Source of the DNA: Muribaculaceae bacterium
GTDB lineage: Bacteria > Bacteroidota > Bacteroidia > Bacteroidales > Muribaculaceae
Length of the DNA: 64,000 nt
Reading direction: 5' to 3'
Assembly: GCA_017427945.1 (NCBI GenBank)
Contig: JAFRRT010000026.1
Span: 80,902 to 144,901, forward strand
Below are positions 1 through 64,000 of this stretch, piece by piece. Numbering within the stretch: the stretch's first letter is position 1; each line of letters opens with the position of its first letter. A program made the position numbers and the translations under genes. The notes beneath the pieces are model-generated. The model had not been told where the DNA came from. It searched no databases and was given only the letters and a program-made list of their open reading frames with translations.

Positions 1-1
1 G

Positions 2-1921
2 CTGATAGCTCCTCAGTCTTTGACCTTAAGCCAGCAAGAAGCCAACATCCCCATCGGAAACGCCATCACATTGACTGCTACTATTGAGCCCGAAGACGTA
101 TATAATACTGTCATTTCATGGGAGTCCACCAACAAATCTGTAGCCACCGTGAATGATGGCGTCATTACTGCAAAAGGAATTGGCTCTTGTGACATTATCG
201 CAAAGTGTCTTAACGTTGAGAATGTATGCCACGTCACGGTTTATGAGATCAAGCCCGAGAGTGTGACGCTTGATCATGTCAATGAACAAATGCACGTCGG
301 TGAACAGTTGACACTCACAGCCACTGTTTATCCCAGCAATGTCACCAATCCCACCATCACCTGGAGCACAACCAACAAGAGTATCGCCAAGGTGGTAAAT
401 GGTGTAGTGACTGCCATTTCTGTTGGCGAGTGTGACATCACTGCCACTTGCCAGGACAAGCAGGCAACCTGTCATATTTCTGTAGTAGAGATTACCCCTG
501 ACAGTATCGTGCTCAATCATGTCAATGAACAGATGCAAGTGGGAGAACAGCTGACACTTATTGCCACTGTCTATCCCAGCAATGTCACCAATCCCACTAT
601 CACATGGACCACCACCAACCGTGCGGTTGCCACTGTAACAAATGGAGTGGTGAAAGCCGTTGGTGTGGGAGAATGCGACATCACTGCCACATGCCAGGGT
701 AAGCAGGCAACCTGCCACATTTCTGTTATTTCGGTTACCCCCGACAGCATCGTGCTTAATCATGTCAATGAGCAAATGCATGTCGGAGAACAGTTGACAC
801 TTACTGCCACTGTTTATCCCAGCAATGTCACCAACCCCACTATCACATGGGCCACCACCAACCGTTCGGTTGCCACTGTAACCAATGGAGTTGTGAAAGC
901 CGTTGGTGTGGGAGAATGCGACATCACTGCCACATGCCAGGGCAAGCAGGCGACCTGCCACATTACGGTAGTGGCGGTTCTTCCCGAGAGCATAACTCTG
1001 AATTATACCAACAAGCGCATGAACGTTGGGGACAAGTTGACTCTCATTGCTACAGTATCTCCCAGTAATGTCACTAACCCCACTGTCACATGGAGTTCCA
1101 CCAAGACGTCGGTTGCCACTGTAGCCAATGGAGTTGTGACTGCAGTTGCAGTGGGAGAATGCGATATTAAAGCTACTTGCCAGAACGTTTCGGCAACCTG
1201 CCACATCACAGTCCAAGGGTCTACTACCAGCGGTGAAATCACCGTAAATGGCGTGACATTCGTGATGGTACCTGTTCCGGGCGGAACATTCACAATGGGT
1301 ATTTCCATTCAGGGCGACGCCAGCACCGACAACAAGATCCAGCACCAAGTAACCTTATCGGATTTCGCTATCGGTCAGACCGAGGTGACTCAGGAACTGT
1401 GGTACGCCGTCATGGGCTACAACCCGAGCATCAACAAGGCTAACCCGCAATATCCAGTCGAGTATGTCACATGGAATGACTGCCAAAACTTCATTGCCAC
1501 ACTGAATGATTTGACCGGTCTGAACTTCAGGCTCCCGACCGAGGCTGAATGGGAGTATGCCGCACGAGGCGGAAAACTTTCACAAGGTTACAGGTTCTCA
1601 GGCAGCAACACGCTATATGAAGTGGCATGGTGCAACGGCAATAGTGGTGGCAGCATACACCCTGTAGGACAGCTGGCACCCAACGAATTAGGGCTTTATG
1701 ACATGACCGGAAACGTCAAGGAGTGGACCAACGATTGGTACGCATATTATACCAGTGCCGCTCAAACAGATCCCACAGGTCCTGCAACCGGTTCCTGGAA
1801 GGTGTTCCGAGGCGGATCATACGATTCAAAGGCCGCTGAGTGTTATGTCACCAAACGCGCCTCAAGAGAAGTTACATTCCATAATACCAACCTGGGATTG
1901 CGCCTTGTACTGGTACCGTAA
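2..1921 (+). CDS. Secreted BIG2-repeat protein with C-terminal formylglycine-generating-enzyme-like domain (5' end outside window)
   Basis: The reading frame is open from base 2, so the true start lies before the window and the N-terminus is missing; the TTG at 20 is not a real start. One partial and four full bacterial Ig-like (BIG2) repeats of 81 residues cover about the first 405 residues, each with a V-G-E-C-D-I-x-A-T-C-type core. A FGE-sulfatase (SUMF1/EgtB-type) domain follows, from V-N-G-V-T-F-V-M-V-P-V-P-G-G to the C-terminus, with the family's T-E-V-T, R-L-P-T-E-A-E-W-E-Y-A and W-T-N-D-W-Y motifs. The catalytic cysteines of true sulfatase-activating enzymes are not obvious, so this may be a structural or binding version. 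It probably acts outside the cell. A hairpin terminator follows. Confidence 0.8.
   Translation: MIAPQSLTLSQQEANIPIGNAITLTATIEPEDVYNTVISWESTNKSVATVNDGVITAKGIGSCDIIAKCLNVENVCHVTVYEIKPESVTLDHVNEQMHVGEQLTLTATVYPSNVTNPTITWSTTNKSIAKVVNGVVTAISVGECDITATCQDKQATCHISVVEITPDSIVLNHVNEQMQVGEQLTLIATVYPSNVTNPTITWTTTNRAVATVTNGVVKAVGVGECDITATCQGKQATCHISVISVTPDSIVLNHVNEQMHVGEQLTLTATVYPSNVTNPTITWATTNRSVATVTNGVVKAVGVGECDITATCQGKQATCHITVVAVLPESITLNYTNKRMNVGDKLTLIATVSPSNVTNPTVTWSSTKTSVATVANGVVTAVAVGECDIKATCQNVSATCHITVQGSTTSGEITVNGVTFVMVPVPGGTFTMGISIQGDASTDNKIQHQVTLSDFAIGQTEVTQELWYAVMGYNPSINKANPQYPVEYVTWNDCQNFIATLNDLTGLNFRLPTEAEWEYAARGGKLSQGYRFSGSNTLYEVAWCNGNSGGSIHPVGQLAPNELGLYDMTGNVKEWTNDWYAYYTSAAQTDPTGPATGSWKVFRGGSYDSKAAECYVTKRASREVTFHNTNLGLRLVLVP
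248..1219 (+). repeat. Four tandem 243-bp coding repeats (BIG2 units)
   Basis: Units begin near 248, 491, 734 and 977, an exact 243-bp (81-codon) period. The middle three are nearly identical at DNA level, including silent positions, which suggests recent duplication or gene conversion. A more diverged partial unit precedes them at 2-247. Confidence 0.9.
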
Positions 1922-1944
1922 AGGACTTCCACATCAGTTATCAT

Positions 1945-1985
1945 CATGGGCATTTCATGCACAAGCATGGATGCCCATGTTTTTT
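1945..1985 (+). terminator. Rho-independent terminator
   Basis: A 9-bp perfect stem (CATGGGCAT at 1945-1953 with ATGCCCATG at 1971-1979) is followed directly by six T residues, just after the BIG2/FGE gene. Confidence 0.85.
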
Positions 1986-2004
1986 ATATGGCTTAAAAAG
2001 TCCT

Positions 2005-2053
2005 AAAAACAACAAGTTGTTTTTGTACTGCCCCCGATTTGCACTATCTTTGC
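2005..2053 (+). promoter_or_regulatory. Bacteroidetes promoter with adjoining palindrome, for the SurA-like operon
   Basis: TTTG at 2022-2025 (-33) and TATCTTTGC at 2045-2053 (-7) are 19 bp apart, the Bacteroidetes sigma-ABfr pattern. A perfect 9-bp inverted repeat (AAAAACAAC/GTTGTTTTT, 2005-2024) runs into the -33 box, an arrangement like the palindromic promoter units at 15.2 and 22.4 kb. Confidence 0.8.
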
Positions 2054-2084
2054 AGATTGAAACAAAACTAAACTGAATTAAGAC

Positions 2085-3446
2085 GTGAAACTGAGATTTT
2101 TATCAGCATTGACACTTGTTGTGGCAGCATTTGCCGCAATAGCGCAAAATAACGTGGCCGAGGAGGTTGCATGGGTCATCGGCGACGAGCCCATTTTCAA
2201 GAGCGACATCGAGGAGCAGTATCATCAAGCGCTTTATGAGCGTGTAGCTATTGACGGAAACCCCTATTGCGTGATTCCCGAACAAATGGCCATTGACAAG
2301 CTGTTTCTGGACCAGGCCCGCATCGACACCGTGGAGGTACAACAGTCATCGGTATCGGCCGAGGTCGAGAGCCGCATCAACTACTTTATCGCCAACTTAG
2401 GCTCGAAGGAGAAGGTGGAAGAATACTTCCGCATGCCATTGCCCCGCCTGCGCGAAAAGCTCAACGAGGTATACAGCGAACAGTACTGCATCCAGCAGGT
2501 GCAGACCAACCTGACCAAGAACGTGAGCGCCACGCCTGCACAGGTGCGCCGCTTCTATAACGGCATTTCCAAGGATTCCCTCCCCTTCATACCCATGCAG
2601 GTGGAGGTTCAGATTATCACGCTCAACCCGGCCATTCCCCAGCAGGAGATTGACGAGGTGAAATCCCGCCTACGCGACTACGCCCAACAAGTTAACAGCG
2701 GTGAACGTGAGTTCTCGACACTTGCTATCCTCTATAGCCAGGACCAGGCCACGGCTGTCTACGGCGGAGAGACCGGCTTCCAGAGCCGTTCAGTGCTGCT
2801 GCCCGAATATGCCAACGCCGCCTTTAACCTTAACGACAACAAGCGCGTGTCAAACATCGTGGAGACCGACGACGGCTACCACATCATCCAGCTTATCGAG
2901 AAGCGAGGCGACCGCATCAATACGCGCCACATCCTGCTGCGTCCTAAGGTGAGCGACAAAGACCTGACCGACGCCATCAACAGGCTCGACTCGGTGCGCA
3001 CCGACATCCTTGCCGGCAAATACACCTTCAACCAAATTGCTTCTTACATCTCACAAGACAAAGACTCCCGTAACAACAACGGCAACATGCTGAACGAGAA
3101 GACTCACAGCAACCGTTATGAGATGGCTGACCTGCCCGCCGAAGTGGGCAAAAAAGTAAGCCTGCTGCAGCCCGGAGACATCAGTGAACCTTTTGTCATG
3201 CTCAATCCCAAGACGCGTCGCGAACAGGTGGCAATCGTGAAACTTGTGAAGCGCATTGACGGCCACAAAGCCGACCTTGCCGAGGATTATATGATCATCA
3301 AGGAGATGTGTGAAGCGCAAGCCAAGGAGAAGATCCTTCATGATTGGGTCGAGCAAAAGCAGAAAAGTGTATACGTCTATATCGAGGAGGGCTGGCGGAA
3401 CTGTGAATTCAAGTACGACTGGCTGAAGAACAACCAACCGAAATAA
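2085..3446 (+). CDS. SurA-like periplasmic peptidylprolyl isomerase/chaperone
   Basis: A 453-residue protein with an N-terminal signal peptide ending near A-I-A-Q, a SurA N-terminal-like helical region (about residues 25-165), then two parvulin (PPIC/rotamase) domains, roughly 170-285 and 285-400. The V-E-V-Q-I-I-T-L and N-T-R-H-I-L-L strands open the two domains, and Y-G-G-E-T-G-F and D-D-G-Y-H-I-I-Q-L are typical of the first. SurA-type proteins escort outer membrane proteins through the periplasm. The start is GTG at 2085, preceded by a clear promoter. It is first in an apparent operon with OstA-like, MutL and PHP genes. Paralogous PPIC proteins exist in Bacteroidales, so I do not claim strict orthology to E. 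coli SurA. Confidence 0.82.
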   Translation: MKLRFLSALTLVVAAFAAIAQNNVAEEVAWVIGDEPIFKSDIEEQYHQALYERVAIDGNPYCVIPEQMAIDKLFLDQARIDTVEVQQSSVSAEVESRINYFIANLGSKEKVEEYFRMPLPRLREKLNEVYSEQYCIQQVQTNLTKNVSATPAQVRRFYNGISKDSLPFIPMQVEVQIITLNPAIPQQEIDEVKSRLRDYAQQVNSGEREFSTLAILYSQDQATAVYGGETGFQSRSVLLPEYANAAFNLNDNKRVSNIVETDDGYHIIQLIEKRGDRINTRHILLRPKVSDKDLTDAINRLDSVRTDILAGKYTFNQIASYISQDKDSRNNNGNMLNEKTHSNRYEMADLPAEVGKKVSLLQPGDISEPFVMLNPKTRREQVAIVKLVKRIDGHKADLAEDYMIIKEMCEAQAKEKILHDWVEQKQKSVYVYIEEGWRNCEFKYDWLKNNQPK

Positions 3447-3460
3447 TTCCTGCTGTAGTG

Positions 3461-5359
3461 ATGCTTGACCGACACAACAAGCGGCGCATCAGCATTCGCT
3501 GTAAGCACGTCATCGCAGCCTGCTGCATGATGACGCTGATGATGTCGCCCATGGTGTTGGCGCAGAACCCTACCCGTGGCGTCAAGAAGCCAACGACACA
3601 GTTACAGCAAACCAAGAAGCACACACCCACCAACCCGCAACCTGCTCAGGCTGCACGCAAGGGCTCCAAAGGTCCCAAAGTGAACCGAATCACTCCACAA
3701 ATTCCCAAAGCCAACCGCAACCAGACCAACAAGGTCTTTCTCGAAAATGCCGATATTCTGAGTGCCAACGAGGCCGTCAGCACCGACTATCAGGTACTGA
3801 AAGGCAATGTGCGCTTTCGCCGCGGCAACATGTACATGTTCTGTGACAGCGCCTACTTCTATGCCGAGACGAGTTCGCTTGACGCCTTCGGCAATGTGCG
3901 CATGACCGAGGGCGACACCCTGTGGGTCTATAGCGACGTGCTGCACTACTACGGCGATCAGGGCGTGGCCGAGCTGCGCAGCAATGTGCGTCTCGAGAAC
4001 AGGAGCACCACCTTGCTGACAGATGCCCTCGACTACGAAATCAACTCCAACGTGGGTTATTATTTCGACGGCGGCACCATCGTCGACAACCGCAACAACA
4101 CTGAGCTGTCATCACGATTCGGGCGTTATGAGCTGGACACAAAGCAGGCGGAATTCTCCCGTGACGTCCACCTTGTCAATGACCGTTACGAGATGTTCAC
4201 CGACCTGCTGGATTACAACACGCAGAGCCACATCGCTAAAATCTCGAGTGAGACGCTCATCATTAGCGACAGCAATACCATCAACACCACCAACGGGTGG
4301 TACAACACCAGTGCCGACGATGCCACGCTTTATGAGCGCGCACTGCTCACTGCCAAGGACGGCAAGACACTGGAGGGCGACACTGTCTATTACAACCGCA
4401 GCCGCAACTACGGCGAGGCCCGAGGCAATGTCGTGATTACCGACCCCAGCAACAAAGTCATTCTGGACGGAGACTACGGCTACCACGACGATAATGCCCA
4501 TTACAGTTACGTAACACGCCATGCCCGTGCCCGTGAATTTTCTCAAAAGGACACGATTTACCTGCACGCCGACACCCTGTGCACGCTCATCAACCACATC
4601 GTGAACGATTCAGTCAACGACTCGGTAAGGGTACTCAGGGCGTTCAATCAGGTGCGTTTTTACCGAAGCGATGTTCAGGGCATCTGTGACTCGCTGCAAT
4701 TGAGCGAAGCCGATACCATCATCAACATGTACAATCATGCCGTGGTGTGGAACCTGGAACGGCAAATCTTCGGTGACGAAATCAATGTCCATCTCAACGA
4801 CAGCGCAGCCGACTGGGCTACGCTGCCCACTGGCGGCTTCATGGCCGAGCATCTGGGCGAGATTTACTATGACCAGCTGAGCGGCAAGAAGATGAAAGCG
4901 TGGTTTGAGGAAAAGGAGCTGCGGCGGCTCGACGTTGACGGCAATGTTCAGGTCATCATGTTCCCCGAGGAAAAAGACTCGACCTATAACAAGATGGTCA
5001 ATGCCGAGTCCAGTTATATGCGGCTGAACCTCAAACCCAAGCAGGAAGTTGACCGCGTCACCATGTGGCCCGAAGTGTCGGGCAAGGTCACGCCGCTTTA
5101 TTTAGCGAAGAAATCAGATTTGTATCTGCCTCAATTCCAGTGGTATGACGCACTGAGGCCCAAATCTCCTGAAGATATCTACGACGTGAGCGACGAACTC
5201 AAGCAACTCGTGCAGTCCATTCAGGGCGGCACACGGCGCCGTTCGGGCAGCAACGCGTCACAAACGGTGACTGTCGCCACCGGCAGCGGCCAAAGCGATG
5301 CCGCGACCACCGACGACAACGCCGCGTCAACAACCCTTCAAACTCCCGACAAGCCATGA
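3461..5359 (+). CDS. OstA-like (LptA/LptD N-terminal-type) envelope protein
   Basis: About 632 residues with an N-terminal hydrophobic segment ending M-V-L-A-Q, a basic low-complexity linker, then repeated beta-strand units (L-K-G-N-V-R-F, A-F-G-N-V-R-M-T, L-R-S-N-V-R-L) typical of the OstA/LptA jelly roll. This family binds lipopolysaccharide or helps build the outer membrane; the Bacteroidetes version lacks the LptD barrel. ATG at 3461 is preferred over the adjacent GTG at 3458. It starts 14 bp after the SurA-like gene and overlaps mutL by 4 bp, so translational coupling is likely. The C-terminal tail is Ser/Thr/Gln rich. Confidence 0.8.
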   Translation: MLDRHNKRRISIRCKHVIAACCMMTLMMSPMVLAQNPTRGVKKPTTQLQQTKKHTPTNPQPAQAARKGSKGPKVNRITPQIPKANRNQTNKVFLENADILSANEAVSTDYQVLKGNVRFRRGNMYMFCDSAYFYAETSSLDAFGNVRMTEGDTLWVYSDVLHYYGDQGVAELRSNVRLENRSTTLLTDALDYEINSNVGYYFDGGTIVDNRNNTELSSRFGRYELDTKQAEFSRDVHLVNDRYEMFTDLLDYNTQSHIAKISSETLIISDSNTINTTNGWYNTSADDATLYERALLTAKDGKTLEGDTVYYNRSRNYGEARGNVVITDPSNKVILDGDYGYHDDNAHYSYVTRHARAREFSQKDTIYLHADTLCTLINHIVNDSVNDSVRVLRAFNQVRFYRSDVQGICDSLQLSEADTIINMYNHAVVWNLERQIFGDEINVHLNDSAADWATLPTGGFMAEHLGEIYYDQLSGKKMKAWFEEKELRRLDVDGNVQVIMFPEEKDSTYNKMVNAESSYMRLNLKPKQEVDRVTMWPEVSGKVTPLYLAKKSDLYLPQFQWYDALRPKSPEDIYDVSDELKQLVQSIQGGTRRRSGSNASQTVTVATGSGQSDAATTDDNAASTTLQTPDKP

Positions 5360-7221
5360 GCGATGTGATAAAACTCCTGCCCGACTCTGTCGCCAACCAG
5401 ATTGCTGCCGGCGAAGTCATCCAGCGTCCTGCCAGCGTCATCAAGGAACTGGTGGAAAACGCCATTGACGCGCAAGCCACCCACATCCAGATTATTCTCA
5501 AGGATGCAGGGCGTACGCTTATCCAAATCATCGACGACGGCGTGGGCATGAGTGAGACTGACGCCAGACTGGCGTTTGAACGTCACAGCACGAGCAAAAT
5601 CCGCTCTGCCGAAGACCTGTTCACATTGCGAACCATGGGTTTCAGGGGAGAGGCCTTGGCTTCAATCGCCGCCATCTCACAGGTGGAGCTGCGTACGCGA
5701 CGACAGGATGCCCAGTTGGGCACACGCCTTATCATCAACGCCTCGCAGTGCGAGAGTCAGGAGCCTGACATGTGTCCCGCGGGCAGCAATTTCAGTGTCA
5801 AGAACATTTTCTTCAATGTCCCTGCCCGCCGCAAGTTCCTCAAATCCAACCAAGTGGAACTGAGCAATATCGTCAAGGAGTTTGAGAAACTCGCGCTCAT
5901 CAACAACAATGTCGAGTTTACACTCACCCACAACGGCAACCTCATGTACAAGTTGTCAAAAGGGACCTTCAGGCAGCGCATCGCAGCACTCATGGGCAGC
6001 AACATCGACCAACAACTGCTGCCGGTGGATATCGACACGTCGCTCGTGAAGCTGAACGGCTACATCGGCAAACCCGAAAACGCCCGCAAGCGCAATGCCC
6101 TGCAATTCATGTTTGTCAATGAGCGCTACATGCGGCATCCCTATTTCCACAGGGCCGTGATGTCGGCTTATGAGCAACTCATTCCCGAGGGAGAGCAGCC
6201 CAACTACTTCTTGAGGTTCACCGTTGACCCTCAAGCGATTGACGTGAATATTCATCCTACCAAGACCGAGATCAAGTTTGAGGACGAGCAGCCCATCTGG
6301 CAGATACTTGCCGCCGGTATCAAGGAGACGCTGGGACGCTTCAACGAGGTGCCTGCGATAGATTTTGACACCCAGGACGCACCCGCCATTCCCGCCTACA
6401 GAGGACATGTCGAGGTGCATCACCCCGAAATCGAGGTTGACCCGTCTTACAACCCGTTCAAGAGCCAGTCGCGCAGCGGCGCAGGCCCAGCACGGCACCA
6501 TGGTCCCGAGCGGCAGCAGATGAGCAACTGGGAGGAGCTGTTCGAGAATTTTGAGCGCAAGAAACGCGAAGGCTTGAGCCAGACTGCAGAACAGCCTGCC
6601 GAAGAAAAGGTACCAGTGGCTGACGGTGACACACAAAATCCCGTCCTGCCATTGAGTGACCTGCAATCGGTTTACCTGCAGCTCAAGGGACGATACATCC
6701 TGTCTCCCGCCAAATCAGGCCTGATGATTATCGACCAGCACCGCGCCCATGTGCGCATCCTCTTTGACCGATACATCAGCCGCATACATGCCGGCGACAT
6801 GTCGTCGCAGACCATCCTGTTCCCCGAAGTGCTTCACCTGAGTGCCGCGCAAAGCGTGACTATCCAGGAGTTGTTGCCCGAGATGGAAACAATGGGATTT
6901 TCCCTGTCGTCGCTTGGAGGCAATGACTGGGCGGTGAATGCCATTCCAGCAGGCATCGACGGTGCGAATGCCTCGGCCATGGTTCAGCAGATTCTTGAAT
7001 CGGTTGAAAACGGCGGAATGCCCCTCAAAAAACGTATTCTCGAGCACCTGGCGCTCACCGTGGCGCACTCGGCCGCCATTCCTGCAGGGAAAGTTCTTCT
7101 GCAAGATGAGATGGACATTCTGGTAGCTGACCTGCTGCGACTGCCCGAGCCCAACTACACGCCCGACGGGAAGACCATCATCACCGTCATTCCCATTGAA
7201 CAGATTACAAAATTGTTTTGA
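5356..7221 (+). CDS. mutL: DNA mismatch repair protein MutL
   Basis: A 621-residue protein. The N-terminal GHKL ATPase has E-L-V-E-N-A-I-D-A, D-D-G-V-G-M, E-R-H-S-T-S-K-I and G-F-R-G-E-A-L-A-S-I. A transducer domain, a Glu/Gln-rich linker and a C-terminal dimerisation domain follow. MutL couples MutS mismatch recognition to strand removal. Where endonuclease-type MutL has DQHA(X)2E(X)4E, this protein reads D-Q-H-R-A-H-V-R-I from residue 460, lacking the glutamates, and the C-terminal CPHGRP motif is also absent. By established criteria it should not nick DNA itself. Starts in the ATGA overlap with the OstA-like gene. Confidence 0.95.
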   Translation: MSDVIKLLPDSVANQIAAGEVIQRPASVIKELVENAIDAQATHIQIILKDAGRTLIQIIDDGVGMSETDARLAFERHSTSKIRSAEDLFTLRTMGFRGEALASIAAISQVELRTRRQDAQLGTRLIINASQCESQEPDMCPAGSNFSVKNIFFNVPARRKFLKSNQVELSNIVKEFEKLALINNNVEFTLTHNGNLMYKLSKGTFRQRIAALMGSNIDQQLLPVDIDTSLVKLNGYIGKPENARKRNALQFMFVNERYMRHPYFHRAVMSAYEQLIPEGEQPNYFLRFTVDPQAIDVNIHPTKTEIKFEDEQPIWQILAAGIKETLGRFNEVPAIDFDTQDAPAIPAYRGHVEVHHPEIEVDPSYNPFKSQSRSGAGPARHHGPERQQMSNWEELFENFERKKREGLSQTAEQPAEEKVPVADGDTQNPVLPLSDLQSVYLQLKGRYILSPAKSGLMIIDQHRAHVRILFDRYISRIHAGDMSSQTILFPEVLHLSAAQSVTIQELLPEMETMGFSLSSLGGNDWAVNAIPAGIDGANASAMVQQILESVENGGMPLKKRILEHLALTVAHSAAIPAGKVLLQDEMDILVADLLRLPEPNYTPDGKTIITVIPIEQITKLF

Positions 7222-7223
7222 CC

Positions 7224-8039
7224 ATGTTTGACTTCCAGCATATAACCCGCGAAACCGACCTCTATAATCTCCACACCCATACTCAGTTTTGTGACGGCCA
7301 CGCCACGATGGAGGAGTTTGTAACCGAGGCGATTGACCAAGGTTTCACACATCTGGGATTCACCCCCCACTCCCCCGTCTCGGTCGAGAGCCCTTGCAAC
7401 ATGGGGCGCGAGGACGTTCAGCCGTTCTTCGACGAGATTGAGAGGCTGCGCACGGCCTATGGCCACCGCATCCATCTCTATACCGCCATGGAGATTGACT
7501 ACATTGGCGTGAACGACGGCCCTGCCAACGAGTATTTCCGTAATTTGCCGCTGGACTATCGCATCGGTTCGGTGCATTTCATCCCCGACATCGACGATCC
7601 TGCAAACATGGTGGACATCGACGGCAAGTTTCACGGTTTCAAAGCCAGGATGGGCAAGAACTTCAACGGCGACATCGAGTATGTGGTCAATACCTTCTTC
7701 TCGCAGATGATGGCAATGGTTGAGGAGGGCGGTTTTGACATTGTGGGTCACATGGATAAAATAGGGTTCAACGCCAGCCAGTACCGCGATGCCATCGACG
7801 AGGAGCCCTGGTATGACAAACTTGTCATCGACCTGTTTGAGAACATCATGGACCACCACCTCACGATAGAAATCAACACCAAGGCGTGGCTGCAGAACAA
7901 CCGCTTCTACCCTAACCTCAAATACTTCGGGATGCTTAAGCGTTTCAACGCCCCCGTGGTGGTCAACAGCGACGCCCACTATCCCACCCTACTCAACAAT
8001 GGCCGCTTGGAGGCCATTAGGCTGATGAAGGTGTTGTAG
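7224..8039 (+). CDS. PHP-domain phosphatase, histidinol-phosphatase (HisJ/HisK)-like
   Basis: About 271 residues forming one PHP metallophosphatase domain: the N-terminal H-T-H-T-Q-F-C-D-G motif, F-T-P-H-S, a central G-S-V-H-F, G-H-M-D-K, and a C-terminal N-S-D-A-H supply the metal ligands. The best match is histidinol-phosphatase, the penultimate step of histidine synthesis, although PHP enzymes are diverse and no other his genes lie nearby. ATG at 7224 is chosen over TTG at 7218, which overlaps the mutL stop. Last gene of the SurA-OstA-MutL run. Confidence 0.78.
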   Translation: MFDFQHITRETDLYNLHTHTQFCDGHATMEEFVTEAIDQGFTHLGFTPHSPVSVESPCNMGREDVQPFFDEIERLRTAYGHRIHLYTAMEIDYIGVNDGPANEYFRNLPLDYRIGSVHFIPDIDDPANMVDIDGKFHGFKARMGKNFNGDIEYVVNTFFSQMMAMVEEGGFDIVGHMDKIGFNASQYRDAIDEEPWYDKLVIDLFENIMDHHLTIEINTKAWLQNNRFYPNLKYFGMLKRFNAPVVVNSDAHYPTLLNNGRLEAIRLMKVL

Positions 8040-8130
8040 TATCGCATTGTTATCTGATAGCCAGCTATATAGCAAATATGCAACTTAACCCCTCATTCGG
8101 CAAAAGTCGGAGTTAAAACAATAGATAATT

Positions 8131-9309
8131 ATGATAAGGAATTTCAAATTTTTCGGGCTGTTGATGGTAATTCTGACCCTCATACCCAATGTGCTGAAGG
8201 CACAGGATTTCACCAATAAGGACACGTTGCGTTATGTTGACGCCATGGAGTTCAGGATGATCAACTACGCCTTTAACCACACGTTGGCCTCACGCATCCC
8301 CCTGAATTTCAAGGACAGCGTGCGTCCCACGCTTTGGGACCGCGCCTACTGCACAAGCGGCAAGGGCTTTAGGTTTGCCACCAACTCCACGGCGATTGCC
8401 GTTCGTTACAACCTGTTGACCAACATGCACATGATGCACATGGCCGACACCGGCATCAAGGGTACCGACCTTTACATCTGGGACGAGGACACGCAGAGCT
8501 GGCAATTTGTGAACTGTAACCGCCCGGTGCGCATCGACAACGACATCCGTCCGCGTCAGGACTCCATCCAGAGCAAGGTGTATGTGGACCGGCTCGACGG
8601 TAAGATGCACGAGTACATGATTTATCTGCCGCTGTACGATGGCGTGCGGTGGCTGGAAATAGGCGTGGACAGCACAGCAGTACTGCGCCAGCCAATGCTT
8701 GATTCGCCCAAACAGGGCAAAAAGTTCATATTCTACGGTACAAGTATCATGCAGGGTGGCTGCGCCTGTCGTCCAGGCATGGTGGCAACGAGCATCATCC
8801 AACGCGACCTCGATGTAGAATGTGTGAACCTGGGCTTCAGCGGTGAGGGCAAGATGGACTCCTGTATGGCCCATGCCATGGCCAGCATTCCCGATGTGGC
8901 TGCCTACATCCTCGACCCCATCCCCAACTGCACCAAGGACATGTGCGACACGCTCACCTATGGCTTTGTGAACATCCTGCGCACGATGCGTCCTGAGGTA
9001 CCCATCTTCATGGTCGAGGGACAGATGTACAGCTACGCCAAATACAGTGCCTTCTACAGCGAGTACTTGCCCGCAAAGAACAACGAGTACCACAAGAACT
9101 ACCTGAAACTCAAGGCCGATAATCCCAAGAACCTCTACTACATCACCTGCAAGGACCTGTATGGTCCCAACAACGAGGGAACGGTCGATGGCATCCACTT
9201 GACCGACATCGGCTTCTGGTGGTATGCCCAAAAGTTGGAACCCTACTTGCGCGCTGTACTCGACGGCACTCCCATTCCCCAGGAGCCGGGCGTAGACGAT
9301 CCCCGCTAA
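8131..9309 (+). CDS. Secreted SGNH/GDSL-family hydrolase
   Basis: A 392-residue protein with a signal peptide (hydrophobic run ending V-L-K-A-Q). An N-terminal beta-sandwich of about 160 residues precedes the SGNH hydrolase domain. The nucleophile block is F-Y-G-T-S-I-M-Q-G-G and the C-terminal block is D-G-I-H-L-T-D-I-G-F, giving the Ser and Asp-His of the catalytic set. Related Bacteroidales enzymes are carbohydrate or lipid esterases; the substrate cannot be read here. It stands alone, preceded by about 90 bp of non-coding DNA with no clear promoter. Confidence 0.82.
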   Translation: MIRNFKFFGLLMVILTLIPNVLKAQDFTNKDTLRYVDAMEFRMINYAFNHTLASRIPLNFKDSVRPTLWDRAYCTSGKGFRFATNSTAIAVRYNLLTNMHMMHMADTGIKGTDLYIWDEDTQSWQFVNCNRPVRIDNDIRPRQDSIQSKVYVDRLDGKMHEYMIYLPLYDGVRWLEIGVDSTAVLRQPMLDSPKQGKKFIFYGTSIMQGGCACRPGMVATSIIQRDLDVECVNLGFSGEGKMDSCMAHAMASIPDVAAYILDPIPNCTKDMCDTLTYGFVNILRTMRPEVPIFMVEGQMYSYAKYSAFYSEYLPAKNNEYHKNYLKLKADNPKNLYYITCKDLYGPNNEGTVDGIHLTDIGFWWYAQKLEPYLRAVLDGTPIPQEPGVDDPR

Positions 9310-9410
9310 CTACGACTAACTTACGCGAGGCATAGCCAAACTTAGCGTGAGTATCATGCGGCTGCCACTTAAAAACTGAGTGTCTTAACAAGAGGCAAAA
9401 ATCAGAAAAA

Positions 9411-10058
9411 ATGAGACCAAAGAAGAGTCACTACATACAGGACCTCATTGCCGAGGGCGAACACGAGCATCAGGACTTCAAGTACCAGATTACCGATGCC
9501 CGCAAGATTGCCCGCTCGATAGCGGCGTTTGCCAACAACAGCGGCGGACACCTGCTTATCGGCGTTAAGGACAACGGCAATATCACCGGTGTGCGCAGCG
9601 ATGAGGAAATCTACATGATCGAGACCGCGGCACAAATGTACTGTCGTCCTGAGCAGCACGTGACATTCAAGGTCTTCAACATCAACGGCAAGTCGGTGGT
9701 CAAGGCCGATATTGCCGAGGCCGCCGTGAAGCCCGTCGAGGCCCCCGACGACAACGGCGTATGGCACACCTACTACCGCGTCGCCGACGAGAACGTGCTG
9801 GCCAGCCGCCTGCATGAGCACATCCTCAAGTCCAGCGCCAGCGTGGACTCCCAGGCCGATGAAACCATCAGCTACAGCGACCGCGAGAAAGTCCTGCTCG
9901 ACTACTTGCGTGACCACGGCGGCATCACCCTCGAGGGCTATATGAAACTCGCCCACATCAGCGAGGAGAGCGCCATGCAGACCGTTGTCACCCTGCACAG
10001 CATGAACGTGGTCACCATCGAGTATCACGACGGCCAATGCCTGATTGTAGGCACCTGA
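9411..10058 (+). CDS. AlbA_2 (Schlafen-type) putative DNA-binding domain protein
   Basis: A 215-residue cytoplasmic protein. Residues 1-125 match the AlbA_2/Schlafen core: E-x-x-x-x-D-F-K near the start, then I-A-R-S-I-A-A-F-A-N-N-S-G-G-H-L-L-I-G-V-K-D. A C-terminal winged-helix-like segment (about 145-210) follows. Such proteins are often annotated as ATP-binding or transcriptional regulators, with poorly established roles. The next gene, a methyltransferase, starts 31 bp downstream and may be co-transcribed. Confidence 0.8.
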   Translation: MRPKKSHYIQDLIAEGEHEHQDFKYQITDARKIARSIAAFANNSGGHLLIGVKDNGNITGVRSDEEIYMIETAAQMYCRPEQHVTFKVFNINGKSVVKADIAEAAVKPVEAPDDNGVWHTYYRVADENVLASRLHEHILKSSASVDSQADETISYSDREKVLLDYLRDHGGITLEGYMKLAHISEESAMQTVVTLHSMNVVTIEYHDGQCLIVGT

Positions 10059-10089
10059 GCAACCATCCACCTTTTATAACCCACAAGAG

Positions 10090-10800
10090 ATGATCAAGGA
10101 GAAAGATCCCATGGGCAGCGCCATCGCCGACTTCCATGCCACAAGCAAGGCGGCACGTCTGCGCGTGTTCTCGCCCATGTTCGACGAGGACGAGATTCCT
10201 GTGACCACGCTCTTCCGCTCTTACGACGCCATGCCCGCCATCGAGCAGGAAGCCTTGCAACAGGCCCGTGGTGCCATTCTCGACGTGGGGGCAGGCTCGG
10301 GTTGCCACTCACTGGCACTGCAACAGTTAGGCAAGCAGGTCACCGCCATCGATATCTCGCCCCTGGCGGTCGAGACCATGAGACAACGCGGCGTGCGCGA
10401 CGTGCGCCAGCAGGACTACTTCACCCTCGACGGCCATTTCGACACTATTCTCATGCTCATGAACGGCATCGGCATCGTGGGCACCCTCGCCCGCATGCAA
10501 GCATTCTTTATGCAGGTGGACCACCTGTTGGCACCCGGCGGACAACTGCTGTGCGACTCCAGCGACATCAGCTACGTCTTTGAAGATGAGGATGGCATCA
10601 TCGACCTCACCGGCGTTGAGGGTTATTATGGAGAACTCACCTACCGTATGCGCTACAAGGACGTGATTGGCGACGAGTTTCCGTGGCTGTTCATTGACCC
10701 CGAGACTTTGCGCGACTGCGCCGCCAGCAACGGGTTTAACTGCGACATCATCGCCCACGGCGAACACTACGACTATTTGGCACGGCTCACGCGCCGCTAA
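10090..10800 (+). CDS. Class I SAM-dependent methyltransferase
   Basis: A 236-residue protein with a Rossmann-like methyltransferase fold: motif I I-L-D-V-G-A-G-S-G-C-H-S, motif II V-T-A-I-D-I-S-P, and the L-L-A-P-G-G-Q-L-L-C-D-S strand. The substrate is unknown; the layout resembles small-molecule methyltransferases rather than rRNA or DNA enzymes. It ends 170 bp before the next promoter-preceded gene. Confidence 0.82.
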   Translation: MIKEKDPMGSAIADFHATSKAARLRVFSPMFDEDEIPVTTLFRSYDAMPAIEQEALQQARGAILDVGAGSGCHSLALQQLGKQVTAIDISPLAVETMRQRGVRDVRQQDYFTLDGHFDTILMLMNGIGIVGTLARMQAFFMQVDHLLAPGGQLLCDSSDISYVFEDEDGIIDLTGVEGYYGELTYRMRYKDVIGDEFPWLFIDPETLRDCAASNGFNCDIIAHGEHYDYLARLTRR

Positions 10801-10925
10801 CTGCCACTGCATGATGGCATGGTTTTTGCGTTGGTAAAGGTGATTGCAGGGATTAAAAAATCAAAAAATCAGGCGGTCGCCACAATAACATTGCGCAAAT
10901 GGCCGCTATAATGAAAAAATTATCT

Positions 10926-10934
10926 TATCTTTGC
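10926..10934 (+). promoter_or_regulatory. -7 box upstream of the GT2 gene
   Basis: TATCTTTGC lies 36 bp before the ATG at 10971. A TTTG -33 box at the usual 19-bp distance is not present, so the assignment rests on the -7 box alone. Confidence 0.6.
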
Positions 10935-10970
10935 AGTTTAGATGTGACGAACATTAATCATTAGGCACCA

Positions 10971-11741
10971 ATGAAGTCAGACAGCTTAGTTATCATCCCT
11001 ACCTACAACGAGAAAGAGAACATCAGGGACATCATCAACGCCGTGCTCAGCATCAGCGAGCACCAGTTTGATGTGCTCATCGTTGACGACAACTCTCCCG
11101 ACGGCACAGGCGCTATCGTCGATGAGATGATTGCCGAACAGCCCGAACGTATCCATATCCTCAAGCGTGCGGGCAAGCAGGGATTGGGAACAGCCTATAT
11201 CGCTGGCTTCAAGTGGGCTCTTGAACGCCCCTACGAGTACATCATCGAGATGGATGCCGACTTCTCGCATCCCGTCGAAAAGCTGCCCGAAATGCAGGCC
11301 ATGTGTGCGACAGGAGGTGCCGATGTCGCCGTAGGCTCAAGATACCTGACCGGCGTAAATGTCGTCAACTGGCCGATGGGCAGAATGCTCATGAGCTACT
11401 GCGCATCGGCCTACGTGAGGATGATTACGGGCATGAAGGTTTGCGACGCCACCGCTGGCTATGTATGCTACCGCCGCGAGGTGCTGCAGTCCATGAATCT
11501 CGATGCAATCGAGTTCAAGGGTTACGCCTTCCAAATCGAGATGAAGTTCACCGCCTACTGCATGGGCTTCATCATTAAGGAGGTACCCATTGTCTTCATC
11601 AACCGTGTCAAGGGCACAAGCAAGATGAACACCAGCATCTTCTTTGAGGCGCTATGGGGCGTTATCAAGCTGCGCTGGGACTCCATCTTCAACAAGAGAC
11701 GCTTTGAGCGCAAACCGCTTCCCAAGCAACTCACCGCGTAA
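10971..11741 (+). CDS. Polyprenol-phosphate mannosyltransferase-like glycosyltransferase (GT2)
   Basis: A 256-residue GT-A enzyme without C-terminal membrane helices. It has V-I-I-P-T-Y-N-E-K-E-N, V-D-D-N-S-P-D-G-T, the D-x-D-type M-D-A-D-F-S-H-P, and a K-G-Y-A-F-Q-I-E-M block, the signature of DPM1-type dolichol/polyprenol-phosphate mannose synthases. It should transfer a sugar (probably mannose) from a nucleotide sugar to a polyprenyl phosphate for envelope glycan or protein glycosylation. It has its own -7 box and is followed by a terminator. Confidence 0.88.
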   Translation: MKSDSLVIIPTYNEKENIRDIINAVLSISEHQFDVLIVDDNSPDGTGAIVDEMIAEQPERIHILKRAGKQGLGTAYIAGFKWALERPYEYIIEMDADFSHPVEKLPEMQAMCATGGADVAVGSRYLTGVNVVNWPMGRMLMSYCASAYVRMITGMKVCDATAGYVCYRREVLQSMNLDAIEFKGYAFQIEMKFTAYCMGFIIKEVPIVFINRVKGTSKMNTSIFFEALWGVIKLRWDSIFNKRRFERKPLPKQLTA

Positions 11742-11755
11742 AGAAATACAGCATG

Positions 11756-11804
11756 AACCGATTTGACCTCGAACCGCGAAGGGATCAAATCGGTTTATGT
11801 TTTT
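11756..11804 (+). terminator. Rho-independent terminator
   Basis: An 11-bp stem (AACCGATTTGA at 11756-11766 with its complement at 11785-11795) is followed by a T-rich stretch, 15 bp after the GT2 stop. Confidence 0.8.
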
Positions 11805-11860
11805 GGCACGGTATTTGCTGCTGAAAATGGCGTTGCTCCGCGTAAACTGAGACTATTAAA

Positions 11861-14554
11861 ATGGCAAAATCAAAGCACTATACAGGATTGTCCGACGAGC
11901 AAGTGATTGTTAGTCGGCAAGAGCATGGAACAAATGTGCTCACGCCTCCCGAGCGTGAGCCGTTGTGGAAACAGTTCCTTGGAAAATTCAACGACCCCCT
12001 TATCAAGATTTTACTGGTGGCCCTGGTCCTGTCGGTAGGGCTGTCCTGCTACGAGTTCTTTGGACTCGAATCGGGGGTGAGTGTACTGTTTGAGCCCATC
12101 GGCATCTTTATCGCTATTGTGCTTGCCACGCTCGTGGGCTTCCTGGTTGAGGTGAACGCCAACAAGAAATTCCGTCTGCTCAACCAGACCGATGACCACC
12201 TGATGGTGAAGGTAAAACGTGGCGGCCATGTGACGCAGGTGCCGCGCTGCGACATCGTTGTGGGCGACATCGTTATCCTGGAGGCGGGCGAGAAAGTGCC
12301 TGCCGACGGCACCGTCATCGACAGTTTCAGCCTCACCGTCGACGAGAGTTCCTTCACCGGCGAGCCTTCGGCATGGAAAACCCATGACACCGAAGCTGCC
12401 GCAAAGGAAAAAGACGCGACCTATCCCGCCAACATGCTGCTGCGTGCCAGTACCATCATCGACGGCAGCGCCACCATGCGGGTTGAGCGCGTGGGCGACA
12501 AGACCGAGTACGGCAAAGTATATCGCGATGCCCAAATCGACAACAATATCAAGACCCCGCTTACCCAACAGCTCGACCGCCTGGGACGCACTATTGCCCG
12601 CGGCAGCTACGTGATGGCTGGACTGCTTGTGCTGGGCCGTCTGGTGGAATACTTTGTGGCGGGCAGCGAGGGTATCGTCGCCGATGCACAATACTTTATC
12701 GAGACCGTCATGCTCGCCGTCACGCTTATCGTGGTGTCGGTACCTGAAGGTCTGCCCATGAGCGTCACGCTGTCACTGGCGTTGAGTATGCGCAAGATGT
12801 TGAAGCACAACAACCTGGTGAGGCGCATGCACGCTTGCGAGACAATGGGCGCCGCTACGGTTATCTGTACCGACAAGACCGGCACGCTCACGCAGAACAA
12901 GATGCAGGTCTATCAGGCACACTTCTATGGCCTGCCTGACGGTGAGAAGCTCAGCAATGACGAGATGAGCCGCATCGTCACCACAGGCATCGCCTGCAAC
13001 AGCACGGCATTCCTTGACGACAGCGACCCGAACAACATCATGGCTCTGGGTAACCCCACTGAGGGTGCCTTGCTACTGTGGCTGCAAGATGCCGGGGTGG
13101 ATTACCTCACGCTACGCGAAAATAACGAGACACTGGCACAGATGCCGTTCTCGACGATGACAAAATACATGGCTACGGTCATCGGCACCGATGACGGAAA
13201 GCGTTTGCTGCTGGTCAAGGGAGCACCCGAAATCGTCATGAGGCTATGTAACAAGACCGTTGGCGACGTGTCTTTCCAGCAAGTGACCGACGAGTTGACC
13301 GAGTTCCAGATCAAGGCCATGCGCACTCTGGCCTTTGCCTACCGCGAGCTGGGCGAAAATGAAGAACCCGAACAGGCACTTAAGGACCTCAAATCGGGCA
13401 ACCAGCCGGTGCTGTGCTTTGTGGGCATTGTCGCCATCAGCGACCCCGTGCGCACCGATGTGCCCGCCGCCATCCAGGACTGCCGCAATGCTGGCGTGAA
13501 GGTGAAAATCGTCACAGGCGACACCAGTGCCACGGCACGCGAAATCGGTCGCCAAGTGGGTCTTTGGACCAATGATGACACTGACGATGCAATCATCTCA
13601 GGTCCCGACTTTGCCGCTCTCGACGACGATGAAGCCGCCAAACGCGCCCAAGCCATCAAAATCATGGCACGTGCCCGCCCCGACGACAAGGCTCGCCTCG
13701 TGCGCCTGCTCCAGCAGCAGGGCGAGGTGGTAGCAGTCACCGGCGACGGCACCAACGACGCACCCGCCCTCAATGCCGCCCAGGTGGGCCTCTCGATGGG
13801 CGACGGCACCGCCGTTGCCAAGGAGGCCAGCGACATCACTATCCTGGACAACTCCTTTATGAGCATCAACAAGGCCGTGCTGTGGGGCCGCTCACTGTAC
13901 AGCAACATCCAGCGTTTCATCCTCTTCCAGCTGGCGGTCAACGTGTGTGCCTGTCTGGTGGTCGCCATCTGCTCGTTCTTCAGCAAGCAGCCCGCGCTCA
14001 CGGTCACTCAGATGCTGTGGGTCAACCTCATCATGGACACCTTTGCAGCCCTTGCGCTGGCCTCGTTGCCGCCCAACAGCGTGCTGATGCGCCAACAGCC
14101 CCGCAATTCCCATGCAAGCATCATCACACCGATGATGAAGAAATTCATCCTGATAAGCGGTGTCATCTTTGCCGTGCTCATGATAGGTCTGTACTACTAT
14201 TTCGTGCGTGAGGCCAATGGAGGTCCGGTCTTCGTGCGCGGCATTAATCCCAATATCAACCCGCATGAGATGGGCATCTACTTCAGCGTGTTTGTCTTCC
14301 TGCAATTCTGGAACATGCTGAACGCGAGGTCATTCGCAACCGGCAAATCGGCATTCAACAACATGGAGGACAGCAAGGTCTTCTGGGCCGTGGCTGCAGT
14401 AATCTTTGCGGGACAGATTATCCTCGTACAGTACTTCTACCCGTTCTTTAACTGCGCTCCGCTCGACTTCATGACCTGGTTCTGGATTATCCTGGGCACC
14501 TTCCCTGTATTCATCGTCGGCCAGATTTTTGTCAAACACATCAAGAACACATAG
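11861..14554 (+). CDS. Calcium-translocating P-type ATPase (PMCA type)
   Basis: An 897-residue P2-type ATPase. An N-terminal cation-ATPase domain and first membrane helices lead to an actuator T-G-E-P-S motif; the ion-binding helix has V-P-E-G-L-P at 294-299. The phosphorylation loop D-K-T-G-T-L-T-Q places the acyl-phosphate Asp at residue 338, and the hinge G-D-G-T-N-D-A-P-A-L spans 628-637. A C-terminal cation-ATPase membrane domain has M-L-W-V-N-L-I-M-D-T. The family pumps Ca2+ (sometimes Mn2+) out of the cytoplasm. No accessory subunit lies nearby, and length and motif order are normal. Confidence 0.93.
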   Translation: MAKSKHYTGLSDEQVIVSRQEHGTNVLTPPEREPLWKQFLGKFNDPLIKILLVALVLSVGLSCYEFFGLESGVSVLFEPIGIFIAIVLATLVGFLVEVNANKKFRLLNQTDDHLMVKVKRGGHVTQVPRCDIVVGDIVILEAGEKVPADGTVIDSFSLTVDESSFTGEPSAWKTHDTEAAAKEKDATYPANMLLRASTIIDGSATMRVERVGDKTEYGKVYRDAQIDNNIKTPLTQQLDRLGRTIARGSYVMAGLLVLGRLVEYFVAGSEGIVADAQYFIETVMLAVTLIVVSVPEGLPMSVTLSLALSMRKMLKHNNLVRRMHACETMGAATVICTDKTGTLTQNKMQVYQAHFYGLPDGEKLSNDEMSRIVTTGIACNSTAFLDDSDPNNIMALGNPTEGALLLWLQDAGVDYLTLRENNETLAQMPFSTMTKYMATVIGTDDGKRLLLVKGAPEIVMRLCNKTVGDVSFQQVTDELTEFQIKAMRTLAFAYRELGENEEPEQALKDLKSGNQPVLCFVGIVAISDPVRTDVPAAIQDCRNAGVKVKIVTGDTSATAREIGRQVGLWTNDDTDDAIISGPDFAALDDDEAAKRAQAIKIMARARPDDKARLVRLLQQQGEVVAVTGDGTNDAPALNAAQVGLSMGDGTAVAKEASDITILDNSFMSINKAVLWGRSLYSNIQRFILFQLAVNVCACLVVAICSFFSKQPALTVTQMLWVNLIMDTFAALALASLPPNSVLMRQQPRNSHASIITPMMKKFILISGVIFAVLMIGLYYYFVREANGGPVFVRGINPNINPHEMGIYFSVFVFLQFWNMLNARSFATGKSAFNNMEDSKVFWAVAAVIFAGQIILVQYFYPFFNCAPLDFMTWFWIILGTFPVFIVGQIFVKHIKNT

Positions 14555-14584
14555 AACACCATAACGATTGGGGTTCCTTTAAGG

Positions 14585-14642
14585 AATAATCGATTTTTTT
14601 GCAATTTTGCTTTGAAATCGATTATTTTCTTTGTATCTTTGC
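14585..14642 (+). promoter_or_regulatory. Promoter embedded in a 12-bp perfect inverted repeat
   Basis: TTTG at 14611-14614 and TATCTTTGC at 14634-14642 are exactly 19 bp apart. AATAATCGATTT (14585-14596) and its exact complement AAATCGATTATT (14615-14626) flank the -33 box, the right arm filling most of the spacer. This looks like an operator, or an intrinsic hairpin, controlling the gene at 14683. Confidence 0.75.
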
Positions 14643-14682
14643 GCCGATACTAAATATTTATTAATCTAAACATTCAATCATT

Positions 14683-15108
14683 ATGGTACGAAAATCCTAC
14701 ATCTTCATTTTGCTGCTGGTGCTCGGGATTGGAGTCGCATCGGCCCAATCCAATAAGGGCAACAGGCAAAGCAGCACGGTAACCGGCAAAGTCGTGAGTG
14801 TAACCGATGACGAACCGTTAATTGGAGCGATCGTCGCTGTGAAAGGAACTAATAAATCTGTGACTACAGATCTTGAAGGCAATTTCAGCATCGTAGCACC
14901 GCAGGGTTCAACTCTCGTAGTTTCTTACGCCGGGTATGATAAAGCCGAGGTGACTGTAACCGACAAGCCAAAAATCATTCGGCTCATACCGGCCAAACCT
15001 ATAAGTGGGTGGATTTATATATCGGAAAATCCCAACCCACGGGATGAACTCCAAGAGTCAACTGACAGTGTTTCTTCTTCTGTTGCATGCCCACTCAAGG
15101 GTAAATAA
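14683..15108 (+). CDS. Stand-alone carboxypeptidase-D-regulatory-like domain protein
   Basis: A 141-residue protein with a signal peptide ending G-V-A-S-A-Q, then one CarboxypepD_reg-like beta-sandwich (about residues 33-108: V-T-G-K-V, P-L-I-G-A-I-V-A-V-K-G-T, T-D-L-E-G-N-F-S-I, V-V-S-Y-A-G-Y). This is the domain found at the N-terminus of SusC proteins, including the one that follows, but the plug and barrel are absent and a unique tail of about 35 residues ends the protein. It has a strong promoter and a terminator, so it may be a real small envelope protein rather than a decayed SusC. Confidence 0.72.
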   Translation: MVRKSYIFILLLVLGIGVASAQSNKGNRQSSTVTGKVVSVTDDEPLIGAIVAVKGTNKSVTTDLEGNFSIVAPQGSTLVVSYAGYDKAEVTVTDKPKIIRLIPAKPISGWIYISENPNPRDELQESTDSVSSSVACPLKGK

Positions 15109-15128
15109 TGGACAAGAGTGAATTATGA

Positions 15129-15160
15129 TGTACCAAAGGGACCTCTCTTTGGTACATTTT
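15129..15160 (+). terminator. Rho-independent terminator
   Basis: TGTACCAAAG (15129-15138) pairs perfectly with CTTTGGTACA (15147-15156) and is followed by TTTT, 20 bp after the stop of the stand-alone domain gene. Confidence 0.85.
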
Positions 15161-15230
15161 ATATATGGCTGAAGAGAGATGAAATCTGGGAATAATTGAC
15201 TGACTTTCCCTTCGGGCACTTCGCGCCTTC

Positions 15231-15402
15231 GGCGAAGATAGGCGGCGCCTCGGGATAAAAAACAAAAAACTGTGTTTTTCGTTTTGTTCTCCGCTCGGCT
15301 TGCGCTACGCTGCCTCGGGCGAAGATAGGCGGCGCCTTGGGATAAAAAAACAAAAAACTGTGTTTTTCGTTTTGTTCTCCGCTCGGCTTGCGCTATCTTT
15401 GC
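15231..15402 (+). repeat. Tandem duplication of an 87-bp palindromic promoter unit
   Basis: Two near-identical units, the second offset by 87 bp (GAAGATAGG at 15234 and 15321). Each is an imperfect palindrome: the left end (G-A-A-G-A-T-A-G) is the complement of a TATCTT -7 box, and the centre is an A-run/T-run inverted repeat around TGTG. The downstream unit carries a complete promoter; in the upstream unit the -7 box has decayed to TACGCTGCC. The same design recurs at 22392-22527 with different arm sequence. Confidence 0.8.
15371..15402 (+). promoter_or_regulatory. SusC operon promoter
   Basis: TTTG at 15371-15374 and TATCTTTGC at 15394-15402 with a 19-bp spacer, at the end of the second palindromic unit and about 28 bp upstream of the SusC start. 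Confidence 0.85.
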
Positions 15403-15430
15403 CAGCAGAACATCAACCAACAAATAGTAT

Positions 15431-18400
15431 ATGATGAAAAAAACGAGATTTAAGTGTCCCGTTCTTCTACGCTTGCTTTTGCTGCTGGCTCTTGCCGTGG
15501 GCGGAGGTGTGGCTATTGCCGCACCTGTAACGCAGGCGCAGAGTGGCACGGCGCAGCCGTCGGCGGTGACAGGACAGGTGCTTGACGAGAACGGCGAACC
15601 TCTTATCGGGGCGACCGTGATTGTCAAGGGCACTATTGTGGGCACCGCCACCGATTTTGATGGCCGTTTCAGCATCAACGCGCAGCAGGGCGCAACCCTC
15701 ACGGTGAGTTATGTGGGCTATAGCACGCTTAATGTGCAAGTTGACGGCAGTGTCTTGACCATCAATCTGACTCCGGCTGATGATTTTTATCTGGGCGAGG
15801 TAGTAGTGACCGCCTTGGGTATCAAAAAGGAGGCAAAATCGCTGTCCTACAACGTGCAGCAGGTGGACGGTGATGCTTTGATGAGGGTACAGGACGCAAA
15901 CTTCGTCAACTCCTTGTCGGGCAAGGTCGCCGGCGTAACCATCAACAGCAGTGCGGCAGGTGCAGGCGGCAGCAGCCGCGTGGTGATGCGTGGCGCCAAG
16001 TCCATCAACGGCAACAACAATGTGCTTTACGTCGTTGACGGCATCCCCATGCAGAACCTGAGTAGCGAGCAGCCCGAGGGCATCTTTGCCGGTGCAGGTC
16101 AGACGGGTGATGCCACCAGCAACATCAACCCCGATGACATTGAGAGTATCAGTGCCTTGACGGGTCCGTCGGCGGCAGCCCTCTATGGTGCCAATGCCGC
16201 CAATGGTGTCATCATCATCACCACCAAGCGCGGCCGTGCCGGCAAGGTGGATGTAACCTATAACGGCAGTTTCCAGTTCTCCAAGCCCTTTGTGTTGCCT
16301 CGCTTCCAGAACCAATACGGCCCGAGCGAGACAGGCAGCTACTTCAGTTGGGGCGAGAAATTGGCGACACCCAGCGACTACAATCCCGCTGACTTCTTCC
16401 AGACGGGCACCAGTATCGCCAACTCGGTAAGCCTGAGCACCGGTACCGAGAAGAACCAGACCTACTTATCGCTTGGCGCTACCAACGCTCAGGGCATCAT
16501 CCACAGCAACAATTACGACCGTTATAACGTGAGCGTGCGCAACACCACCAACTTCCTCGACAACCGCATGACGCTCGACCTAAGTTACATGCTCACAGCC
16601 GTCAAGGAACAGAACATGATCAGCCAGGGTCAGTACCACAATCCGCTGGTGCCTGTCTATCTGTTCCCTGTGGGTGACGACTTCAGCAAGTTGGGCTACT
16701 ACGAGCGCTACGACACTGGCCGCAATTTCCCCGTGCAGTATTGGCCCTACAATTACGATATCTCGATGGAGAACCCCTATTGGGAGACCGAGCGCGAGCG
16801 CTTCATCAATCACAAGGAGCGCCACCAGGCGACCATCTCGCTCAACTGGCGCATCAACCCGTGGCTGGACATCACGGGACGCGTAAAATATGACAAGAGC
16901 AGCGACAAGTACGAGGAGAAGTTCTTTGCCTCGACCAACACGCTCTACGCCTCCAAATACGGCCATTACGGCTTGCGCAACGTCAGCAACCGCCAGATGT
17001 ATGCCGAGGCCTTCGCCAAGTTTGACAAATACTTTTACGTTGCCGATGGACACTTGAGTTTGAGCGGTGTGCTGGGCACGAGTTTTGACCAGCGTGACAA
17101 TGCCATCGAGGGTTTTAGCGGCCATTTGAAAGGCACTGCCAACAAGTTCACCCTGGCCAACGTAGAGACGTCCAACTCGACTTTCAAGCCCGTGCAGAGC
17201 GGCTACCGCACCCAGTTGCAGAGCGTGTATGCCACCGCCCAGGTGGGTGGCGCTGATATGGTCTATATTGATCTTACTGCCCGCAATGACTGGTCGAGCA
17301 AACTAGAAAAGAGTTACTTCTACTGGTCGGCTGGTCTTTCTTGTATATGGACCGAAGCGCTGCGTCAGATTGGTGTGGAACTTGATTGGCTCAATTTCTT
17401 CAAGACCCGCATAGGCTACTCCCAGGTGGGTAATGAGCCGGGCGAGCCTTTCCTGACGCGTGAGACCTATGCTATCAACCCCTCGACCGGTCTTGCCGAG
17501 ACCTCAACACGGATGCTCACCGATCTCAAGCCCGAGCGCACTCACTCGCAGGAGGCCGGTATCGACCTGTATATGTTCCGCAGCCGTCTGAAAATGAATA
17601 TGACTCTATATAAATCCATCACGCGCAACCAGTTCTTCTATCCCACGCTGCCCGCTTCATCGGGTTACACGAGTGCGGTAGTCAACGGCGGTCGCGTGGA
17701 CAACGAGGGCGTGGAACTGACGGCACGCTACACGCAGCCCATCGGGGCGCTCACGTGGGAAACCTACGTGACCTGGACGCTCAACCGCAACAAGGTGAAG
17801 GAACTACTTCGCAACTGGCGCAACCCCATCGACGGCGAGATTTATAACCTCGATGAACTCTACATGGGTGGCACCTCGGGCTACCAGATTCGCTTGACCG
17901 AAGGAGGCACGTTGAGCGACGTGTATGTCTCCACGCTCAAGACCGACGAGCACGGCGCCATCTACGTCAACCCCGAGCGCCAGACCGTCGAGGCCAATCC
18001 CAACAACAACGCCTATTACATCTATGCAGGACAGGCGGCTCCCCGCTATAACCTCTCGTGGGGCAACACATTGTCATTCAATGGCATTACCGCCTCGGCA
18101 CTGCTGGCCTATCGCAACGGCGGCATCGTCGTGAGCGAGACGCAGGCTATCCTGGACTACTATGGCGCCTCGGAGGCCACTCAGAACGCCCGCAACGACG
18201 GCGGTGTAGTCATCAACGGCAAGAAAATCAACGCCCAGGGCTATTATCAGACCGTGGGCAACCCCAACGGTACAGTGGATTCCCGCTACGTCTATAGCGC
18301 GACCAACCTAAGGCTTGCCGAGTTGAGCATCGGCTATGACGTGCCTGTCAACAGATGGGTGAAGTGGGTCAAGGGCCTGAATGTCTCCTTCGTTGCCCAC

Positions 18401-18538
18401 AACCTGTGCATGCTTTACAACAAGGCACCCTATGACCCCGAGGCGACCGCCAACACAGGCACCTACTACCAGGGCATCGACTACTTCATGCAGCCCAGCC
18501 TGCGGTCGATGGGATTTAACTTGAAACTCAAATTCTGA
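15431..18538 (+). CDS. SusC/RagA-family TonB-linked outer membrane transporter
   Basis: A 1035-residue protein with a signal peptide (hydrophobic run to about residue 30), a CarboxypepD_reg-like domain (about 42-115), a TonB box region (F-Y-L-G-E-V-V-V-T-A-L-G-I), a plug domain (D-A-N-F-V-N-S-L-S-G-K-V-A-G-V, V-V-M-R-G, V-L-Y-V-V-D-G-I-P) and a C-terminal beta-barrel ending in an aromatic F-N-L-K-L-K-F strand. It imports oligosaccharides across the outer membrane together with the SusD lipoprotein encoded 7 bp downstream. Start is the first of two ATGs (15431/15434). First gene of the polysaccharide utilization locus. Confidence 0.95.
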   Translation: MMKKTRFKCPVLLRLLLLLALAVGGGVAIAAPVTQAQSGTAQPSAVTGQVLDENGEPLIGATVIVKGTIVGTATDFDGRFSINAQQGATLTVSYVGYSTLNVQVDGSVLTINLTPADDFYLGEVVVTALGIKKEAKSLSYNVQQVDGDALMRVQDANFVNSLSGKVAGVTINSSAAGAGGSSRVVMRGAKSINGNNNVLYVVDGIPMQNLSSEQPEGIFAGAGQTGDATSNINPDDIESISALTGPSAAALYGANAANGVIIITTKRGRAGKVDVTYNGSFQFSKPFVLPRFQNQYGPSETGSYFSWGEKLATPSDYNPADFFQTGTSIANSVSLSTGTEKNQTYLSLGATNAQGIIHSNNYDRYNVSVRNTTNFLDNRMTLDLSYMLTAVKEQNMISQGQYHNPLVPVYLFPVGDDFSKLGYYERYDTGRNFPVQYWPYNYDISMENPYWETERERFINHKERHQATISLNWRINPWLDITGRVKYDKSSDKYEEKFFASTNTLYASKYGHYGLRNVSNRQMYAEAFAKFDKYFYVADGHLSLSGVLGTSFDQRDNAIEGFSGHLKGTANKFTLANVETSNSTFKPVQSGYRTQLQSVYATAQVGGADMVYIDLTARNDWSSKLEKSYFYWSAGLSCIWTEALRQIGVELDWLNFFKTRIGYSQVGNEPGEPFLTRETYAINPSTGLAETSTRMLTDLKPERTHSQEAGIDLYMFRSRLKMNMTLYKSITRNQFFYPTLPASSGYTSAVVNGGRVDNEGVELTARYTQPIGALTWETYVTWTLNRNKVKELLRNWRNPIDGEIYNLDELYMGGTSGYQIRLTEGGTLSDVYVSTLKTDEHGAIYVNPERQTVEANPNNNAYYIYAGQAAPRYNLSWGNTLSFNGITASALLAYRNGGIVVSETQAILDYYGASEATQNARNDGGVVINGKKINAQGYYQTVGNPNGTVDSRYVYSATNLRLAELSIGYDVPVNRWVKWVKGLNVSFVAHNLCMLYNKAPYDPEATANTGTYYQGIDYFMQPSLRSMGFNLKLKF

Positions 18539-18545
18539 TGCGGCT

Positions 18546-20177
18546 ATGAAGACAAGAATTTTGATATATATGTGTGCAATGCTGGTGATGGCTGCCGGCT
18601 GCACCAAATCATTTGACGATATCAACACCAACCAGCACGAGCTCACCGACGAGGAACTCGCCAACGACTACCAAAACGTGGGTGCTTTCTTCTCGCAGAT
18701 GGTATCGAGGGTGGTCCTCTTTGACGACGGTTCGGGTAACTGCCTGTCGTCGGACTATCAGGTGGCGCAGGGCCTGAGCGCTGACCCGTTCTCGGGTTAT
18801 GTGGCCTTGACTGGTACCTGGCGCAACGGCGTCCACAACGGTTCCTACAGTTTTGTGAGCGGCTGGTATGACCAGATGTTCACGCGCGCCTTCAGCGAGG
18901 TGATGCCCGCTTGGCAACGCATCACAAAGGTGGCCGAAGAGATGGGGCAACCTGCCGTAGCGGCATTGGCGACTATCGTCAAGGTCGAGGCCTTGCACCG
19001 CGTAACCGACATGTATGGCCCTATCCCCTACCTCAACTTCGGCAGCGGAACACTGGGCACCGCCTATGACCGCCAGCAGGACGTCTATAAAAGATTCTTC
19101 GAGGAGCTTGACCAGGCGATTGACGTGCTCACGCCGCTGGCCGAGTCGGGCGGGTCATTGCTGCCTGACTATGACAACGTCTATGAGGGCAACGTGACGC
19201 GTTGGGTAAAATTTGCCAACACCTTAAGGCTGCGATTGGCGCTGCGTGTGGTCTATGCCGACCCCGCACTGGCACAACAGGAGGCCGAGAAGTCTGCAGC
19301 ATGCACTGTGGGCTTCATCGAGACGGCTGCTGACCGTGCCCAACTGTTGCACGGCCGCCTCACCTATTTCCACCCCAACTATGACATGGCCTACAACTTC
19401 AACGCCGGCGAGGTGCGCATGGGCGCCACGATGGACTGTTACATGAACGGCTACAGCGACCCGCGTCTGTCGGCTTACTTCGTGCCCGCCAGCAACGACA
19501 ACAAGTACCACGGTGTGCGTCTGGGTGTCCACAACATGAATCCCACGCGCTATGCGGGCGTGTATGTATCCAATCTGAACATCGACCGCGCCACCACACC
19601 CATCGTGTGGATGACAGCCGCCGAGGGTTACTTCCTGCGTGCCGAGGCGGCGCTGCGTGGCTGGAACATGGGCGGCACGGCAAAGGCTTTCTACGAAGCC
19701 GGTATCCGCGCCTCGTTCAGCGAGAACAACGTGAGCGGCGAGGACACTTATATTACCAATTCCTCATTGAAGCCCACACGCTATGTGGACCGCACCAACG
19801 GCGGCAATGCGGCTAATGCCCCCAGTGACATCACCATTGCCTGGAACGATGAGGCTGACTTCGAGGCCAACCTGGAACGCATCATCACCCAAAAATGGAT
19901 TGCGATGTACCCCGACGGCTGCGAGGGCTGGGCGGAATTCCGCCGCACGGGCTATCCGCGTCTGTTGCCTGTGGTGAACAACGATAGTCAGGGCTTGATT
20001 GACACCGAGATTCAGGTGCGCCGCTGCCCCTTCCCCGTGCAGGAGTACAACACCAACGAGGCCGCTGTGCAGGCCGCTATCCAGCTGCTTGACAGCGAGG
20101 CCATGGGCGGAGGTCAGGACAATGGTGGCACCAGACTGTGGTGGGACCGCAAGGATTTGATAGTTGATAGTGAATAG
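18546..20177 (+). CDS. SusD/RagB-family nutrient-binding lipoprotein
   Basis: A 543-residue lipoprotein with lipobox M-A-A-G-C near residue 19, then the TPR-rich SusD fold of the SusD-like_2 subtype (F-D-D-I-N-T-N near the N-terminus, R-V-T-D-M-Y-G-P-I-P-Y mid-protein, W-I-A-M-Y-P-D-G-C-E-G-W-A-E-F-R-R-T-G-Y-P near the end). It forms the lid of the SusCD complex and captures glycans at the cell surface. Its last codons and stop lie inside an ATAGTTA-type heptamer repeat, so the final residues (D-L-I-V-D-S-E) may not be ancestral. Confidence 0.92.
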   Translation: MKTRILIYMCAMLVMAAGCTKSFDDINTNQHELTDEELANDYQNVGAFFSQMVSRVVLFDDGSGNCLSSDYQVAQGLSADPFSGYVALTGTWRNGVHNGSYSFVSGWYDQMFTRAFSEVMPAWQRITKVAEEMGQPAVAALATIVKVEALHRVTDMYGPIPYLNFGSGTLGTAYDRQQDVYKRFFEELDQAIDVLTPLAESGGSLLPDYDNVYEGNVTRWVKFANTLRLRLALRVVYADPALAQQEAEKSAACTVGFIETAADRAQLLHGRLTYFHPNYDMAYNFNAGEVRMGATMDCYMNGYSDPRLSAYFVPASNDNKYHGVRLGVHNMNPTRYAGVYVSNLNIDRATTPIVWMTAAEGYFLRAEAALRGWNMGGTAKAFYEAGIRASFSENNVSGEDTYITNSSLKPTRYVDRTNGGNAANAPSDITIAWNDEADFEANLERIITQKWIAMYPDGCEGWAEFRRTGYPRLLPVVNNDSQGLIDTEIQVRRCPFPVQEYNTNEAAVQAAIQLLDSEAMGGGQDNGGTRLWWDRKDLIVDSE

Positions 20178-20187
20178 TTAATAGTTG
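20160..20187 (+). repeat. Heptanucleotide repeat (4 units) at the SusD 3' end
   Basis: Four consecutive 7-mers of the type ATAGTTA/ATAGTTG/ATAGTGA. The SusD stop codon (20175-20177) lies inside. Because 7 is not divisible by 3, the repeat shows stop codons in more than one frame. A sister array ends the portal gene at 27138-27172. Confidence 0.8.
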
Positions 20188-20190
20188 GAA

Positions 20191-21129
20191 ATGATGAAAA
20201 CATCAAGATATATCATTGCAACAGTGTTGTTGGCATTGGGCTTGAGCGGTTGTGATACTGAGCCCGAGGCGCTGGACCTGCAGCCATTGAAAGAATACAG
20301 CGAGGAGTATTACCAGGCCTTGCGGGACTACAAGGCAAGTGCGCACGAGATTTGCTACGTCTATTATGCCGACTGGGCGCCCATCGAGGGTGCCAGCGGC
20401 TACAAGGACCCCGCCTCGTGGGGCGAGCGCATCATTGGCCTGCCCGACAGCATCGACATCGTAAACTTGTGGATGGGCATCCCGACTGCCGAGACGCACC
20501 CCATCGCATATCAGGACATGATAGAGACGCGCGAGAAGAAGGGCACCCGCTTTGTCTTCCATGCCGACGCATCGAACTACAACCACCGTTTTACCGTTGA
20601 CGGTGTCTCGTATGACCTCTCGAGCGACCGCAGCGAGGAAGCCATCCGTGCCTATGCCCGCTGGGTGTGTGACACGGTCATCGAGACGGGCCTCGACGGA
20701 GCCGACTTCGACTACGAGGGCTGGAACGGACAGCACCTCAGCTGGGCCATCGAGGAGTGCGACAAGATCTTCGGCCCCAATGGAACGTATCCCGAGAAAC
20801 TGGTCATTGTCGATTACTTCTCGGTATCACCGCCAGTTGCGTGTGACCCCTTTGTGGATTACTACGTCAAGCAGGCTTACAGCCAGCAGGGCGCTGGTGT
20901 AGGTGCTATGGGACATCCCGATGAGAAGACGATTTATTGCGAGTCCTTTGGCCAAAAGCCCACAGGCGGAGAAATTCTGAACTATGCCGCTTGGGAGCCC
21001 GAAACGGGGCACAAGGGCGGCTGCGGCGCCTACTATGTGGAACGCAATTACTATAACACGAGCGACGGTGTTCCCTACGGGGCCATTCGCCGTGCCATCC
21101 AGATTATGAACCCGGCCAAGGAGAATTAG
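20191..21129 (+). CDS. GH18-family lipoprotein, probable endo-beta-N-acetylglucosaminidase
   Basis: About 312 residues with lipobox L-S-G-C near residue 21. The family 18 active-site motif DxxDxDxE is present as D-G-A-D-F-D-Y-E (about residues 169-176), so the catalytic Glu is intact. Bacteroides enzymes of this size beside SusC/D and DUF1735 proteins are Endo-type GH18s that cut the chitobiose core of N-glycans; that substrate is inferred from context. ATG at 20191 (or 20194) is chosen because the TTG at 20185 lies inside the heptamer repeat. An outer-surface location is likely. Confidence 0.85.
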   Translation: MMKTSRYIIATVLLALGLSGCDTEPEALDLQPLKEYSEEYYQALRDYKASAHEICYVYYADWAPIEGASGYKDPASWGERIIGLPDSIDIVNLWMGIPTAETHPIAYQDMIETREKKGTRFVFHADASNYNHRFTVDGVSYDLSSDRSEEAIRAYARWVCDTVIETGLDGADFDYEGWNGQHLSWAIEECDKIFGPNGTYPEKLVIVDYFSVSPPVACDPFVDYYVKQAYSQQGAGVGAMGHPDEKTIYCESFGQKPTGGEILNYAAWEPETGHKGGCGAYYVERNYYNTSDGVPYGAIRRAIQIMNPAKEN

Positions 21130-21149
21130 GAGTTAGAAATTATTTGACT

Positions 21150-22373
21150 ATGAACAAGATAGTATTAAGCATAATGATGTTTCTCGTGGCGGTTACCATG
21201 TTAATGGTGGCTTGTGACAGCGAGGGCGACAAGTTTGACTATGAGAAGGTGGGACTGCTCATTACGGGCACCGAGCAGGTGCCGGTGCAGCGATTTACCG
21301 TCGATGAACTGCCTGCGGCCTATGCCGTCACCGTCAAGGCGACGCGCCGCTGTGAGCAGGCAGTGACCATGCGTCTTGCCATCGATACGGCACTGGTAAG
21401 GGCCTATAACGCGCGTTACGGCACTGCCTATTATGCCGTGCCTCCCGCCGATGTCATGCTCGAGGACAGTGAGGTGACCATCCAGCAGGGCGAGGCGATA
21501 TCCTCGGCAGCACAGGTGAAGGTCATCAGCACCGATGACTTCATCGAGGGCGCCACCTATGTCATTCCTGTAACTATCCAGCAGGTGAGCAGCGACGGCG
21601 GCGAGGTCATCGAGAGCAGCCGCACGATTTTCCTGCAGATTTCGCGCATCATCTCTTTCTACTCGCTCGAGAACAACCAGAACGCTTCGTCCAACTACAT
21701 CTTCCCCGACGAGAAGATGGTGAACCTGACTAACTACACCATCGAGTTCAAAGTGTATTCCTACAAGTTCGGCAACGTGGGCAACATCAAGCGTGTGCTG
21801 TCCATCGAGGGCAAGAACGAGGAAGAGGCTAACATGTTCCGCTTTGGTGAGAATGGCTCGGCTGGCGGTGACATCCTGCAATGGGTGCTGCCCGGCGGCA
21901 GGTGCTTCTCATCGACGCACTTCAAAACCAACCGCTGGTATCTTGTCTCTTGCACCTATGACGGCTCGACCTTCAAGATGTATGTCGATGGCGTGGAAGA
22001 TGCCCAGACGAGCGGCAGCGGCAAGGCTACGCCGTTCCAGCGCTTTGAATTAGGCATGTCTTGGGGCAGTTACCGCAATCAACAGTTCTTCCAGGGAAGA
22101 TTGTGCGAGGTGCGCGTGTGGAACCGTGCCCTCACGGCGAGCGAGATTTCCACAGGCTTTGCGGGCGTGAACGCCCACAGCGACGGTCTTGTTGCCTACT
22201 GGAAGATGAACGAGGGCGAAGGCCACATCTTCCATGACGCCACCGGTCACGGCTACGACATGGACTGGACCGACACCTGGCGAGACGACCGCGAGAACGG
22301 GGTCCTCGTCCCCCACGACTACAGCCAGTACATCAAGTGGATCAAGGACGATAACAACAAGGTGGTGCAGTAG
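21150..22373 (+). CDS. DUF1735 plus LamG/concanavalin-like lipoprotein
   Basis: About 407 residues with a lipobox-type cysteine (L-M-V-A-C) at about residue 22. An N-terminal DUF1735 region (about 30-165: M-R-L-A-I-D-T-A-L-V-R-A-Y-N, Y-V-I-P-V-T-I) is followed by a LamG-like jelly roll (about 180-385) with W-Y-L-V-S-C-T-Y-D-G and C-E-V-R-V-W-N-R-A-L. These proteins accompany GH18 PULs and are thought to be surface glycan-binding proteins. Last gene of the PUL; ATG at 21150 is used rather than TTG at 21144. Confidence 0.85.
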   Translation: MNKIVLSIMMFLVAVTMLMVACDSEGDKFDYEKVGLLITGTEQVPVQRFTVDELPAAYAVTVKATRRCEQAVTMRLAIDTALVRAYNARYGTAYYAVPPADVMLEDSEVTIQQGEAISSAAQVKVISTDDFIEGATYVIPVTIQQVSSDGGEVIESSRTIFLQISRIISFYSLENNQNASSNYIFPDEKMVNLTNYTIEFKVYSYKFGNVGNIKRVLSIEGKNEEEANMFRFGENGSAGGDILQWVLPGGRCFSSTHFKTNRWYLVSCTYDGSTFKMYVDGVEDAQTSGSGKATPFQRFELGMSWGSYRNQQFFQGRLCEVRVWNRALTASEISTGFAGVNAHSDGLVAYWKMNEGEGHIFHDATGHGYDMDWTDTWRDDRENGVLVPHDYSQYIKWIKDDNNKVVQ

Positions 22374-22391
22374 TGAGGGTTTAGGGGCCGT

Positions 22392-22527
22392 GGCTGCGTC
22401 TCGGGAAAATCAAAATAAATTTTGTTTTCCGCTCGACTTGCACTCCGTTGACCTGCAGCCGAAGGTAGGCTGCGTCTCGGGAAAACCAAAATAAATTTTG
22501 TTTTCCGCTCGACTTGCACTACCTTTG
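22392..22527 (+). repeat. Tandem duplication of a 76-bp palindromic promoter unit
   Basis: GGCTGCGTCTCGGG recurs at 22392 and 22468, a 76-bp period. Each unit centres on an inverted repeat GGAAAA-N-CAAAAT-AA-ATTTTGTTTTCC. In the second unit the left end AAGGTAG (22462-22468) is the exact complement of CTACCTT in the -7 box. The first unit has CTCCGTTG in place of the -7 box, so only the downstream copy appears functional. Confidence 0.82.
22497..22527 (+). promoter_or_regulatory. Promoter of the mannose-6-phosphate isomerase gene
   Basis: TTTG at 22497-22500 and TACCTTTG at 22520-22527, spacer 19 bp, located 19 bp before the ATG at 22547. This excludes the upstream TTG at 22514 as the start. 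Confidence 0.85.
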
Positions 22528-22546
22528 TGGGTTAATACTATCAGCT

Positions 22547-23539
22547 ATGCAGATTTATCGCTTCAACAACATATTGAAACCCGTCTTGTGGGGCGGCGAC
22601 AAACTGGTGACTTTCAAGGGATTGCCAGCCAGCGATACACCCATTGGCGAGAGCTGGGAGCTGTCTGCATTGCCGGGACGTGAATCAGTAGTGGCCGATG
22701 GCCCTGACAAGGGACTGACGCTTACCGAACTTGTTAGGCGTTATGGCCCTGACCTGGTGGGCGAAGATGTCTATCTCCGTTACGGAGACCAATTCCCCCT
22801 GCTCATCAAACTGATTGACGCCAAGCGCGACCTGTCGGTCCAGGTGCACCCAGGTGACCAGCAGGCCATGCGTGACCATGGCTGCAAAGGCAAAAACGAG
22901 ATGTGGTACATCATCGACGCCGATGAGGGAGCGACCATCACAACAGGCTTCAAGCAGTCGCTGACACCTGCCGAGTTTGACCGCCACCTTGCCGAAGGCA
23001 CCATCCTTGATGTGGTGAACAGAACACCCTCCAAGCCTGGCGACACATTCTACATACCTGCGGGGCAGATTCACGCCATTGGAGCGGGCAATCTGTTGGT
23101 CGAGGTGCAGCAGTCGTGTGACATCACCTATCGCGTGTGGGACTACAACCGCCGCGATGCCGACGGCAACCTGCGCGAGTTACACACGGCACAGGCCCGC
23201 GAGGCACTCAATTTCGAATCTAGCAACGGCCATGTGGAGGTCATGCCCCATAGCATAGCAGGCGGCTCGGAAGTGCTTTTCACCCGCGACTTCAGCGTGG
23301 ACCACTACAACATTGATGGCCTCTTCAGGCTGGAGATTCCTCAATCGCACTCCTTTCTTGCAATCACCTGCATCCAGGGCGAGACGCTTCTTGATGCCGA
23401 GAGCATGCAACCTGTGACCGTTAAGCAGGGCGAGACCGTTCTCATCCCCGCCATTGCCCACTGGTTTGAATTTACGGGACATGCGCAACTGCTCATCACC
23501 GCTATCCCCAACCGAACATTGACCGAAAACAGACCATAA
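22547..23539 (+). CDS. manA: Mannose-6-phosphate isomerase (class I)
   Basis: About 330 residues of cupin fold with the metal-site motif Q-V-H-P-G-D near residue 100, Y-I-P-A-G-Q-I-H-A-I-G-A-G-N-L-L-V-E and Y-R-V-W-D-Y-N-R-R. It interconverts mannose-6-phosphate and fructose-6-phosphate in the cytoplasm. Lying directly after a putative N-glycan PUL, it could feed released mannose into glycolysis, though it has its own promoter. MltG starts 13 bp downstream. Confidence 0.9.
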   Translation: MQIYRFNNILKPVLWGGDKLVTFKGLPASDTPIGESWELSALPGRESVVADGPDKGLTLTELVRRYGPDLVGEDVYLRYGDQFPLLIKLIDAKRDLSVQVHPGDQQAMRDHGCKGKNEMWYIIDADEGATITTGFKQSLTPAEFDRHLAEGTILDVVNRTPSKPGDTFYIPAGQIHAIGAGNLLVEVQQSCDITYRVWDYNRRDADGNLRELHTAQAREALNFESSNGHVEVMPHSIAGGSEVLFTRDFSVDHYNIDGLFRLEIPQSHSFLAITCIQGETLLDAESMQPVTVKQGETVLIPAIAHWFEFTGHAQLLITAIPNRTLTENRP

Positions 23540-23552
23540 AACCTGACAAGAT

Positions 23553-24566
23553 ATGAATAAAAAGAAGAAATTGATCGCCGGCATCATCGCCGCAATAGCA
23601 GTTACCCTCGTGGCATGCGCCTTCCCCTATCTTTTTGAGGGGGCTCCTGCCGACGGCATCATCAAGATTCGCAAGGGCAGCACCATCGAACAGATTGGGG
23701 ACAGCATCAAGGACAAAGTAGATGGCACTTACGGCAACCGCGTCGAGACCATGCTGCGTCTCATGAGGGCCAAGGTTGACAACCGCGAGGGCGCCTTCCG
23801 CATCTCTGAGGGTACATCGCCGTTCACGCTTGCACGCCACATCAAGAACGGCATGCAGAGCGGTGTGCGTTTCACCTTCAACAACGTGCGCACCCTTGAC
23901 GAGTGGGCACAGCGCTGGGGCGACACCTTCATGGACGAAGCCGATGACATGCGCAAGGTGTTGAACGACAGCGCCATCTGCGCCAAATATAACAAAACGC
24001 CGCAGACCATTGCCTGCCTGTTGATGCCCGACACCTATGAGTTCTACTGGGACATCTCGCCCGAGAAAACTCTGGACAGGCTCTATGAGTACTATAAAGA
24101 CTTCTGGAGCAACAAGCGCAAAGAAAAAGCCGAGAAACTGGGACTCACACCCGACGAGGTGGCGACCATCGCCTCAATTGTCGAAGAGGAGACCAGCAAG
24201 GCCGACGAGCGCGGCAAGGTGGCACGTCTGTACCTGAACCGTTATCAACAGGGCATGCGTCTGCAGGCCGATCCCACAGTGAAATATGCACTGGGCGACT
24301 TCTCCATCAAGCGAATTACGGTGGAGATGACTCAGGTGAATAATCCCTACAACACCTATCGCGTGAACGGTCTGCCTCCCGGCCCCATCCGTCTGCCCGA
24401 GAAATCCACCATCGATGCCGTGCTCGATGCACCCATGCATGACTACCTGTACATGTGTGCACGTTCCGACTTCAGCGGCTATCACGATTTCTCGCGCGAC
24501 TATGACGCACACCTCGATAACGCTCACCGCTATCAGGATGCGCTCAATTCGCGTGGCATCAAGTAA
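23553..24566 (+). CDS. mltG: Endolytic murein transglycosylase MltG (YceG-like)
   Basis: A 337-residue protein with one N-terminal membrane anchor (I-A-G-I-I-A-A-I-A-V-T-L-V). The YceG domain has A-S-I-V-E-E-E-T-S-K-A-D-E with the catalytic glutamate, and the D-P-T-V-K-Y-A-L-G and N-P-Y-N-T-Y-R-V-N-G-L-P-P-G-P-I motifs. It cuts nascent glycan strands and is thought to set peptidoglycan strand length. Length and motifs are normal. Convergent with the next gene. Confidence 0.93.
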   Translation: MNKKKKLIAGIIAAIAVTLVACAFPYLFEGAPADGIIKIRKGSTIEQIGDSIKDKVDGTYGNRVETMLRLMRAKVDNREGAFRISEGTSPFTLARHIKNGMQSGVRFTFNNVRTLDEWAQRWGDTFMDEADDMRKVLNDSAICAKYNKTPQTIACLLMPDTYEFYWDISPEKTLDRLYEYYKDFWSNKRKEKAEKLGLTPDEVATIASIVEEETSKADERGKVARLYLNRYQQGMRLQADPTVKYALGDFSIKRITVEMTQVNNPYNTYRVNGLPPGPIRLPEKSTIDAVLDAPMHDYLYMCARSDFSGYHDFSRDYDAHLDNAHRYQDALNSRGIK

Positions 24567-24582
24567 TCTGCTGGCCTAACGG

Positions 24583-25113
24583 CTATAATTTCGTCATGTG
24601 GTAGCCCATCGCGTTGAGTTGGACTGCCATTCCCATCTGATACATCACCTTCAGGCAGGCGACGTAGGCCTTGAAGGCATCGGCTGTGCCCGGTTCGACA
24701 TCCAGCCTGAACAATTCCCGCTTTACACGCTCGGCGCAGTCTCCGACAAGCGTCTGCGTCTCTTCGGCCGTGTCGCCGTGCACGTCGAGCACCTCGTCGA
24801 GGATATACTCGTCAAGGTTATCAAAGCCACGTTGATCACGCAACGGGGTATAAAGGTCTTCGACGGCGGCATAGCGTTCCCAGTCGGTATCCCAAAACTT
24901 CGCCACCGCCATGCCGATGAACATCATCCATCCCAGCGAGGCGATGGGATAGCTGGCGAACTCACGTGCTCCGTCGGGCAGATAAGCCTCGGCGACTGCG
25001 GGCCATTTGGCCTCAACATCGGGACATTCGGGCAGGCGCTCGTCAACGACGCCCCGCTCCACCAGGTAGCGGTGCAGGTCGTCAAGCAACCTTGCAGCAA
25101 ACTCTTCCATCAC
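24583..25113 (-). CDS. Conserved hypothetical protein
   Basis: A 176-residue, acidic, largely helical soluble protein that I do not recognise as a named family. A central hydrophobic stretch (Y-P-I-A-S-L-G-W-M-M-F-I-G-M-A-V-A-K-F-W) is followed by helices ending in M-Y-Q-M-G-M-A-V-Q-L-N-A-M-G-Y. No signal peptide. It begins 1 bp after the stop of the flavin-binding-type gene upstream, so the two form an operon. Confidence 0.7.
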   Translation of the reverse strand: MMEEFAARLLDDLHRYLVERGVVDERLPECPDVEAKWPAVAEAYLPDGAREFASYPIASLGWMMFIGMAVAKFWDTDWERYAAVEDLYTPLRDQRGFDNLDEYILDEVLDVHGDTAEETQTLVGDCAERVKRELFRLDVEPGTADAFKAYVACLKVMYQMGMAVQLNAMGYHMTKL

Positions 25114-25114
25114 A

Positions 25115-25519
25115 TCAGAATTTCACGCGGCGCTCAGGGTCGCTATAAGAGAAGAAGCGTGCCTCTCCATCGGTGATGTACAGGGCCGCCATGTTGTCAT
25201 CGGCCTGATAGAACTGCTTGAGTTCGGGGTTCTGGTCGAGGATGAACTGCTTCATCTCGAGGTCATCATCGTTGACCAGCTTGCCGCTCACGCGGATCCA
25301 CTCGGCCTCGTTGGCCTTGGTGGCGCTCACCTCAAACTTGGGATTTGCCACCAGCTGCTTGAACACGTCCTTGTTCTTGGCGGTCATGAAGTAAAGACGG
25401 CCATTGTAAATCTCACTGACACCAAAGGGGCGCACCCTGGCATTGTCGCCATCGACAGTGGCGAGATAAAACACCTTGCACTCGGCAAGATACTCTTTGA
25501 TTTCCTGTAAAATGTCCAT
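25115..25519 (-). CDS. Pyridoxamine 5'-phosphate oxidase-like flavin/F420-binding family protein
   Basis: A 134-residue split-barrel protein with the pattern V-F-Y-L-A-T-V-D-G-D-N-A-R-V-R-P-F-G, L-Y-F-M-T-A-K-N-K-D-V-F-K-Q-L and F-E-V-S-A-T, typical of small FMN-binding PNPOx-like proteins. The substrate is unknown; relatives reduce or sequester flavins, haem or nitro compounds. First gene of a two-gene operon with a good promoter. Confidence 0.85.
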   Translation of the reverse strand: MDILQEIKEYLAECKVFYLATVDGDNARVRPFGVSEIYNGRLYFMTAKNKDVFKQLVANPKFEVSATKANEAEWIRVSGKLVNDDDLEMKQFILDQNPELKQFYQADDNMAALYITDGEARFFSYSDPERRVKF

Positions 25520-25541
25520 AATAACACAATTTTTGCTGCCA

Positions 25542-25572
25542 CAAAGGTAGCATAAAATATTACGATTTCAAA
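25542..25572 (-). promoter_or_regulatory. Promoter of the PNPOx-like operon
   Basis: On the minus strand TTTG (25569-25572) and TACCTTTG (25542-25549) are separated by 19 bp, 22 bp before the start codon. Confidence 0.85.
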
Positions 25573-25642
25573 TTTTTGGGCCTATTCTGTGATTAGGCTT
25601 TAGGGGTTAGGGGGCGAGTATTTCAAAAAAAAGTGGTTTTGT

Positions 25643-25686
25643 GCTTTTTGTCATGGCGGAGGGTTTTGCGAGCGATGTAATTTTGC
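25643..25686 (+). promoter_or_regulatory. Atypical promoter-like element of capsid block A
   Basis: GCTTTTTG at 25643-25650 and TAATTTTGC at 25678-25686, separated by 27 bp instead of 19. The same two boxes with the same 27-bp spacing precede capsid block B on the opposite strand (46840-46883). The leader to the portal ATG is 53 nt. Confidence 0.5.
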
Positions 25687-25739
25687 AGCGTCAACAATGA
25701 CAAACACTTTCATTAAACGACAATACATTTATTATTACC

Positions 25740-27152
25740 ATGAAAACACCAACCACCAACGAACAGCACACCCGCGTGCTGCATGCCGCCTATCAGGCCT
25801 GGATGAACGCGGCAGGTTTGCGACAGGCCCGCCTGCGCAACAAGCGGTTCACCTATGGCGACCAATGGGGTGACCTGATTCGCAACAACGAGGGTCGCGT
25901 CGTCACCGAGCGGGAACACCTCGCCGCCCAGGGTTGCGAGAGCATCACCAACAACCTCATCCGCCAGATGGTGAAGACCATCGTGGGACGTTTCAGGAGT
26001 CAGTACATCAAGCATGACGAAGCCGAGGAAGCGACGACACTCAGCGAAGTCGGCCGCGCCAATGAACTCGATGAACTCGACAGTCGTGCCCTTGAGGAGT
26101 TTTTGATTTCGGGCTGCTGCATCCAGCGCGTGGATACCTGTCGCGAGCCCGGCGCCAGCGAGCACATCAGGGTCGATAACGTGAACGTGAACAAGTTCTT
26201 TGTCAATGCGCTGAACGACACCCGCTCGTGGGACTGCGAACTCGTGGGCGAGCTGCATGACCTGAACATCGCCCAGTTGCTGCGACGCGTGGCGGGCGGC
26301 AACCAGCGCAAGGCGGCATGGGTGAGGCGACTCTATACCGACGGCGCCGAGGAACGCCTGGCCGACTTCACTGCCCAATTGGGTGCCGACACGCAGCTGG
26401 GCAGCGACTTCTGGCACGCCCGCGACGGCAAGTGCCGCGCCATCGAGGTGTGGGCACTCGAGAGCCGCGAAGTGATGGTGTGCCACAACCGCCGTGAGGG
26501 CACACTCACCGTGGAACCCGCCCATGCATCCCACCGCATGAGGAATCGTGCCGATGTATCGGTCCGCTGGGACATCGCTACCGTGTGGCACTGCCGCTGG
26601 TTCAGCCCCATGGGCGACCTTCTGTGCGAGTATGATTCGCCCTGGCAACACGGGAGCCATCCCTTTGTCATCAAACTTTATCCGCTCACCGACGGCGAGG
26701 TGCATGCCGTTGTCGAGGACATCATCGACGCGCAGAAGCACGTCAACCGCATGATATCGCTGCTGGACCAGGTGATGCGCTCGAGCGCCAAGGGAGTGCT
26801 GCTCTTTCCCGAGACGGCTCTGCCCGACGGATGGACCTGGGAGGATGCACGCCGCTGCTGGTCAAGCGCTAACGGCCTGCTGCCCTACAACCCCAACTAC
26901 GGCGAGGCCAAACCCGAACAGATCAGCGCCAACAACACGGGGCTGGGAGCATACCAGATGATTGAACTGCAGATGAAACTGTTTGAGGAAATCAGCGGTG
27001 TGAGCGGTGCCCTACAGGGCAAGAACCCCACTGTAAACAGCGCTAACGTCTATCAGTTGCAGAGCGAGAACGCCAACATCGCTTTGAGCGACGTGTATGA
27101 CTCCTTCCAGGCCTTCCGCCGACAACGAGACCGGAAAATAGTTAATAGTTAA
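25740..27152 (+). CDS. Phage portal protein (P22-like type)
   Basis: A 470-residue protein read as a portal: the N-terminal R-L-R-N-K-R-F-T-Y-G-D-Q-W, the I-T-N-N-L-I-R-Q-M-V-K-T-I-V-G region, a central beta-rich wing, and the helical H-A-V-V-E-D-I-I-D-A-Q-K-H-V-N-R-M-I-S-L-L stretch are typical. Portals form the dodecameric DNA gate of a capsid. The gene ends inside an ATAGTTA repeat (stop 27150-27152), so its C-terminus may be clipped relative to longer P22-like portals. Codon use looks like neighbouring host genes. First gene of capsid block A; no integrase or terminase adjoins it. Confidence 0.72.
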   Translation: MKTPTTNEQHTRVLHAAYQAWMNAAGLRQARLRNKRFTYGDQWGDLIRNNEGRVVTEREHLAAQGCESITNNLIRQMVKTIVGRFRSQYIKHDEAEEATTLSEVGRANELDELDSRALEEFLISGCCIQRVDTCREPGASEHIRVDNVNVNKFFVNALNDTRSWDCELVGELHDLNIAQLLRRVAGGNQRKAAWVRRLYTDGAEERLADFTAQLGADTQLGSDFWHARDGKCRAIEVWALESREVMVCHNRREGTLTVEPAHASHRMRNRADVSVRWDIATVWHCRWFSPMGDLLCEYDSPWQHGSHPFVIKLYPLTDGEVHAVVEDIIDAQKHVNRMISLLDQVMRSSAKGVLLFPETALPDGWTWEDARRCWSSANGLLPYNPNYGEAKPEQISANNTGLGAYQMIELQMKLFEEISGVSGALQGKNPTVNSANVYQLQSENANIALSDVYDSFQAFRRQRDRKIVNS

Positions 27153-27172
27153 TAGAGAATAGTTAATAGTTT
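27138..27172 (+). repeat. Heptanucleotide repeat (5 units) at the portal 3' end
   Basis: Five consecutive 7-mers: ATAGTTA, ATAGTTA, ATAGAGA, ATAGTTA, ATAGTTT. The portal stop codon falls within the second unit. Same repeat type as at the end of SusD (20160-20187). Confidence 0.85.
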
Positions 27173-27199
27173 TAGTAACCGTTTTAAATTTTATATGCC

Positions 27200-27604
27200 A
27201 TGAATGAACAGCATGATTTAGAAAACGTGGCGAAAGACGAGGCCATGACGCCACCGCCTTTTCGCCTCAGTGAAGAACCACAAGAGGAGCAACAGCCGCA
27301 GCCGTGCGCCTCCCCCACCCTTGCCGAACAGATTGCGGCGCTGGCACTCGACGAGAGTACGTCACAGCGCCTGGCTACACTCACCTGCGGTATCGAGCCG
27401 CAGGCAGTAACACCCGACCTGCTCACCACCCTCGCTCGCGGCATCACCCACGACGAGGACGTGCAAAACGCCGATGCGGCGGGCTATCTGCGCGGTCGCA
27501 ACGAGCATATCGAGGCCGTATTGCATCCACAACCTCAAGACGAGGAGCAAGCCGAAAGCGCACCCGTCTTTCCCCGTTACTGCCGACGCAGCATTTGGGA
27601 TTAA
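27200..27604 (+). CDS. Hypothetical protein between portal and capsid, candidate scaffold
   Basis: A 134-residue acidic protein rich in Glu, Gln, Pro and Ala with no membrane segment. A helical core (A-E-Q-I-A-A-L-A-L-D) lies between low-complexity ends. No family is recognised. Position between portal and major capsid genes, acidity and predicted helicity are what one expects of a phage scaffolding protein, but that is inference from context only. Confidence 0.5.
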   Translation: MNEQHDLENVAKDEAMTPPPFRLSEEPQEEQQPQPCASPTLAEQIAALALDESTSQRLATLTCGIEPQAVTPDLLTTLARGITHDEDVQNADAAGYLRGRNEHIEAVLHPQPQDEEQAESAPVFPRYCRRSIWD

Positions 27605-27681
27605 TCAGTTAGCAGTTTCTCTTAACAACTACAGACAATACACTTATACACAAAAACACAAATCTTTAAAAACAACAAACC

Positions 27682-29088
27682 ATGAACATCATCATTTTAA
27701 CAAAGACTCTGCGCTGGATGCGCAACCACAAGAAGTTAGTCATCTTTGCCATCGTTATGATCCTTATTGCCATTCTCGCGTCCTGCATGGGCGGTGACCA
27801 TGGCGCCGCAAGCCTCGCCGTGGGTATGCTCATCGGTGGCGTCGAGGATGGTCAGCATGTCGTTGACGGCCCGCTCACCACCGACCTGACCCGCGAGGGC
27901 TCGCCCGACCTGTTGCTCAACGAGATTGACCAGCAAATCGTGAAAATCCGCCCCATGTCCACCCCCATCGACCAGATTTCGCGCTATGGCGGCAGCAAGC
28001 ATGCCGGTAGCATGACTGTCGATTTCTATAGTGTGGACACCAAGCCCACAAAAACGCGTCTGAACGGTGCCATCGAGGAATCGGACCCCAGTGAAGGTGA
28101 CGAAACGCCCGTCATCACCATCAACACCGACAACAATGACATCTTTGATGCCACCGACACGATTCTCGTGCAAAGTGTGTCGGGCTACGAGAAAGATGGC
28201 GTCACCGAGAGCGGACAGGACCTGATGCTCTACGTCTTGAACCGCGACACCAACGGCGTCACCGTCATGGCTGTGAACGGCCCCACGCTGAACGGTGTGC
28301 CCAACTGCTTCCCCGGCATCAACAACGGCGTTACCCTGGTGCGCATGGGACGTGCCGCCAGCGAACTCGACGTGCAGTCACCACAGTTCGAGGCCCTTCC
28401 CAAGAAGAGCCGCAACCTGTGTCAGATCTTTAAAATGCAGGTGGAGCAAAGCACATTGCAGCGCCTTGCCAACAAGGAAGTGGGCTGGACGATGAGCGAC
28501 CAGGAAGAGGCAGCCGTCTATGATATGCGCCTGGGCATGGAGAAGTCGTTCCTCTTCGGTACCGCCCGCCAGCTGTGGGACAATTTTAAGAAAGAATACG
28601 TCTATTTCACTGGCGGCATCTGGAGCCAGGCAGGCAAGGACTTCTACATTGAGTCATCGACGGGCCTGACGGCCGCCAGGATGGTGGACCTGATGCACGA
28701 TGCCTTCACCGGCAACGCCGGCAGCAAGCGCAAGATTCTGATTGGCGGCAGCGGCCTCATCAGCAGCATCAGCAAGCTCGACTATGACCGCGTCATCACC
28801 GCTGGTCAGCATGTAAGTAAATGGGGAATAGACTTCACTGAATTGAGGTCAAAATTCGGCTGCATCTACCTGATGCTCAGCGAGGTGTTTGACGAGGTTG
28901 GCATGACCGATGCCGGTATTGTCATCGACCCCGAGTATATCCAGAAGTACACCCACATCCCCTTCAGTACCGAGCAGCTCAACCTCAAGAAGAGCGGCGT
29001 GCGCAACGTTGACGCGCTGGTGATGACCGAGGCATCGTGCCTGGTGCTGCGCTACCCCAACGCTCACATGCGTGTCACCACCCGATGA
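27682..29088 (+). CDS. Candidate major capsid protein (HK97/SU10-like fold) with an N-terminal lipoprotein-like signal
   Basis: A 468-residue protein. From about residue 60 it resembles SU10-type major capsid proteins: T-P-I-D-Q-I-S-R-Y-G-G, L-C-Q-I-F-K-M-Q-V-E-Q-S-T, a D-M-R-L-G-M-E-K-S-F-L-F-G helix and I-V-I-D-P-E-Y-I-Q near the end. Unexpectedly the N-terminus has a basic stretch, a hydrophobic run (about residues 19-33) and a lipobox-like L-A-S-C at 32-35. The A-rich upstream context favours ATG at 27682, but internal ATGs at 27787 or 27826 would give a signal-free capsid. It overlaps the next gene by 4 bp. Assignment by eye; remote fold comparison would settle it. Confidence 0.6.
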   Translation: MNIIILTKTLRWMRNHKKLVIFAIVMILIAILASCMGGDHGAASLAVGMLIGGVEDGQHVVDGPLTTDLTREGSPDLLLNEIDQQIVKIRPMSTPIDQISRYGGSKHAGSMTVDFYSVDTKPTKTRLNGAIEESDPSEGDETPVITINTDNNDIFDATDTILVQSVSGYEKDGVTESGQDLMLYVLNRDTNGVTVMAVNGPTLNGVPNCFPGINNGVTLVRMGRAASELDVQSPQFEALPKKSRNLCQIFKMQVEQSTLQRLANKEVGWTMSDQEEAAVYDMRLGMEKSFLFGTARQLWDNFKKEYVYFTGGIWSQAGKDFYIESSTGLTAARMVDLMHDAFTGNAGSKRKILIGGSGLISSISKLDYDRVITAGQHVSKWGIDFTELRSKFGCIYLMLSEVFDEVGMTDAGIVIDPEYIQKYTHIPFSTEQLNLKKSGVRNVDALVMTEASCLVLRYPNAHMRVTTR

Positions 29089-29483
29089 AGTATTTCACCA
29101 TTCAGGAACTGACACGCTCGGTGACAGCACGTCGGCTGGGCATCGACAACACGCCGCCAGCCAGTGCCGTCAAAGCGCTGCATGAACTGGTAGATTGTGT
29201 GCTCGATCCCTTGCGCGAGGCTTGGGGCGGACCTATCAGGGTCAATAGCGGCTACCGCTGCCCCGAGCTGAACCAGGCAGTGGGAGGCACGCCGACGAGC
29301 CAGCACCAGAGCGGCGAGGCCGCCGACATCACTGTGGGCTCACGCTCCGGCAACCGTCGCCTGCTGTCGCTCATCAAGCAGCTTAATCTGCCCGTTGACC
29401 AGTGCATCGACGAGAAAGGCTGCCGCTGGATCCATGTGAGCCACCGCCGTGGCCGCAACCGCCGCCTCTACATGAAATTCTGA
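29085..29483 (+). CDS. Peptidase M15-type D-alanyl-D-alanine carboxypeptidase (phage-type endolysin family)
   Basis: A 132-residue single-domain protein of the M15_3 type: V-N-S-G-Y-R-C-P-E-L-N, then S-Q-H-Q-S-G-E-A-A-D-I with the zinc His and Asp, and the C-terminal W-I-H-V-S-H. It cleaves peptidoglycan stem peptides and is common as a phage lysis or tail-associated enzyme. It begins in the ATGA overlap with the capsid candidate, so translation is coupled. Last gene of block A. Confidence 0.85.
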   Translation: MKYFTIQELTRSVTARRLGIDNTPPASAVKALHELVDCVLDPLREAWGGPIRVNSGYRCPELNQAVGGTPTSQHQSGEAADITVGSRSGNRRLLSLIKQLNLPVDQCIDEKGCRWIHVSHRRGRNRRLYMKF

Positions 29484-29504
29484 CCTGGAACGGTTCAGAC
29501 TATC

Positions 29505-29585
29505 TTAACTACGGATTACACCGATTTAACGAATTGATTGACAAACAATTAATTCGCTCAAAAACGGGTGATTCGTAGTTTTTTG
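29505..29585 (+). terminator. Large nested hairpin with T-run between convergent operons
   Basis: AACTACG at 29505-29511 opens a roughly 16-bp imperfect stem closed at 29578. Inside it CGAATTGATTG and CAATTAATTCG form a second hairpin. A run of T follows in the plus direction. It separates capsid block A from the convergent transporter gene and resembles the hairpin at 63810-63873. Confidence 0.65.
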
Positions 29586-29586
29586 T

Positions 29587-31251
29587 TTACAGGAAGATGA
29601 GGAGGAGTACCTGGGCGATGATGACGCGCAGGAACATGCTCAGGGGATAGACGGCGGCATAGGCCACCGAGGGGCGGTCGCTGCCAAGCGTCTCGTTGGC
29701 GTAGTTCATGGCCATGGGATTTGCCATCGCGCCGCTAAGCATACCACTAACCGAGGCATAGTCGATATGCGCCATGCGCAGCGCTATCCAACCCACAATC
29801 AGCACAGGGATAATGGTGAGCAGGAAGCCCGTACCCACCCACAGCAGGCCCTCGGGACGAATGACGGTGGCAAAGAAGTCGGGGCCCGATGCCAGTCCCA
29901 GGCAAGCAAGATACAGGGCAAGGCCGATGGAGCGCAGCATCAGGTTGGCGCTCGACGTGGTATAGGCGTTGATGTGGATACGGGGGCCAAAGGCACCGAT
30001 GAGGATGCCGGCGATGATGGGGCCTCCTGCCAGTCCCAACTTCACGGGGGCGGTGATGCCCGGTAAGACGATGGGTATGGAACCCAAAATGAGACCAAAC
30101 GTCATACCCAGGAAAACGGTGATGAGGTTAGGTTCGTCGAGCATCTTGACGGCGTTGCCCACCTCTTTCTCTACATTTTTGATGGCCTCGCTGTGACCGA
30201 CGACGATGATGCGGTCGCCAATAAGCAGTCGCAAGTCGGGCGTGGCAAGCAACTGCAGGCCGCCACGGTTCACGCGGCTGATGTTCACGCCATAGTTGCG
30301 GCGCAAACGCAGGGAGCCCAGTTTGCGGCCGTTGATTTCGGGTTTAGTAATCAGGATGGCCTGCGAGACGAGGTCGCTGTCGATGGCGTTCCAGTCAATA
30401 TCATCCTTGTTCCAGTCGGTCGCCTCCTGCTTGCCGAAGAGGACTTCCATCGCCTCGGCAGCATCTTGGTCCCTCATGGTCACCAGCAGGCGGTCGTCGG
30501 CCATGAGGACCGTTCCGGCCTCAGGAATGGTCACCTTGCCGTCACGCCACAGGCGTGAGATGACGAACTGACGGGGGCTGATGCGTGCCAAGTCGCCTAC
30601 GGTCTTGCCGATGATGCCCTCGTTGCGCACGCGGTAAGCGGCAATGAACGTGTGGTCGGCTTCATCCTCGCTCTCGTCGATAAGGTGATCGCTGTGGCGC
30701 ACCAGCACCTTGCGGATGAGTGCCAATGCCAAGATGACACCCACCACACCCAAAGGATAGGTCACCGCACAACCCAATGCCGCGCCACTCTCGGGGCTAT
30801 GCAGCTGGGCCAACGTCTGCTGTGCCGCTGCCAGTGCAGGGGTGTTGGTCGTGGCACCACACATGATGCCCACCGCGTCACTCAGGTTAATGCCCAGTAA
30901 GGGCAACAACAGCGTGAGCACTGTTCCCACCAGTACCACACCTATCGCCAACATATTGAGCGTGAGGCCCGACTTGTGGAACGAGCTGAAGAAACCAGGT
31001 CCCACCTGCAAACCTAAAGCATAGACAAAGAGCACCAGACCGAAGTTCTGGGCATATTGCAACATGCGGGGCTCGATGGAGATGCCCAAATGTCCCGCGA
31101 GGATGCCGAGGAAGAAGACAAAAGCCACACCGAGCGAAACGCCCAGCACCTTAATCTTGCCAAGCGCCAAGCCGCAGGCACACAGCAGCGAAAGTATCAC
31201 CACCGCCTGCACCGCCGAGTGCGTCAAGAATATGTCAGTCAGCCACTGCAT
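29587..31251 (-). CDS. AspT/YidE-type transporter (aspartate:alanine exchanger family)
   Basis: A 554-residue membrane protein with the duplicated YidE/AspT layout: N-terminal helices (about 10-175) with G-V-A-F-V-F-F-L-G-I, two cytoplasmic TrkA-C (RCK_C) domains (about 195-365), then a second helical half. Each half carries an A-x-x-x-P-A/M-type signature (C-G-A-T-T-N-T-P-A-L and S-G-A-M-A-N-P-M-A-M). Family members are anion or amino-acid antiporters; the substrate here is unknown, although the upstream glycerate kinase hints at a carboxylate. It follows the kinase by 20 bp. Confidence 0.85.
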   Translation of the reverse strand: MQWLTDIFLTHSAVQAVVILSLLCACGLALGKIKVLGVSLGVAFVFFLGILAGHLGISIEPRMLQYAQNFGLVLFVYALGLQVGPGFFSSFHKSGLTLNMLAIGVVLVGTVLTLLLPLLGINLSDAVGIMCGATTNTPALAAAQQTLAQLHSPESGAALGCAVTYPLGVVGVILALALIRKVLVRHSDHLIDESEDEADHTFIAAYRVRNEGIIGKTVGDLARISPRQFVISRLWRDGKVTIPEAGTVLMADDRLLVTMRDQDAAEAMEVLFGKQEATDWNKDDIDWNAIDSDLVSQAILITKPEINGRKLGSLRLRRNYGVNISRVNRGGLQLLATPDLRLLIGDRIIVVGHSEAIKNVEKEVGNAVKMLDEPNLITVFLGMTFGLILGSIPIVLPGITAPVKLGLAGGPIIAGILIGAFGPRIHINAYTTSSANLMLRSIGLALYLACLGLASGPDFFATVIRPEGLLWVGTGFLLTIIPVLIVGWIALRMAHIDYASVSGMLSGAMANPMAMNYANETLGSDRPSVAYAAVYPLSMFLRVIIAQVLLLIFL

Positions 31252-31271
31252 TAAGTCAATGAAATATCATA

Positions 31272-32387
31272 TTAAGATTGAAATTGCGTCACAATGTCGC
31301 GAACTGCCGCAGCCACACGACAGCGCGTGCCGTCGGGGGCCATCGCCTCGGCTTCCGCCAGCCCTTCGCTGACAGCGACTGCCGCGCAAAAGCCCGCTTC
31401 ACGCGGGTCAAAGCCTTGCGCTATCTTGCCGCAGACGGCAGCCACGGGAACACCCCGCTCCTGAGCCATCTTAGCAACACAGCCAGGTCCCTTACCCATC
31501 ATGGTCTGGCGGTCCAGTTGACCCTCGCCCGTGATGACGAGGTCGGCACCCATAAGTGCCTCGTTCAGGCCGTTGCGGGCGAGTACATAGGGTGCGCCCT
31601 CCAGCAGTTCACAGTTCAGCAGATGCAGCATCAACGAGGGGATACCGCCCGCCGCGCCACAACCGGGTGTGGTGGCAATTTCCTCGCCGACGATGTCGGC
31701 CACGCGGCACATGCCGCGCTCCAGTTGCCTTACCTGCTCAGGGTCAGCCCCTTTTTGAGGTCCGAAAATCTTTGCAGTCCCCAATTCGCCGCACAGCGGG
31801 TTATCGACATCGGCCAAAAGGGTGAAACGGCTTTCAAGCACCTCATGCGGTATGCCGCCGGTCCCGATATGGTCAAGTTCCTGCAGATTACCACCGCAAG
31901 GAAAGAGCATTCGCCCCTCGGCATTGAAAAACTCCGCGCCCAGGGCACTCATGATACCCATCGCCGCGTCGCAGGTTGCCGAGCCACCCAAGCCTAGCAC
32001 GATGTGACGACTGCCACGCTCCATGGCGTCGCGCATCATCAGTCCCGTGCCAAACGTGTTCAGGCGAAAGATGTCACGCATCTCGTCGGGCACCCGCGAC
32101 ATGCCGCTGGCGGCAGCCACCTCAATCAGGGCTGTGCCATCGTCACACAGGAAATAAGATGCCTCAACGGGCGGCAGGGTGATTAACGGAGCTATTGTGG
32201 GGACGGTCACCCGCACGCCCTTTAGGGTAGATGCGAGCACCTCGGTTGTGCCGTCGCCACCGTCGGCGACAGGCACACAAGTCACATTGAGCCCATCGCA
32301 GTCATGGAGTGCCAGATGGGCCGACTCGTTCAAGTCGCTTGCTGTCGCTGATCCTTTGAACTTATCAAACGCCAGGACAACCTTCAT
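31272..32387 (-). CDS. Glycerate kinase (GlxK/GarK family)
   Basis: A 371-residue protein with the family's opening V-V-L-A-F-D-K-F-K-G-S-A-T-A, P-V-A-D-G-G-D-G-T-T, G-L-G-G-S-A-T-C-D-A-A-M-G and D-L-V-I-T-G-E-G-Q-L-D-R-Q-T motifs. It phosphorylates D-glycerate to feed lower glycolysis. Its ATG overlaps the stop of the upstream lipoprotein gene by one base (TGATG), so the two are translationally coupled. Confidence 0.92.
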   Translation of the reverse strand: MKVVLAFDKFKGSATASDLNESAHLALHDCDGLNVTCVPVADGGDGTTEVLASTLKGVRVTVPTIAPLITLPPVEASYFLCDDGTALIEVAAASGMSRVPDEMRDIFRLNTFGTGLMMRDAMERGSRHIVLGLGGSATCDAAMGIMSALGAEFFNAEGRMLFPCGGNLQELDHIGTGGIPHEVLESRFTLLADVDNPLCGELGTAKIFGPQKGADPEQVRQLERGMCRVADIVGEEIATTPGCGAAGGIPSLMLHLLNCELLEGAPYVLARNGLNEALMGADLVITGEGQLDRQTMMGKGPGCVAKMAQERGVPVAAVCGKIAQGFDPREAGFCAAVAVSEGLAEAEAMAPDGTRCRVAAAVRDIVTQFQS

Positions 32388-33274
32388 CAGTCAACCTTGA
32401 CAACAAGGAAATTGGATTTCTCCCAGAAGCGGTCAGCATTCAGGATGTGCAACGTCTTGACATTGCCATGGTCCACCAACTCGTAGGAGTCCTTGGGGTG
32501 GTTGGTCAAGAGCTGTGCCTTATTGCTGTGAAGGGGAATCTCGCTCAAGGTGCGGCGGTCGGCCTTGGTGAAATAGGACATCTCAAAGTCGCCCTCGAGG
32601 ATTCGTGTCTTGCGCAGGAAACCGCTCTCAATGATTTTGTTGGCCTTGAGTTCCTTCTTCGAGCCAACAACATAATAGCAGGTGTTGAGGTTGTTCACCT
32701 CGGCGGTCAAGTTCTTGGACTGCTCCTGAGCAGCCTCTTTCTCCTTGATGACAGCCTTGTTGACGGTGTTCAACGAGTCAACGCTCTGATTCAGATTTTT
32801 AATCTGGATGTGCGCAGCCGCCAATTGCTCGGTCAGGCCGTTAATGGTGGTCTGCTGGTCTTCGAGCTGACGCTTGAGGCTGGCGATGGTCTTTTCCATC
32901 TTACCGTTGTAGTTGGTGGACTGTTTCAGTCGTTTCTCCAACTCCTCGAGACGAGCTTTGTGCTTGTTGATGGACTGCTGGATGAGCACGATGTCATCGC
33001 GCAGCTGTTTCTTGCGGTCGGGCGTCTCGCTACTCAGATTGTTGACCGAGACGATGTCTTCCAGTTCCTTGATCTGCGTCATACCCTCGCTGATGTCGTT
33101 CATCAGATCCATGAGGCTGTCACGTTCAGCATTGGCAGTATTGATGGAGTCTTGCAAGGCGGCGTTGATGGAATCCTGACGCATCGCCTCCTGCTCCAGT
33201 TGATTGGCGCGCTTGCAAGCGGGCAGCAATGCCAGGCCAATCATCAACCACACTAAATAAAAAATCTTTTTCAT
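32387..33274 (-). CDS. Coiled-coil lipoprotein, Bacteroidales hypothetical
   Basis: A 295-residue protein with lipobox L-P-A-C near residue 20, a long coiled coil (about 25-195, heptads rich in Leu, Ile, Gln and Lys) and a C-terminal globular domain of about 90 residues starting C-Y-Y-V-V-G-S-K-K-E-L and ending with paired beta-strands. Proteins of this shape are widespread in Bacteroidales with no assigned function; a periplasmic envelope role is plausible. It lies 45 bp after rsmI and is coupled to the kinase. Confidence 0.75.
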   Translation of the reverse strand: MKKIFYLVWLMIGLALLPACKRANQLEQEAMRQDSINAALQDSINTANAERDSLMDLMNDISEGMTQIKELEDIVSVNNLSSETPDRKKQLRDDIVLIQQSINKHKARLEELEKRLKQSTNYNGKMEKTIASLKRQLEDQQTTINGLTEQLAAAHIQIKNLNQSVDSLNTVNKAVIKEKEAAQEQSKNLTAEVNNLNTCYYVVGSKKELKANKIIESGFLRKTRILEGDFEMSYFTKADRRTLSEIPLHSNKAQLLTNHPKDSYELVDHGNVKTLHILNADRFWEKSNFLVVKVD

Positions 33275-33319
33275 ATCCGTCTGTTTTGTTATAGTCTTGT
33301 TCTATAAGTGCTTAAAATA

Positions 33320-34066
33320 TCACTCTTCTTGTTTTACTTTACTATTCTTTTGCTTAAAAGCGGCATATTTATCGACCTTCGCATTGGCCTGTTGCGGGCA
33401 ACCGGCTACCACGATGACGATTTCGCCACGGGGCGCGTTGGCGGTAAAATGCTCCACCAGTTCGCCCAGTGTGCCGTTATGCGTTGTGTTGTGAAGTTTG
33501 CTGATTTCGCGCACCACGCTTGCCTCGCGCTCAGCGCCAAAGACGTCGGCAAACTGCTGCAAAGTCTTGAGTAACCTGACGGGTGATTCATAGAACACCA
33601 TCGTCAACGGCTGGTCTTTCAACTCGGCAAGGCGGGTGGCACGGCCTTTCTTCTGGGGCAGGAAGCCCTCGAAGACAAAGCGGTCGCAAGGCAGTCCCGA
33701 ATTGACTAGGGCAGGCACAAAGGCAGTTGCACCCGGCAACGTCTCGACCTCGATACCCTGACGGCGACATTCGCGCGAAAGCAGAAATCCCGGGTCACTG
33801 ATGCCCGGTGTGCCGGCATCGCTGATGAGTGCCATCACGGCCCCACCCTGCAACTGACCGACCACTGCGGCCACTGCTTCATGTTCGTTGAACTTGTGGT
33901 GGCTGCGCATGGGTGTGGCGATGCCGAAGTGCTTGAGCAGCACGCCGCTCGTGCGTGTATCCTCGGCAAGGATGGTGTCAACGTCCTTGAGCACCTCGAC
34001 GGCACGTGGTGTCATGTCGTTGAGGTTCCCCACGGGAGTAGGCACTATGTACAACTTGCCTGCCAT
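33320..34066 (-). CDS. rsmI: 16S rRNA (cytidine-1402 2'-O) methyltransferase RsmI
   Basis: A 248-residue SAM enzyme with L-Y-I-V-P-T-P-V-G-N-L-N-D-M-T at the start, I-L-A-E-D-T-R, I-S-D-A-G-T-P-G-I-S-D-P-G and V-F-Y-E-S-P-V-R, all diagnostic of RsmI. It methylates the ribose of C1402 in the decoding centre. It starts 15 bp after the Pro/Glu-rich gene. Confidence 0.95.
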   Translation of the reverse strand: MAGKLYIVPTPVGNLNDMTPRAVEVLKDVDTILAEDTRTSGVLLKHFGIATPMRSHHKFNEHEAVAAVVGQLQGGAVMALISDAGTPGISDPGFLLSRECRRQGIEVETLPGATAFVPALVNSGLPCDRFVFEGFLPQKKGRATRLAELKDQPLTMVFYESPVRLLKTLQQFADVFGAEREASVVREISKLHNTTHNGTLGELVEHFTANAPRGEIVIVVAGCPQQANAKVDKYAAFKQKNSKVKQEE

Positions 34067-34081
34067 GAGACGAGCAAAAAA

Positions 34082-35101
34082 TTACTGCTGATAATGGTTA
34101 CGCACGATGGCCATGAAATCCTTCACGTCCTCGTTGTCGCGGTCCCAATGCAACTGGCTGAAGAAGTACAGCTCGGCGTTGCCATAGCTGCTCATCATCT
34201 CGATGTGCTCGATGGCCGTGTTCATCGCACTGGCACTGCCGGCGAATAGCTCACGCTGGAAGCGGAAGCGATCGTTCAGCGAGAAGGCCTTGCGGATGTC
34301 CTTTGACATGGAACGCTGCAGCTTCTCATCGACGCGCAACGGGGCAGGTTCTTCAACGAGCGTAGGAAATTCGGTGGGGACAGGGGGCTGCGGCATCTCA
34401 TCCTCGGGTTCGGGGAGATAGTCGTCATCGGCCTCGATGAACTCTACCGTAATGTCGGGCTCTTCATCGGCCACGGGAACGACAGCAGGATCGGGGTCGG
34501 GCATCGGCTCCTCGATAGGCGCCTCTTTAGGGGCTGCTACAGGTTCCTCCTTGGGAGCAACGACGGGCTCCTCTTTGGGTTCCTCCTTGGGCTCCTCAAC
34601 TACGGCATCCTCCTGGGGAGCATGGAATACCGGGGGCACCACCATTTTTGGTGCGGCAGAAGCGGCTTCAGCAGCGGGCGCTACGGGTGCGGGAGCAGCA
34701 GGAGCGGGCTCCTCGGCTTTTTCGGGCTCCTCAAAATCCAGGCTGAAAACTTCCTTGAATTCCTCGCCGTTATCGTGCTGCCAAGTCTCGTCGGCATCAT
34801 AGTCCTCCTCGGGGAGATGAACCGCAGGCTTCTCAACAGGTTCATTCTTCTCGGGGAGGTCGGCGGACTCGGATTTCTCGGCGGGAGCGGGAGCGGCGGG
34901 GGGTACAGGGGCCGTCGGCTCCTCGGGGGCGTCGGCCGGCTGTATCGTCATTCCGCACATCTCGGCCAACTCGCGCACCTTGCGGTACATTTTATTGGTG
35001 ATGACGTCGGGTGTATTTTCCTCACCTAAACGGCGAGACACCAACATCAACCCTTCTATCTCATATACATGAGATAACATTTTCTCTATCGACATGTTCA
35101 T
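34082..35101 (-). CDS. Conserved protein with long Pro/Glu/Ala-rich linker
   Basis: A 339-residue protein. A helical N-terminal part (about 1-55), a low-complexity middle (about 60-240) dominated by P, E and A with E-E-P-K-E-E-P-type repeats, and a conserved C-terminal domain (about 260-335) with A-F-S-L-N-D-R-F-R-F-Q-R-E-L-F and L-Y-F-F-S-Q-L-H-W. Such C-termini occur in unnamed Bacteroidales proteins. No signal peptide, so probably cytoplasmic. A second ATG lies two codons in. First gene of the apparent rsmI operon. Confidence 0.75.
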   Translation of the reverse strand: MNMSIEKMLSHVYEIEGLMLVSRRLGEENTPDVITNKMYRKVRELAEMCGMTIQPADAPEEPTAPVPPAAPAPAEKSESADLPEKNEPVEKPAVHLPEEDYDADETWQHDNGEEFKEVFSLDFEEPEKAEEPAPAAPAPVAPAAEAASAAPKMVVPPVFHAPQEDAVVEEPKEEPKEEPVVAPKEEPVAAPKEAPIEEPMPDPDPAVVPVADEEPDITVEFIEADDDYLPEPEDEMPQPPVPTEFPTLVEEPAPLRVDEKLQRSMSKDIRKAFSLNDRFRFQRELFAGSASAMNTAIEHIEMMSSYGNAELYFFSQLHWDRDNEDVKDFMAIVRNHYQQ

Positions 35102-35162
35102 AATACTCTGTTTCTTTGCTGCTTAGCGACTTAACGCCAAGGATTTGCTTCACATCCAATCT

Positions 35163-35171
35163 GCAAAGATA
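35163..35171 (-). promoter_or_regulatory. -7 box upstream of the Pro/Glu-rich gene
   Basis: TATCTTTGC on the minus strand, about 60 bp before the start. TTTG sequences occur 16 and 25 bp upstream of it but none at 19, so the -33 box is uncertain. Confidence 0.55.
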
Positions 35172-35250
35172 ATGCAAAATATCGATTCAAATAGAACAAA
35201 GGGAATTTTATTTTCGGCCCTCAATCGGGTTTGGCGCGCAAGCGCCTGAT

Positions 35251-38133
35251 TTACTTGACCGAAGGACGTGCCTGGGTGGGGGTGATGCCGTAATACTGGC
35301 GGAAGACACGTGAGAAATAGGCAACATCCTGGTATCCGCACTGTTCGGCGACATCGCCGATGAGCAGTTTAGGCTCTTCTTGCTGCAGGAGACGCATCGC
35401 CTTTTTCATGCGCAATTGCGTGATAAACGACACGGGATTCTTACCGAGTATGGTCTGCACCTTGTTCCTGAGCTGCGTTTCTCCCATCTTGAACGAACGC
35501 GCCACCTTGTCAAGGTCCAACTTGGTACCAGAAGCGAACTGCTCCTCCACCTCACGGACGAACTTCTCCAAAAACTCCTTATCATCGTCCTGAACATCAA
35601 TATCGTCGGGCAGGAACTCAGTATCGCTTTCTTTGGGCATCGCGTCGGCAGCGAACACCTCACGCAAAGCTTCGCGACTCTCTATCAGTCGTTTGGCCCA
35701 TGCACGCAGTTCGTCGGACGAGAATGGTTTCACCAGATAGGCGTCGGCTCCAGCCTCGATACCAAGAATGCGGTCGGCGTCGCTGTTACGTGCGCTGATA
35801 ATGATGACCGGGACATGGCAAAGTGACTTGTCCCGACGCACGCGGCGGCACAACTCAATACCGTCCATAATCGGCATTTTAACATCGGTGATGATGATAT
35901 CGGGGACTGTATCAAGCGCTTTGGCAAAGCCCTGCTCACCGTCGGTGGCATAGAGCACCGTATAGCCGTCACCCAACATGGTACCCACCAGCGAAGCCAC
36001 GTCGTTGTGGTCCTCCACCACCAGGGCCACGGGGCCACCCGCGCACACTTCATCGACATTGGAAGGCTCGGAGGAAAGATGCGGAATCGGCACCGTTTTC
36101 AAGATAGGTTTCACAGCCTCGGTCAGACGCTTTTTAACGTCATGCGTACGGGAACAAGGCAGTTTTACCGTGAAGACCGATCCTACGTCGCTCTTGCTGT
36201 CGGCCGATACGGTGCCGCCCATGACCATCGTCATGTCGCGTACCACCGTCAGACCGATGCCCACACCATCGGCTCTACGCTCGGCCTCAGCACTGCGATA
36301 AAACGGCTCAAAGACATGCGGCAGGTCCTCAGTACTGATGCCCATGCCCTCGTCGGCCACCTTGATGACGAGCATATCGTCCTCGACGCGCGATGTAACG
36401 GTAATGCGTCCACCGTCACGGCTATAGAGGATGGCGTTCTCGATAAGATTGCCGACAATGGTAGTCAGGTAACGAGGCACGGTGTCGGCCTCCACGCCGG
36501 TTTCATAGGGGGCATAACTCAACTCGATGTTGCGCTCGATGCAGCGGTCTCTAAAGCCCTCTACAATCATGCGGATGTAGGCTATGACATCTCCGCGATG
36601 CCAATCAGGGTCCTTGATAGCGCTGCGCACACCACCTACCTCAAGAATACGGTCAACCAGCGTCAGCAGGTTATTTCCTTGTCGCTCAATGATTTCTACA
36701 TATTCGCGTTGAGCATTGGTAGGCTCATATTGGATTGATTGTGCATCAGAGATGAGGTTGTCGGTGGCGCCCATGATGGCGCTCAGCGGGGTACGCAGCT
36801 GGTGTACGACATTGGTAAAGAACAGCGAGCGCGTTTCCTCGACCTGACGCATCCGGCGCTGTGTACGGTTGCGCATGCGCATGACATAGGCCAAGGCGGC
36901 GATGATGGCTGCGGCCATGAGTACCAGCAATGTAGTCAAAATACCCTGGATGTTGCGCATGCGTTTCAGGCGATTGATGTCGCGGTTGAGCATATTGGCC
37001 TCGTCCATGTCGCGGGATTTCACATATTCGATATGCTGATTCTGCACCTCGTCGAGTGTTACACGGCCATAGATGGTGTCATATAGTTCAGTGCTGCGCA
37101 CATATTGATCCAAGGCCTCGGCGGTGTTTCCCTGCAACCGCAACAACTCATAATGAATCATGCTGGCCTCGGCCTGATGCACCTTGCTGCCGATGCGCTT
37201 AGCCTCGGCTTCGACTTCTTGGATATAACCATGGGCATCGTCATACTCACCAAGCTTGAGGGCCATTCTAGCCAAGCCCATACAGGATTGCAGCCAGAAC
37301 CAATTGTCATTCATGTTGCGCAAATCGTTATAGGCCTGCTTGTACTCTTCCATGGCATGAGAATAATTGTTCTCTTGCTCATACACTTCGCCAAAGTGCA
37401 GATGGTTGAGTGCAACTCCCGTTGGGCTCCCACACAATTTATTGAATTCCAATGACTTGTTGCTAAAATACCATGCCGAATCGCTCTCGCCAATCTCACT
37501 CTTGAGAATGCCCAGGTCGCTGTAAGACTTCGCAAGTTCCTGATTGTTGCCCAGCCGGCAATCAAGGTCAATAGCCATACGGAGCAGGCTGTCGGCAGTC
37601 GAATAACGGCAAAGCGTCATTTCAATCTTGGCAATACCGTTCAACGCGATCGAGCGCATTTCGGCCATGTGCGGCTCATTCTGGTTACTGTAGGCGTCAC
37701 ACAGCTTCAGCACTCGGTAATAGTTAGTGCATGCATAACCATATTCGCCAATGCGGCGGTACACTGTCGCCAGATTGTTGCACGCATCGGCCATTCCCAG
37801 GGTATCGGCGGCATTAGTGGCAATATTCAGCCACTGGGAAATAACTTCTAACGACTTAGCAAAGTGAACCTGATTGGACAAGAGTAGGCCTTGATGCTTG
37901 AGGGCGAGCATCTCGCCCATCACGTCGTTCTGCTCACGCGACTGGCGGGCCAGGTTCATCAGGGAGTCAACGTCATGGATGCGGTCCATCATGCTGTCGA
38001 TGACGGCATAGCGCGACGCATCTTCCTGGGTATTATTGCCATTGCTGCATGAAGACACGACAAGCAGCATGACCAGCACGACAAGTGCCGCCACGCAGCA
38101 TGCAATTCCACGGTCAAAGCAATGGTTTTTCAT
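35251..38133 (-). CDS. Hybrid two-component sensor with TPR sensor region and AraC output
   Basis: A 960-residue one-protein signalling system. It has a lipobox-like V-V-S-S-C near residue 28, a TPR sensor region (about 40-380), a membrane helix (about 400-420), HisKA with phospho-acceptor His 444 (V-V-H-Q-L-R-T-P), HATPase_c with V-G-N-L-I-E-N-A and G-I-G-L-T, a receiver domain with phospho-acceptor Asp 750 (I-I-T-D-V-K-M-P), and C-terminal AraC helix-turn-helix (about 860-960). Classical hybrid systems sense glycans with beta-propellers; this one uses TPRs. The upstream in-frame ATG at 38298 is rejected because a -7 box lies at 38164-38172. Target genes are unknown. Confidence 0.88.
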   Translation of the reverse strand: MKNHCFDRGIACCVAALVVLVMLLVVSSCSNGNNTQEDASRYAVIDSMMDRIHDVDSLMNLARQSREQNDVMGEMLALKHQGLLLSNQVHFAKSLEVISQWLNIATNAADTLGMADACNNLATVYRRIGEYGYACTNYYRVLKLCDAYSNQNEPHMAEMRSIALNGIAKIEMTLCRYSTADSLLRMAIDLDCRLGNNQELAKSYSDLGILKSEIGESDSAWYFSNKSLEFNKLCGSPTGVALNHLHFGEVYEQENNYSHAMEEYKQAYNDLRNMNDNWFWLQSCMGLARMALKLGEYDDAHGYIQEVEAEAKRIGSKVHQAEASMIHYELLRLQGNTAEALDQYVRSTELYDTIYGRVTLDEVQNQHIEYVKSRDMDEANMLNRDINRLKRMRNIQGILTTLLVLMAAAIIAALAYVMRMRNRTQRRMRQVEETRSLFFTNVVHQLRTPLSAIMGATDNLISDAQSIQYEPTNAQREYVEIIERQGNNLLTLVDRILEVGGVRSAIKDPDWHRGDVIAYIRMIVEGFRDRCIERNIELSYAPYETGVEADTVPRYLTTIVGNLIENAILYSRDGGRITVTSRVEDDMLVIKVADEGMGISTEDLPHVFEPFYRSAEAERRADGVGIGLTVVRDMTMVMGGTVSADSKSDVGSVFTVKLPCSRTHDVKKRLTEAVKPILKTVPIPHLSSEPSNVDEVCAGGPVALVVEDHNDVASLVGTMLGDGYTVLYATDGEQGFAKALDTVPDIIITDVKMPIMDGIELCRRVRRDKSLCHVPVIIISARNSDADRILGIEAGADAYLVKPFSSDELRAWAKRLIESREALREVFAADAMPKESDTEFLPDDIDVQDDDKEFLEKFVREVEEQFASGTKLDLDKVARSFKMGETQLRNKVQTILGKNPVSFITQLRMKKAMRLLQQEEPKLLIGDVAEQCGYQDVAYFSRVFRQYYGITPTQARPSVK

Positions 38134-38163
38134 TACAGCAAGCAGAAAACTTGAATTGTGGCG

Positions 38164-38172
38164 GCAAAAATA
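38164..38172 (-). promoter_or_regulatory. -7 box of the hybrid sensor gene
   Basis: TATTTTTGC on the minus strand, 30 bp upstream of the chosen ATG at 38133. At 19 bp upstream TTTC stands in for TTTG. Confidence 0.55.
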
Positions 38173-38345
38173 GAGTATTTTTTTCGAAACTGAAAACATT
38201 TCTTTCGAAATTTCCAGCCCCCCCCCATTTTCGGTAGTACCCTGCGCATCAATCTCTTCAATGAATGGCCTTCGCCAGGAAAAAAACAAAAAAATCACTC
38301 ACGATAACGCCATATCGATTAAAATGACTAATTTTGCAGGTTATT

Positions 38346-38885
38346 ATGTCAGAACCGAAGAAAAGCATCTATCAGCGGGCGGGCGAATGGGGCATCCCCT
38401 TCGGCCTGTACCTGTCGTGTGCCGCTGTCGCGTCGATTTATGCCGACAAGTTCCAACCCTTGAGCCTGGTATTCTTTATCTTGCTCATAGGGACACCGTT
38501 GCTGACCTATTATTACCAGCGTCGCAAATTCATCGAGGATGACGGCTTCACCGAGTATGCCGGCTTGTGGATGCTCGGCATCCTGCTGTTCATCCTGGGC
38601 TCGGTCATTTCCAGCCTCGTCGTCTATCTCGTGCTGCAGTACTGGCGGCCCGAGTTCATGTATGAGCAGGCGCAACTTGTGCTCGACACCTACAAGGACA
38701 TGCCCGAGATGAAGGACAGTGATGTCATGCTAGTACTGCGGCGACTGGTTGACGAGCGGTTGATGCCGTCACCCATCCAGACGGTGTTCAACGCCTTTTG
38801 GTTCGTCACCTTTGGCGGCTCGATGGTGAGCGCCATCACGGCATTGATTGCCCAGCGCAAGCCTAAGAAACGCGACAGTCTTTAA
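38346..38885 (+). CDS. DUF4199-type membrane protein
   Basis: About 179 residues with four predicted membrane helices (residues near 18-35, 40-60, 72-98 and 145-165) and a short soluble loop, matching the DUF4199 pattern of Bacteroidetes. Function unknown. It is regularly found before a GT2 gene, as here (54 bp gap). ATG at 38346 is preferred over TTG at 38334, which overlaps a possible -7 box TAATTTTGC (38329-38337); if that box is used the mRNA would be almost leaderless. Confidence 0.78.
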   Translation: MSEPKKSIYQRAGEWGIPFGLYLSCAAVASIYADKFQPLSLVFFILLIGTPLLTYYYQRRKFIEDDGFTEYAGLWMLGILLFILGSVISSLVVYLVLQYWRPEFMYEQAQLVLDTYKDMPEMKDSDVMLVLRRLVDERLMPSPIQTVFNAFWFVTFGGSMVSAITALIAQRKPKKRDSL

Positions 38886-38939
38886 TGACAATTCAAGTGG
38901 ATTTTTAAAACGATATCATCATTTTATAAGTGGCAGGAT

Positions 38940-39998
38940 ATGGACATTTCAGTAGTAGTACCGTTGTATAACGAGGCAGAGTCACTGCCGGAACTTGCCG
39001 AATGGATTGAGCGTGTCATGAACGAGAACGGTTTCTCTTACGAGGTGCTGTTCATTAACGACGGCAGCACCGACGACTCTTGGGACGTCATCAAGGAACT
39101 GCATGCCAAGAACCCCCGGATGAAGGGCATCGCCTTCCGCCGCAACTACGGCAAGTCACCGGCGCTGAACACCGGCTTTGAGCGGGCTCAGGGCGATGTC
39201 ATCATCACGATGGACGCCGACCTGCAGGACAGCCCCGATGAGATTCCCGAACTCTACCACATGATTACCCGTGACGGGTATGACCTGGTGAGCGGATGGA
39301 AGAAGAAACGCTATGACCCGCTCAGCAAGACCATCCCCACCAAGCTCTTCAACGCTACTGCCCGCCGCGTTACCGGCATCCACAACCTGCACGACTTCAA
39401 CTGCGGCCTGAAAGCCTACCGCCGCGATGTCGTCAAGCACATCGAGGTGTATGGCGACATGCACCGCTATGTGCCCTATCTTGCCAAGATTGCGGGTTTC
39501 ACTAAAATCGGAGAGAAAGAAGTGAAGCACCGCGCGCGCAAGTACGGCTCGACCAAGTTCGGCCTTGACCGCTTTGTCAACGGCTATCTCGACCTGCTCA
39601 CGCTGTGGTTCCAGGGCAGGTTCGGCGTCAAGCCGATGCACTTCTTCGGCCTGCTGGGCAGCTTCATGTTCCTGTTAGGTTTCGCCGCTGTAATTCTTGT
39701 CGGTGCCCTCAAGTTGTATAACATGTATAGCGGCAACAGTTACAGGCTGGTGACCGATTCACCCTACTTTTACCTTGCCTTGACCTCGATGTTGCTGGGT
39801 ACTCAACTTTTCCTCACAGGATTCCTGGGAGAGCTCATCATTCGCCACAGCAACGATCGCAACCACTACGAGATCAGCGAGGAAATCATCGATGAAGGTC
39901 GGCCTGCCATCGCCGCCCGCCAGCAGGTGGACGTGCTCGATACGCTGCCCAAGCAACAGCCTGTGAAACAGGAAGTTCACATCGAGAAGGAGCTATGA
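38940..39998 (+). CDS. GT2 polyprenyl-phosphate glycosyltransferase (GtrB/ArnC-like)
   Basis: A 352-residue enzyme: GT-A domain with V-V-P-L-Y-N-E-A-E-S-L, I-N-D-G-S-T-D-D-S, M-D-A-D-L-Q-D-S-P and D-F-N-C-G-L-K-A-Y-R-R, then two C-terminal membrane helices (about 225-255 and 270-300) and a cytoplasmic tail. It should transfer a sugar to undecaprenyl phosphate at the inner membrane for later glycan modification. The gene overlaps the next by 4 bp. Confidence 0.9.
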   Translation: MDISVVVPLYNEAESLPELAEWIERVMNENGFSYEVLFINDGSTDDSWDVIKELHAKNPRMKGIAFRRNYGKSPALNTGFERAQGDVIITMDADLQDSPDEIPELYHMITRDGYDLVSGWKKKRYDPLSKTIPTKLFNATARRVTGIHNLHDFNCGLKAYRRDVVKHIEVYGDMHRYVPYLAKIAGFTKIGEKEVKHRARKYGSTKFGLDRFVNGYLDLLTLWFQGRFGVKPMHFFGLLGSFMFLLGFAAVILVGALKLYNMYSGNSYRLVTDSPYFYLALTSMLLGTQLFLTGFLGELIIRHSNDRNHYEISEEIIDEGRPAIAARQQVDVLDTLPKQQPVKQEVHIEKEL

Positions 39999-40492
39999 GC
40001 CGCCTATTGCACATAGCCACGTTGATGTTGCTCGCCCTGTGCCTCTTTACGGCGGCGTGCAGCGACGAGAGTTGCTATGAGAACGGCAGCAGCCTGCCCC
40101 TTGCCACACTCTATCTGGGAGAAGCCCAACAGACCATCACTGGGCTTACCGTCATGGGCATCGGGGCTCCCGGCGACAGCCTGTTGCTCAACAATGGCGC
40201 CGTCAAGGAGCTTTACCTGCCGCTGCGTGCCAGTGTTCAATCCACATCGTTCATGTTCGGCAGATGGCTCATCAACGGCACCGATACAGTGATGGTGAGA
40301 GATACTGTTACTCTTGACTATCAGCCCGTTGAATACTTCCACTCGGCAGAGTGCGGCGCGATGTTCAACTTCAACATGAAGAACGTGCGCCACACGACAC
40401 ACGGCATCGATTCGGTTGTGCTGATGACCGACGTGGTCACCAACTCGCAGCTGCCCGCATTACGCATCCATTTCACCGATTTCGCACTATGA
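39995..40492 (+). CDS. DUF6452-type lipoprotein
   Basis: A 165-residue protein with lipobox T-A-A-C near residue 22, then a compact beta-rich domain (C-Y-E-N-G, L-P-L-R, D-T-V-T-L-D-Y, C-G-A-M-F-N-F). It matches the small Bacteroidetes lipoprotein family paired with DUF6048 outer membrane proteins. Function unknown. ATGA overlaps on both sides put it in a tight operon with the GT2 and DUF6048 genes. Confidence 0.72.
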   Translation: MSRLLHIATLMLLALCLFTAACSDESCYENGSSLPLATLYLGEAQQTITGLTVMGIGAPGDSLLLNNGAVKELYLPLRASVQSTSFMFGRWLINGTDTVMVRDTVTLDYQPVEYFHSAECGAMFNFNMKNVRHTTHGIDSVVLMTDVVTNSQLPALRIHFTDFAL

Positions 40493-41361
40493 AGACGACC
40501 GCACATACAAGAAATCACATCAAAGGGACGCTTCTTTTGATGACATTCATCTTGTCGGCCGTTTTCACCATCGGCGCCCAGGAGCCTGACCGCCGCCATG
40601 TCACCCCCGTCAAGCCCGAGACCAATGAGGTGAAACCGCCGCCCAAGGGCACCGACGACAAAATCATCCAGCAATACATCAGCGGCGACAGCGCTGCCGC
40701 CGTTGCCGAGGCTCGCAAAGACTCGCTTCGACGCGTGTATAAACGCTACCCCAGATTGACCGACATCGCCTACGGCATCAACTTCATCGAGCCGCTTTTC
40801 ATGGCCTTCGGGCAGTCCTATGCCAGCGCCGACGTGAATGCCACCCTCAACATGTGGAATAGGTTCCAACCTACTGTTGAGCTGGGTATGGGATGGGCAA
40901 AATCCACCCCCGACGGCATGAACTTCACCTATCGCGGCAAGCCCTCCCCCTACGTCAAGGTAGGCGCCAACTACAACTTCATGTTTAAGAACAGCCCCGA
41001 CTACCAGGCACTGATTGGTATCAGACTGGGATACAGCACCTTTGGCTACGACATCAAAGACGTTAATTACAGCAACAGTTACTGGCAGGAGAGCATCGGG
41101 TACGACATCACCGGAGAGCGTTCCCACGCCCTGTGGGGAGAGGCGGGCGTTGGCCTCAAGGTCAAGATCAGCGGCCCCTGGTCACTGGGGTGGATGATTC
41201 GTTACCACGGCATCTTCAACTATGGCAAGAGCGACCATTCCAAGCCGTGGTTCATCCCCGGCTACGGTCCCCGCGAGAGTTCCTTAGGACTCTCCTTGAC
41301 GCTGCAATACACATTGCCGCTCTATCACGAGAATACCCCATCACCACAACCCAAAGAATAA
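40489..41361 (+). CDS. DUF6048-type outer membrane beta-barrel protein
   Basis: A 290-residue protein with signal peptide (T-F-I-L-S-A-V-F-T-I-G-A-Q), a polar N-terminal segment, then alternating strands (Y-V-K-V-G-A-N-Y-N-F, I-G-I-R-L-G-Y, A-G-V-G-L-K-V-K-I) ending in L-G-L-S-L-T-L-Q-Y-T-L-P-L-Y. This fits a small outer membrane barrel. The ATG at 40489 overlaps the DUF6452 stop and is followed by a signal peptide, which rules out the longer frame from 40351. Confidence 0.75.
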   Translation: MKTTAHTRNHIKGTLLLMTFILSAVFTIGAQEPDRRHVTPVKPETNEVKPPPKGTDDKIIQQYISGDSAAAVAEARKDSLRRVYKRYPRLTDIAYGINFIEPLFMAFGQSYASADVNATLNMWNRFQPTVELGMGWAKSTPDGMNFTYRGKPSPYVKVGANYNFMFKNSPDYQALIGIRLGYSTFGYDIKDVNYSNSYWQESIGYDITGERSHALWGEAGVGLKVKISGPWSLGWMIRYHGIFNYGKSDHSKPWFIPGYGPRESSLGLSLTLQYTLPLYHENTPSPQPKE

Positions 41362-41371
41362 CACTACAGCC

Positions 41372-41509
41372 ATGATGATTAAAAAGCAACAACGACACTT
41401 CGGCCAGCAGGCACGCATCCCAAAAATCAGGCCTGCGGGCAACCCCGACTGGTACAAACGCTTTAGGCAGCTTGCCAGACTCTCGGGCAACATCTTCAGA
41501 ATGAAATGA
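41372..41509 (+). CDS. Small basic ORF, 45 residues
   Basis: A short open frame starting ATG-ATG 10 bp after the DUF6048 stop. The product is strongly basic (many Lys, Arg, Gln) with an aromatic N-P-D-W-Y-K-R-F core and no hydrophobic segment. Position at the end of a tight operon suggests it is translated, but no family is recognised and it could be chance. Confidence 0.4.
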   Translation: MMIKKQQRHFGQQARIPKIRPAGNPDWYKRFRQLARLSGNIFRMK

Positions 41510-41815
41510 GATGAGTCCCAATGCGAGACACATGCAGCACACCTAAATCGGCGCCAAATGCTACTTGTTAATAGTTTTTTTGCCGATTTTTCAAAAAAAT
41601 TTTGCCAGTTCAAAAAAAGTTCGTAATATTGTAGTCTGAAAAGCGGGAAAAACCGCTCGTTTTGAGCCTATTTCTTTGATTTTCAACATAATAATATCAT
41701 AGTACCTCCTTTCGGCATACTATGCCCGGACGGAGAGAAGCGGATTTAAACAAAGAACAAAAAAAACAAAACATATTAAATTAACATTATTACTAACTAT
41801 TTAACTCATTAAACT
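41510..41815 (+). other. 306-bp gene-free region: promoter and structured leader
   Basis: Contains the promoter at 41601-41631 and a leader of about 180 nt. Two hairpins are visible in the leader: AGCGG/CCGCT (about 41641-41656), and a nested one near 41707-41737 with GGCATA-C-TATGCC inside a CTCC/GGAG stem. The end before the ATG is A-rich. Confidence 0.65.
41601..41631 (+). promoter_or_regulatory. Promoter of the secreted-protein gene
   Basis: TTTG at 41601-41604 and TAATATTG at 41624-41631, spacer 19 bp. The -7 box departs from TAnnTTTG at one position. Confidence 0.65.
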
Positions 41816-42787
41816 ATGAAGATTAAAAATTTACTTCTTTTCGCTGCCGCTGCATCGCTGAGCCTTAGCGCTTTCGCTGACGAGCTCTCGACTGGCGAGC
41901 TTGCTGTCCTGTCAACCGGCGAACCCGCTACCTCTGGTCAGCCCACCAACGACCACTTCTTCGTACGTGGTGACTATGATGACATGGGTTCGATGATGAC
42001 CTTCGACAACCAGGTTAGCTTCAAGGCTGGTGACACCCAGTTGGTATGGTTCTACCTTGATGATGATGAGATCTATCTGAACGAGGCTGTTCAGGCTCTC
42101 ACCCCCATCGCTTACAATGCCGCTGGTGACCTCTACAACGAAATTACTTACAACTCATTCCAGTTCGACCTTTACCTCCCGCAGAGGTTGCAGGTCATCG
42201 TCGGTGAAGACGAGGATGGTGAGGAGATTACCTTCGAGCAGGGTGACCGTCTTCCCTCAAACGCTACCCTGACTTGGGGTTTGAAGGAAGAGACCAAGGT
42301 TATCGATGGTATCACCTACAACATCTATACCGTAGTAAGCTACAACTCGAACGCTTATGGCAGCCACCTGTCAGCTAAGAACGCCAGCAAGTACAAAAAC
42401 AACGGCGCTCTGAAGAAAGACTACAGCGTATTTGCACTGCAGATCAAGGACACCCAGGCCGACGGTGAGAACCACATCGACGACATGATCATCGCTAACC
42501 AGATGCTCAACCTGCGTGAGACCGCTATCGCTGAGTGGGATCCCAACAGCAGCACCTTCTTCTATGGCACCGGTGGTAACCTGGAGACCCAGCGCTTCCA
42601 GAACTACAACCGTGTTAAGATGCACGGCAGCGCCAATGTTGTTGAGAATCTGGCCGAGAAGACCATCAACAACGTGAAGTACTACAACATTGCCGGTATG
42701 GAGAGCAATGTTCCCTTCGACGGTGTTAACATCATGGTAACCACCTACAACGATGGTACTACCAGCACCTGCAAGGTGATGAAGTAA
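41816..42787 (+). CDS. Secreted protein with type IX-like C-terminal sorting domain
   Basis: A 323-residue protein with a clear signal peptide (L-L-L-F-A-A-A-A-S-L-S-L-S-A-F-A). The mature part is beta-rich and acidic. The last 40 residues (Y-Y-N-I-A-G-M, F-D-G-V-N-I-M-V-T-T-Y, C-K-V-M-K) resemble C-terminal domains that direct export by the type IX system or surface attachment in Bacteroidetes. No enzymatic domain is recognised. Codon choice (GGT, CGT, AAC, GCT) is strongly biased, a sign of high expression, and the gene has a long leader and strong terminator. Confidence 0.7.
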   Translation: MKIKNLLLFAAAASLSLSAFADELSTGELAVLSTGEPATSGQPTNDHFFVRGDYDDMGSMMTFDNQVSFKAGDTQLVWFYLDDDEIYLNEAVQALTPIAYNAAGDLYNEITYNSFQFDLYLPQRLQVIVGEDEDGEEITFEQGDRLPSNATLTWGLKEETKVIDGITYNIYTVVSYNSNAYGSHLSAKNASKYKNNGALKKDYSVFALQIKDTQADGENHIDDMIIANQMLNLRETAIAEWDPNSSTFFYGTGGNLETQRFQNYNRVKMHGSANVVENLAEKTINNVKYYNIAGMESNVPFDGVNIMVTTYNDGTTSTCKVMK

Positions 42788-42811
42788 GAAATTACTGAAC
42801 ATCAAAATACA

Positions 42812-42846
42812 AATAACCGCGGGCTTAACGCTCGCGGTTATTTTTT
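42812..42846 (+). terminator. Rho-independent terminator
   Basis: AATAACCGCG (42812-42821) pairs with CGCGGTTATT (42833-42842), followed by more T residues, 24 bp after the stop. Confidence 0.9.
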
Positions 42847-42897
42847 GTGTAAAGCCGTGGCAGAGCCACGGCACGGAGTGGAGAGATAAGGAAGCGG

Positions 42898-44775
42898 CTA
42901 CAGTTTCTCGCCGAGCCACACATCGCTGGCCAGTGACTTGTCGGGAGGGGTTTCCTTAGGCACCACACGCTTGTCCTTCATCACCAGCAAGCCGATGGCG
43001 CGCGTCATCAGGATGTCGTCGTGCTTGCCGGGACGGGCAGCATAGCGTCCGTTGTACTCCTGATAGTCACGCATCTCGTTCACCGCATCCATGTCACGCT
43101 CGACATAGGCACCTTCCCTCACCGCCTCGATCAAAGCGGTGACGGCTTCACGCTTGGTTTTGACATTGGTGTGGAAACCCAACTTCTTGCCGTCGCGCTT
43201 ATAGACATTTCCATAGCATCGCGACACCTGCTGCATGATGTACTCGCTCTCACCGGCACGCGCCGCCTCGTTAGTCAGTGTGTTGCTCTCGATGACGAGG
43301 GCAGCGTTGTTGTAAAGGATGGCCAGCTGCATCGACTTCCAGCCCAACTGGTCATGGTCGATATGGCCGCGCCACTGTGCCACGATGGCCGGCGGGTGCC
43401 CTTGTGCGGCAAAACGCCACACGGCAATGACCGAATAGTCACTGCCCTCGGACCTGCCGCCGACATCAACCACCACTGCATATTTCGCCAACCGGGGGCC
43501 GCGACTCTCGGGCATCTCCCAGACGCGCAACAAGCCGTTGGAAGCCCGCACCAGCCTGACATTCCGCTTGGCCTCATGCCCGCTGGCGCCGTCGGCCTGG
43601 ATGTCGCCCACCAGGACGGGAGGCTTGTCACAGCTTTTCTCCATGGCGTCCAGGTGCTCACTGGCAAAGGGACAATGAGTCGTTGTGGCAAAAGCCTCGT
43701 TGGCGGTGCCGGGATACTCGGCCATCATCAGTTCGTGGGTGCGGTATTCTTTGCGCTTGCTGTGGTACCAGTTTACCTGTTCCAGGGTGCAGCCCGTCTG
43801 CCACAGCATCTGCTCATACTCATCCATCGACTCCCACAATGCCCACGCATCATCGACAGGTAGCGAGTAGATGCCTATCTCATGCCACGGCACAAAGACG
43901 GGAACCTTGTAGCTGCGGTCGAGCTGGGCACGTTGCCACTCATCATGGAAATAGTCCCCCACCCCGTTGGCGGTCGATTCCAGAACGATGACAGTCTCGG
44001 GCTTGAGCGCCACGCTGCCACAGACGCTACGCACCACATCGTCGGGGCTGTGCATCGGTGTCTCGGGCCAATATGCCACCTCGCTGAGGTGCGCCATTGC
44101 GATATCATAGCCTCGCGCAGCATCCTCGCTGCGAGAACTGCCCGTCAGCACCAGGCAGTCGCGGGAAGTAATCTGCTGTACGTTGGGCTGTCCCTCCAGT
44201 TTGGCAAAGCGCGGCACATCGTCCTTGTCATCAAGCAGCTCGCGGGGATAGTGTCGCAACAGCAGGTTATACATCCGCTTGATGCTCTTGCTCGTCGCAT
44301 GCAGGTGGCCGCAAATCAGGCTGTTCCACCCCGTGTGGCGCACGAGCTGCATCCATGCCAAATACATCTGTACCAACGTCGATCCACCCCACTGACGCGC
44401 CTTGAGCAAGATAACTCGCACAGGAAGTCCCGCCGTACGCTGCTCCTCCATGACTGCGAGCAGGCGGCGCTGCGGTCGGTTGAGGACAAACTTCACGTTC
44501 TTGCCGCTCATCTTGTCCTTGATGGTCACGCAACGGGCACACCAGAATTCAAAGTCCTCCCGTATGCGGGCCTTGTCCTGCTCGACCGGCGTCAACATGG
44601 CGTAGTGGGGGCATTGCTCCAGCACCACACGGGGAATGTGGCGGCCGCCCACCTCAACACGGTCTCCCCAACAGCCGACGCCCGCCAGCGGGTCATAGCC
44701 TCTATCGTCAAGCAGCGCCAAGCGCCGCTTGTTTTCGACGAGGAGTTCATCCACATTATTATATATATGGTTCAT
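42898..44775 (-). CDS. Phage terminase large subunit (TerL)
   Basis: A 625-residue packaging motor. ATPase part: Walker A-like K-A-R-Q-W-G-G-S-T at 125-133, Walker B-like I-A-M-A-H-L-S-E at 225-232 with the catalytic Glu, and a coupling motif V-L-E-S-T-A-N-G near 265-272. RNase H-like nuclease: V-V-V-D-V-G-G with Asp 437, V-I-E-S-N with Glu 497, and K-H-D-D near 584-587. Both activities therefore look intact. TerL translocates DNA into a procapsid through the portal and cuts it. It starts 10 bp after the upstream propeller-like gene. No small terminase is seen next to it and the portal is 16 kb away on the other strand. Confidence 0.88.
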   Translation of the reverse strand: MNHIYNNVDELLVENKRRLALLDDRGYDPLAGVGCWGDRVEVGGRHIPRVVLEQCPHYAMLTPVEQDKARIREDFEFWCARCVTIKDKMSGKNVKFVLNRPQRRLLAVMEEQRTAGLPVRVILLKARQWGGSTLVQMYLAWMQLVRHTGWNSLICGHLHATSKSIKRMYNLLLRHYPRELLDDKDDVPRFAKLEGQPNVQQITSRDCLVLTGSSRSEDAARGYDIAMAHLSEVAYWPETPMHSPDDVVRSVCGSVALKPETVIVLESTANGVGDYFHDEWQRAQLDRSYKVPVFVPWHEIGIYSLPVDDAWALWESMDEYEQMLWQTGCTLEQVNWYHSKRKEYRTHELMMAEYPGTANEAFATTTHCPFASEHLDAMEKSCDKPPVLVGDIQADGASGHEAKRNVRLVRASNGLLRVWEMPESRGPRLAKYAVVVDVGGRSEGSDYSVIAVWRFAAQGHPPAIVAQWRGHIDHDQLGWKSMQLAILYNNAALVIESNTLTNEAARAGESEYIMQQVSRCYGNVYKRDGKKLGFHTNVKTKREAVTALIEAVREGAYVERDMDAVNEMRDYQEYNGRYAARPGKHDDILMTRAIGLLVMKDKRVVPKETPPDKSLASDVWLGEKL

Positions 44776-44785
44776 GAGGGCAAAT

Positions 44786-46780
44786 TCAAGGGTGATACAG
44801 GAGGGTTGGCAAGAAAAGGGTACCTGTAGAGGCAGTTCCTGTGGCCGACAGGCAGACTGTGCGGGCGCGGGCAGCGACCATGGGTGTTGCCAACGGCTGA
44901 TCCACAGCGCCTGTCACCGTCACCACACTCATTTCGCCGTCCTGGGCCATGATACCGCGCTGACCTGTTACCTTGAGCGTCAAGTCCACGTCTTCACTCC
45001 TCACATGCCACGCCACACGATGCAGCGCCTTGCCCAACAAGGGATGCAACTCAATGGGATGGCTGAGCCACGACACCGGTTGCACTAAAGCGTTTTCCTG
45101 CTCTAAATCCAACACCACGCCAGCATCGGTCACAGCAAGGGCGTGGCGCGGGTCACTATAAAACTGGCTTGCAGCCACCGAGCGTTCACTGGTTCTTCCG
45201 CTGGCCATCATCACCACGGGATGGCCCGTCGAGGGCAACATCCACAACTCCCGATAGGCGTTGCACCATGCCATAGCGGTGCAGTCCACATGGCGCAGGC
45301 ACACCTCCAGGCGCGACCCGTTCAAGCGACATAGGTGTCCATGACGAGACAGCAGCCAGACGTCGCCGTCGGCCTCGACAGGAGCCACAGCGGCGGCAAT
45401 GACTGTACGGTCCACCAGGCGCGCCTCACCCAACATTCCAGCTGCACTCTGCGGGATGGCATAGATGCCGTCGTCGCTGAACACATACACCGGATAACGG
45501 CCGAAGCCGCTCGAGTAGAGCGGGCGCGTCACCACAGCCATCGCCAGCGGCACAGCCCCGACGACGCGCCTTCGGCAAGCCTCGATGAGGGCGTTTCCCA
45601 CACCACTCATCACGATGTCGCCGCTGCCTGTGCAGCAATACAAACGGCCGCCTGCCATTGTCGAGCACACCACATTGCTCACAGCGAGCGGTGTCGTCAA
45701 GGCGGCACACTGCGATGAAGTCAAGGTCAATGATGTGATAGGCGGCACGAAATCCTCACCGCTCATCAACGAAGAGGCAGGCGCTGTTGCAATCAGGTGC
45801 CACGGCGAGGCAGCCAACTGAGCAGAGATAGCCTCGGCTCCGCGGCGCGACAAACCCATCTCCAGCACATACTCGCGACCGCCTGTCGTGCACGTCAGGC
45901 AACGGTAGTCCAGCGAGCGGCTGGCATTGAGCAACTGCGCCTCGTCGGTCGCCAGCACATCGACGCCCGCCACCAACGGCAGCCATTCGGCAGGGATGGA
46001 ACGAGTCACACCAATGTTTAGGCTGTAGTGAATCAGCGGCATGACCGTTGCCTCGGTCCCCGTGAAGGAGTTGCTCGAGACTGTCACATCGGCCTCAATG
46101 CGGTCGGCATTGGCCAGCGTCGCATCTCCCACGCGCACCGGGTCACTCACCCACAGGTAGGTACCGTCCCACATCCTTACTGCCCATCGCACCAGCATGG
46201 GAGCGGTGTGTCGGCCCTGGGCACGCGCGTCATTGTTCAAGGCACGATAAGCCGTATTCAGCATCCCTGCAAGGGCACTGGTGTCGGCGTCGGCAAGCGG
46301 AGCACGCCACACGTTGTAAGGTTCGTCAAAGGTATAAGCGCTGATGTCGGCTGTCATGGTGGCGGTCGAAACGGTAAACGTCAGTTGCGGGACGGCATCG
46401 GCGGGATCAAGCACTATCCACACGCCATCCTGACAGGAGAGCCAGGTCAAACCATCACGGCAGACGATGACGAGCAGGTCACCGACGGTATGTGCCCCGA
46501 CAATCTCACTGGCTACAGTCACCACCGTCTGGCCATCAACCTTGACCACACCGCCACTGCATGTCACCATCCTGCCGCCACTCACGGTCAACAGGCGGTC
46601 GCCGGCCGCAATCGCACCAACCGTCACCGGCGCGCCAGTCACCTGCAACGCTTCTTCACACTCTCGCACGTTCAACGCCTGCTTGGCATCACCGCACTGT
46701 GCCGCCTCACCATTGGCAAGCGGCATCACTGCCCGGGCGACCACCCGGGTCTCTCTCATTTGTGTTTTGTTCTTTTTCAT
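44786..46780 (-). CDS. Large beta-propeller-like protein upstream of terminase, candidate DNA-stabilisation/head-completion protein
   Basis: A 664-residue protein, strongly beta and rich in Val, Ala, Thr and Gly, without signal peptide or membrane segment. Short repeated strand pairs (V-G-D-L-L-V-I-V-C-R-D-G, G-R-L-Y-C-C-T-G-S-G-D-I-V, G-D-V-W-L-L-S-R-H-G-H-L-C-R-L) suggest propeller blades. Propeller proteins of this size serve as head-completion hubs in P22-like phages (gp10), and co-transcription with TerL supports that, but I could not confirm homology. First gene of capsid block B. Confidence 0.55.
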   Translation of the reverse strand: MKKNKTQMRETRVVARAVMPLANGEAAQCGDAKQALNVRECEEALQVTGAPVTVGAIAAGDRLLTVSGGRMVTCSGGVVKVDGQTVVTVASEIVGAHTVGDLLVIVCRDGLTWLSCQDGVWIVLDPADAVPQLTFTVSTATMTADISAYTFDEPYNVWRAPLADADTSALAGMLNTAYRALNNDARAQGRHTAPMLVRWAVRMWDGTYLWVSDPVRVGDATLANADRIEADVTVSSNSFTGTEATVMPLIHYSLNIGVTRSIPAEWLPLVAGVDVLATDEAQLLNASRSLDYRCLTCTTGGREYVLEMGLSRRGAEAISAQLAASPWHLIATAPASSLMSGEDFVPPITSLTLTSSQCAALTTPLAVSNVVCSTMAGGRLYCCTGSGDIVMSGVGNALIEACRRRVVGAVPLAMAVVTRPLYSSGFGRYPVYVFSDDGIYAIPQSAAGMLGEARLVDRTVIAAAVAPVEADGDVWLLSRHGHLCRLNGSRLEVCLRHVDCTAMAWCNAYRELWMLPSTGHPVVMMASGRTSERSVAASQFYSDPRHALAVTDAGVVLDLEQENALVQPVSWLSHPIELHPLLGKALHRVAWHVRSEDVDLTLKVTGQRGIMAQDGEMSVVTVTGAVDQPLATPMVAARARTVCLSATGTASTGTLFLPTLLYHP

Positions 46781-46839
46781 GGTATAATTGACTGTTAATT
46801 AAAAGGACTTTAAGTGCCTTAAAGTCATTAAGGATGAGG

Positions 46840-46883
46840 GCAAAATTACACAGTAAAGCCCCTGGAGCGCAAGTACAAAAAGC
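46840..46883 (-). promoter_or_regulatory. Atypical promoter-like element of capsid block B
   Basis: On the minus strand GCTTTTTG (46876-46883) and TAATTTTGC (46840-46848) are separated by exactly 27 bp, matching the element before block A (25643-25686). The leader to the ATG at 46780 is 59 nt, close to block A's 53. The GCTTTTTG overlaps a short GCGGC-TTG-GCCGC hairpin. Confidence 0.5.
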
Positions 46884-46901
46884 GGCCAAGCCGCAAAAAA
46901 C

Positions 46902-46932
46902 AAGAGCGGGACACGAATATCGCGTCCCGCTC
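46902..46932 (-). terminator. Rho-independent terminator of the dockerin gene
   Basis: On the minus strand GAGCGGGAC pairs with GTCCCGCTC and is followed by a T-rich tail (TTGTTTTTT, 46895-46903), about 35 bp after the stop of the gene at 46966. Confidence 0.8.
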
Positions 46933-46965
46933 CTATAGCGTTAAAACAAATGATAGGATTCTTTC

Positions 46966-48183
46966 TTACCAAGTGCCGCTCAGCAGGAAGTCGATCAATG
47001 CCGTCACGTCGGCAATGCTGATGGACTGGTCTTGGTTGCAGTCGGCACCGAAAACGCTGAAGGTGTCAGACTCCTGGAAATTACCCGAAAGCAGGGCATC
47101 AATCAGCGCTGTAACATCGGCAATCGACACGGTGTTGTCCTTGTTCACGTCACCGCGAATGCCACTGGGTTCCGTCGGGATGACGAAGGTGGAGCCATCG
47201 GTGAAATACAAGCGGTTGTTATACCAGCCGTCCCACACACGGGTGTTGTCCCACGGCGTGGTCATTCCCCATGTAATGACAGCGGGTGTCACGTGTCCGG
47301 CATTACCGGGCGTAGCTACACCACCAGCAAGCGTCGTGTTGATCCACAAACCTGAGCCATTGGGTGACATCGTGTCGGGGATATCACGTACCATTTGACC
47401 GGGATAGGTCATATTGCCATCCTGATCCAGCAGCATGTAGGTCGAGGGAGCGCCATAGCCATAGAGGTTGGTTACCCATACCGTGTCGCCGCTTTGGCGG
47501 ATGTACACGTCAACGCTGTATGAAGTGTCGTCATATTCGCTGACAAACTCGTGCTTGCCGTTGGGTACCACGAGCCATGTGTCACGGTACAGCGGTGACA
47601 TGGTCACCATCTCGTCGGTGAAGGTGCGTACCGAGCCGTCCTTATCGGTAATGGTTGTCGTGATGCTCGTCTCGATATAGTAGGCAAAGCCGTCGGCAAA
47701 GTGCATCCTGCCGTCAGCAAGGATTTCGCCGGTCACGTTGGCCAAGTTGCCGTCGTTGAGCATCCAATCCTCGTTCACCACATAGAAACTGCGCACGGTG
47801 TCAATCTTAGTAGTCACGCCGCCCGAAACGGTGGTCGAACTACCTGTCTGAGTGACAAAAGGCTCGTCGCCAGCCTCAAGGATAACGGTGCCTGCACTAT
47901 AGTTCACCTTGACAGGCTGATTCAAGCGGTAGGGAGTGATGCCACCAACAAGCGTCAACTCGTTGCCCGAGCCCTCGATGGTGACAGTCCAGCCGCCACA
48001 GTAGAAGGGGTCGCCTTGAGTGACGGTGAAAGTACCGGGAGAATCCTCATGCCAGTCATAGGCCTGCTGCAGGCATATGCGCGAACCAGTCACAGCGCCC
48101 ACATTCAGTGGAGCGACAAGCTGGGCGCTGACCGCAGTGGCAAGCCCTGCATACAAGCACATCAGTGCTATCATTTTCTTCAT
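46966..48183 (-). CDS. Secreted protein with C-terminal dockerin-type repeats
   Basis: About 405 residues with a signal peptide (L-M-C-L-Y-A-G-L-A-T-A-V-S-A-Q). A beta-rich region without recognised catalytic motifs is followed by two dockerin type I calcium-binding repeats: G-D-V-N-K-D-N-T-V-S-I-A-D-V-T-A-L-I-D and A-D-C-N-Q-D-Q-S-I-S-I-A-D-V-T-A-L-I-D. Dockerins bind cohesins in cellulosomes, but many gut Bacteroidales carry such domains with no known scaffold. Paralogue of the next gene. The start at 48183 is chosen for its signal peptide; the frame extends upstream without one. Confidence 0.82.
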   Translation of the reverse strand: MKKMIALMCLYAGLATAVSAQLVAPLNVGAVTGSRICLQQAYDWHEDSPGTFTVTQGDPFYCGGWTVTIEGSGNELTLVGGITPYRLNQPVKVNYSAGTVILEAGDEPFVTQTGSSTTVSGGVTTKIDTVRSFYVVNEDWMLNDGNLANVTGEILADGRMHFADGFAYYIETSITTTITDKDGSVRTFTDEMVTMSPLYRDTWLVVPNGKHEFVSEYDDTSYSVDVYIRQSGDTVWVTNLYGYGAPSTYMLLDQDGNMTYPGQMVRDIPDTMSPNGSGLWINTTLAGGVATPGNAGHVTPAVITWGMTTPWDNTRVWDGWYNNRLYFTDGSTFVIPTEPSGIRGDVNKDNTVSIADVTALIDALLSGNFQESDTFSVFGADCNQDQSISIADVTALIDFLLSGTW

Positions 48184-48522
48184 CTTAGTATGTATTATAT
48201 AAATTAATGTGAATAGTCGTTCTGCAACACACTGACAAACAACAACATAATGCCGGCAACACGGGTTTTCACCCCGCTTGGCCAGCCATTGCATTGCTTG
48301 ACGATGACAAAATTACTGAAATATTTCAAATCATCACTCACATTTAACCACTTTTTAGTTTTAGGGGGGCATGTTTTACCAGCCGCGGCATGGCGGAGCG
48401 CACAGCAGAAACAATTGTGTGGGTGGGTATTATTGAAGAAATAAACAGGCGTTCCCGACATGGGAACGCCTGTCCATTGATATTGGTTGTTGATGGATCA
48501 GTCCATCAAACCATGTTCAAAA
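48184..48522. other. 339-bp gene-free region between the dockerin genes
   Basis: Holds the leader of the 46966 gene, a weak -7-like TAATTTTG on the minus strand at 48308-48315 without a matching -33 box, and the terminator of the second dockerin gene (48445-48473). No coding potential was seen. Confidence 0.6.
48445..48473 (-). terminator. Hairpin terminator after the second dockerin gene
   Basis: ACAGGCGTTCCC (48445-48456) pairs perfectly with GGGAACGCCTGT (48462-48473). On the minus strand it is followed by TTATTTCTT. A strong 12-bp stem about 50 bp after the stop. Confidence 0.8.
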
Positions 48523-49923
48523 TTAATGCCATACCTTAGTCAGCAGGTAGTCAATAAGAGCAGTAATGTCAGCGATGTCAATCGACTGGTCGAGGTTGCA
48601 GTCAGCGTTGTCGCCACTGAAGTTATCAGAATCATCAAAGTTCTGCTGGAGCAGAGCGTCAATCAGACGAGTTACATCAGCAATGTCAACAGCACCATCG
48701 TTGTTCACGTCACCACGCAGGCCACCAGCAGCGGGGATGACGAACTTGTTGCCGTTGGTCCACTTCAGTACGTTGTTCTCATAGCCATAGAGGAAGTGAT
48801 GACCGTTAGAAGGCATGGTATAAGCCCAAGTCATCTGATCGGGAGTAACAGTACCGGTAAAGCCCCAAGTGATACCATCGATGTAACCCTCGTCATCGAG
48901 CGTGTAAGCACCAACGGGATAGAACTCACCAAGACCACCGCTGATCCAAGTGTCATTAACGTCCCAGATGGGGTTGTAAAGATAGGTGGTGCCATCCTCC
49001 TCATATGAGCAAGGATATTCGAAGGTACCATCAGCGCTCAGAACCATGTAAGAGTTGGGCACACCATAGTCCCACAAGTTACCAACCACAACAGTGTCTT
49101 CTACCTGATAGATGTAAACAGGGCTACTATCTGCGCTGCCGTCCTGCTCTTTGTTGTAGGTGAGCTCACCGTTAGCGGCCAGAATCTCGGTGCCTACATA
49201 CATCGTAGCGGACTCAGTCACGGTTTCGTTATTGAGCTGTCCGTTAACATATTTTTTCAGTTTCAGATAGGCGTAATAAACGTAGTTGTCATCAAAAATG
49301 ATTGAACCATCCTGATAGAGGGTACCCATGCAGTCGTCCTGTGCTTCGGTCTCCCAGTAAGCCTGAGAAACGAGCAACTCATACCTAATAGTATCGGTGC
49401 GGTTACGGCCACCACTACCTGTGATAGAGTCATCCTTCAGCAAGAGACCCCAAGGAAGAGCTACCTCACCAGTGGTGTAGTCAACGTCGATGGGCAGGTA
49501 ATAGGTGCTGCCATCAGCATCCCAATAGAAACCGGCGAAGTACAGGCCCTCGCTCAAGTCGGGATACCAGTAAGCGCCGCCACCAGCGTAGAAGGGATCA
49601 GCGGGAACAGGCTCTTCACCCATGATGTCATAAGCATAGAGGAAGCAAACATGGGGAAGCGAAGTGAGTTCCTGGTCGGTGAGACGACGGGGAGCACGCT
49701 GGTTCACCAGGTTCTCGGGGTTGATGCGCTGGGTCTGCAAAGACTTCTTGGCACCAGCCATGAAGCTCTGGGTAGCAGCAGCGGTCATCTGGTTGCACAA
49801 GGTGTTAGCCTTCATCACCATCTGTCCCTTGTTAGCTTGCATAAGTTCAGCCTTGTTCACATGAGGTGCTGCCATAGCGGTCAGACCTACACACACGAAA
49901 AGTAATGCTAATAATTTCTTCAT
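48523..49923 (-). CDS. Secreted dockerin-repeat protein, paralogue of the 46966 gene
   Basis: A 466-residue protein with a signal peptide ending T-A-M-A-A, a beta-rich middle with many Tyr and Asp, and two C-terminal dockerin type I repeats (G-D-V-N-N-D-G-A-V-D-I-A-D-V-T-R-L-I-D and A-D-C-N-L-D-Q-S-I-D-I-A-D-I-T-A-L-I-D). It shares with its neighbour the Y-G-V/A-P-N/S-(S/T)-Y-M and I-T-W-G-(F/M)-T blocks, so the pair arose by duplication. Codon use is more optimised than the neighbour's. Function unknown. Confidence 0.82.
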   Translation of the reverse strand: MKKLLALLFVCVGLTAMAAPHVNKAELMQANKGQMVMKANTLCNQMTAAATQSFMAGAKKSLQTQRINPENLVNQRAPRRLTDQELTSLPHVCFLYAYDIMGEEPVPADPFYAGGGAYWYPDLSEGLYFAGFYWDADGSTYYLPIDVDYTTGEVALPWGLLLKDDSITGSGGRNRTDTIRYELLVSQAYWETEAQDDCMGTLYQDGSIIFDDNYVYYAYLKLKKYVNGQLNNETVTESATMYVGTEILAANGELTYNKEQDGSADSSPVYIYQVEDTVVVGNLWDYGVPNSYMVLSADGTFEYPCSYEEDGTTYLYNPIWDVNDTWISGGLGEFYPVGAYTLDDEGYIDGITWGFTGTVTPDQMTWAYTMPSNGHHFLYGYENNVLKWTNGNKFVIPAAGGLRGDVNNDGAVDIADVTRLIDALLQQNFDDSDNFSGDNADCNLDQSIDIADITALIDYLLTKVWH

Positions 49924-50227
49924 AAATGTTTAATGATTGAAGAGTTAATAAAATATGTAATTAAGAATAAATATCTATATCGGTTTACTGGTATCTATTG
50001 AATGTTTGACATCTAGTGGCATTCATTCAATGATTTGGCAAATTTACACTCTATTTTTCTAATACACAACTTTTTCACTCAAAAATGCAGCTACTAAGTT
50101 TGAAATTTACAGTATTTGTGGCAATTCACGGAAGCACACGACACTAATTCGTGATTAGGCATTTGGAAGGCACCAGCAATCCTGCCCCACGACGAGCATA
50201 AAAAGGTGATGATTAGGTTAAATACGC
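49924..50227 (-). other. 304-bp gene-free region: promoter and leader of the second dockerin gene
   Basis: On the minus strand TAAATTTGC (50038-50046) is a good -7 box, with GTTG 20 bp upstream as a possible -33. The leader of about 115 nt carries an ATTGAATG/CATTCAAT inverted repeat. The remainder, towards apbE, is A/T rich with nothing recognised. Confidence 0.6.
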
Positions 50228-51244
50228 TCATTGGGCAGGAGTGACACGGGCGGCAAAGGCGGCATTGCTCCAGACAACAAGCGTCCCCGAGACAGTGTCG
50301 GCACTGATGGTCATCACCCCCAGGTCGCTGCGCGGCTGCATCATGGTTTTGACCTGCTTCTCGCCCATCACCATGCAGGCGGTCGCCCAGGCGTCAGCCG
50401 TCATGCAGTCACCGGCAATGACCGTGACGCTGAGTAAGGTTCCCGAGCGGCTGTCGCCCGTGTGTGGGTCGATGATGTGTGACAGTTTGTTGCCCTGCTC
50501 CACGCGCCACTTGCGGTAATTGCCACTGGTGGCGACAGCGCTGCTGTCGAGGGTGAGCACCATGGCGCTCTGGTGGCTGACGGCGTCCTCTTCCTCGTCG
50601 GGCAAGTCAACCGACACCTGCCAGGGCGTGCCACGGCTGTTGACGCCACGTGCCGCCACCTCGCCGCCAATTTCGACAAGCCAGTTGCGCGCGCCATTGC
50701 GCTGCAGCATACGCGCTATCTCGTCACAGGCATAACCCTTGGCAATCGAGGAGAAATCCAGCATCACACGGTGGTCACGCTTGACAAGCGTGTCGCCACG
50801 CAGCGAGACCTTGTCCATACCGACGAAATGCAGGATGCTGTCGAGTTGAGTCCGTGTGGGCATGGTGCCGTTCTTGTAGCCAAAGCCCCAGGCGTTGACC
50901 AGCGGCATCACCGTGGGGTCATAGGCACCGCCACTGCCGCTGTTGACCTCCCGCGAGGTGATGAGCAGGCGGCGGATGTGATTATCGACGAGGGAGGTAT
51001 CGCCCGCGTTAAGGGCGGTGAGGAGCGAGGACTTGTTGTAGGGCGAAACACTCATGTCGAGTTCGCCCAAAATGCGCTGGATGCTGTCACCCAGGTCGCG
51101 CGAAGCCTCGTAGGTAATATGGTAATCGGTGGTCCAGACGACACCCTCATGCGAGAAATAGCGTTTGCGGTCACGGCCTACAAACATCACCACGACCGCC
51201 ACCAACAGCGCCACCAGCACTGCCACATAACGCTTATTCATCAT
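50228..51244 (-). CDS. apbE: FAD:protein FMN transferase (ApbE family)
   Basis: A 338-residue protein with an N-terminal membrane anchor (V-A-V-L-V-A-L-L-V-A-V-V-V-M-F-V). Conserved ApbE blocks: L-D-M-S-V-S-P-Y-N, D-P-T-V-M-P-L-V-N-A-W-G-F-G, D-F-S-S-I-A-K-G-Y-A-C-D, S-H-I-I-D-P-H-T-G and A-D-A-W-A-T-A. It attaches FMN covalently to Thr or Ser of periplasm-facing proteins such as Na+-NQR or Rnf subunits. Those partners are not in the window. It follows two outer membrane protein genes by 35 bp. Confidence 0.92.
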   Translation of the reverse strand: MMNKRYVAVLVALLVAVVVMFVGRDRKRYFSHEGVVWTTDYHITYEASRDLGDSIQRILGELDMSVSPYNKSSLLTALNAGDTSLVDNHIRRLLITSREVNSGSGGAYDPTVMPLVNAWGFGYKNGTMPTRTQLDSILHFVGMDKVSLRGDTLVKRDHRVMLDFSSIAKGYACDEIARMLQRNGARNWLVEIGGEVAARGVNSRGTPWQVSVDLPDEEEDAVSHQSAMVLTLDSSAVATSGNYRKWRVEQGNKLSHIIDPHTGDSRSGTLLSVTVIAGDCMTADAWATACMVMGEKQVKTMMQPRSDLGVMTISADTVSGTLVVWSNAAFAARVTPAQ

Positions 51245-51279
51245 TCCAAAGGAGCTTTATCGCCTGTAACAATTACAGG

Positions 51280-51903
51280 TTACTTCAGGAACCAGGTGAG
51301 GTTCATGTACCAGGTGCGGTTCTTGGCGACATTGTCGTCGAGCAGCTTGGTGTGCAAAGTCTGGCCTACTGAGAAATTGTAGCCCACACGCAACTGCCAG
51401 CGCTCCATCAGCTCAACACCCGCGCCCATATCAAGATAAACGTTGACGGGAGGATAGGAGTTCAAATTCCTGTGGTTGGCGCCGACGAGGAAGGAGAACT
51501 GCGGTCCCACATAGAGCATGGGCATCAAGGTCGTTTCAAAACCACCCAGGCGGTTGTACTTGAACTTGAGGTGCAGGGGCACGTCGAGGTAGTGCATCGC
51601 CACCGTCTCGTTGCCGGCACCCACGGCTGCCCACATCTCGCGCGCACCGTAGTTCACTTTACCCTGCTTGAGGGTATAGAGCGCCGAACCCTCGACACCG
51701 AAGCCGATGCCGCTGAAGTTCATTTCGCCCGTCACACCCAGTTGAGGGCCCCAAGCCCGTTCAACAGGGACGATATCGTGCTGCTTGAAGTGCAGTTCGT
51801 TGTTGTTGACACCGGCGGTGATACCCCAGCGCGACGTGGTCTGTGCCATTGCGGCGGTGGTGAGCAGCATGGCCGCCATCAGTAATAATGTTATTCTTTT
51901 CAT
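51280..51903 (-). CDS. PorT-like outer membrane beta-barrel protein
   Basis: A 207-residue protein with signal peptide (L-L-L-M-A-A-M-L-L-T-T-A-A-M-A-Q), an N-terminal G-I-T-A-G-V-N-N-N strand and alternating strands typical of small OMP_b-brl_2 barrels, with Y-L-D-V-P-L-H-L-K-F-K-Y as the family's central strand and a terminal W-Y-M-N-L-T-W-F-L-K. Function unknown. ATG at 51903 starts the signal peptide. Paralogue of the upstream gene; probably in one operon with apbE. Confidence 0.78.
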   Translation of the reverse strand: MKRITLLLMAAMLLTTAAMAQTTSRWGITAGVNNNELHFKQHDIVPVERAWGPQLGVTGEMNFSGIGFGVEGSALYTLKQGKVNYGAREMWAAVGAGNETVAMHYLDVPLHLKFKYNRLGGFETTLMPMLYVGPQFSFLVGANHRNLNSYPPVNVYLDMGAGVELMERWQLRVGYNFSVGQTLHTKLLDDNVAKNRTWYMNLTWFLK

Positions 51904-51984
51904 TTCTTTGTATTTGGTTGGTTCATTTTCGGATGTTGGTTGGCCGCACCATGGGTGCGGCACGGGGGACTCGGAGGACCGGGA

Positions 51985-52572
51985 TCAGAAGAGCCAGGCG
52001 GCGTTGATGGTCCAGTGTGAGTCCTTGCCGTGGACAACACGGCCTTCATACTCGCGGTCAATGTACTTCATTGCGCGGGATATGCCCAGGCCATAGGTCG
52101 CCGACAACCTGAGGTGGTTGAACAGGTCCACGCCAAGGCCGGCATCCCACGAGATACAGGTCCTGGAAGTGTCGTAACTGTCAGGGCCTTCATCGCTGAA
52201 GAGGATGGAGAAGCAGGGTCCCGTGAAAGCATAGGGCGCCACAATCTTCTCAACGCTCGGCAACGTGAGGCGGTAACGGGCATAAAGCGGGATGTCGATA
52301 TAGTGCCGCTTGTAGTTGCGGTAGTCGTCGGAGAGGCGGTTGTTGCGGTGGGTGAACATTGCTGAGGCCTCGATACCCAAGCCAATGACTGGGATGTTCA
52401 AGTCGAGCACCAAGCCGCCGGTGTAGCCCACGCGGTTGTCGCTATCGATGATATCGCGGTCAAAGCGCATCTCACCGATGGTGATACCGCCACGCACACC
52501 CAGACGTACCTGCGCCGAAGTGGGCAGCGATACGGCAATCAGCAAGATGACAAACAGTATTTTCCTGTCCAT
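51985..52572 (-). CDS. PorT-like outer membrane beta-barrel protein
   Basis: A 195-residue protein with signal peptide (I-L-F-V-I-L-L-I-A-V-S-L-P-T-S-A-Q), then V-R-L-G-V-R-G-G-I-T-I-G, a central Y-I-D-I-P-L-Y-A-R-Y-R-L strand and a terminal W-T-I-N-A-A-W-L-F. It is the same family as the following gene. The start at 52572 is supported by the signal peptide and a -7 box TAACTTTG at 52600-52607 on the minus strand, with no matching -33 box. Confidence 0.78.
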   Translation of the reverse strand: MDRKILFVILLIAVSLPTSAQVRLGVRGGITIGEMRFDRDIIDSDNRVGYTGGLVLDLNIPVIGLGIEASAMFTHRNNRLSDDYRNYKRHYIDIPLYARYRLTLPSVEKIVAPYAFTGPCFSILFSDEGPDSYDTSRTCISWDAGLGVDLFNHLRLSATYGLGISRAMKYIDREYEGRVVHGKDSHWTINAAWLF

Positions 52573-52661
52573 ATTGTTGTCGATGAAGTTAAAGTGCCCC
52601 AAAGTTACGCAGGATTTTTGAATTGGCGACAGGATTAAGTTTTTTTTAGAGTGATGGCAGG

Positions 52662-52702
52662 TACAAAAACAAGCAACGGCCCAGCACAAAAGTGCTAGAC
52701 CG
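52662..52702 (-). terminator. Terminator downstream of tRNA-Val
   Basis: On the minus strand CGACGG-T-C-T-AGCAC, loop TTTT, GTGCT-G-G-G-CCGTTG forms an imperfect stem followed by CTTGTTTTT. Confidence 0.75.
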
Positions 52703-52711
52703 TCGTTGTTG

Positions 52712-52786
52712 TGGGCAGTGAGGGATTCGAACCCCCGACCCTCTGCTTGTAAGGCAGATGCTCTGAACCAACTGCGCTAACTGCCC
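52712..52786 (-). tRNA. tRNA-Val (anticodon TAC)
   Basis: A full cloverleaf reads on the minus strand: acceptor GGGCAGT/ACTGCCC, anticodon stem TCTGC/GCAGA with loop CTTACAA (anticodon TAC, valine codon GUA), and a T-arm with GTTCGAAT. The CCA end is not encoded. A matching promoter and terminator flank it. Confidence 0.95.
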
Positions 52787-52806
52787 AAGTTGCCGTCAAA
52801 AGCGAT

Positions 52807-52838
52807 GCAAAGGTACTGCTATTTTTTAAACCGCCAAA
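52807..52838 (-). promoter_or_regulatory. Promoter of tRNA-Val
   Basis: On the minus strand TTTG (52835-52838) and TACCTTTGC (52807-52815) with a 19-bp spacer, 20 bp upstream of the tRNA. Confidence 0.88.
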
Positions 52839-53034
52839 CAAAAATCGGATTTTTTTCAAAAAAATGTCGTTTTTTTTCAAAAATGGGGCGTTTTTTCGGC
52901 GAAAATGGGTAACTTTACCCTCTCCCAAAGTGCCCAAAAAAGCAAAAAAGCCATAAAAACCGGAAAAGATTTTGGCGTCAGGAACTTGAGGAGAGCGACA
53001 ATGAAAGAACCATCAATTAATAACATTATATAAT

Positions 53035-53592
53035 ATGAAAAAGACCTATGTATTTTTGGCAGACGGCTTTGAGGAGGTCGAAGCCCTGACGTGTATTGAC
53101 GTGATGCGCCGCGCAGGCATGCCCGTGACGACGGTGTCGATCAACCCCTTTGAAGAAGTGACCGGTGCCCACGGGGTGACCGTGGTGGCCGACAGCCTGT
53201 TTGACGATGAGGAGAACGACTACAGCGATGCCGAGTGGCTGGTGCTGCCCGGCGGCATCCCCGGTGCACCCAACCTGGCTGCACACGAGGCCCTGTGCGA
53301 CGTCTTGAACGACCAGGACGATCGGGGCGGCAAAATCGGCGCCATCTGCGCTTCGCCCGCCGTGGTGTTGGCACCGCTGGGCATCCTGCAAGGACGTGAG
53401 GCCGTGTGCTATCCCGGCATGGAAGCCACTGTCGAGGGCGTGAACTGGGGCAAAGGCTCTGTCGCCATCGACGGCAACGTGGTGACGGGCAACGGTCCGG
53501 CAGCTGCAGCACCTTTCGCACTGGCAATGGTTGCCGAGAGCATGGGACGCGATGTAGCCGACCAGGTTGCAGCAGGCATGCTGCTGCAGTAA
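53035..53592 (+). CDS. DJ-1/PfpI-family protein (DJ-1/YajL type)
   Basis: A 185-residue cytoplasmic protein with the family's opening V-F-L-A-D-G-F-E-E-V-E-A (conserved Glu), L-P-G-G-I-P-G-A-P-N-L and the nucleophile elbow I-C-A-S-P-A-V-V-L (Cys near residue 105). DJ-1/YajL proteins are reported as stress-response chaperones or glyoxal-detoxifying enzymes; the exact role is debated. It ends 59 bp before the convergent DeoR-type regulator. Confidence 0.9.
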   Translation: MKKTYVFLADGFEEVEALTCIDVMRRAGMPVTTVSINPFEEVTGAHGVTVVADSLFDDEENDYSDAEWLVLPGGIPGAPNLAAHEALCDVLNDQDDRGGKIGAICASPAVVLAPLGILQGREAVCYPGMEATVEGVNWGKGSVAIDGNVVTGNGPAAAAPFALAMVAESMGRDVADQVAAGMLLQ

Positions 53593-53651
53593 GCCGCAGC
53601 ACCTATCGTTGCTATATAAGATTTTTAGTTAATCCCCCTAGTCATCGTCCA

Positions 53652-54416
53652 TTATTGGGCGATGATGAGTTCTATGCCCAAATCCTCCAGGGCCTTCACT
53701 ACCTTAGGGGACACTCCGGCGTCGGTGATAATGAGGTCCACTGCATCCATGTCGGCAATCTTGGCGAAGCCGCGCCTGCCGAACTTGCTGCTGTCGGCCA
53801 GGACGATGGTCTTTTGGGCCGCGGCAATCATCTTTTGATTCAGCGCCGCCTCACGCATATCGGTCGTGGTGATGCCAAAATCGAGGTCGATGCCGTCAAC
53901 GCCCATGTAAAGCTTAGAGAATGAGCATTTCTCCATAATATAAGAACTGTACTCTCCCACTACCGACAGGCTGCTGTGGCGGAGCATGCCACCCAGCTGC
54001 AGGATGTCGATATTCTCGTGAGCCGACAAGATGTTGCTCACCGGCAGCGACGCCGACACGACCGTCAGCCTGTGGATGGGTACGATATTTCGCGCCAGCG
54101 CGTGGACCGTAGTGCCCGAAGCGATGCAGATGCTGTCGTCGCGCGTAATCAGACGCGCTGCCTCGCGGCCGATTGCATGTTTCTCGTCGGTGGCGAGTTT
54201 TTCCTTCTCGTTCACCGAACGGTTGTTGATATAAGGATTGATAAGTACCGCTTTACCGTGGCTGCGGTAGAGCTTGTCGCTCTTTTCCAGCTCGGTGAGG
54301 TCTTTGCGCACCGTCACGGCCGACACTTCAAGCAGACGCACCAGGTCGGTCACCAACACTGAGCCGTGCTTGATGAGCTCCTCCATGATCATTTCGTGCC
54401 GTTGTTCTTTCGTCAT
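53652..54416 (-). CDS. DeoR-family transcriptional regulator (GlpR-like)
   Basis: A 254-residue repressor with an N-terminal DeoR helix-turn-helix (V-T-D-L-V-R-L-L-E-V-S-A-V-T-V-R-K-D-L-T) and a DeoR C-terminal sensor domain (I-A-S-G-T-T-V, L-Q-L-G-G, M-G-V-D-G-I-D, D-S-S-K-F-G). It is divergent from glpABC, which makes it the likely glycerol-3-phosphate-responsive regulator, and six CGAAA motifs lie in the shared intergenic region. ATG at 54416 fits the family better than the longer frame. Confidence 0.85.
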   Translation of the reverse strand: MTKEQRHEMIMEELIKHGSVLVTDLVRLLEVSAVTVRKDLTELEKSDKLYRSHGKAVLINPYINNRSVNEKEKLATDEKHAIGREAARLITRDDSICIASGTTVHALARNIVPIHRLTVVSASLPVSNILSAHENIDILQLGGMLRHSSLSVVGEYSSYIMEKCSFSKLYMGVDGIDLDFGITTTDMREAALNQKMIAAAQKTIVLADSSKFGRRGFAKIADMDAVDLIITDAGVSPKVVKALEDLGIELIIAQ

Positions 54417-54763
54417 GATGGTAGTTTGTTTTTCTTTTGACGCGGCAAATTTATGGAAAAGAAATTTATCAGCCAAAAAAATCCGAAAAAAAGTTCAAAA
54501 TTCAAGAAAAATGAAATACCTAAATTTTCGAAACGAAACCAAATTATTACATTTAATATATTATACGAAATCAAAAACCAAGAAAACGAAATAACTCTTT
54601 TTGATAAGAAAATCGGCCTCTAATTGTTCAATTTCCGTTATTTTTGGGGCATTTCCTCAAATTTCACTGAAAAATTTCAAAAATAAATACGAAATTATTT
54701 TTTTATACCAAAAAGTCTTTTTACCTTTGCAGCGAAACTAATCCACTTTAGTTTTGCTACCAA
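54417..54763. promoter_or_regulatory. 347-bp divergent regulatory region between the DeoR-type gene and glpA
   Basis: The minus-strand promoter is TTTG (54474-54477), 20 bp, TAAATTTGC (54445-54453). The plus-strand promoter has -7 box TACCTTTGC at 54722-54730 with TTTT at the -33 position. CGAAA occurs at 54484, 54529, 54534, 54566, 54587 and 54690; the pair at 54526-54538 makes an inverted repeat TTTCG-AAA-CGAAA. DeoR-family operators commonly carry TTCG/CGAA half-sites, so these are probable operators. The rest is A/T rich. Confidence 0.7.
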
Positions 54764-56419
54764 ATGGTTTTGTTTATGGTAACAGACGAAATTTACAAGA
54801 AAGAATATGACGTGATCATCGTGGGTGGTGGCGCCACCGGTGCCGGTACCGCGAGGGATTGCGCCATGAGAGGGCTGAGCGTGCTGCTCGTAGAGCGCAA
54901 CGACTACAGCACCGGGGCTACCGGCCGCAACCACGGCCTGATGCACAGCGGTGCCCGCTATGCCGTCACCGACAGCGAAAGTGCCACCGAGTGCATCAGC
55001 GAGAACATGATCCTGAGGCGCATCGCGCGACACTGCGTTGAGGAGACCGACGGACTGTTCATCACCCTGCCCGAGGATGACCTCCAGTATCAACGCACCT
55101 TTGTTGACGCCTGCCAACGCGCTGGAATCCGCGCCGACATCATCGACCCCGATGAGGCCCGCCGCATCGAGCCGTCGGTGAACCCCGAACTCATCGGTGC
55201 CGTACGCATCCCCGATGCGAGCATCGACCCGTTCAGGCTCACCATGGCGAACCTGCTCGACGCGCGCATTCATGGTGCCGAGACGCTCAACTACCACGAG
55301 GTGGAGGGCGTCATCGTCAACCAGGGACGCGTCGAGGGCGTGAAGCTGTTCAGCAAGCTCGACGGCAGGCACGTTGAGGTGAGGGGCCACGTCGTGGTCA
55401 ACGCCTGCGGTATCTGGGGCCAGCGCATCGCACAGCTGGCCGGCGTGAAGCTCAACCTCTTTCCCGCCCGCGGAGCCCTGCTCATCTTTGGCCACCGCGT
55501 GAACAAAATGGTTATCAACCGCTGCCGCAAGCCCGCCAATGCCGACATCCTCGTCCCCGATGACACGGTATGCGTTATCGGCACCACCAGCGACCGCATC
55601 CCCATCGAGACCGTCGATGACATGCGCGTAACGCGCGAGGAGGTCGATGTGCTGCTGCACGAGGGCGTGAAGCTCGCCCCGTCGCTCGCAACGACCCGCG
55701 TCATCAGGGCATACGCCGGTGTGAGGCCGCTCGTCGCCAGCGATGACGACCCCAGCGGACGCAGCATCAGCCGCGGCATCGTTTGCCTTGACCACGCCAA
55801 GCGCGACGGCCTGGAGGGCTTCATCACCATCACCGGCGGCAAGATGATGACCTACCGCCTGATGGGCGAAATCACCACCAACGCCGTGTGCGCCAAGTTG
55901 GGCAACAACGAGCCCTGCCGCACCGCCGAACTGCCGTTGCCCGGCTCGGAGCCTGACGCTCCCAAGCAAGGCGACCTGACCAAGCGTTACAGCTTCGGCG
56001 AGCGTGCCGCCATCGGCCGTCACGGCTCCCTGGCAGCCCGCATCGAAAAAGACAATGATATCGACAACGCCCTGGTGTGCGAGTGCGAAGGCGTCACCGT
56101 GGGCGAAATCAAATTTGCCGTACACCAACTGCACGTTCACAATCTGGTGAACCTTCGCCGACGCACCCGCGTGGGAATGGGCACCTGCCAAGGCAAGCTC
56201 TGCTCCTGCCGCGCCGCGTCTCTGCTGGGCGAGCTCAACCACGATGTGAAACGTGCCCAGGAAGACCTCGCAGCCTTCCTCGACGAGCGCTGGAAGGGCA
56301 TGAGGCCCGTGGCATGGGGCGACACCCTGCGCGAGGCTCAGCTCACCGCCGCCATCTACGAGGGCCTGTGCGGACTGGACACGGCAGTTAATATGGAAGG
56401 AAAGGAGGACGTGCAATGA
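54764..56419 (+). CDS. glpA: Anaerobic glycerol-3-phosphate dehydrogenase subunit A
   Basis: A 551-residue flavoprotein with FAD-binding Y-D-V-I-I-V-G-G-G-A-T-G-A-G, N-H-G-L-M-H-S-G-A-R-Y, and I-T-G-G-K-M-M-T-Y-R near the end of the oxidoreductase part. The C-terminal BFD-like [2Fe-2S] domain has C-E-C-E-G-V-T and G-T-C-Q-G-K-L-C-S-C. It oxidises sn-glycerol-3-phosphate to dihydroxyacetone phosphate with electrons passing to the menaquinone pool. ATG at 54764 follows the promoter; a second ATG at 54776 is possible. Overlaps glpB by 4 bp. Confidence 0.95.
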   Translation: MVLFMVTDEIYKKEYDVIIVGGGATGAGTARDCAMRGLSVLLVERNDYSTGATGRNHGLMHSGARYAVTDSESATECISENMILRRIARHCVEETDGLFITLPEDDLQYQRTFVDACQRAGIRADIIDPDEARRIEPSVNPELIGAVRIPDASIDPFRLTMANLLDARIHGAETLNYHEVEGVIVNQGRVEGVKLFSKLDGRHVEVRGHVVVNACGIWGQRIAQLAGVKLNLFPARGALLIFGHRVNKMVINRCRKPANADILVPDDTVCVIGTTSDRIPIETVDDMRVTREEVDVLLHEGVKLAPSLATTRVIRAYAGVRPLVASDDDPSGRSISRGIVCLDHAKRDGLEGFITITGGKMMTYRLMGEITTNAVCAKLGNNEPCRTAELPLPGSEPDAPKQGDLTKRYSFGERAAIGRHGSLAARIEKDNDIDNALVCECEGVTVGEIKFAVHQLHVHNLVNLRRRTRVGMGTCQGKLCSCRAASLLGELNHDVKRAQEDLAAFLDERWKGMRPVAWGDTLREAQLTAAIYEGLCGLDTAVNMEGKEDVQ

Positions 56420-57663
56420 GAATGGACACCGTCATCATGGGTGGAGGACTGAGCGGCCTCACCTGCGGCATCGCGCTGGCCAAGCGCGGACAACGCGTCG
56501 CCATCGTGGCGAGCGGACAGAGCACCCTGCTGTTCAACGGCGGCTCGATGGAGTTGCTGGGCAGCATCGACGGCAAGGCCGTCACCGCCCCGCTGGAGGC
56601 CATCGCTACCCTGCCCCAGAACCACCCCTACCGCAAAATCGGTGATGACCGCATCGCCGCACTCGCCGACGAAGCAAAGCAGCTGCTCGCCGATGCCGGC
56701 ATCAATATGGAGGGCAATGCCGCCGCCAACCACTGGCGCATCACCCCCATCGGCGTCGCCAAGCCCGCATGGCTCACATTGAGCGACCACCTGCGCATCG
56801 ACGACCTGGAGAAGCTGCCCGCCAAGCGCCTGGCGCTGATGGCGATACGCGGCTATCTGGACCACCCCAACAGCATGCTCGCCCAAGGTCTGCGTGACCT
56901 GGGATTTGACGTGGATGTCATCGAGTTCACCACCGATGAGATCAGCTCCCTGCGTCGCAGCCCGACCGAGATGAGGGCCACCTCACTCGCCAAGCGCCTG
57001 ATCAGCGACCACGCCCTGCAACGCATCGCCGACCAGATCAACGAGCTGGCAGGCGACGCCGACATGGCATTGCTGCCCAGTGTGCTGGGACAGAACAACG
57101 AGGAGACCGTCAAGACACTGCAGTCGATGGTGAAGGTGCCGCTGCGCCTGGTTGCCACGCTGCCGCCGTCGGTTGCCGGTTCAAGGATGCAGGCATCGCT
57201 GCGCCACTACTTCATGATGCTGGGCGGCACCTACCTCATGGGCGACACCGCCGTGAGTGGCGAGATGGAGGGCGACAAACTGCTGAAGGTCAGCACTGCA
57301 AAACTTGCCGACATGCCGCTGCGCGCCGACAATTTCGTGATGGCTACCGGCTCCTTCATCAGCCGCGGGCTCAAAGCCGACTACCGTCGCGTTTATGAAC
57401 CCGTCCTCGACCTCGACGTGGATGCCGACAGCGACCGCGAACAGTGGACACAGTTCGGCGTACTGGACCAACAGGCCTACATGAGCTATGGCGTTGCCAC
57501 CGACGAAAGGCTGCGCTGCCTTAAGAACGGAAAGCCCGTCACCAACCTGCACGCCATCGGCTCTATCCTGAGCGGACACGATGCCATCAAGGCGGGCGAC
57601 GGAACCGGCGTATCGCTGCTGACGGCTCTGGCTGTGGCAAAAGACATACTTGCCAACAAATAA
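56416..57663 (+). CDS. glpB: Anaerobic glycerol-3-phosphate dehydrogenase subunit B
   Basis: A 415-residue flavoprotein with N-terminal V-I-M-G-G-G-L-S-G-L-T-C-G dinucleotide-binding motif and C-terminal G-S-I-L-S-G-H-D-A-I. It is the second catalytic-complex subunit, linking GlpA to GlpC. Translationally coupled to glpA through an ATGA overlap; 92 bp separate it from glpC. Confidence 0.92.
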   Translation: MRMDTVIMGGGLSGLTCGIALAKRGQRVAIVASGQSTLLFNGGSMELLGSIDGKAVTAPLEAIATLPQNHPYRKIGDDRIAALADEAKQLLADAGINMEGNAAANHWRITPIGVAKPAWLTLSDHLRIDDLEKLPAKRLALMAIRGYLDHPNSMLAQGLRDLGFDVDVIEFTTDEISSLRRSPTEMRATSLAKRLISDHALQRIADQINELAGDADMALLPSVLGQNNEETVKTLQSMVKVPLRLVATLPPSVAGSRMQASLRHYFMMLGGTYLMGDTAVSGEMEGDKLLKVSTAKLADMPLRADNFVMATGSFISRGLKADYRRVYEPVLDLDVDADSDREQWTQFGVLDQQAYMSYGVATDERLRCLKNGKPVTNLHAIGSILSGHDAIKAGDGTGVSLLTALAVAKDILANK

Positions 57664-57755
57664 AATCCTACTGAAGTACCCCTCAAAGAACTTCAAGTAA
57701 AGATATAAGATAGTACAGATAACGATTTGATTGATGATTATATACAAGGGATAAC

Positions 57756-59018
57756 ATGGCTGACAATATGCAAATATGCAACCTCAGCGAGAACAACTTC
57801 GAGCAATGCACCAAGTGCAGCATCTGCACCACGGTGTGCCCGGTTGCCGCTGTGACTACCGACTATCCCGGTCCCAAGCAGGCCGGCCCCGATGGTGAGC
57901 GCTACCGCTTGAAGGACCCCGCTTACTACGATAAGATGCTGAAGCTCTGCCTGAACTGCAAGCGCTGTGAGGTGGCATGTCCCAGTGGCGTGCACATCGC
58001 CGACATCATCCAAAAGGCGCGCATGCAGGCAAGCGCAGGACACCGTGCCAAGCTTCGCGATACCGTACTGGCCAACACTGACCTGGTGGGCACCATGGCT
58101 AACCTGGTAGCGCCCATCGCTAACTTCACCGTGGGCCTCAAGCCTACTAAGCTGGTGATGGACAGCGTGATGGCCATCGACAAGCACCGCACCTTCCCCG
58201 CTTATAGCCGCCAAAAGTTCACCACCTGGTACAAGCGCAATGCCGCCAAGCAGCAGGACGCCTTCGCCAACCACGTGAGCTACTTCCACGGCTGCTATGT
58301 GAACTTCAACTTCCCCAAGCTGGGCCAGGACCTCGTGAAGCTGATGAATGCCGTGGGCTATGGCGTTCACCTGCTTGACAAGGAGCAGTGCTGCGGAGTC
58401 GCCCTCATCGCCAACGGCTTGTACAAGCAGGCCAAGCGTCAGGCAAAGACCAATGCCGCCAGCATCCGCAAGTCGGTCGATATCGATCACCGCACGGTGC
58501 TTACCACCAGCTCGAGCTGCACCTTCAACCTCAGGGACGAGTATCCCGCCGTTCTCGACGTGGATACGACCGATGTGCGCGACAATATCATGCTCGCTAC
58601 CCGTTTCATCTACCGCCTTGTAGATGAGAGAGAAATCAAGCTAGTCTTCAAGCAAGACTATAAGCGCCGCATGGCCTATCACACCGCCTGTCACATGCAG
58701 CGCATGGGCTGGCAGCTGTACAGCATCGAACTGTTGCGCATGATTCCCGGTCTGGACCTGCAGTTGCTCGAACAAGACTGCTGCGGCATCTCGGGCACCT
58801 ATGGCTTCAAGAAGGAGAATTACGAGAATTCCCAAGCCATCGGTTCCATCCTCTTCAAGCATATCGCCGATGCCCAGGTCGAGGCTGTCACCACCGACTG
58901 CGAGACCTGCAAATGGCAGATCGAGATGTCCACCGGCCTGCCCGTAGAGAACCCCATCAGCGTCCTCGCCGACGCCCTTGACGTGGAGGCCACCCGCGCC
59001 GCCAACGGGCTCAAATAA
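57756..59018 (+). CDS. glpC: Anaerobic glycerol-3-phosphate dehydrogenase subunit C
   Basis: A 420-residue iron-sulfur protein. Two N-terminal ferredoxin-type clusters (C-T-K-C-S-I-C-T-T-V-C-P and C-L-N-C-K-R-C-E-V-A-C-P) are followed by two CCG domains (E-Q-C-C-G-V-A and Q-D-C-C-G-I-S-G). It anchors GlpAB at the membrane and passes electrons to quinone. Confidence 0.94.
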   Translation: MADNMQICNLSENNFEQCTKCSICTTVCPVAAVTTDYPGPKQAGPDGERYRLKDPAYYDKMLKLCLNCKRCEVACPSGVHIADIIQKARMQASAGHRAKLRDTVLANTDLVGTMANLVAPIANFTVGLKPTKLVMDSVMAIDKHRTFPAYSRQKFTTWYKRNAAKQQDAFANHVSYFHGCYVNFNFPKLGQDLVKLMNAVGYGVHLLDKEQCCGVALIANGLYKQAKRQAKTNAASIRKSVDIDHRTVLTTSSSCTFNLRDEYPAVLDVDTTDVRDNIMLATRFIYRLVDEREIKLVFKQDYKRRMAYHTACHMQRMGWQLYSIELLRMIPGLDLQLLEQDCCGISGTYGFKKENYENSQAIGSILFKHIADAQVEAVTTDCETCKWQIEMSTGLPVENPISVLADALDVEATRAANGLK

Positions 59019-59085
59019 TAAGCGTAATCAACACATATATATTGCTCAACTAATAACTACTTAAAACTAAAAACTCACAAAAATT

Positions 59086-60507
59086 ATGGCAAGTTTTTTA
59101 GCTCCCCCGGCCTATAAGCCGGAACAGACCGGTCCCGAGGCCGATGCCAAATACAAGAAACTGCGTTGGCAGGTCTTCGTCGGCATCTTTATCGGCTATG
59201 CCGGTTTCTACTTGGTGAGAAAGAATTTCTCCATGGCGATTCCCATGCTCGAGCCCTTTGGCTTCACCAAGGGTATGCTGGGTACCGCCTTGGCGATGAA
59301 CGCCGTAGCCTACGGTTTCTCCAAGTTTGTCATGGCAAGCATCAGCGACCGCAGCAATGCGCGCCGCTTCCTGCCGCTGGGTCTTATCCTGTCGGCCATC
59401 GCCATGCTGTTCATGATGGTTCCCATCGTTGCCCTCGACCCCATCGGTCATCCCGAGCGCAAGGGTCTCGCCGTCTTCCTGATGGGTGCCTTCAACTTCC
59501 TGGTAGGTTGGTTCCAGGGTATGGGCTGGCCTCCGTGCGGACGCGTGATGACGCGCTGGTTCTCCATTAAGGAGCGTGGCACGTGGATGAGCGTGTGGAA
59601 CACCGCCCACAACGTGGGTGGCGCCCTCGTGGGTCCCATGGCAGCCTATGGCGCCATGTGGTTCGGCTCATGGTTCTACGGCAACGACGAGAAGATGTAC
59701 TTCCTCATCGGTACCTACGCCTTCCCCGCTGCTGTAGCCATCCTTATCGCGATTATCGCTTACGTCCTTATCCGCGACACCCCTCAGTCCTGCGGTCTGC
59801 CCTCTATCGAGAAGTGGAGCGGCTCGGCCTCCAAGAACTATGACGAGAAGAAGAGCGAGCAGTCGCTCAGCGTCGGTCAGATTTTCAAGACCGTCCTCTC
59901 GAACAAGTTCCTGTGGTACATCGCACTCGCCAACTCCTTTATCTACATGGTGCGCTACGGTTGTCTGGACTGGGCTCCCACCATCCTGAGCGAGCAGGGC
60001 GTGGACATCAAGAATGCCGGTTGGGCTTACTTCGCCTATGAGATTGCCGCTATTCCCGGCACCATCTTCTGCGGCTGGCTGAGCGACAAGGTCTTCAACG
60101 GCCGTCGCGCGTTGCCCACCATGATCTTCATGGCCCTCATCATTGTGGCCATCGTCGTTTACTGGCAGAACATGACCAACCTGAGCGTTGTCATCGGCTG
60201 CCTCATCGCCATTGGCTTCCTTATCTACGGTCCCGTGATGCTCATCGGTGTGCAGGCACTTGACCTCGCACCCAAGAATGCAGCAGGCACTGCCGCCGGC
60301 CTCACCGGTTTCATGGGCTACGTGCTGGGTACCGCCATCCTCGCCAACAGTGTGCTGGGCTATGTTGCCGAGAGCACAGGTGGTTGGGACTGGCCTTTCA
60401 TCCTGCTCATTGTGGGTTGCATCGGCGCCATCGTCTTCATGGCCATGACCTACAAGGAGGAGCAGTATCTCGTTGCCGACCGCAAGGGCGAACACGTTGA
60501 GAAATAA
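59086..60507 (+). CDS. glpT: Glycerol-3-phosphate transporter (MFS, GlpT/UhpT family)
   Basis: A 473-residue, 12-helix major facilitator. Signatures include G-Y-A-G-F-Y-L-V-R-K-N-F early on, G-W-F-Q-G-M-G-W-P-P-C-G-R near helix 4 and I-Y-G-P-V-M-L-I-G-V-Q-A-L-D in the second half. It exchanges external glycerol-3-phosphate for phosphate across the inner membrane. From here to the end of the operon codon choice shifts to highly expressed types. Confidence 0.93.
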   Translation: MASFLAPPAYKPEQTGPEADAKYKKLRWQVFVGIFIGYAGFYLVRKNFSMAIPMLEPFGFTKGMLGTALAMNAVAYGFSKFVMASISDRSNARRFLPLGLILSAIAMLFMMVPIVALDPIGHPERKGLAVFLMGAFNFLVGWFQGMGWPPCGRVMTRWFSIKERGTWMSVWNTAHNVGGALVGPMAAYGAMWFGSWFYGNDEKMYFLIGTYAFPAAVAILIAIIAYVLIRDTPQSCGLPSIEKWSGSASKNYDEKKSEQSLSVGQIFKTVLSNKFLWYIALANSFIYMVRYGCLDWAPTILSEQGVDIKNAGWAYFAYEIAAIPGTIFCGWLSDKVFNGRRALPTMIFMALIIVAIVVYWQNMTNLSVVIGCLIAIGFLIYGPVMLIGVQALDLAPKNAAGTAAGLTGFMGYVLGTAILANSVLGYVAESTGGWDWPFILLIVGCIGAIVFMAMTYKEEQYLVADRKGEHVEK

Positions 60508-60547
60508 TCAGTAATTCAATATTTTATTCATTAAAACCAAACTACTT

Positions 60548-62233
60548 ATGTTTAAAAATCTCGTTCGAGTAGGTTTGTTGAGCGTGATTATGCTCGCAAC
60601 CTTCACCTCATGTGATGATGAACAGCAGTTCACTAATGAGAACACCGACGCCCGCAGGATTGAAGTCCCCGTACTGCCTGCCGAACTGGCTAAGGTGCGT
60701 GACTATGTGCCTCTGTACGCTGTAGCGGCTCACCGCGGTTCCATCTTCTGGACCCCCGAGGAGACTGAGGCATCCTGGCGTTGGGCCCGTGAAATGGGTG
60801 CCGACTACCTGGAGAGCGACATGCAGGCCACCAAGGACGGTATCGTTCTGGCTAACCACGATGAGAACCTGAAGCGTACCACCAACATCCAGTACGTCTT
60901 CAGCGACTATGTTCCCACCTGCCGTAAGGACTTCTACCGCAGCTTCAAGGATGAGAACGGCAACCAGATCTTCAGCGAGGCCGACATCGAAGCTCAGTAC
61001 CAGCGTGACGTGAACGACTTCCGTACGTTCTACACCCTGTCCTACTACTATGCCGAGCTGCTGATGCTCGACGCCGGTAGCTGGTTCAACAACAGCAGCC
61101 TCGAGGAGGCACGTCCTGGCTTCGCCGCCAGCCACAACGGCTATTTCCAGAACGGCAAGCTCATTTACAGCGACGGCCTCTACGTATCGGCCCTGCAGGA
61201 CCAGATTGCCTTTGCCGAGGGTAAAAAGCTGAAACGCGACGCCGATGGCGTGCGTGTACTGCCCTACCGCATCAAGGACAAATACAAAGGCATGACCCTG
61301 GAGCAGATCTACAACAGTGAGCACAAGACCGTGAAGTGCGACGATCCTAACGTATCCTACGGCTATGCTGCCAAGTACATGGACTTCGTAGAGTATGACT
61401 TCACCAACGCTTATGTTGCTGACGAGCAGGACACCGGCAACCGTCCCGGTATCTACATCGAGTTCAAGGAGAGCTGGCTGAATCCCAAGGACATGGAGGT
61501 TCGCGTTTACAACGTGCTCGCCGAGTGCGGCTGGAACATCATCACCAAGCCCGCCAGCGATACCCGCTTCTACGTGAGCGGCAAGGTGAACGTGGGTAAC
61601 ACCAACGGTAAGGTGATCCTGCAAACCTTCTCGTTCGACGCATTGCACCGCGCTTATGACGTATTCCAGGGCCAGATTCCCATGTGCTTCCTGCTCTGGA
61701 TCAGCGAGCCCACCCCCTATGCCACCGATATCGCTTATGACACCCCCACCGGCTATGCCGACTTCATCCGCTACGGACAGGAGTGGGGTGCCCACATCAT
61801 GGGTCCGGCTATCTCGGGTGCTCCTAACAACTATCCTGAGATGAACCAGCCCTGGCAGGCCTACATGATTCGCAAGAGCCAGATGCTGAACCATCCCTAC
61901 AGCTTCGACAGCTGGGCACAGATGGCCAAGTACATGGGTTACTATGTGGACTACTACGGACAGGGTAACACCACCATGTTCGACGACCTGCTGCGTCTGA
62001 CCATCCCCGCAACGCCCTACACCAACTTCCAGGGCTCGAACAGCGTTCCCGTTTATCTGGACGGCTACTTCACCAACCGCAGTGAGATCTCCTTGCAGTA
62101 CATGATCGAGAACGGCTTCCGCTGCAACGGCGCTCTGCCCGATCCCTTCCACCCCGGCAAGACCTACGACAACTCGCAGGCTCCCAGCACTGTGCCTGAT
62201 CCCAAGGCTCTGCTCGACCGTCTGGGTTACTAA
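60548..62233 (+). CDS. glpQ: Glycerophosphodiester phosphodiesterase lipoprotein
   Basis: A 561-residue lipoprotein with lipobox F-T-S-C near residue 20. The GDPD core is visible as A-A-H-R-G-S, Y-L-E-S-D-M-Q-A-T-K-D-G and L-A-N-H-D-E-N-L-K-R-T-T-N, carrying the catalytic His and metal-binding Glu/Asp. It is about 200 residues longer than the E. coli enzyme, with extra sequence mostly in the middle. It hydrolyses glycerophosphodiesters from phospholipid head groups to glycerol-3-phosphate, feeding GlpT and GlpABC. The symbol is given by role and position. Confidence 0.88.
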   Translation: MFKNLVRVGLLSVIMLATFTSCDDEQQFTNENTDARRIEVPVLPAELAKVRDYVPLYAVAAHRGSIFWTPEETEASWRWAREMGADYLESDMQATKDGIVLANHDENLKRTTNIQYVFSDYVPTCRKDFYRSFKDENGNQIFSEADIEAQYQRDVNDFRTFYTLSYYYAELLMLDAGSWFNNSSLEEARPGFAASHNGYFQNGKLIYSDGLYVSALQDQIAFAEGKKLKRDADGVRVLPYRIKDKYKGMTLEQIYNSEHKTVKCDDPNVSYGYAAKYMDFVEYDFTNAYVADEQDTGNRPGIYIEFKESWLNPKDMEVRVYNVLAECGWNIITKPASDTRFYVSGKVNVGNTNGKVILQTFSFDALHRAYDVFQGQIPMCFLLWISEPTPYATDIAYDTPTGYADFIRYGQEWGAHIMGPAISGAPNNYPEMNQPWQAYMIRKSQMLNHPYSFDSWAQMAKYMGYYVDYYGQGNTTMFDDLLRLTIPATPYTNFQGSNSVPVYLDGYFTNRSEISLQYMIENGFRCNGALPDPFHPGKTYDNSQAPSTVPDPKALLDRLGY

Positions 62234-62281
62234 TCCCCCTTTGGTGTAATGAACATTAACAACATAAAATCGACTTTACAA

Positions 62282-63622
62282 ATGAAAAAATATATTTTGA
62301 TGCCTCTTCTGGCAATCTTTGCCTTGACAGCCGCTGCCCAGGACTTCGATACCGATCCCACCCTGGAGCTCGAAAACGCTGAGAAGGAAGTAAAGTTCAC
62401 CGTCGGTGCCCGCATGATGGCTGACGCAGCCTACTACAACACCGATTTCACCCCCATGCAGAGCGGTGCCTCAATCACCGATGCACGCATCCGCACCTCG
62501 ATGACCTATAAGGATTGGTACTTCTATGCCGACTTCGGTTTTGGTGGCGGTAAGTTCTCGCAGAAGAACATCTTTGTGCAGTACAGCACCTTTGACAACA
62601 GCGACAACATGCACGCCATCAAGGTGGGTTACTACAACGACCCCGCCGGTTCCATGGCACGCAACACGTCGCTGGGTAGCTACCACTTCATCAGCCGTCC
62701 CGGTTCGACCAACGCACTGGGTGAGGGCCGTGAGCTGGGTATCAGCTACAAGTTCAACAACGACCGTTTCATGGCTTATCAGGGTGTGTTCACCGAGAAC
62801 GCCTACAACAAGATCGACGCCGGTTTCAACGGTATGACCGTTGCAGGTCGCTACCTGTTCCGTCCCATCGTTGACGAGACTCAGACGCTGCACGTTGGTG
62901 CCAACGTACGCTATGCCCACATTGGCGGCGGTGTTGTGACCAACAACGTGCTCAAGAAGACCCTCTACCTGGGTCAGCCCCTTGAGACCTATGTTGACGA
63001 GGAGGATGTGTTCGTTTCCTGCGAGCTGCCCTGGATCGACAACGTGTTTGATGCAGGCGCCGAGGCGCTGTATCACAACGACCGCTTCTTTGTGCGTGGC
63101 GAGTATCTCTACAAGCACACCACCAAAAAGCGCGACAGCAACACCCTTTGGGAGGCCAGCAACAACAACATCGACACCTGGGGTTCCTATGACTGGTGGT
63201 TGGCTGCCAACCCCCTGCGTAGCGACAACTTCCACGGCGGTTATGTAGAGGCAGGCTTCATGATCTTTGGCAATCCCTACCACTACAACATGCAGGAAGG
63301 TATCCTTGGTGGTCTCGACGGCAAGGCTCTTGAGCTCGTTGCACGCTGGAACTACACCAGCCTCAACGACGTCAACGAGGGCGAATACTACGCCGTAGGT
63401 CGTGACCAGTACTATCCCAACAACTACATGGAAGACTGGCCCTACGCTTCGTCGAGCGTTGGTGGCGGTAAGGTCAACAGCTACACCGTAGGTCTGAACT
63501 ACAGCTTCAACCGCTACGTGCTCTGCATGTTTGACTACACCTACCACCGCCTGCAGAAGGACTGGCTCCCCTATGACCGCAACGTGCACATGGCTCAGGC
63601 CCGTGTTCAGTTCACGTTCTAA
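62282..63622 (+). CDS. Outer membrane porin, phosphate-selective porin (OprP/O)-like
   Basis: A 446-residue protein with signal peptide (Y-I-L-M-P-L-L-A-I-F-A-L-T-A-A-A-Q), then a 16-strand-type barrel sequence (F-T-V-G-A-R-M-M-A-D, D-W-Y-F-Y-A-D-F-G-F-G-G-G, Y-T-V-G-L-N-Y-S-F-N-R) ending in A-R-V-Q-F-T-F. At the end of the glp operon it probably admits glycerol-3-phosphate or other phosphate esters. Start at 62282 is fixed by the signal peptide. Strong codon bias indicates high expression. Confidence 0.85.
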   Translation: MKKYILMPLLAIFALTAAAQDFDTDPTLELENAEKEVKFTVGARMMADAAYYNTDFTPMQSGASITDARIRTSMTYKDWYFYADFGFGGGKFSQKNIFVQYSTFDNSDNMHAIKVGYYNDPAGSMARNTSLGSYHFISRPGSTNALGEGRELGISYKFNNDRFMAYQGVFTENAYNKIDAGFNGMTVAGRYLFRPIVDETQTLHVGANVRYAHIGGGVVTNNVLKKTLYLGQPLETYVDEEDVFVSCELPWIDNVFDAGAEALYHNDRFFVRGEYLYKHTTKKRDSNTLWEASNNNIDTWGSYDWWLAANPLRSDNFHGGYVEAGFMIFGNPYHYNMQEGILGGLDGKALELVARWNYTSLNDVNEGEYYAVGRDQYYPNNYMEDWPYASSSVGGGKVNSYTVGLNYSFNRYVLCMFDYTYHRLQKDWLPYDRNVHMAQARVQFTF

Positions 63623-63702
63623 GTCAAGGGATTGAAAGATTGATTAACATCTAATTACCATCATTAGGTTACATATATAACCAGATTCCTATCAATCACT
63701 GT

Positions 63703-63744
63703 GATCCCGCCTCACCCGCGATAGGGCCAGGCGGGATTTTTTTA
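63703..63744 (+). terminator. Terminator of the glp operon
   Basis: ATCCCGCCT pairs with AGGCGGGAT and is followed by seven or more T residues, about 80 bp after the porin stop. Confidence 0.88.
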
Positions 63745-63809
63745 TCTTTACCCTCACGAATAAAAGAAAACAATAAACACAACAATAACGACCCTGCGGG
63801 CGGCTAATG

Positions 63810-63873
63810 CTAATTCCACGAATTTATCTAATTAATAAACAGCATTATACATTCGCATAATTCGTCTAATTAG
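63810..63873. repeat. Large imperfect hairpin
   Basis: CTAATTCCACGAATT (63810-63824) pairs with AATTCGTCTAATTAG (63859-63873) at 13 of 15 positions. It shares the ACGAATT/AATTCGT theme with the hairpin at 29505-29578. Confidence 0.6.
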
Positions 63874-64000
63874 CCGACAAGAAAAGAGATGCGTTAGCCA
63901 ATCTCCCCCTCTAAGATTAGACCAATGGAGCGAGCCGAATATAGAGGGCAAGCGTGCTTGCACTTTGTTGAGGCGAAGCCCATTGCCGCTGGAAGAGCGG

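Follow-up and report, generated by a model that had tools for sequence, protein, structure and literature searches.

The window, the whole 64,000-nucleotide stretch of DNA analysed here, comes from a Sodaliphilus-like Muribaculaceae genome and carries two blocks of phage-type structural genes separated by 13.4 kb. With a probability of roughly two in three, we read them as part of a gene-transfer-agent-like system that is dispersed, of podovirus type, and independently domesticated. The genes are intact in most relatives examined, and what they build may therefore be a particle for packaging bacterial DNA and not a virus. The original prediction of a gene-transfer-agent-like or domesticated phage system is supported by the distribution of the genes, the congruence of the large terminase (TerL) with rpoB, low dN/dS (omega) values, and dispersal in a closed genome.

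The first block (25,740 to 29,483, forward strand) begins with a P22-type portal protein (25,740 to 27,152; Pfam P22_portal E 3e-17, PHROG portal E 9e-42, and alignment) and a candidate scaffold protein (27,200 to 27,604), a homologue of phage gp48, which likewise adjoins the major capsid protein (MCP). Alone, the scaffold gives a weak match to the phage protein (PHROG E 0.067; tblastn E 6e-4); the family profile matches 68 of 82 viral or phage contigs, and the gene adjoins the capsid gene among the maps listed. The MCP itself (27,682 to 29,088; Pfam SU10_MCP E 9e-49) has an N-terminal membrane-like segment and is followed by an M15 peptidase, a candidate endolysin (29,085 to 29,483; Pfam E 5e-20, and PHROG). 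The peptidase start, read earlier at 29,037, is corrected to 29,085, where an ATGA overlaps the capsid stop, as in 33 of the 35 MCP matches of clade I, the window's sub-clade; in three clade-II loci (L103, L257, and L262) the M15 gene stands upstream of the portal. The second block (42,898 to 46,780, reverse strand) contains TerL (42,898 to 44,775; PHROG terminase E 3e-22, T4 gp17 in PDB) and a tail-hub/nozzle-like 'propeller' protein (44,786 to 46,780), a homologue of phage gp34 and phrog_32516 that probably serves as the tail-hub protein. All six are intact ORFs where they had been placed, and the ATPase and nuclease residues that TerL was said to keep are indeed invariant at the catalytic positions in 18 sequences.

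The genes separating the blocks are chromosomal, as described before: an Asp-Al exchanger, glycerate kinase, an rsmI-type TP-methylase, GT2, and DUF6452/DUF6048. In agreement with the earlier observation, scans covering all but three short ones of the window's 51 non-overlapping ORFs, 39 with PHROGs and nine more with Pfam only, matched no family of integrases, recombinases, or phage replication proteins. Host-like codon use holds for GC3: compared with 37 host genes, the six genes differ by no more than about one SD. It does not extend to overall GC, which reaches 2 SD above the host genes. The gene at 41,816 to 42,787, a neighbour of TerL in clade-I genomes, matches nothing in Pfam or PHROG, and its product has a signal-peptide-like start; it is not counted among the parts of the system. 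Elsewhere in the window, the ORF at 20 to 1,921 has PHROG 'tail' matches that accompany Ig-like (Big_2) domains.

The exact 11-mer TGTAATTTTGC, a promoter-like element of the Bacteroidota -7 type, occurs twice in the window, once upstream of each block: before the portal unit (25,676 to 25,686, forward strand) and before the gp34-like/TerL unit (46,840 to 46,850, reverse strand). Aligned upstream regions of 32 clade-I sequences share the block TTGACA..TAATTTTGC. Most unit-leading genes are preceded by promoter-like elements, and promoter-like TAnnTTTG is enriched at unit starts (for example portal, 32 of 33 in clade I; scaffold, 42 of 44 in clade II). A search for -33 and -7 elements together, at a fixed spacing and allowing one mismatch, gave two sites, neither at the portal nor at the gp34-like/TerL unit.

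A third locus, found on a different contig of this genome (C15, about 24.98 to 25.97 kb), holds a small-terminase candidate and a phage-tail-type protein. The expectation that missing parts lie elsewhere in the genome was thereby borne out for these two but not for the head-tail adaptor, which was not found in clade I by two profiles run over genomes (0 of 7; 0 of 10 at E <= 0.001) and a filters-off search over 8,997 frames of clade-I loci, nor in clade-II genomes G012 and G016 and three g45 genomes. Two leads for a clade-I adaptor were discarded: the weak match L279 comes from a receptor-like frame translated in the wrong frame, and L281/L282 form one conserved family whose match is short and at chance level. 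PDB profile searches with the tail-hub, adaptor, and small-terminase candidates returned nothing credible. These general scans brought up no candidate for a tail fibre, holin, or activator, and the M15 peptidase is the sole candidate for lysis.

The system is not confined to a single strain. MCP and TerL are each present in 35 of 37 genomes of the genus; across Muribaculaceae, the capsid gene is found in 262 of 297 genomes (241 strong matches and 21 weak, E > 1e-20) and TerL in 274 of 297, each in 29 of 30 genera, and the TerL counts may contain prophage copies, as the weak-MCP genomes also match TerL. The system genes are mostly single copy. Inactivating mutations are few: 140 of the 150 MCP matches listed have no in-frame stops, and MCP is broken in two of the 37 genus genomes (G007 and G015). 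The closed genome of a relative (G228) has eight of the genes spread over five places, as much as 956 kb from one another: TerL at 937 kb, M15-portal at 1,358 kb, the adaptor at 1,540 kb, the small-terminase candidate with FAM6 at 1,818 kb, and scaffold-capsid at 1,894 kb; within about 9 kb of TerL, the stretch searched there, no tail-hub gene was found. The same lineage occurs in six further Bacteroidales families and is dispersed in all five genomes mapped there; in the two genomes checked, alaS and MurF-Alr (G401) and relA/spoT (G570) stand between system genes. Some genomes (g46, g28) hold the set within one 10-15 kb stretch.

All sampled Muribaculaceae portals are without about 135 C-terminal residues present in phage portals. 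The portal core is followed by 2-26 residues in 60 of 62 non-phage entries (a set that counts some loci twice and includes an IMG/VR contig, L124) versus 117-154 in 66 of 68 viral or phage portals.

Vertical inheritance and purifying selection, two of the checks proposed with the original prediction, gave results in its favour. Across 25 genomes, distances correlate with those of rpoB for TerL (r 0.947) and less so for MCP (r 0.778), with 0 of 5,000 permutations as high; with a single genome representing clade I (n 14), the MCP value is 0.345, with 188 of 5,000 permutations as high. Inside clade I, where rpoB is 96% identical, there is no correlation (MCP r 0.04, TerL r 0.10, values from the first rpoB set, with the G229 rpoB in the wrong frame). 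Median omega is 0.11-0.22 in seven genes (NG86; pairs not independent), a set that excludes the small-terminase candidate, which gave no usable pair. Chromosomal copies cluster apart from most sampled phages (support 0.979 for MCP and 0.686 for TerL), and two second TerL copies fall within the chromosomal TerL clade (support 0.686).

Killing of competitors usually requires a fast-changing tail-tip/immunity pair, and none was noticed; omega is low in all seven genes with usable pairs. It is unlikely that the genes encode a PBSX-like, DNA-filled particle that, as in Bacillus subtilis, kills competitors and transfers no genes, even though such a particle would need the same gene anatomy and no gene for receptor binding or uptake was identified in the Bacteroidales system. 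PBSX is described as packaging host fragments of 13 kb and transferring none of them (PMC7667829). Also quite improbable is anti-phage interference, by which a host capsid, shortened portal, or terminase kept singly would poison the assembly of related incoming phages. Such phages infect Bacteroides and exist as prophage-like blocks (G443 C32 and G055), the short portal runs throughout the sampled Muribaculaceae, and the units are separable, with the adaptor undetected in clade I; against this, the TerL catalytic positions are invariant, the set co-occurs in most of the family, and the g46 and g28 genomes keep it in a single stretch. Chance retention of remnants of an old, decaying prophage would accord with the two broken MCP genes and with the genes undetected in some genomes, but it is very doubtful and was rejected, being contradicted by the low omega, the mostly stop-free MCP matches listed, the presence in 29 of 30 genera, and the TerL-rpoB congruence. 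An ordinary prophage split through misassembly or a recent inversion has next to no probability and was likewise rejected. Ordinary relatives with one compact block do exist, but separation of the genes recurs in closed genome G228, across many assemblies, and within single long contigs (G228, G570, and G542), and chromosomal genes intervene both in the window and in two further genomes.

The nearest known systems are Bacteroides phages BKO1-TP3 (PQ571269), BS-TP4 (PQ571277), and BF1-TP2 (PQ571263) and their IMG/VR relatives, which have homologous capsid (37-41%), TerL (38-40%), portal (36%), scaffold, adaptor, candidate small terminase, and tail-hub proteins. Unlike the chromosomal system, these phages carry the whole set within one phage genome, with a full-length portal and RecT, exonuclease, and helicase genes. 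Phages of the lineage mostly keep adaptor-to-portal within 9-10 kb (9.3 kb in BKO1-TP3); the source genome has no contiguous structural block and no full-length portal of a BKO1-TP3-lineage prophage.

Under the gene-transfer-agent-like reading, an ancestor shared by several Bacteroidales families would have domesticated a podovirus-type phage of the BKO1-TP3/BS-TP4 lineage, the phage retaining scaffold, capsid, portal, head-tail adaptor, tail-hub protein, terminase, and endolysin-like peptidase and losing integration, replication, and immunity, and its genes, divided among several short transcription units, would now be passed on together with the chromosome. These units would be co-expressed in some cells, a short-tailed head would assemble, and TerL and the small-terminase candidate would package chromosomal fragments, because the genes are too far apart for joint packaging. 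The M15 enzyme may aid lysis, and the particle would bring DNA to kin in gene-transfer-agent fashion. The portal truncation in Muribaculaceae possibly altered the sensing of filling. The fuller proposal, for which we see an even chance, is an ancient podovirus-origin lineage fixed in the ancestor of at least seven Bacteroidales families, with scattered promoter-bearing units, a portal shortened in Muribaculaceae, and a part in the routine exchange of genes in animal guts.

Several hallmarks of gene transfer agents (GTAs) are present: phage-derived head, portal, and packaging genes, vertical transmission, purifying selection, and, among the window ORFs scanned, no integration or replication genes. 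Genomes with dispersed loci, as distinct from the compact g46 clusters, could not package their own whole gene set. RcGTA, of Alphaproteobacteria, is siphovirus-like with a main gene cluster, which is without counterpart in the Sodaliphilus-like genus. RcGTA and relatives (Rhodogtaviriformidae) resemble the Bacteroidales system in vertical inheritance and in occupying several loci, and BhGTA/VSH-1 of Brachyspira in a single terL outside the structural cluster, a likely dispersed 'genome', and co-diversification with the host (both as described in PMC9662315); BhGTA/VSH-1 belongs to one genus and has another phage origin. FpGTA of Faecalibacterium (Ruminococcaceae) is also from the gut and likely podovirus-like, with TerS, TerL, portal, scaffold, and capsid, two loci about 125 kb apart in one strain, and particles with about 9 kb of DNA demonstrated (as reported in PMC12946183). 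RcGTA is proven experimentally, and so are particles and transfer for BhGTA, whereas the Bacteroidales system is a candidate, of podovirus-type ancestry, more dispersed than FpGTA and spread over several families. No description of it was found in the literature searched; the main text of a piglet metaproteome paper mentions Sodaliphilus, and the words phage and capsid are absent there.

The genetics has been established for few GTAs: three independently exapted groups are treated in the classification paper (PMC9662315), and the Faecalibacterium GTA was added in 2026 (PMC12946183). A shared Bacteroidales lineage would be an independent, unusually dispersed case in organisms common in mouse, pig, and ruminant guts, among which Muribaculaceae is a dominant gut family. 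Mouse-gut particles are reported to give generalised-transduction or GTA-like coverage on 46 contigs, with a quarter of patterns unexplained (PMC7667829); if real, the system would be a candidate source of that coverage and perhaps of part of the unexplained quarter. Gene-by-gene phage survival across the chromosome can be tracked here over families, and since the genes survive singly, cluster-seeking prophage finders may miss such systems.

A domesticated set of phage head and packaging genes, dispersed, under selection and largely vertically inherited, occurs across Muribaculaceae and also in six further families, and we infer that it makes a gene-transfer-agent-like (GTA-like) particle. In the window, the set forms two blocks: a portal, a scaffold candidate, an SU10-type major capsid protein (MCP) and an M15 peptidase at 25740-29483 (plus strand), and a large terminase (TerL) preceded by a 664-aa homologue of gp34 of Bacteroides phage BKO1-TP3 (putative tail hub; propeller-like in the original prediction) at 42898-46780 (minus strand). 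Both predicted blocks are real, and the genes between them are chromosomal as claimed, encoding an Asp-Al exchanger, glycerate kinase, a coiled-coil lipoprotein-like protein, a TP-methylase, a 1015-aa sensor/regulator-like protein, GT2, and DUF6452/DUF6048 proteins. The M15 gene starts at 29085 with an ATGA overlapping the capsid stop, and the MCP stop likewise falls in an ATGA in 33/35 MCP matches of the window's own sub-clade (clade I). TerL is adjoined by a secreted-looking 323-aa protein (41816-42787), kept in clade I and matching no Pfam or PHROG family, and a tandem pair of dockerin-type-I proteins is located at 46966-48294 and 48523-49923.

Searches of related Bacteroidales found the set in far more than one strain. 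In the window's genus, called Sodaliphilus-like from the labels of its capsid-scan relatives, MCP matched 35/37 genomes (absent from G020 and G033) and TerL 35/37 (absent from G023 and G031); outside the genus, just G055 and G057 matched, of 24 genomes. The best 80 of 190 relatives were retained from the capsid-alignment scan of named genomes, mostly MAGs from rumen and other herbivore guts labelled Muribaculaceae, Prevotellaceae, Porphyromonadaceae or Bacteroidales, and including Candidatus Sodaliphilus aphodohippi and limicaballi (MCP identity 64-65%). Across family f1, which we infer from these labels to be Muribaculaceae, MCP was found in 262 and TerL in 274 of 297 genomes, each in 29/30 genera, and in 184/204 and 193/204, respectively, of genomes >=90% complete and <=5% contaminated. 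Twenty-one family MCP matches are weak (E > 1e-20; 18 in genus g54, 3 in g28), and since such genomes nonetheless match TerL, some TerL counts may represent prophage copies. Among the family matches listed, in-frame stops are absent from 140/150 MCP rows and occur in at least two TerL rows; MCP is split into two pieces in G007 and G015. At the level of the order, TerL matched 31/344 genomes, five of them in f1 and 22 in six other families (f22, 5; f28, 4; f58, 3; f65, 4; f84, 2; f103, 4; E about 1e-200 or lower), figures that are positive genomes among the matches listed, not prevalence within families, with four weaker matches from f20, f23, f68 and f71. MCP was present in 16 and the portal in all of 17 TerL-positive order genomes, and 13 six-family genomes matched MCP at E below 1e-184 and portal at E below 1e-176.

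Clade I comprises 33 of the 80 named loci (MCP identity about 78-84%), where MCP is adjoined by the portal (32), scaffold (32) and M15 peptidase (29) and chromosomal neighbours are conserved in part. In the more distant clade II (47 loci, 58-69%), MCP is often found with the scaffold, and the portal lies inside the fetched stretch in just 3/47 loci (L103, L113, L122); many of these 47 loci sit on short contigs. In the closed 3.34 Mb genome G228 the genes are spread over five places: 936.9 kb (TerL), 1358 kb (M15-portal), 1540 kb (adaptor), 1818 kb (small-terminase candidate and FAM6) and 1894 kb (scaffold-MCP). No tail-hub gene was seen there within about 9 kb of TerL. In other families (G401, G345, G542, G570, G624), 12 to 430 kb separate capsid, TerL and portal; intervening genes were examined in two of these genomes, and include alaS, a MurF-Alr fusion and a P-type ATPase in G401 and, in G570, relA/spoT and a 7TM-HD protein. 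In G443, a dispersed set coexists with a compact prophage-like block. A single cluster is possible in genus g46, for example G081, where 10.5 kb holds the tail hub, TerL, scaffold, MCP, adaptor, portal, small-terminase candidate and FAM6.

The original prediction placed the missing parts elsewhere in the genome, which held for the small-terminase candidate and FAM6, both on contig C15 of the window's genome (G000; 2.77 Mb, 39 contigs), whose third locus lies near 24.98-25.97 kb. The candidate small terminase (fam5), so named from position only, matches gp49 (E 9e-10), which adjoins TerL in phages; FAM6 shows a loose alignment to gp35-37, and four viral/phage contigs match its profile. A candidate head-tail adaptor (fam4) matches gp45 (E 1.5e-18) and lies between MCP and portal where genes cluster. 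It was found in 0/7 clade-I genomes in one search and 0/10 at E <= 0.001 in another, nor was it found in clade-II G012 and G016 or three g45 genomes. Loss of function in the window's sub-clade is possible, because the adaptor is undetectable there. The genes identified include no fibre, holin or regulator.

Promoter-like elements give hints of expression. The 64-kb window contains exactly two copies of TGTAATTTTGC, one before each block (53 nt from the portal ATG and 59 nt from the block-2 start), and a further copy precedes the third locus. In counts that are not independent because the loci are related, GTAATTTTGC has 43 occurrences in 38 clade-I sequences, 31 of them within 300 nt upstream of set genes (a zone covering about 2.7% of positions), and the general -7 element TAnnTTTG precedes unit-leading genes (portal, 32/33 in clade I; scaffold, 42/44 in clade II; in other genera scaffold 15/16, small-terminase candidate 12/14, tail hub 11/15) and is rare before others (MCP 0/35, 5/48 and 1/18; adaptor 1/16; FAM6 0/13; TerL 6/18).

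Purifying selection is supported by median NG86 omega values of 0.113-0.216 for seven genes: MCP 0.186 (686 pairs), portal 0.137 (497), M15 0.216 (414), scaffold 0.181 (15), TerL 0.157 (7), tail hub 0.113 (3) and FAM6 0.113 (2); the small-terminase candidate gave no usable pair. TerL keeps its ATPase and nuclease residues as predicted, with KARQWGGST, EVA and the nuclease aspartates present in 18/18 aligned sequences. Distance correlations over 25 genomes were 0.947 (TerL-rpoB), 0.811 (MCP-TerL) and 0.778 (MCP-rpoB), and 0/5000 permutations reached these values; when clade I was reduced to a single genome (n=14) they were 0.818, 0.401 and 0.345 (0, 9 and 188 of 5000 as high, respectively). Within clade I, MCP-TerL was 0.49 (11/2000 as high) and rpoB was followed by neither MCP (0.04) nor TerL (0.10).

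Three phage-collection records match MCP (37-41% identity), and the same three are the best of 175 matching TerL (38-40%). The 80 IMG/VR TerL loci retained, out of at least 547, are at most 43% identical, and MCP patterns returned two contigs. On most mapped phage contigs, adaptor-MCP-scaffold faces small terminase-TerL, with the portal next, in about 9-10 kb (a few are wider). In the MCP tree, chromosomal copies form one group apart from these phages (21 sequences; support 0.979; intruders L123 and L125), as they do in the TerL tree (31 sequences; support 0.686; the intruders being L125 and the extra TerL copies found in G033 and G035). IMG/VR contigs L124, L125 and L126 are probably chromosomal fragments filed as virus, based on their short portals, the host (g46-type) gene order of L125/L126 and the 77% identical capsid of L124. 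L123 (IMGVR_UViG_2681813420_000001) has a compact phage-like order and a 53% identical capsid that groups with chromosomal capsids, as its TerL does not, and is possibly a near phage relative.

Among portals whose match reaches the end of the core (some loci entered twice), 66/68 viral/phage portals extend 117-154 residues past it (exceptions L125/L126), and 60/62 non-phage-set entries 2-26 residues (exceptions the prophage-like G055, and G057, of another family, with dispersed genes and a full-length portal). Portal frames in the six other families (13 genomes) are 622-724 aa. Given these longer portals, shortening seems specific to the line to Muribaculaceae and separate from dispersal. The alignment places the absent part beyond about residue 480 of portal 8jov, presumably the crown/barrel inside the head, as in P22.

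The MCP N-terminus (window 27682-27800; also L043-L122, L205-L276) has a strongly hydrophobic segment, often with a lipobox-like ASC. The segment is found in 93/104 alignable chromosomal-set matches, 63 of them carrying a lipobox-like motif (some loci are counted twice, and 10 further matches without the anchor motif fall outside the 104), and in 43/47 alignable viral copies, some genera being without it. One idea is that head assembly is associated with the membrane.

Among the papers listed by full-text searches of the open-access literature to August 2026, no title or opening of an abstract describes this system. PMC12946183 reports GTA activity in gut Ruminococcaceae/Oscillospiraceae and lateral transduction in Bacteroides, and PMC7667829 reports patterns of generalised transduction or GTAs on 46 contigs from mouse gut.

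Second TerL copies (40-42% identity) accompany the normal copy at G033:C15 97894-99669, G035:C10 12861-14654 and G024:C13 63293-65074; those of G033 and G035 were placed inside the Muribaculaceae TerL group, and no other head genes matched in the 19-kb stretches around them. At locus L045, the capsid end and M15 peptidase are partly duplicated (14964-15691), about 3 kb downstream of the block.
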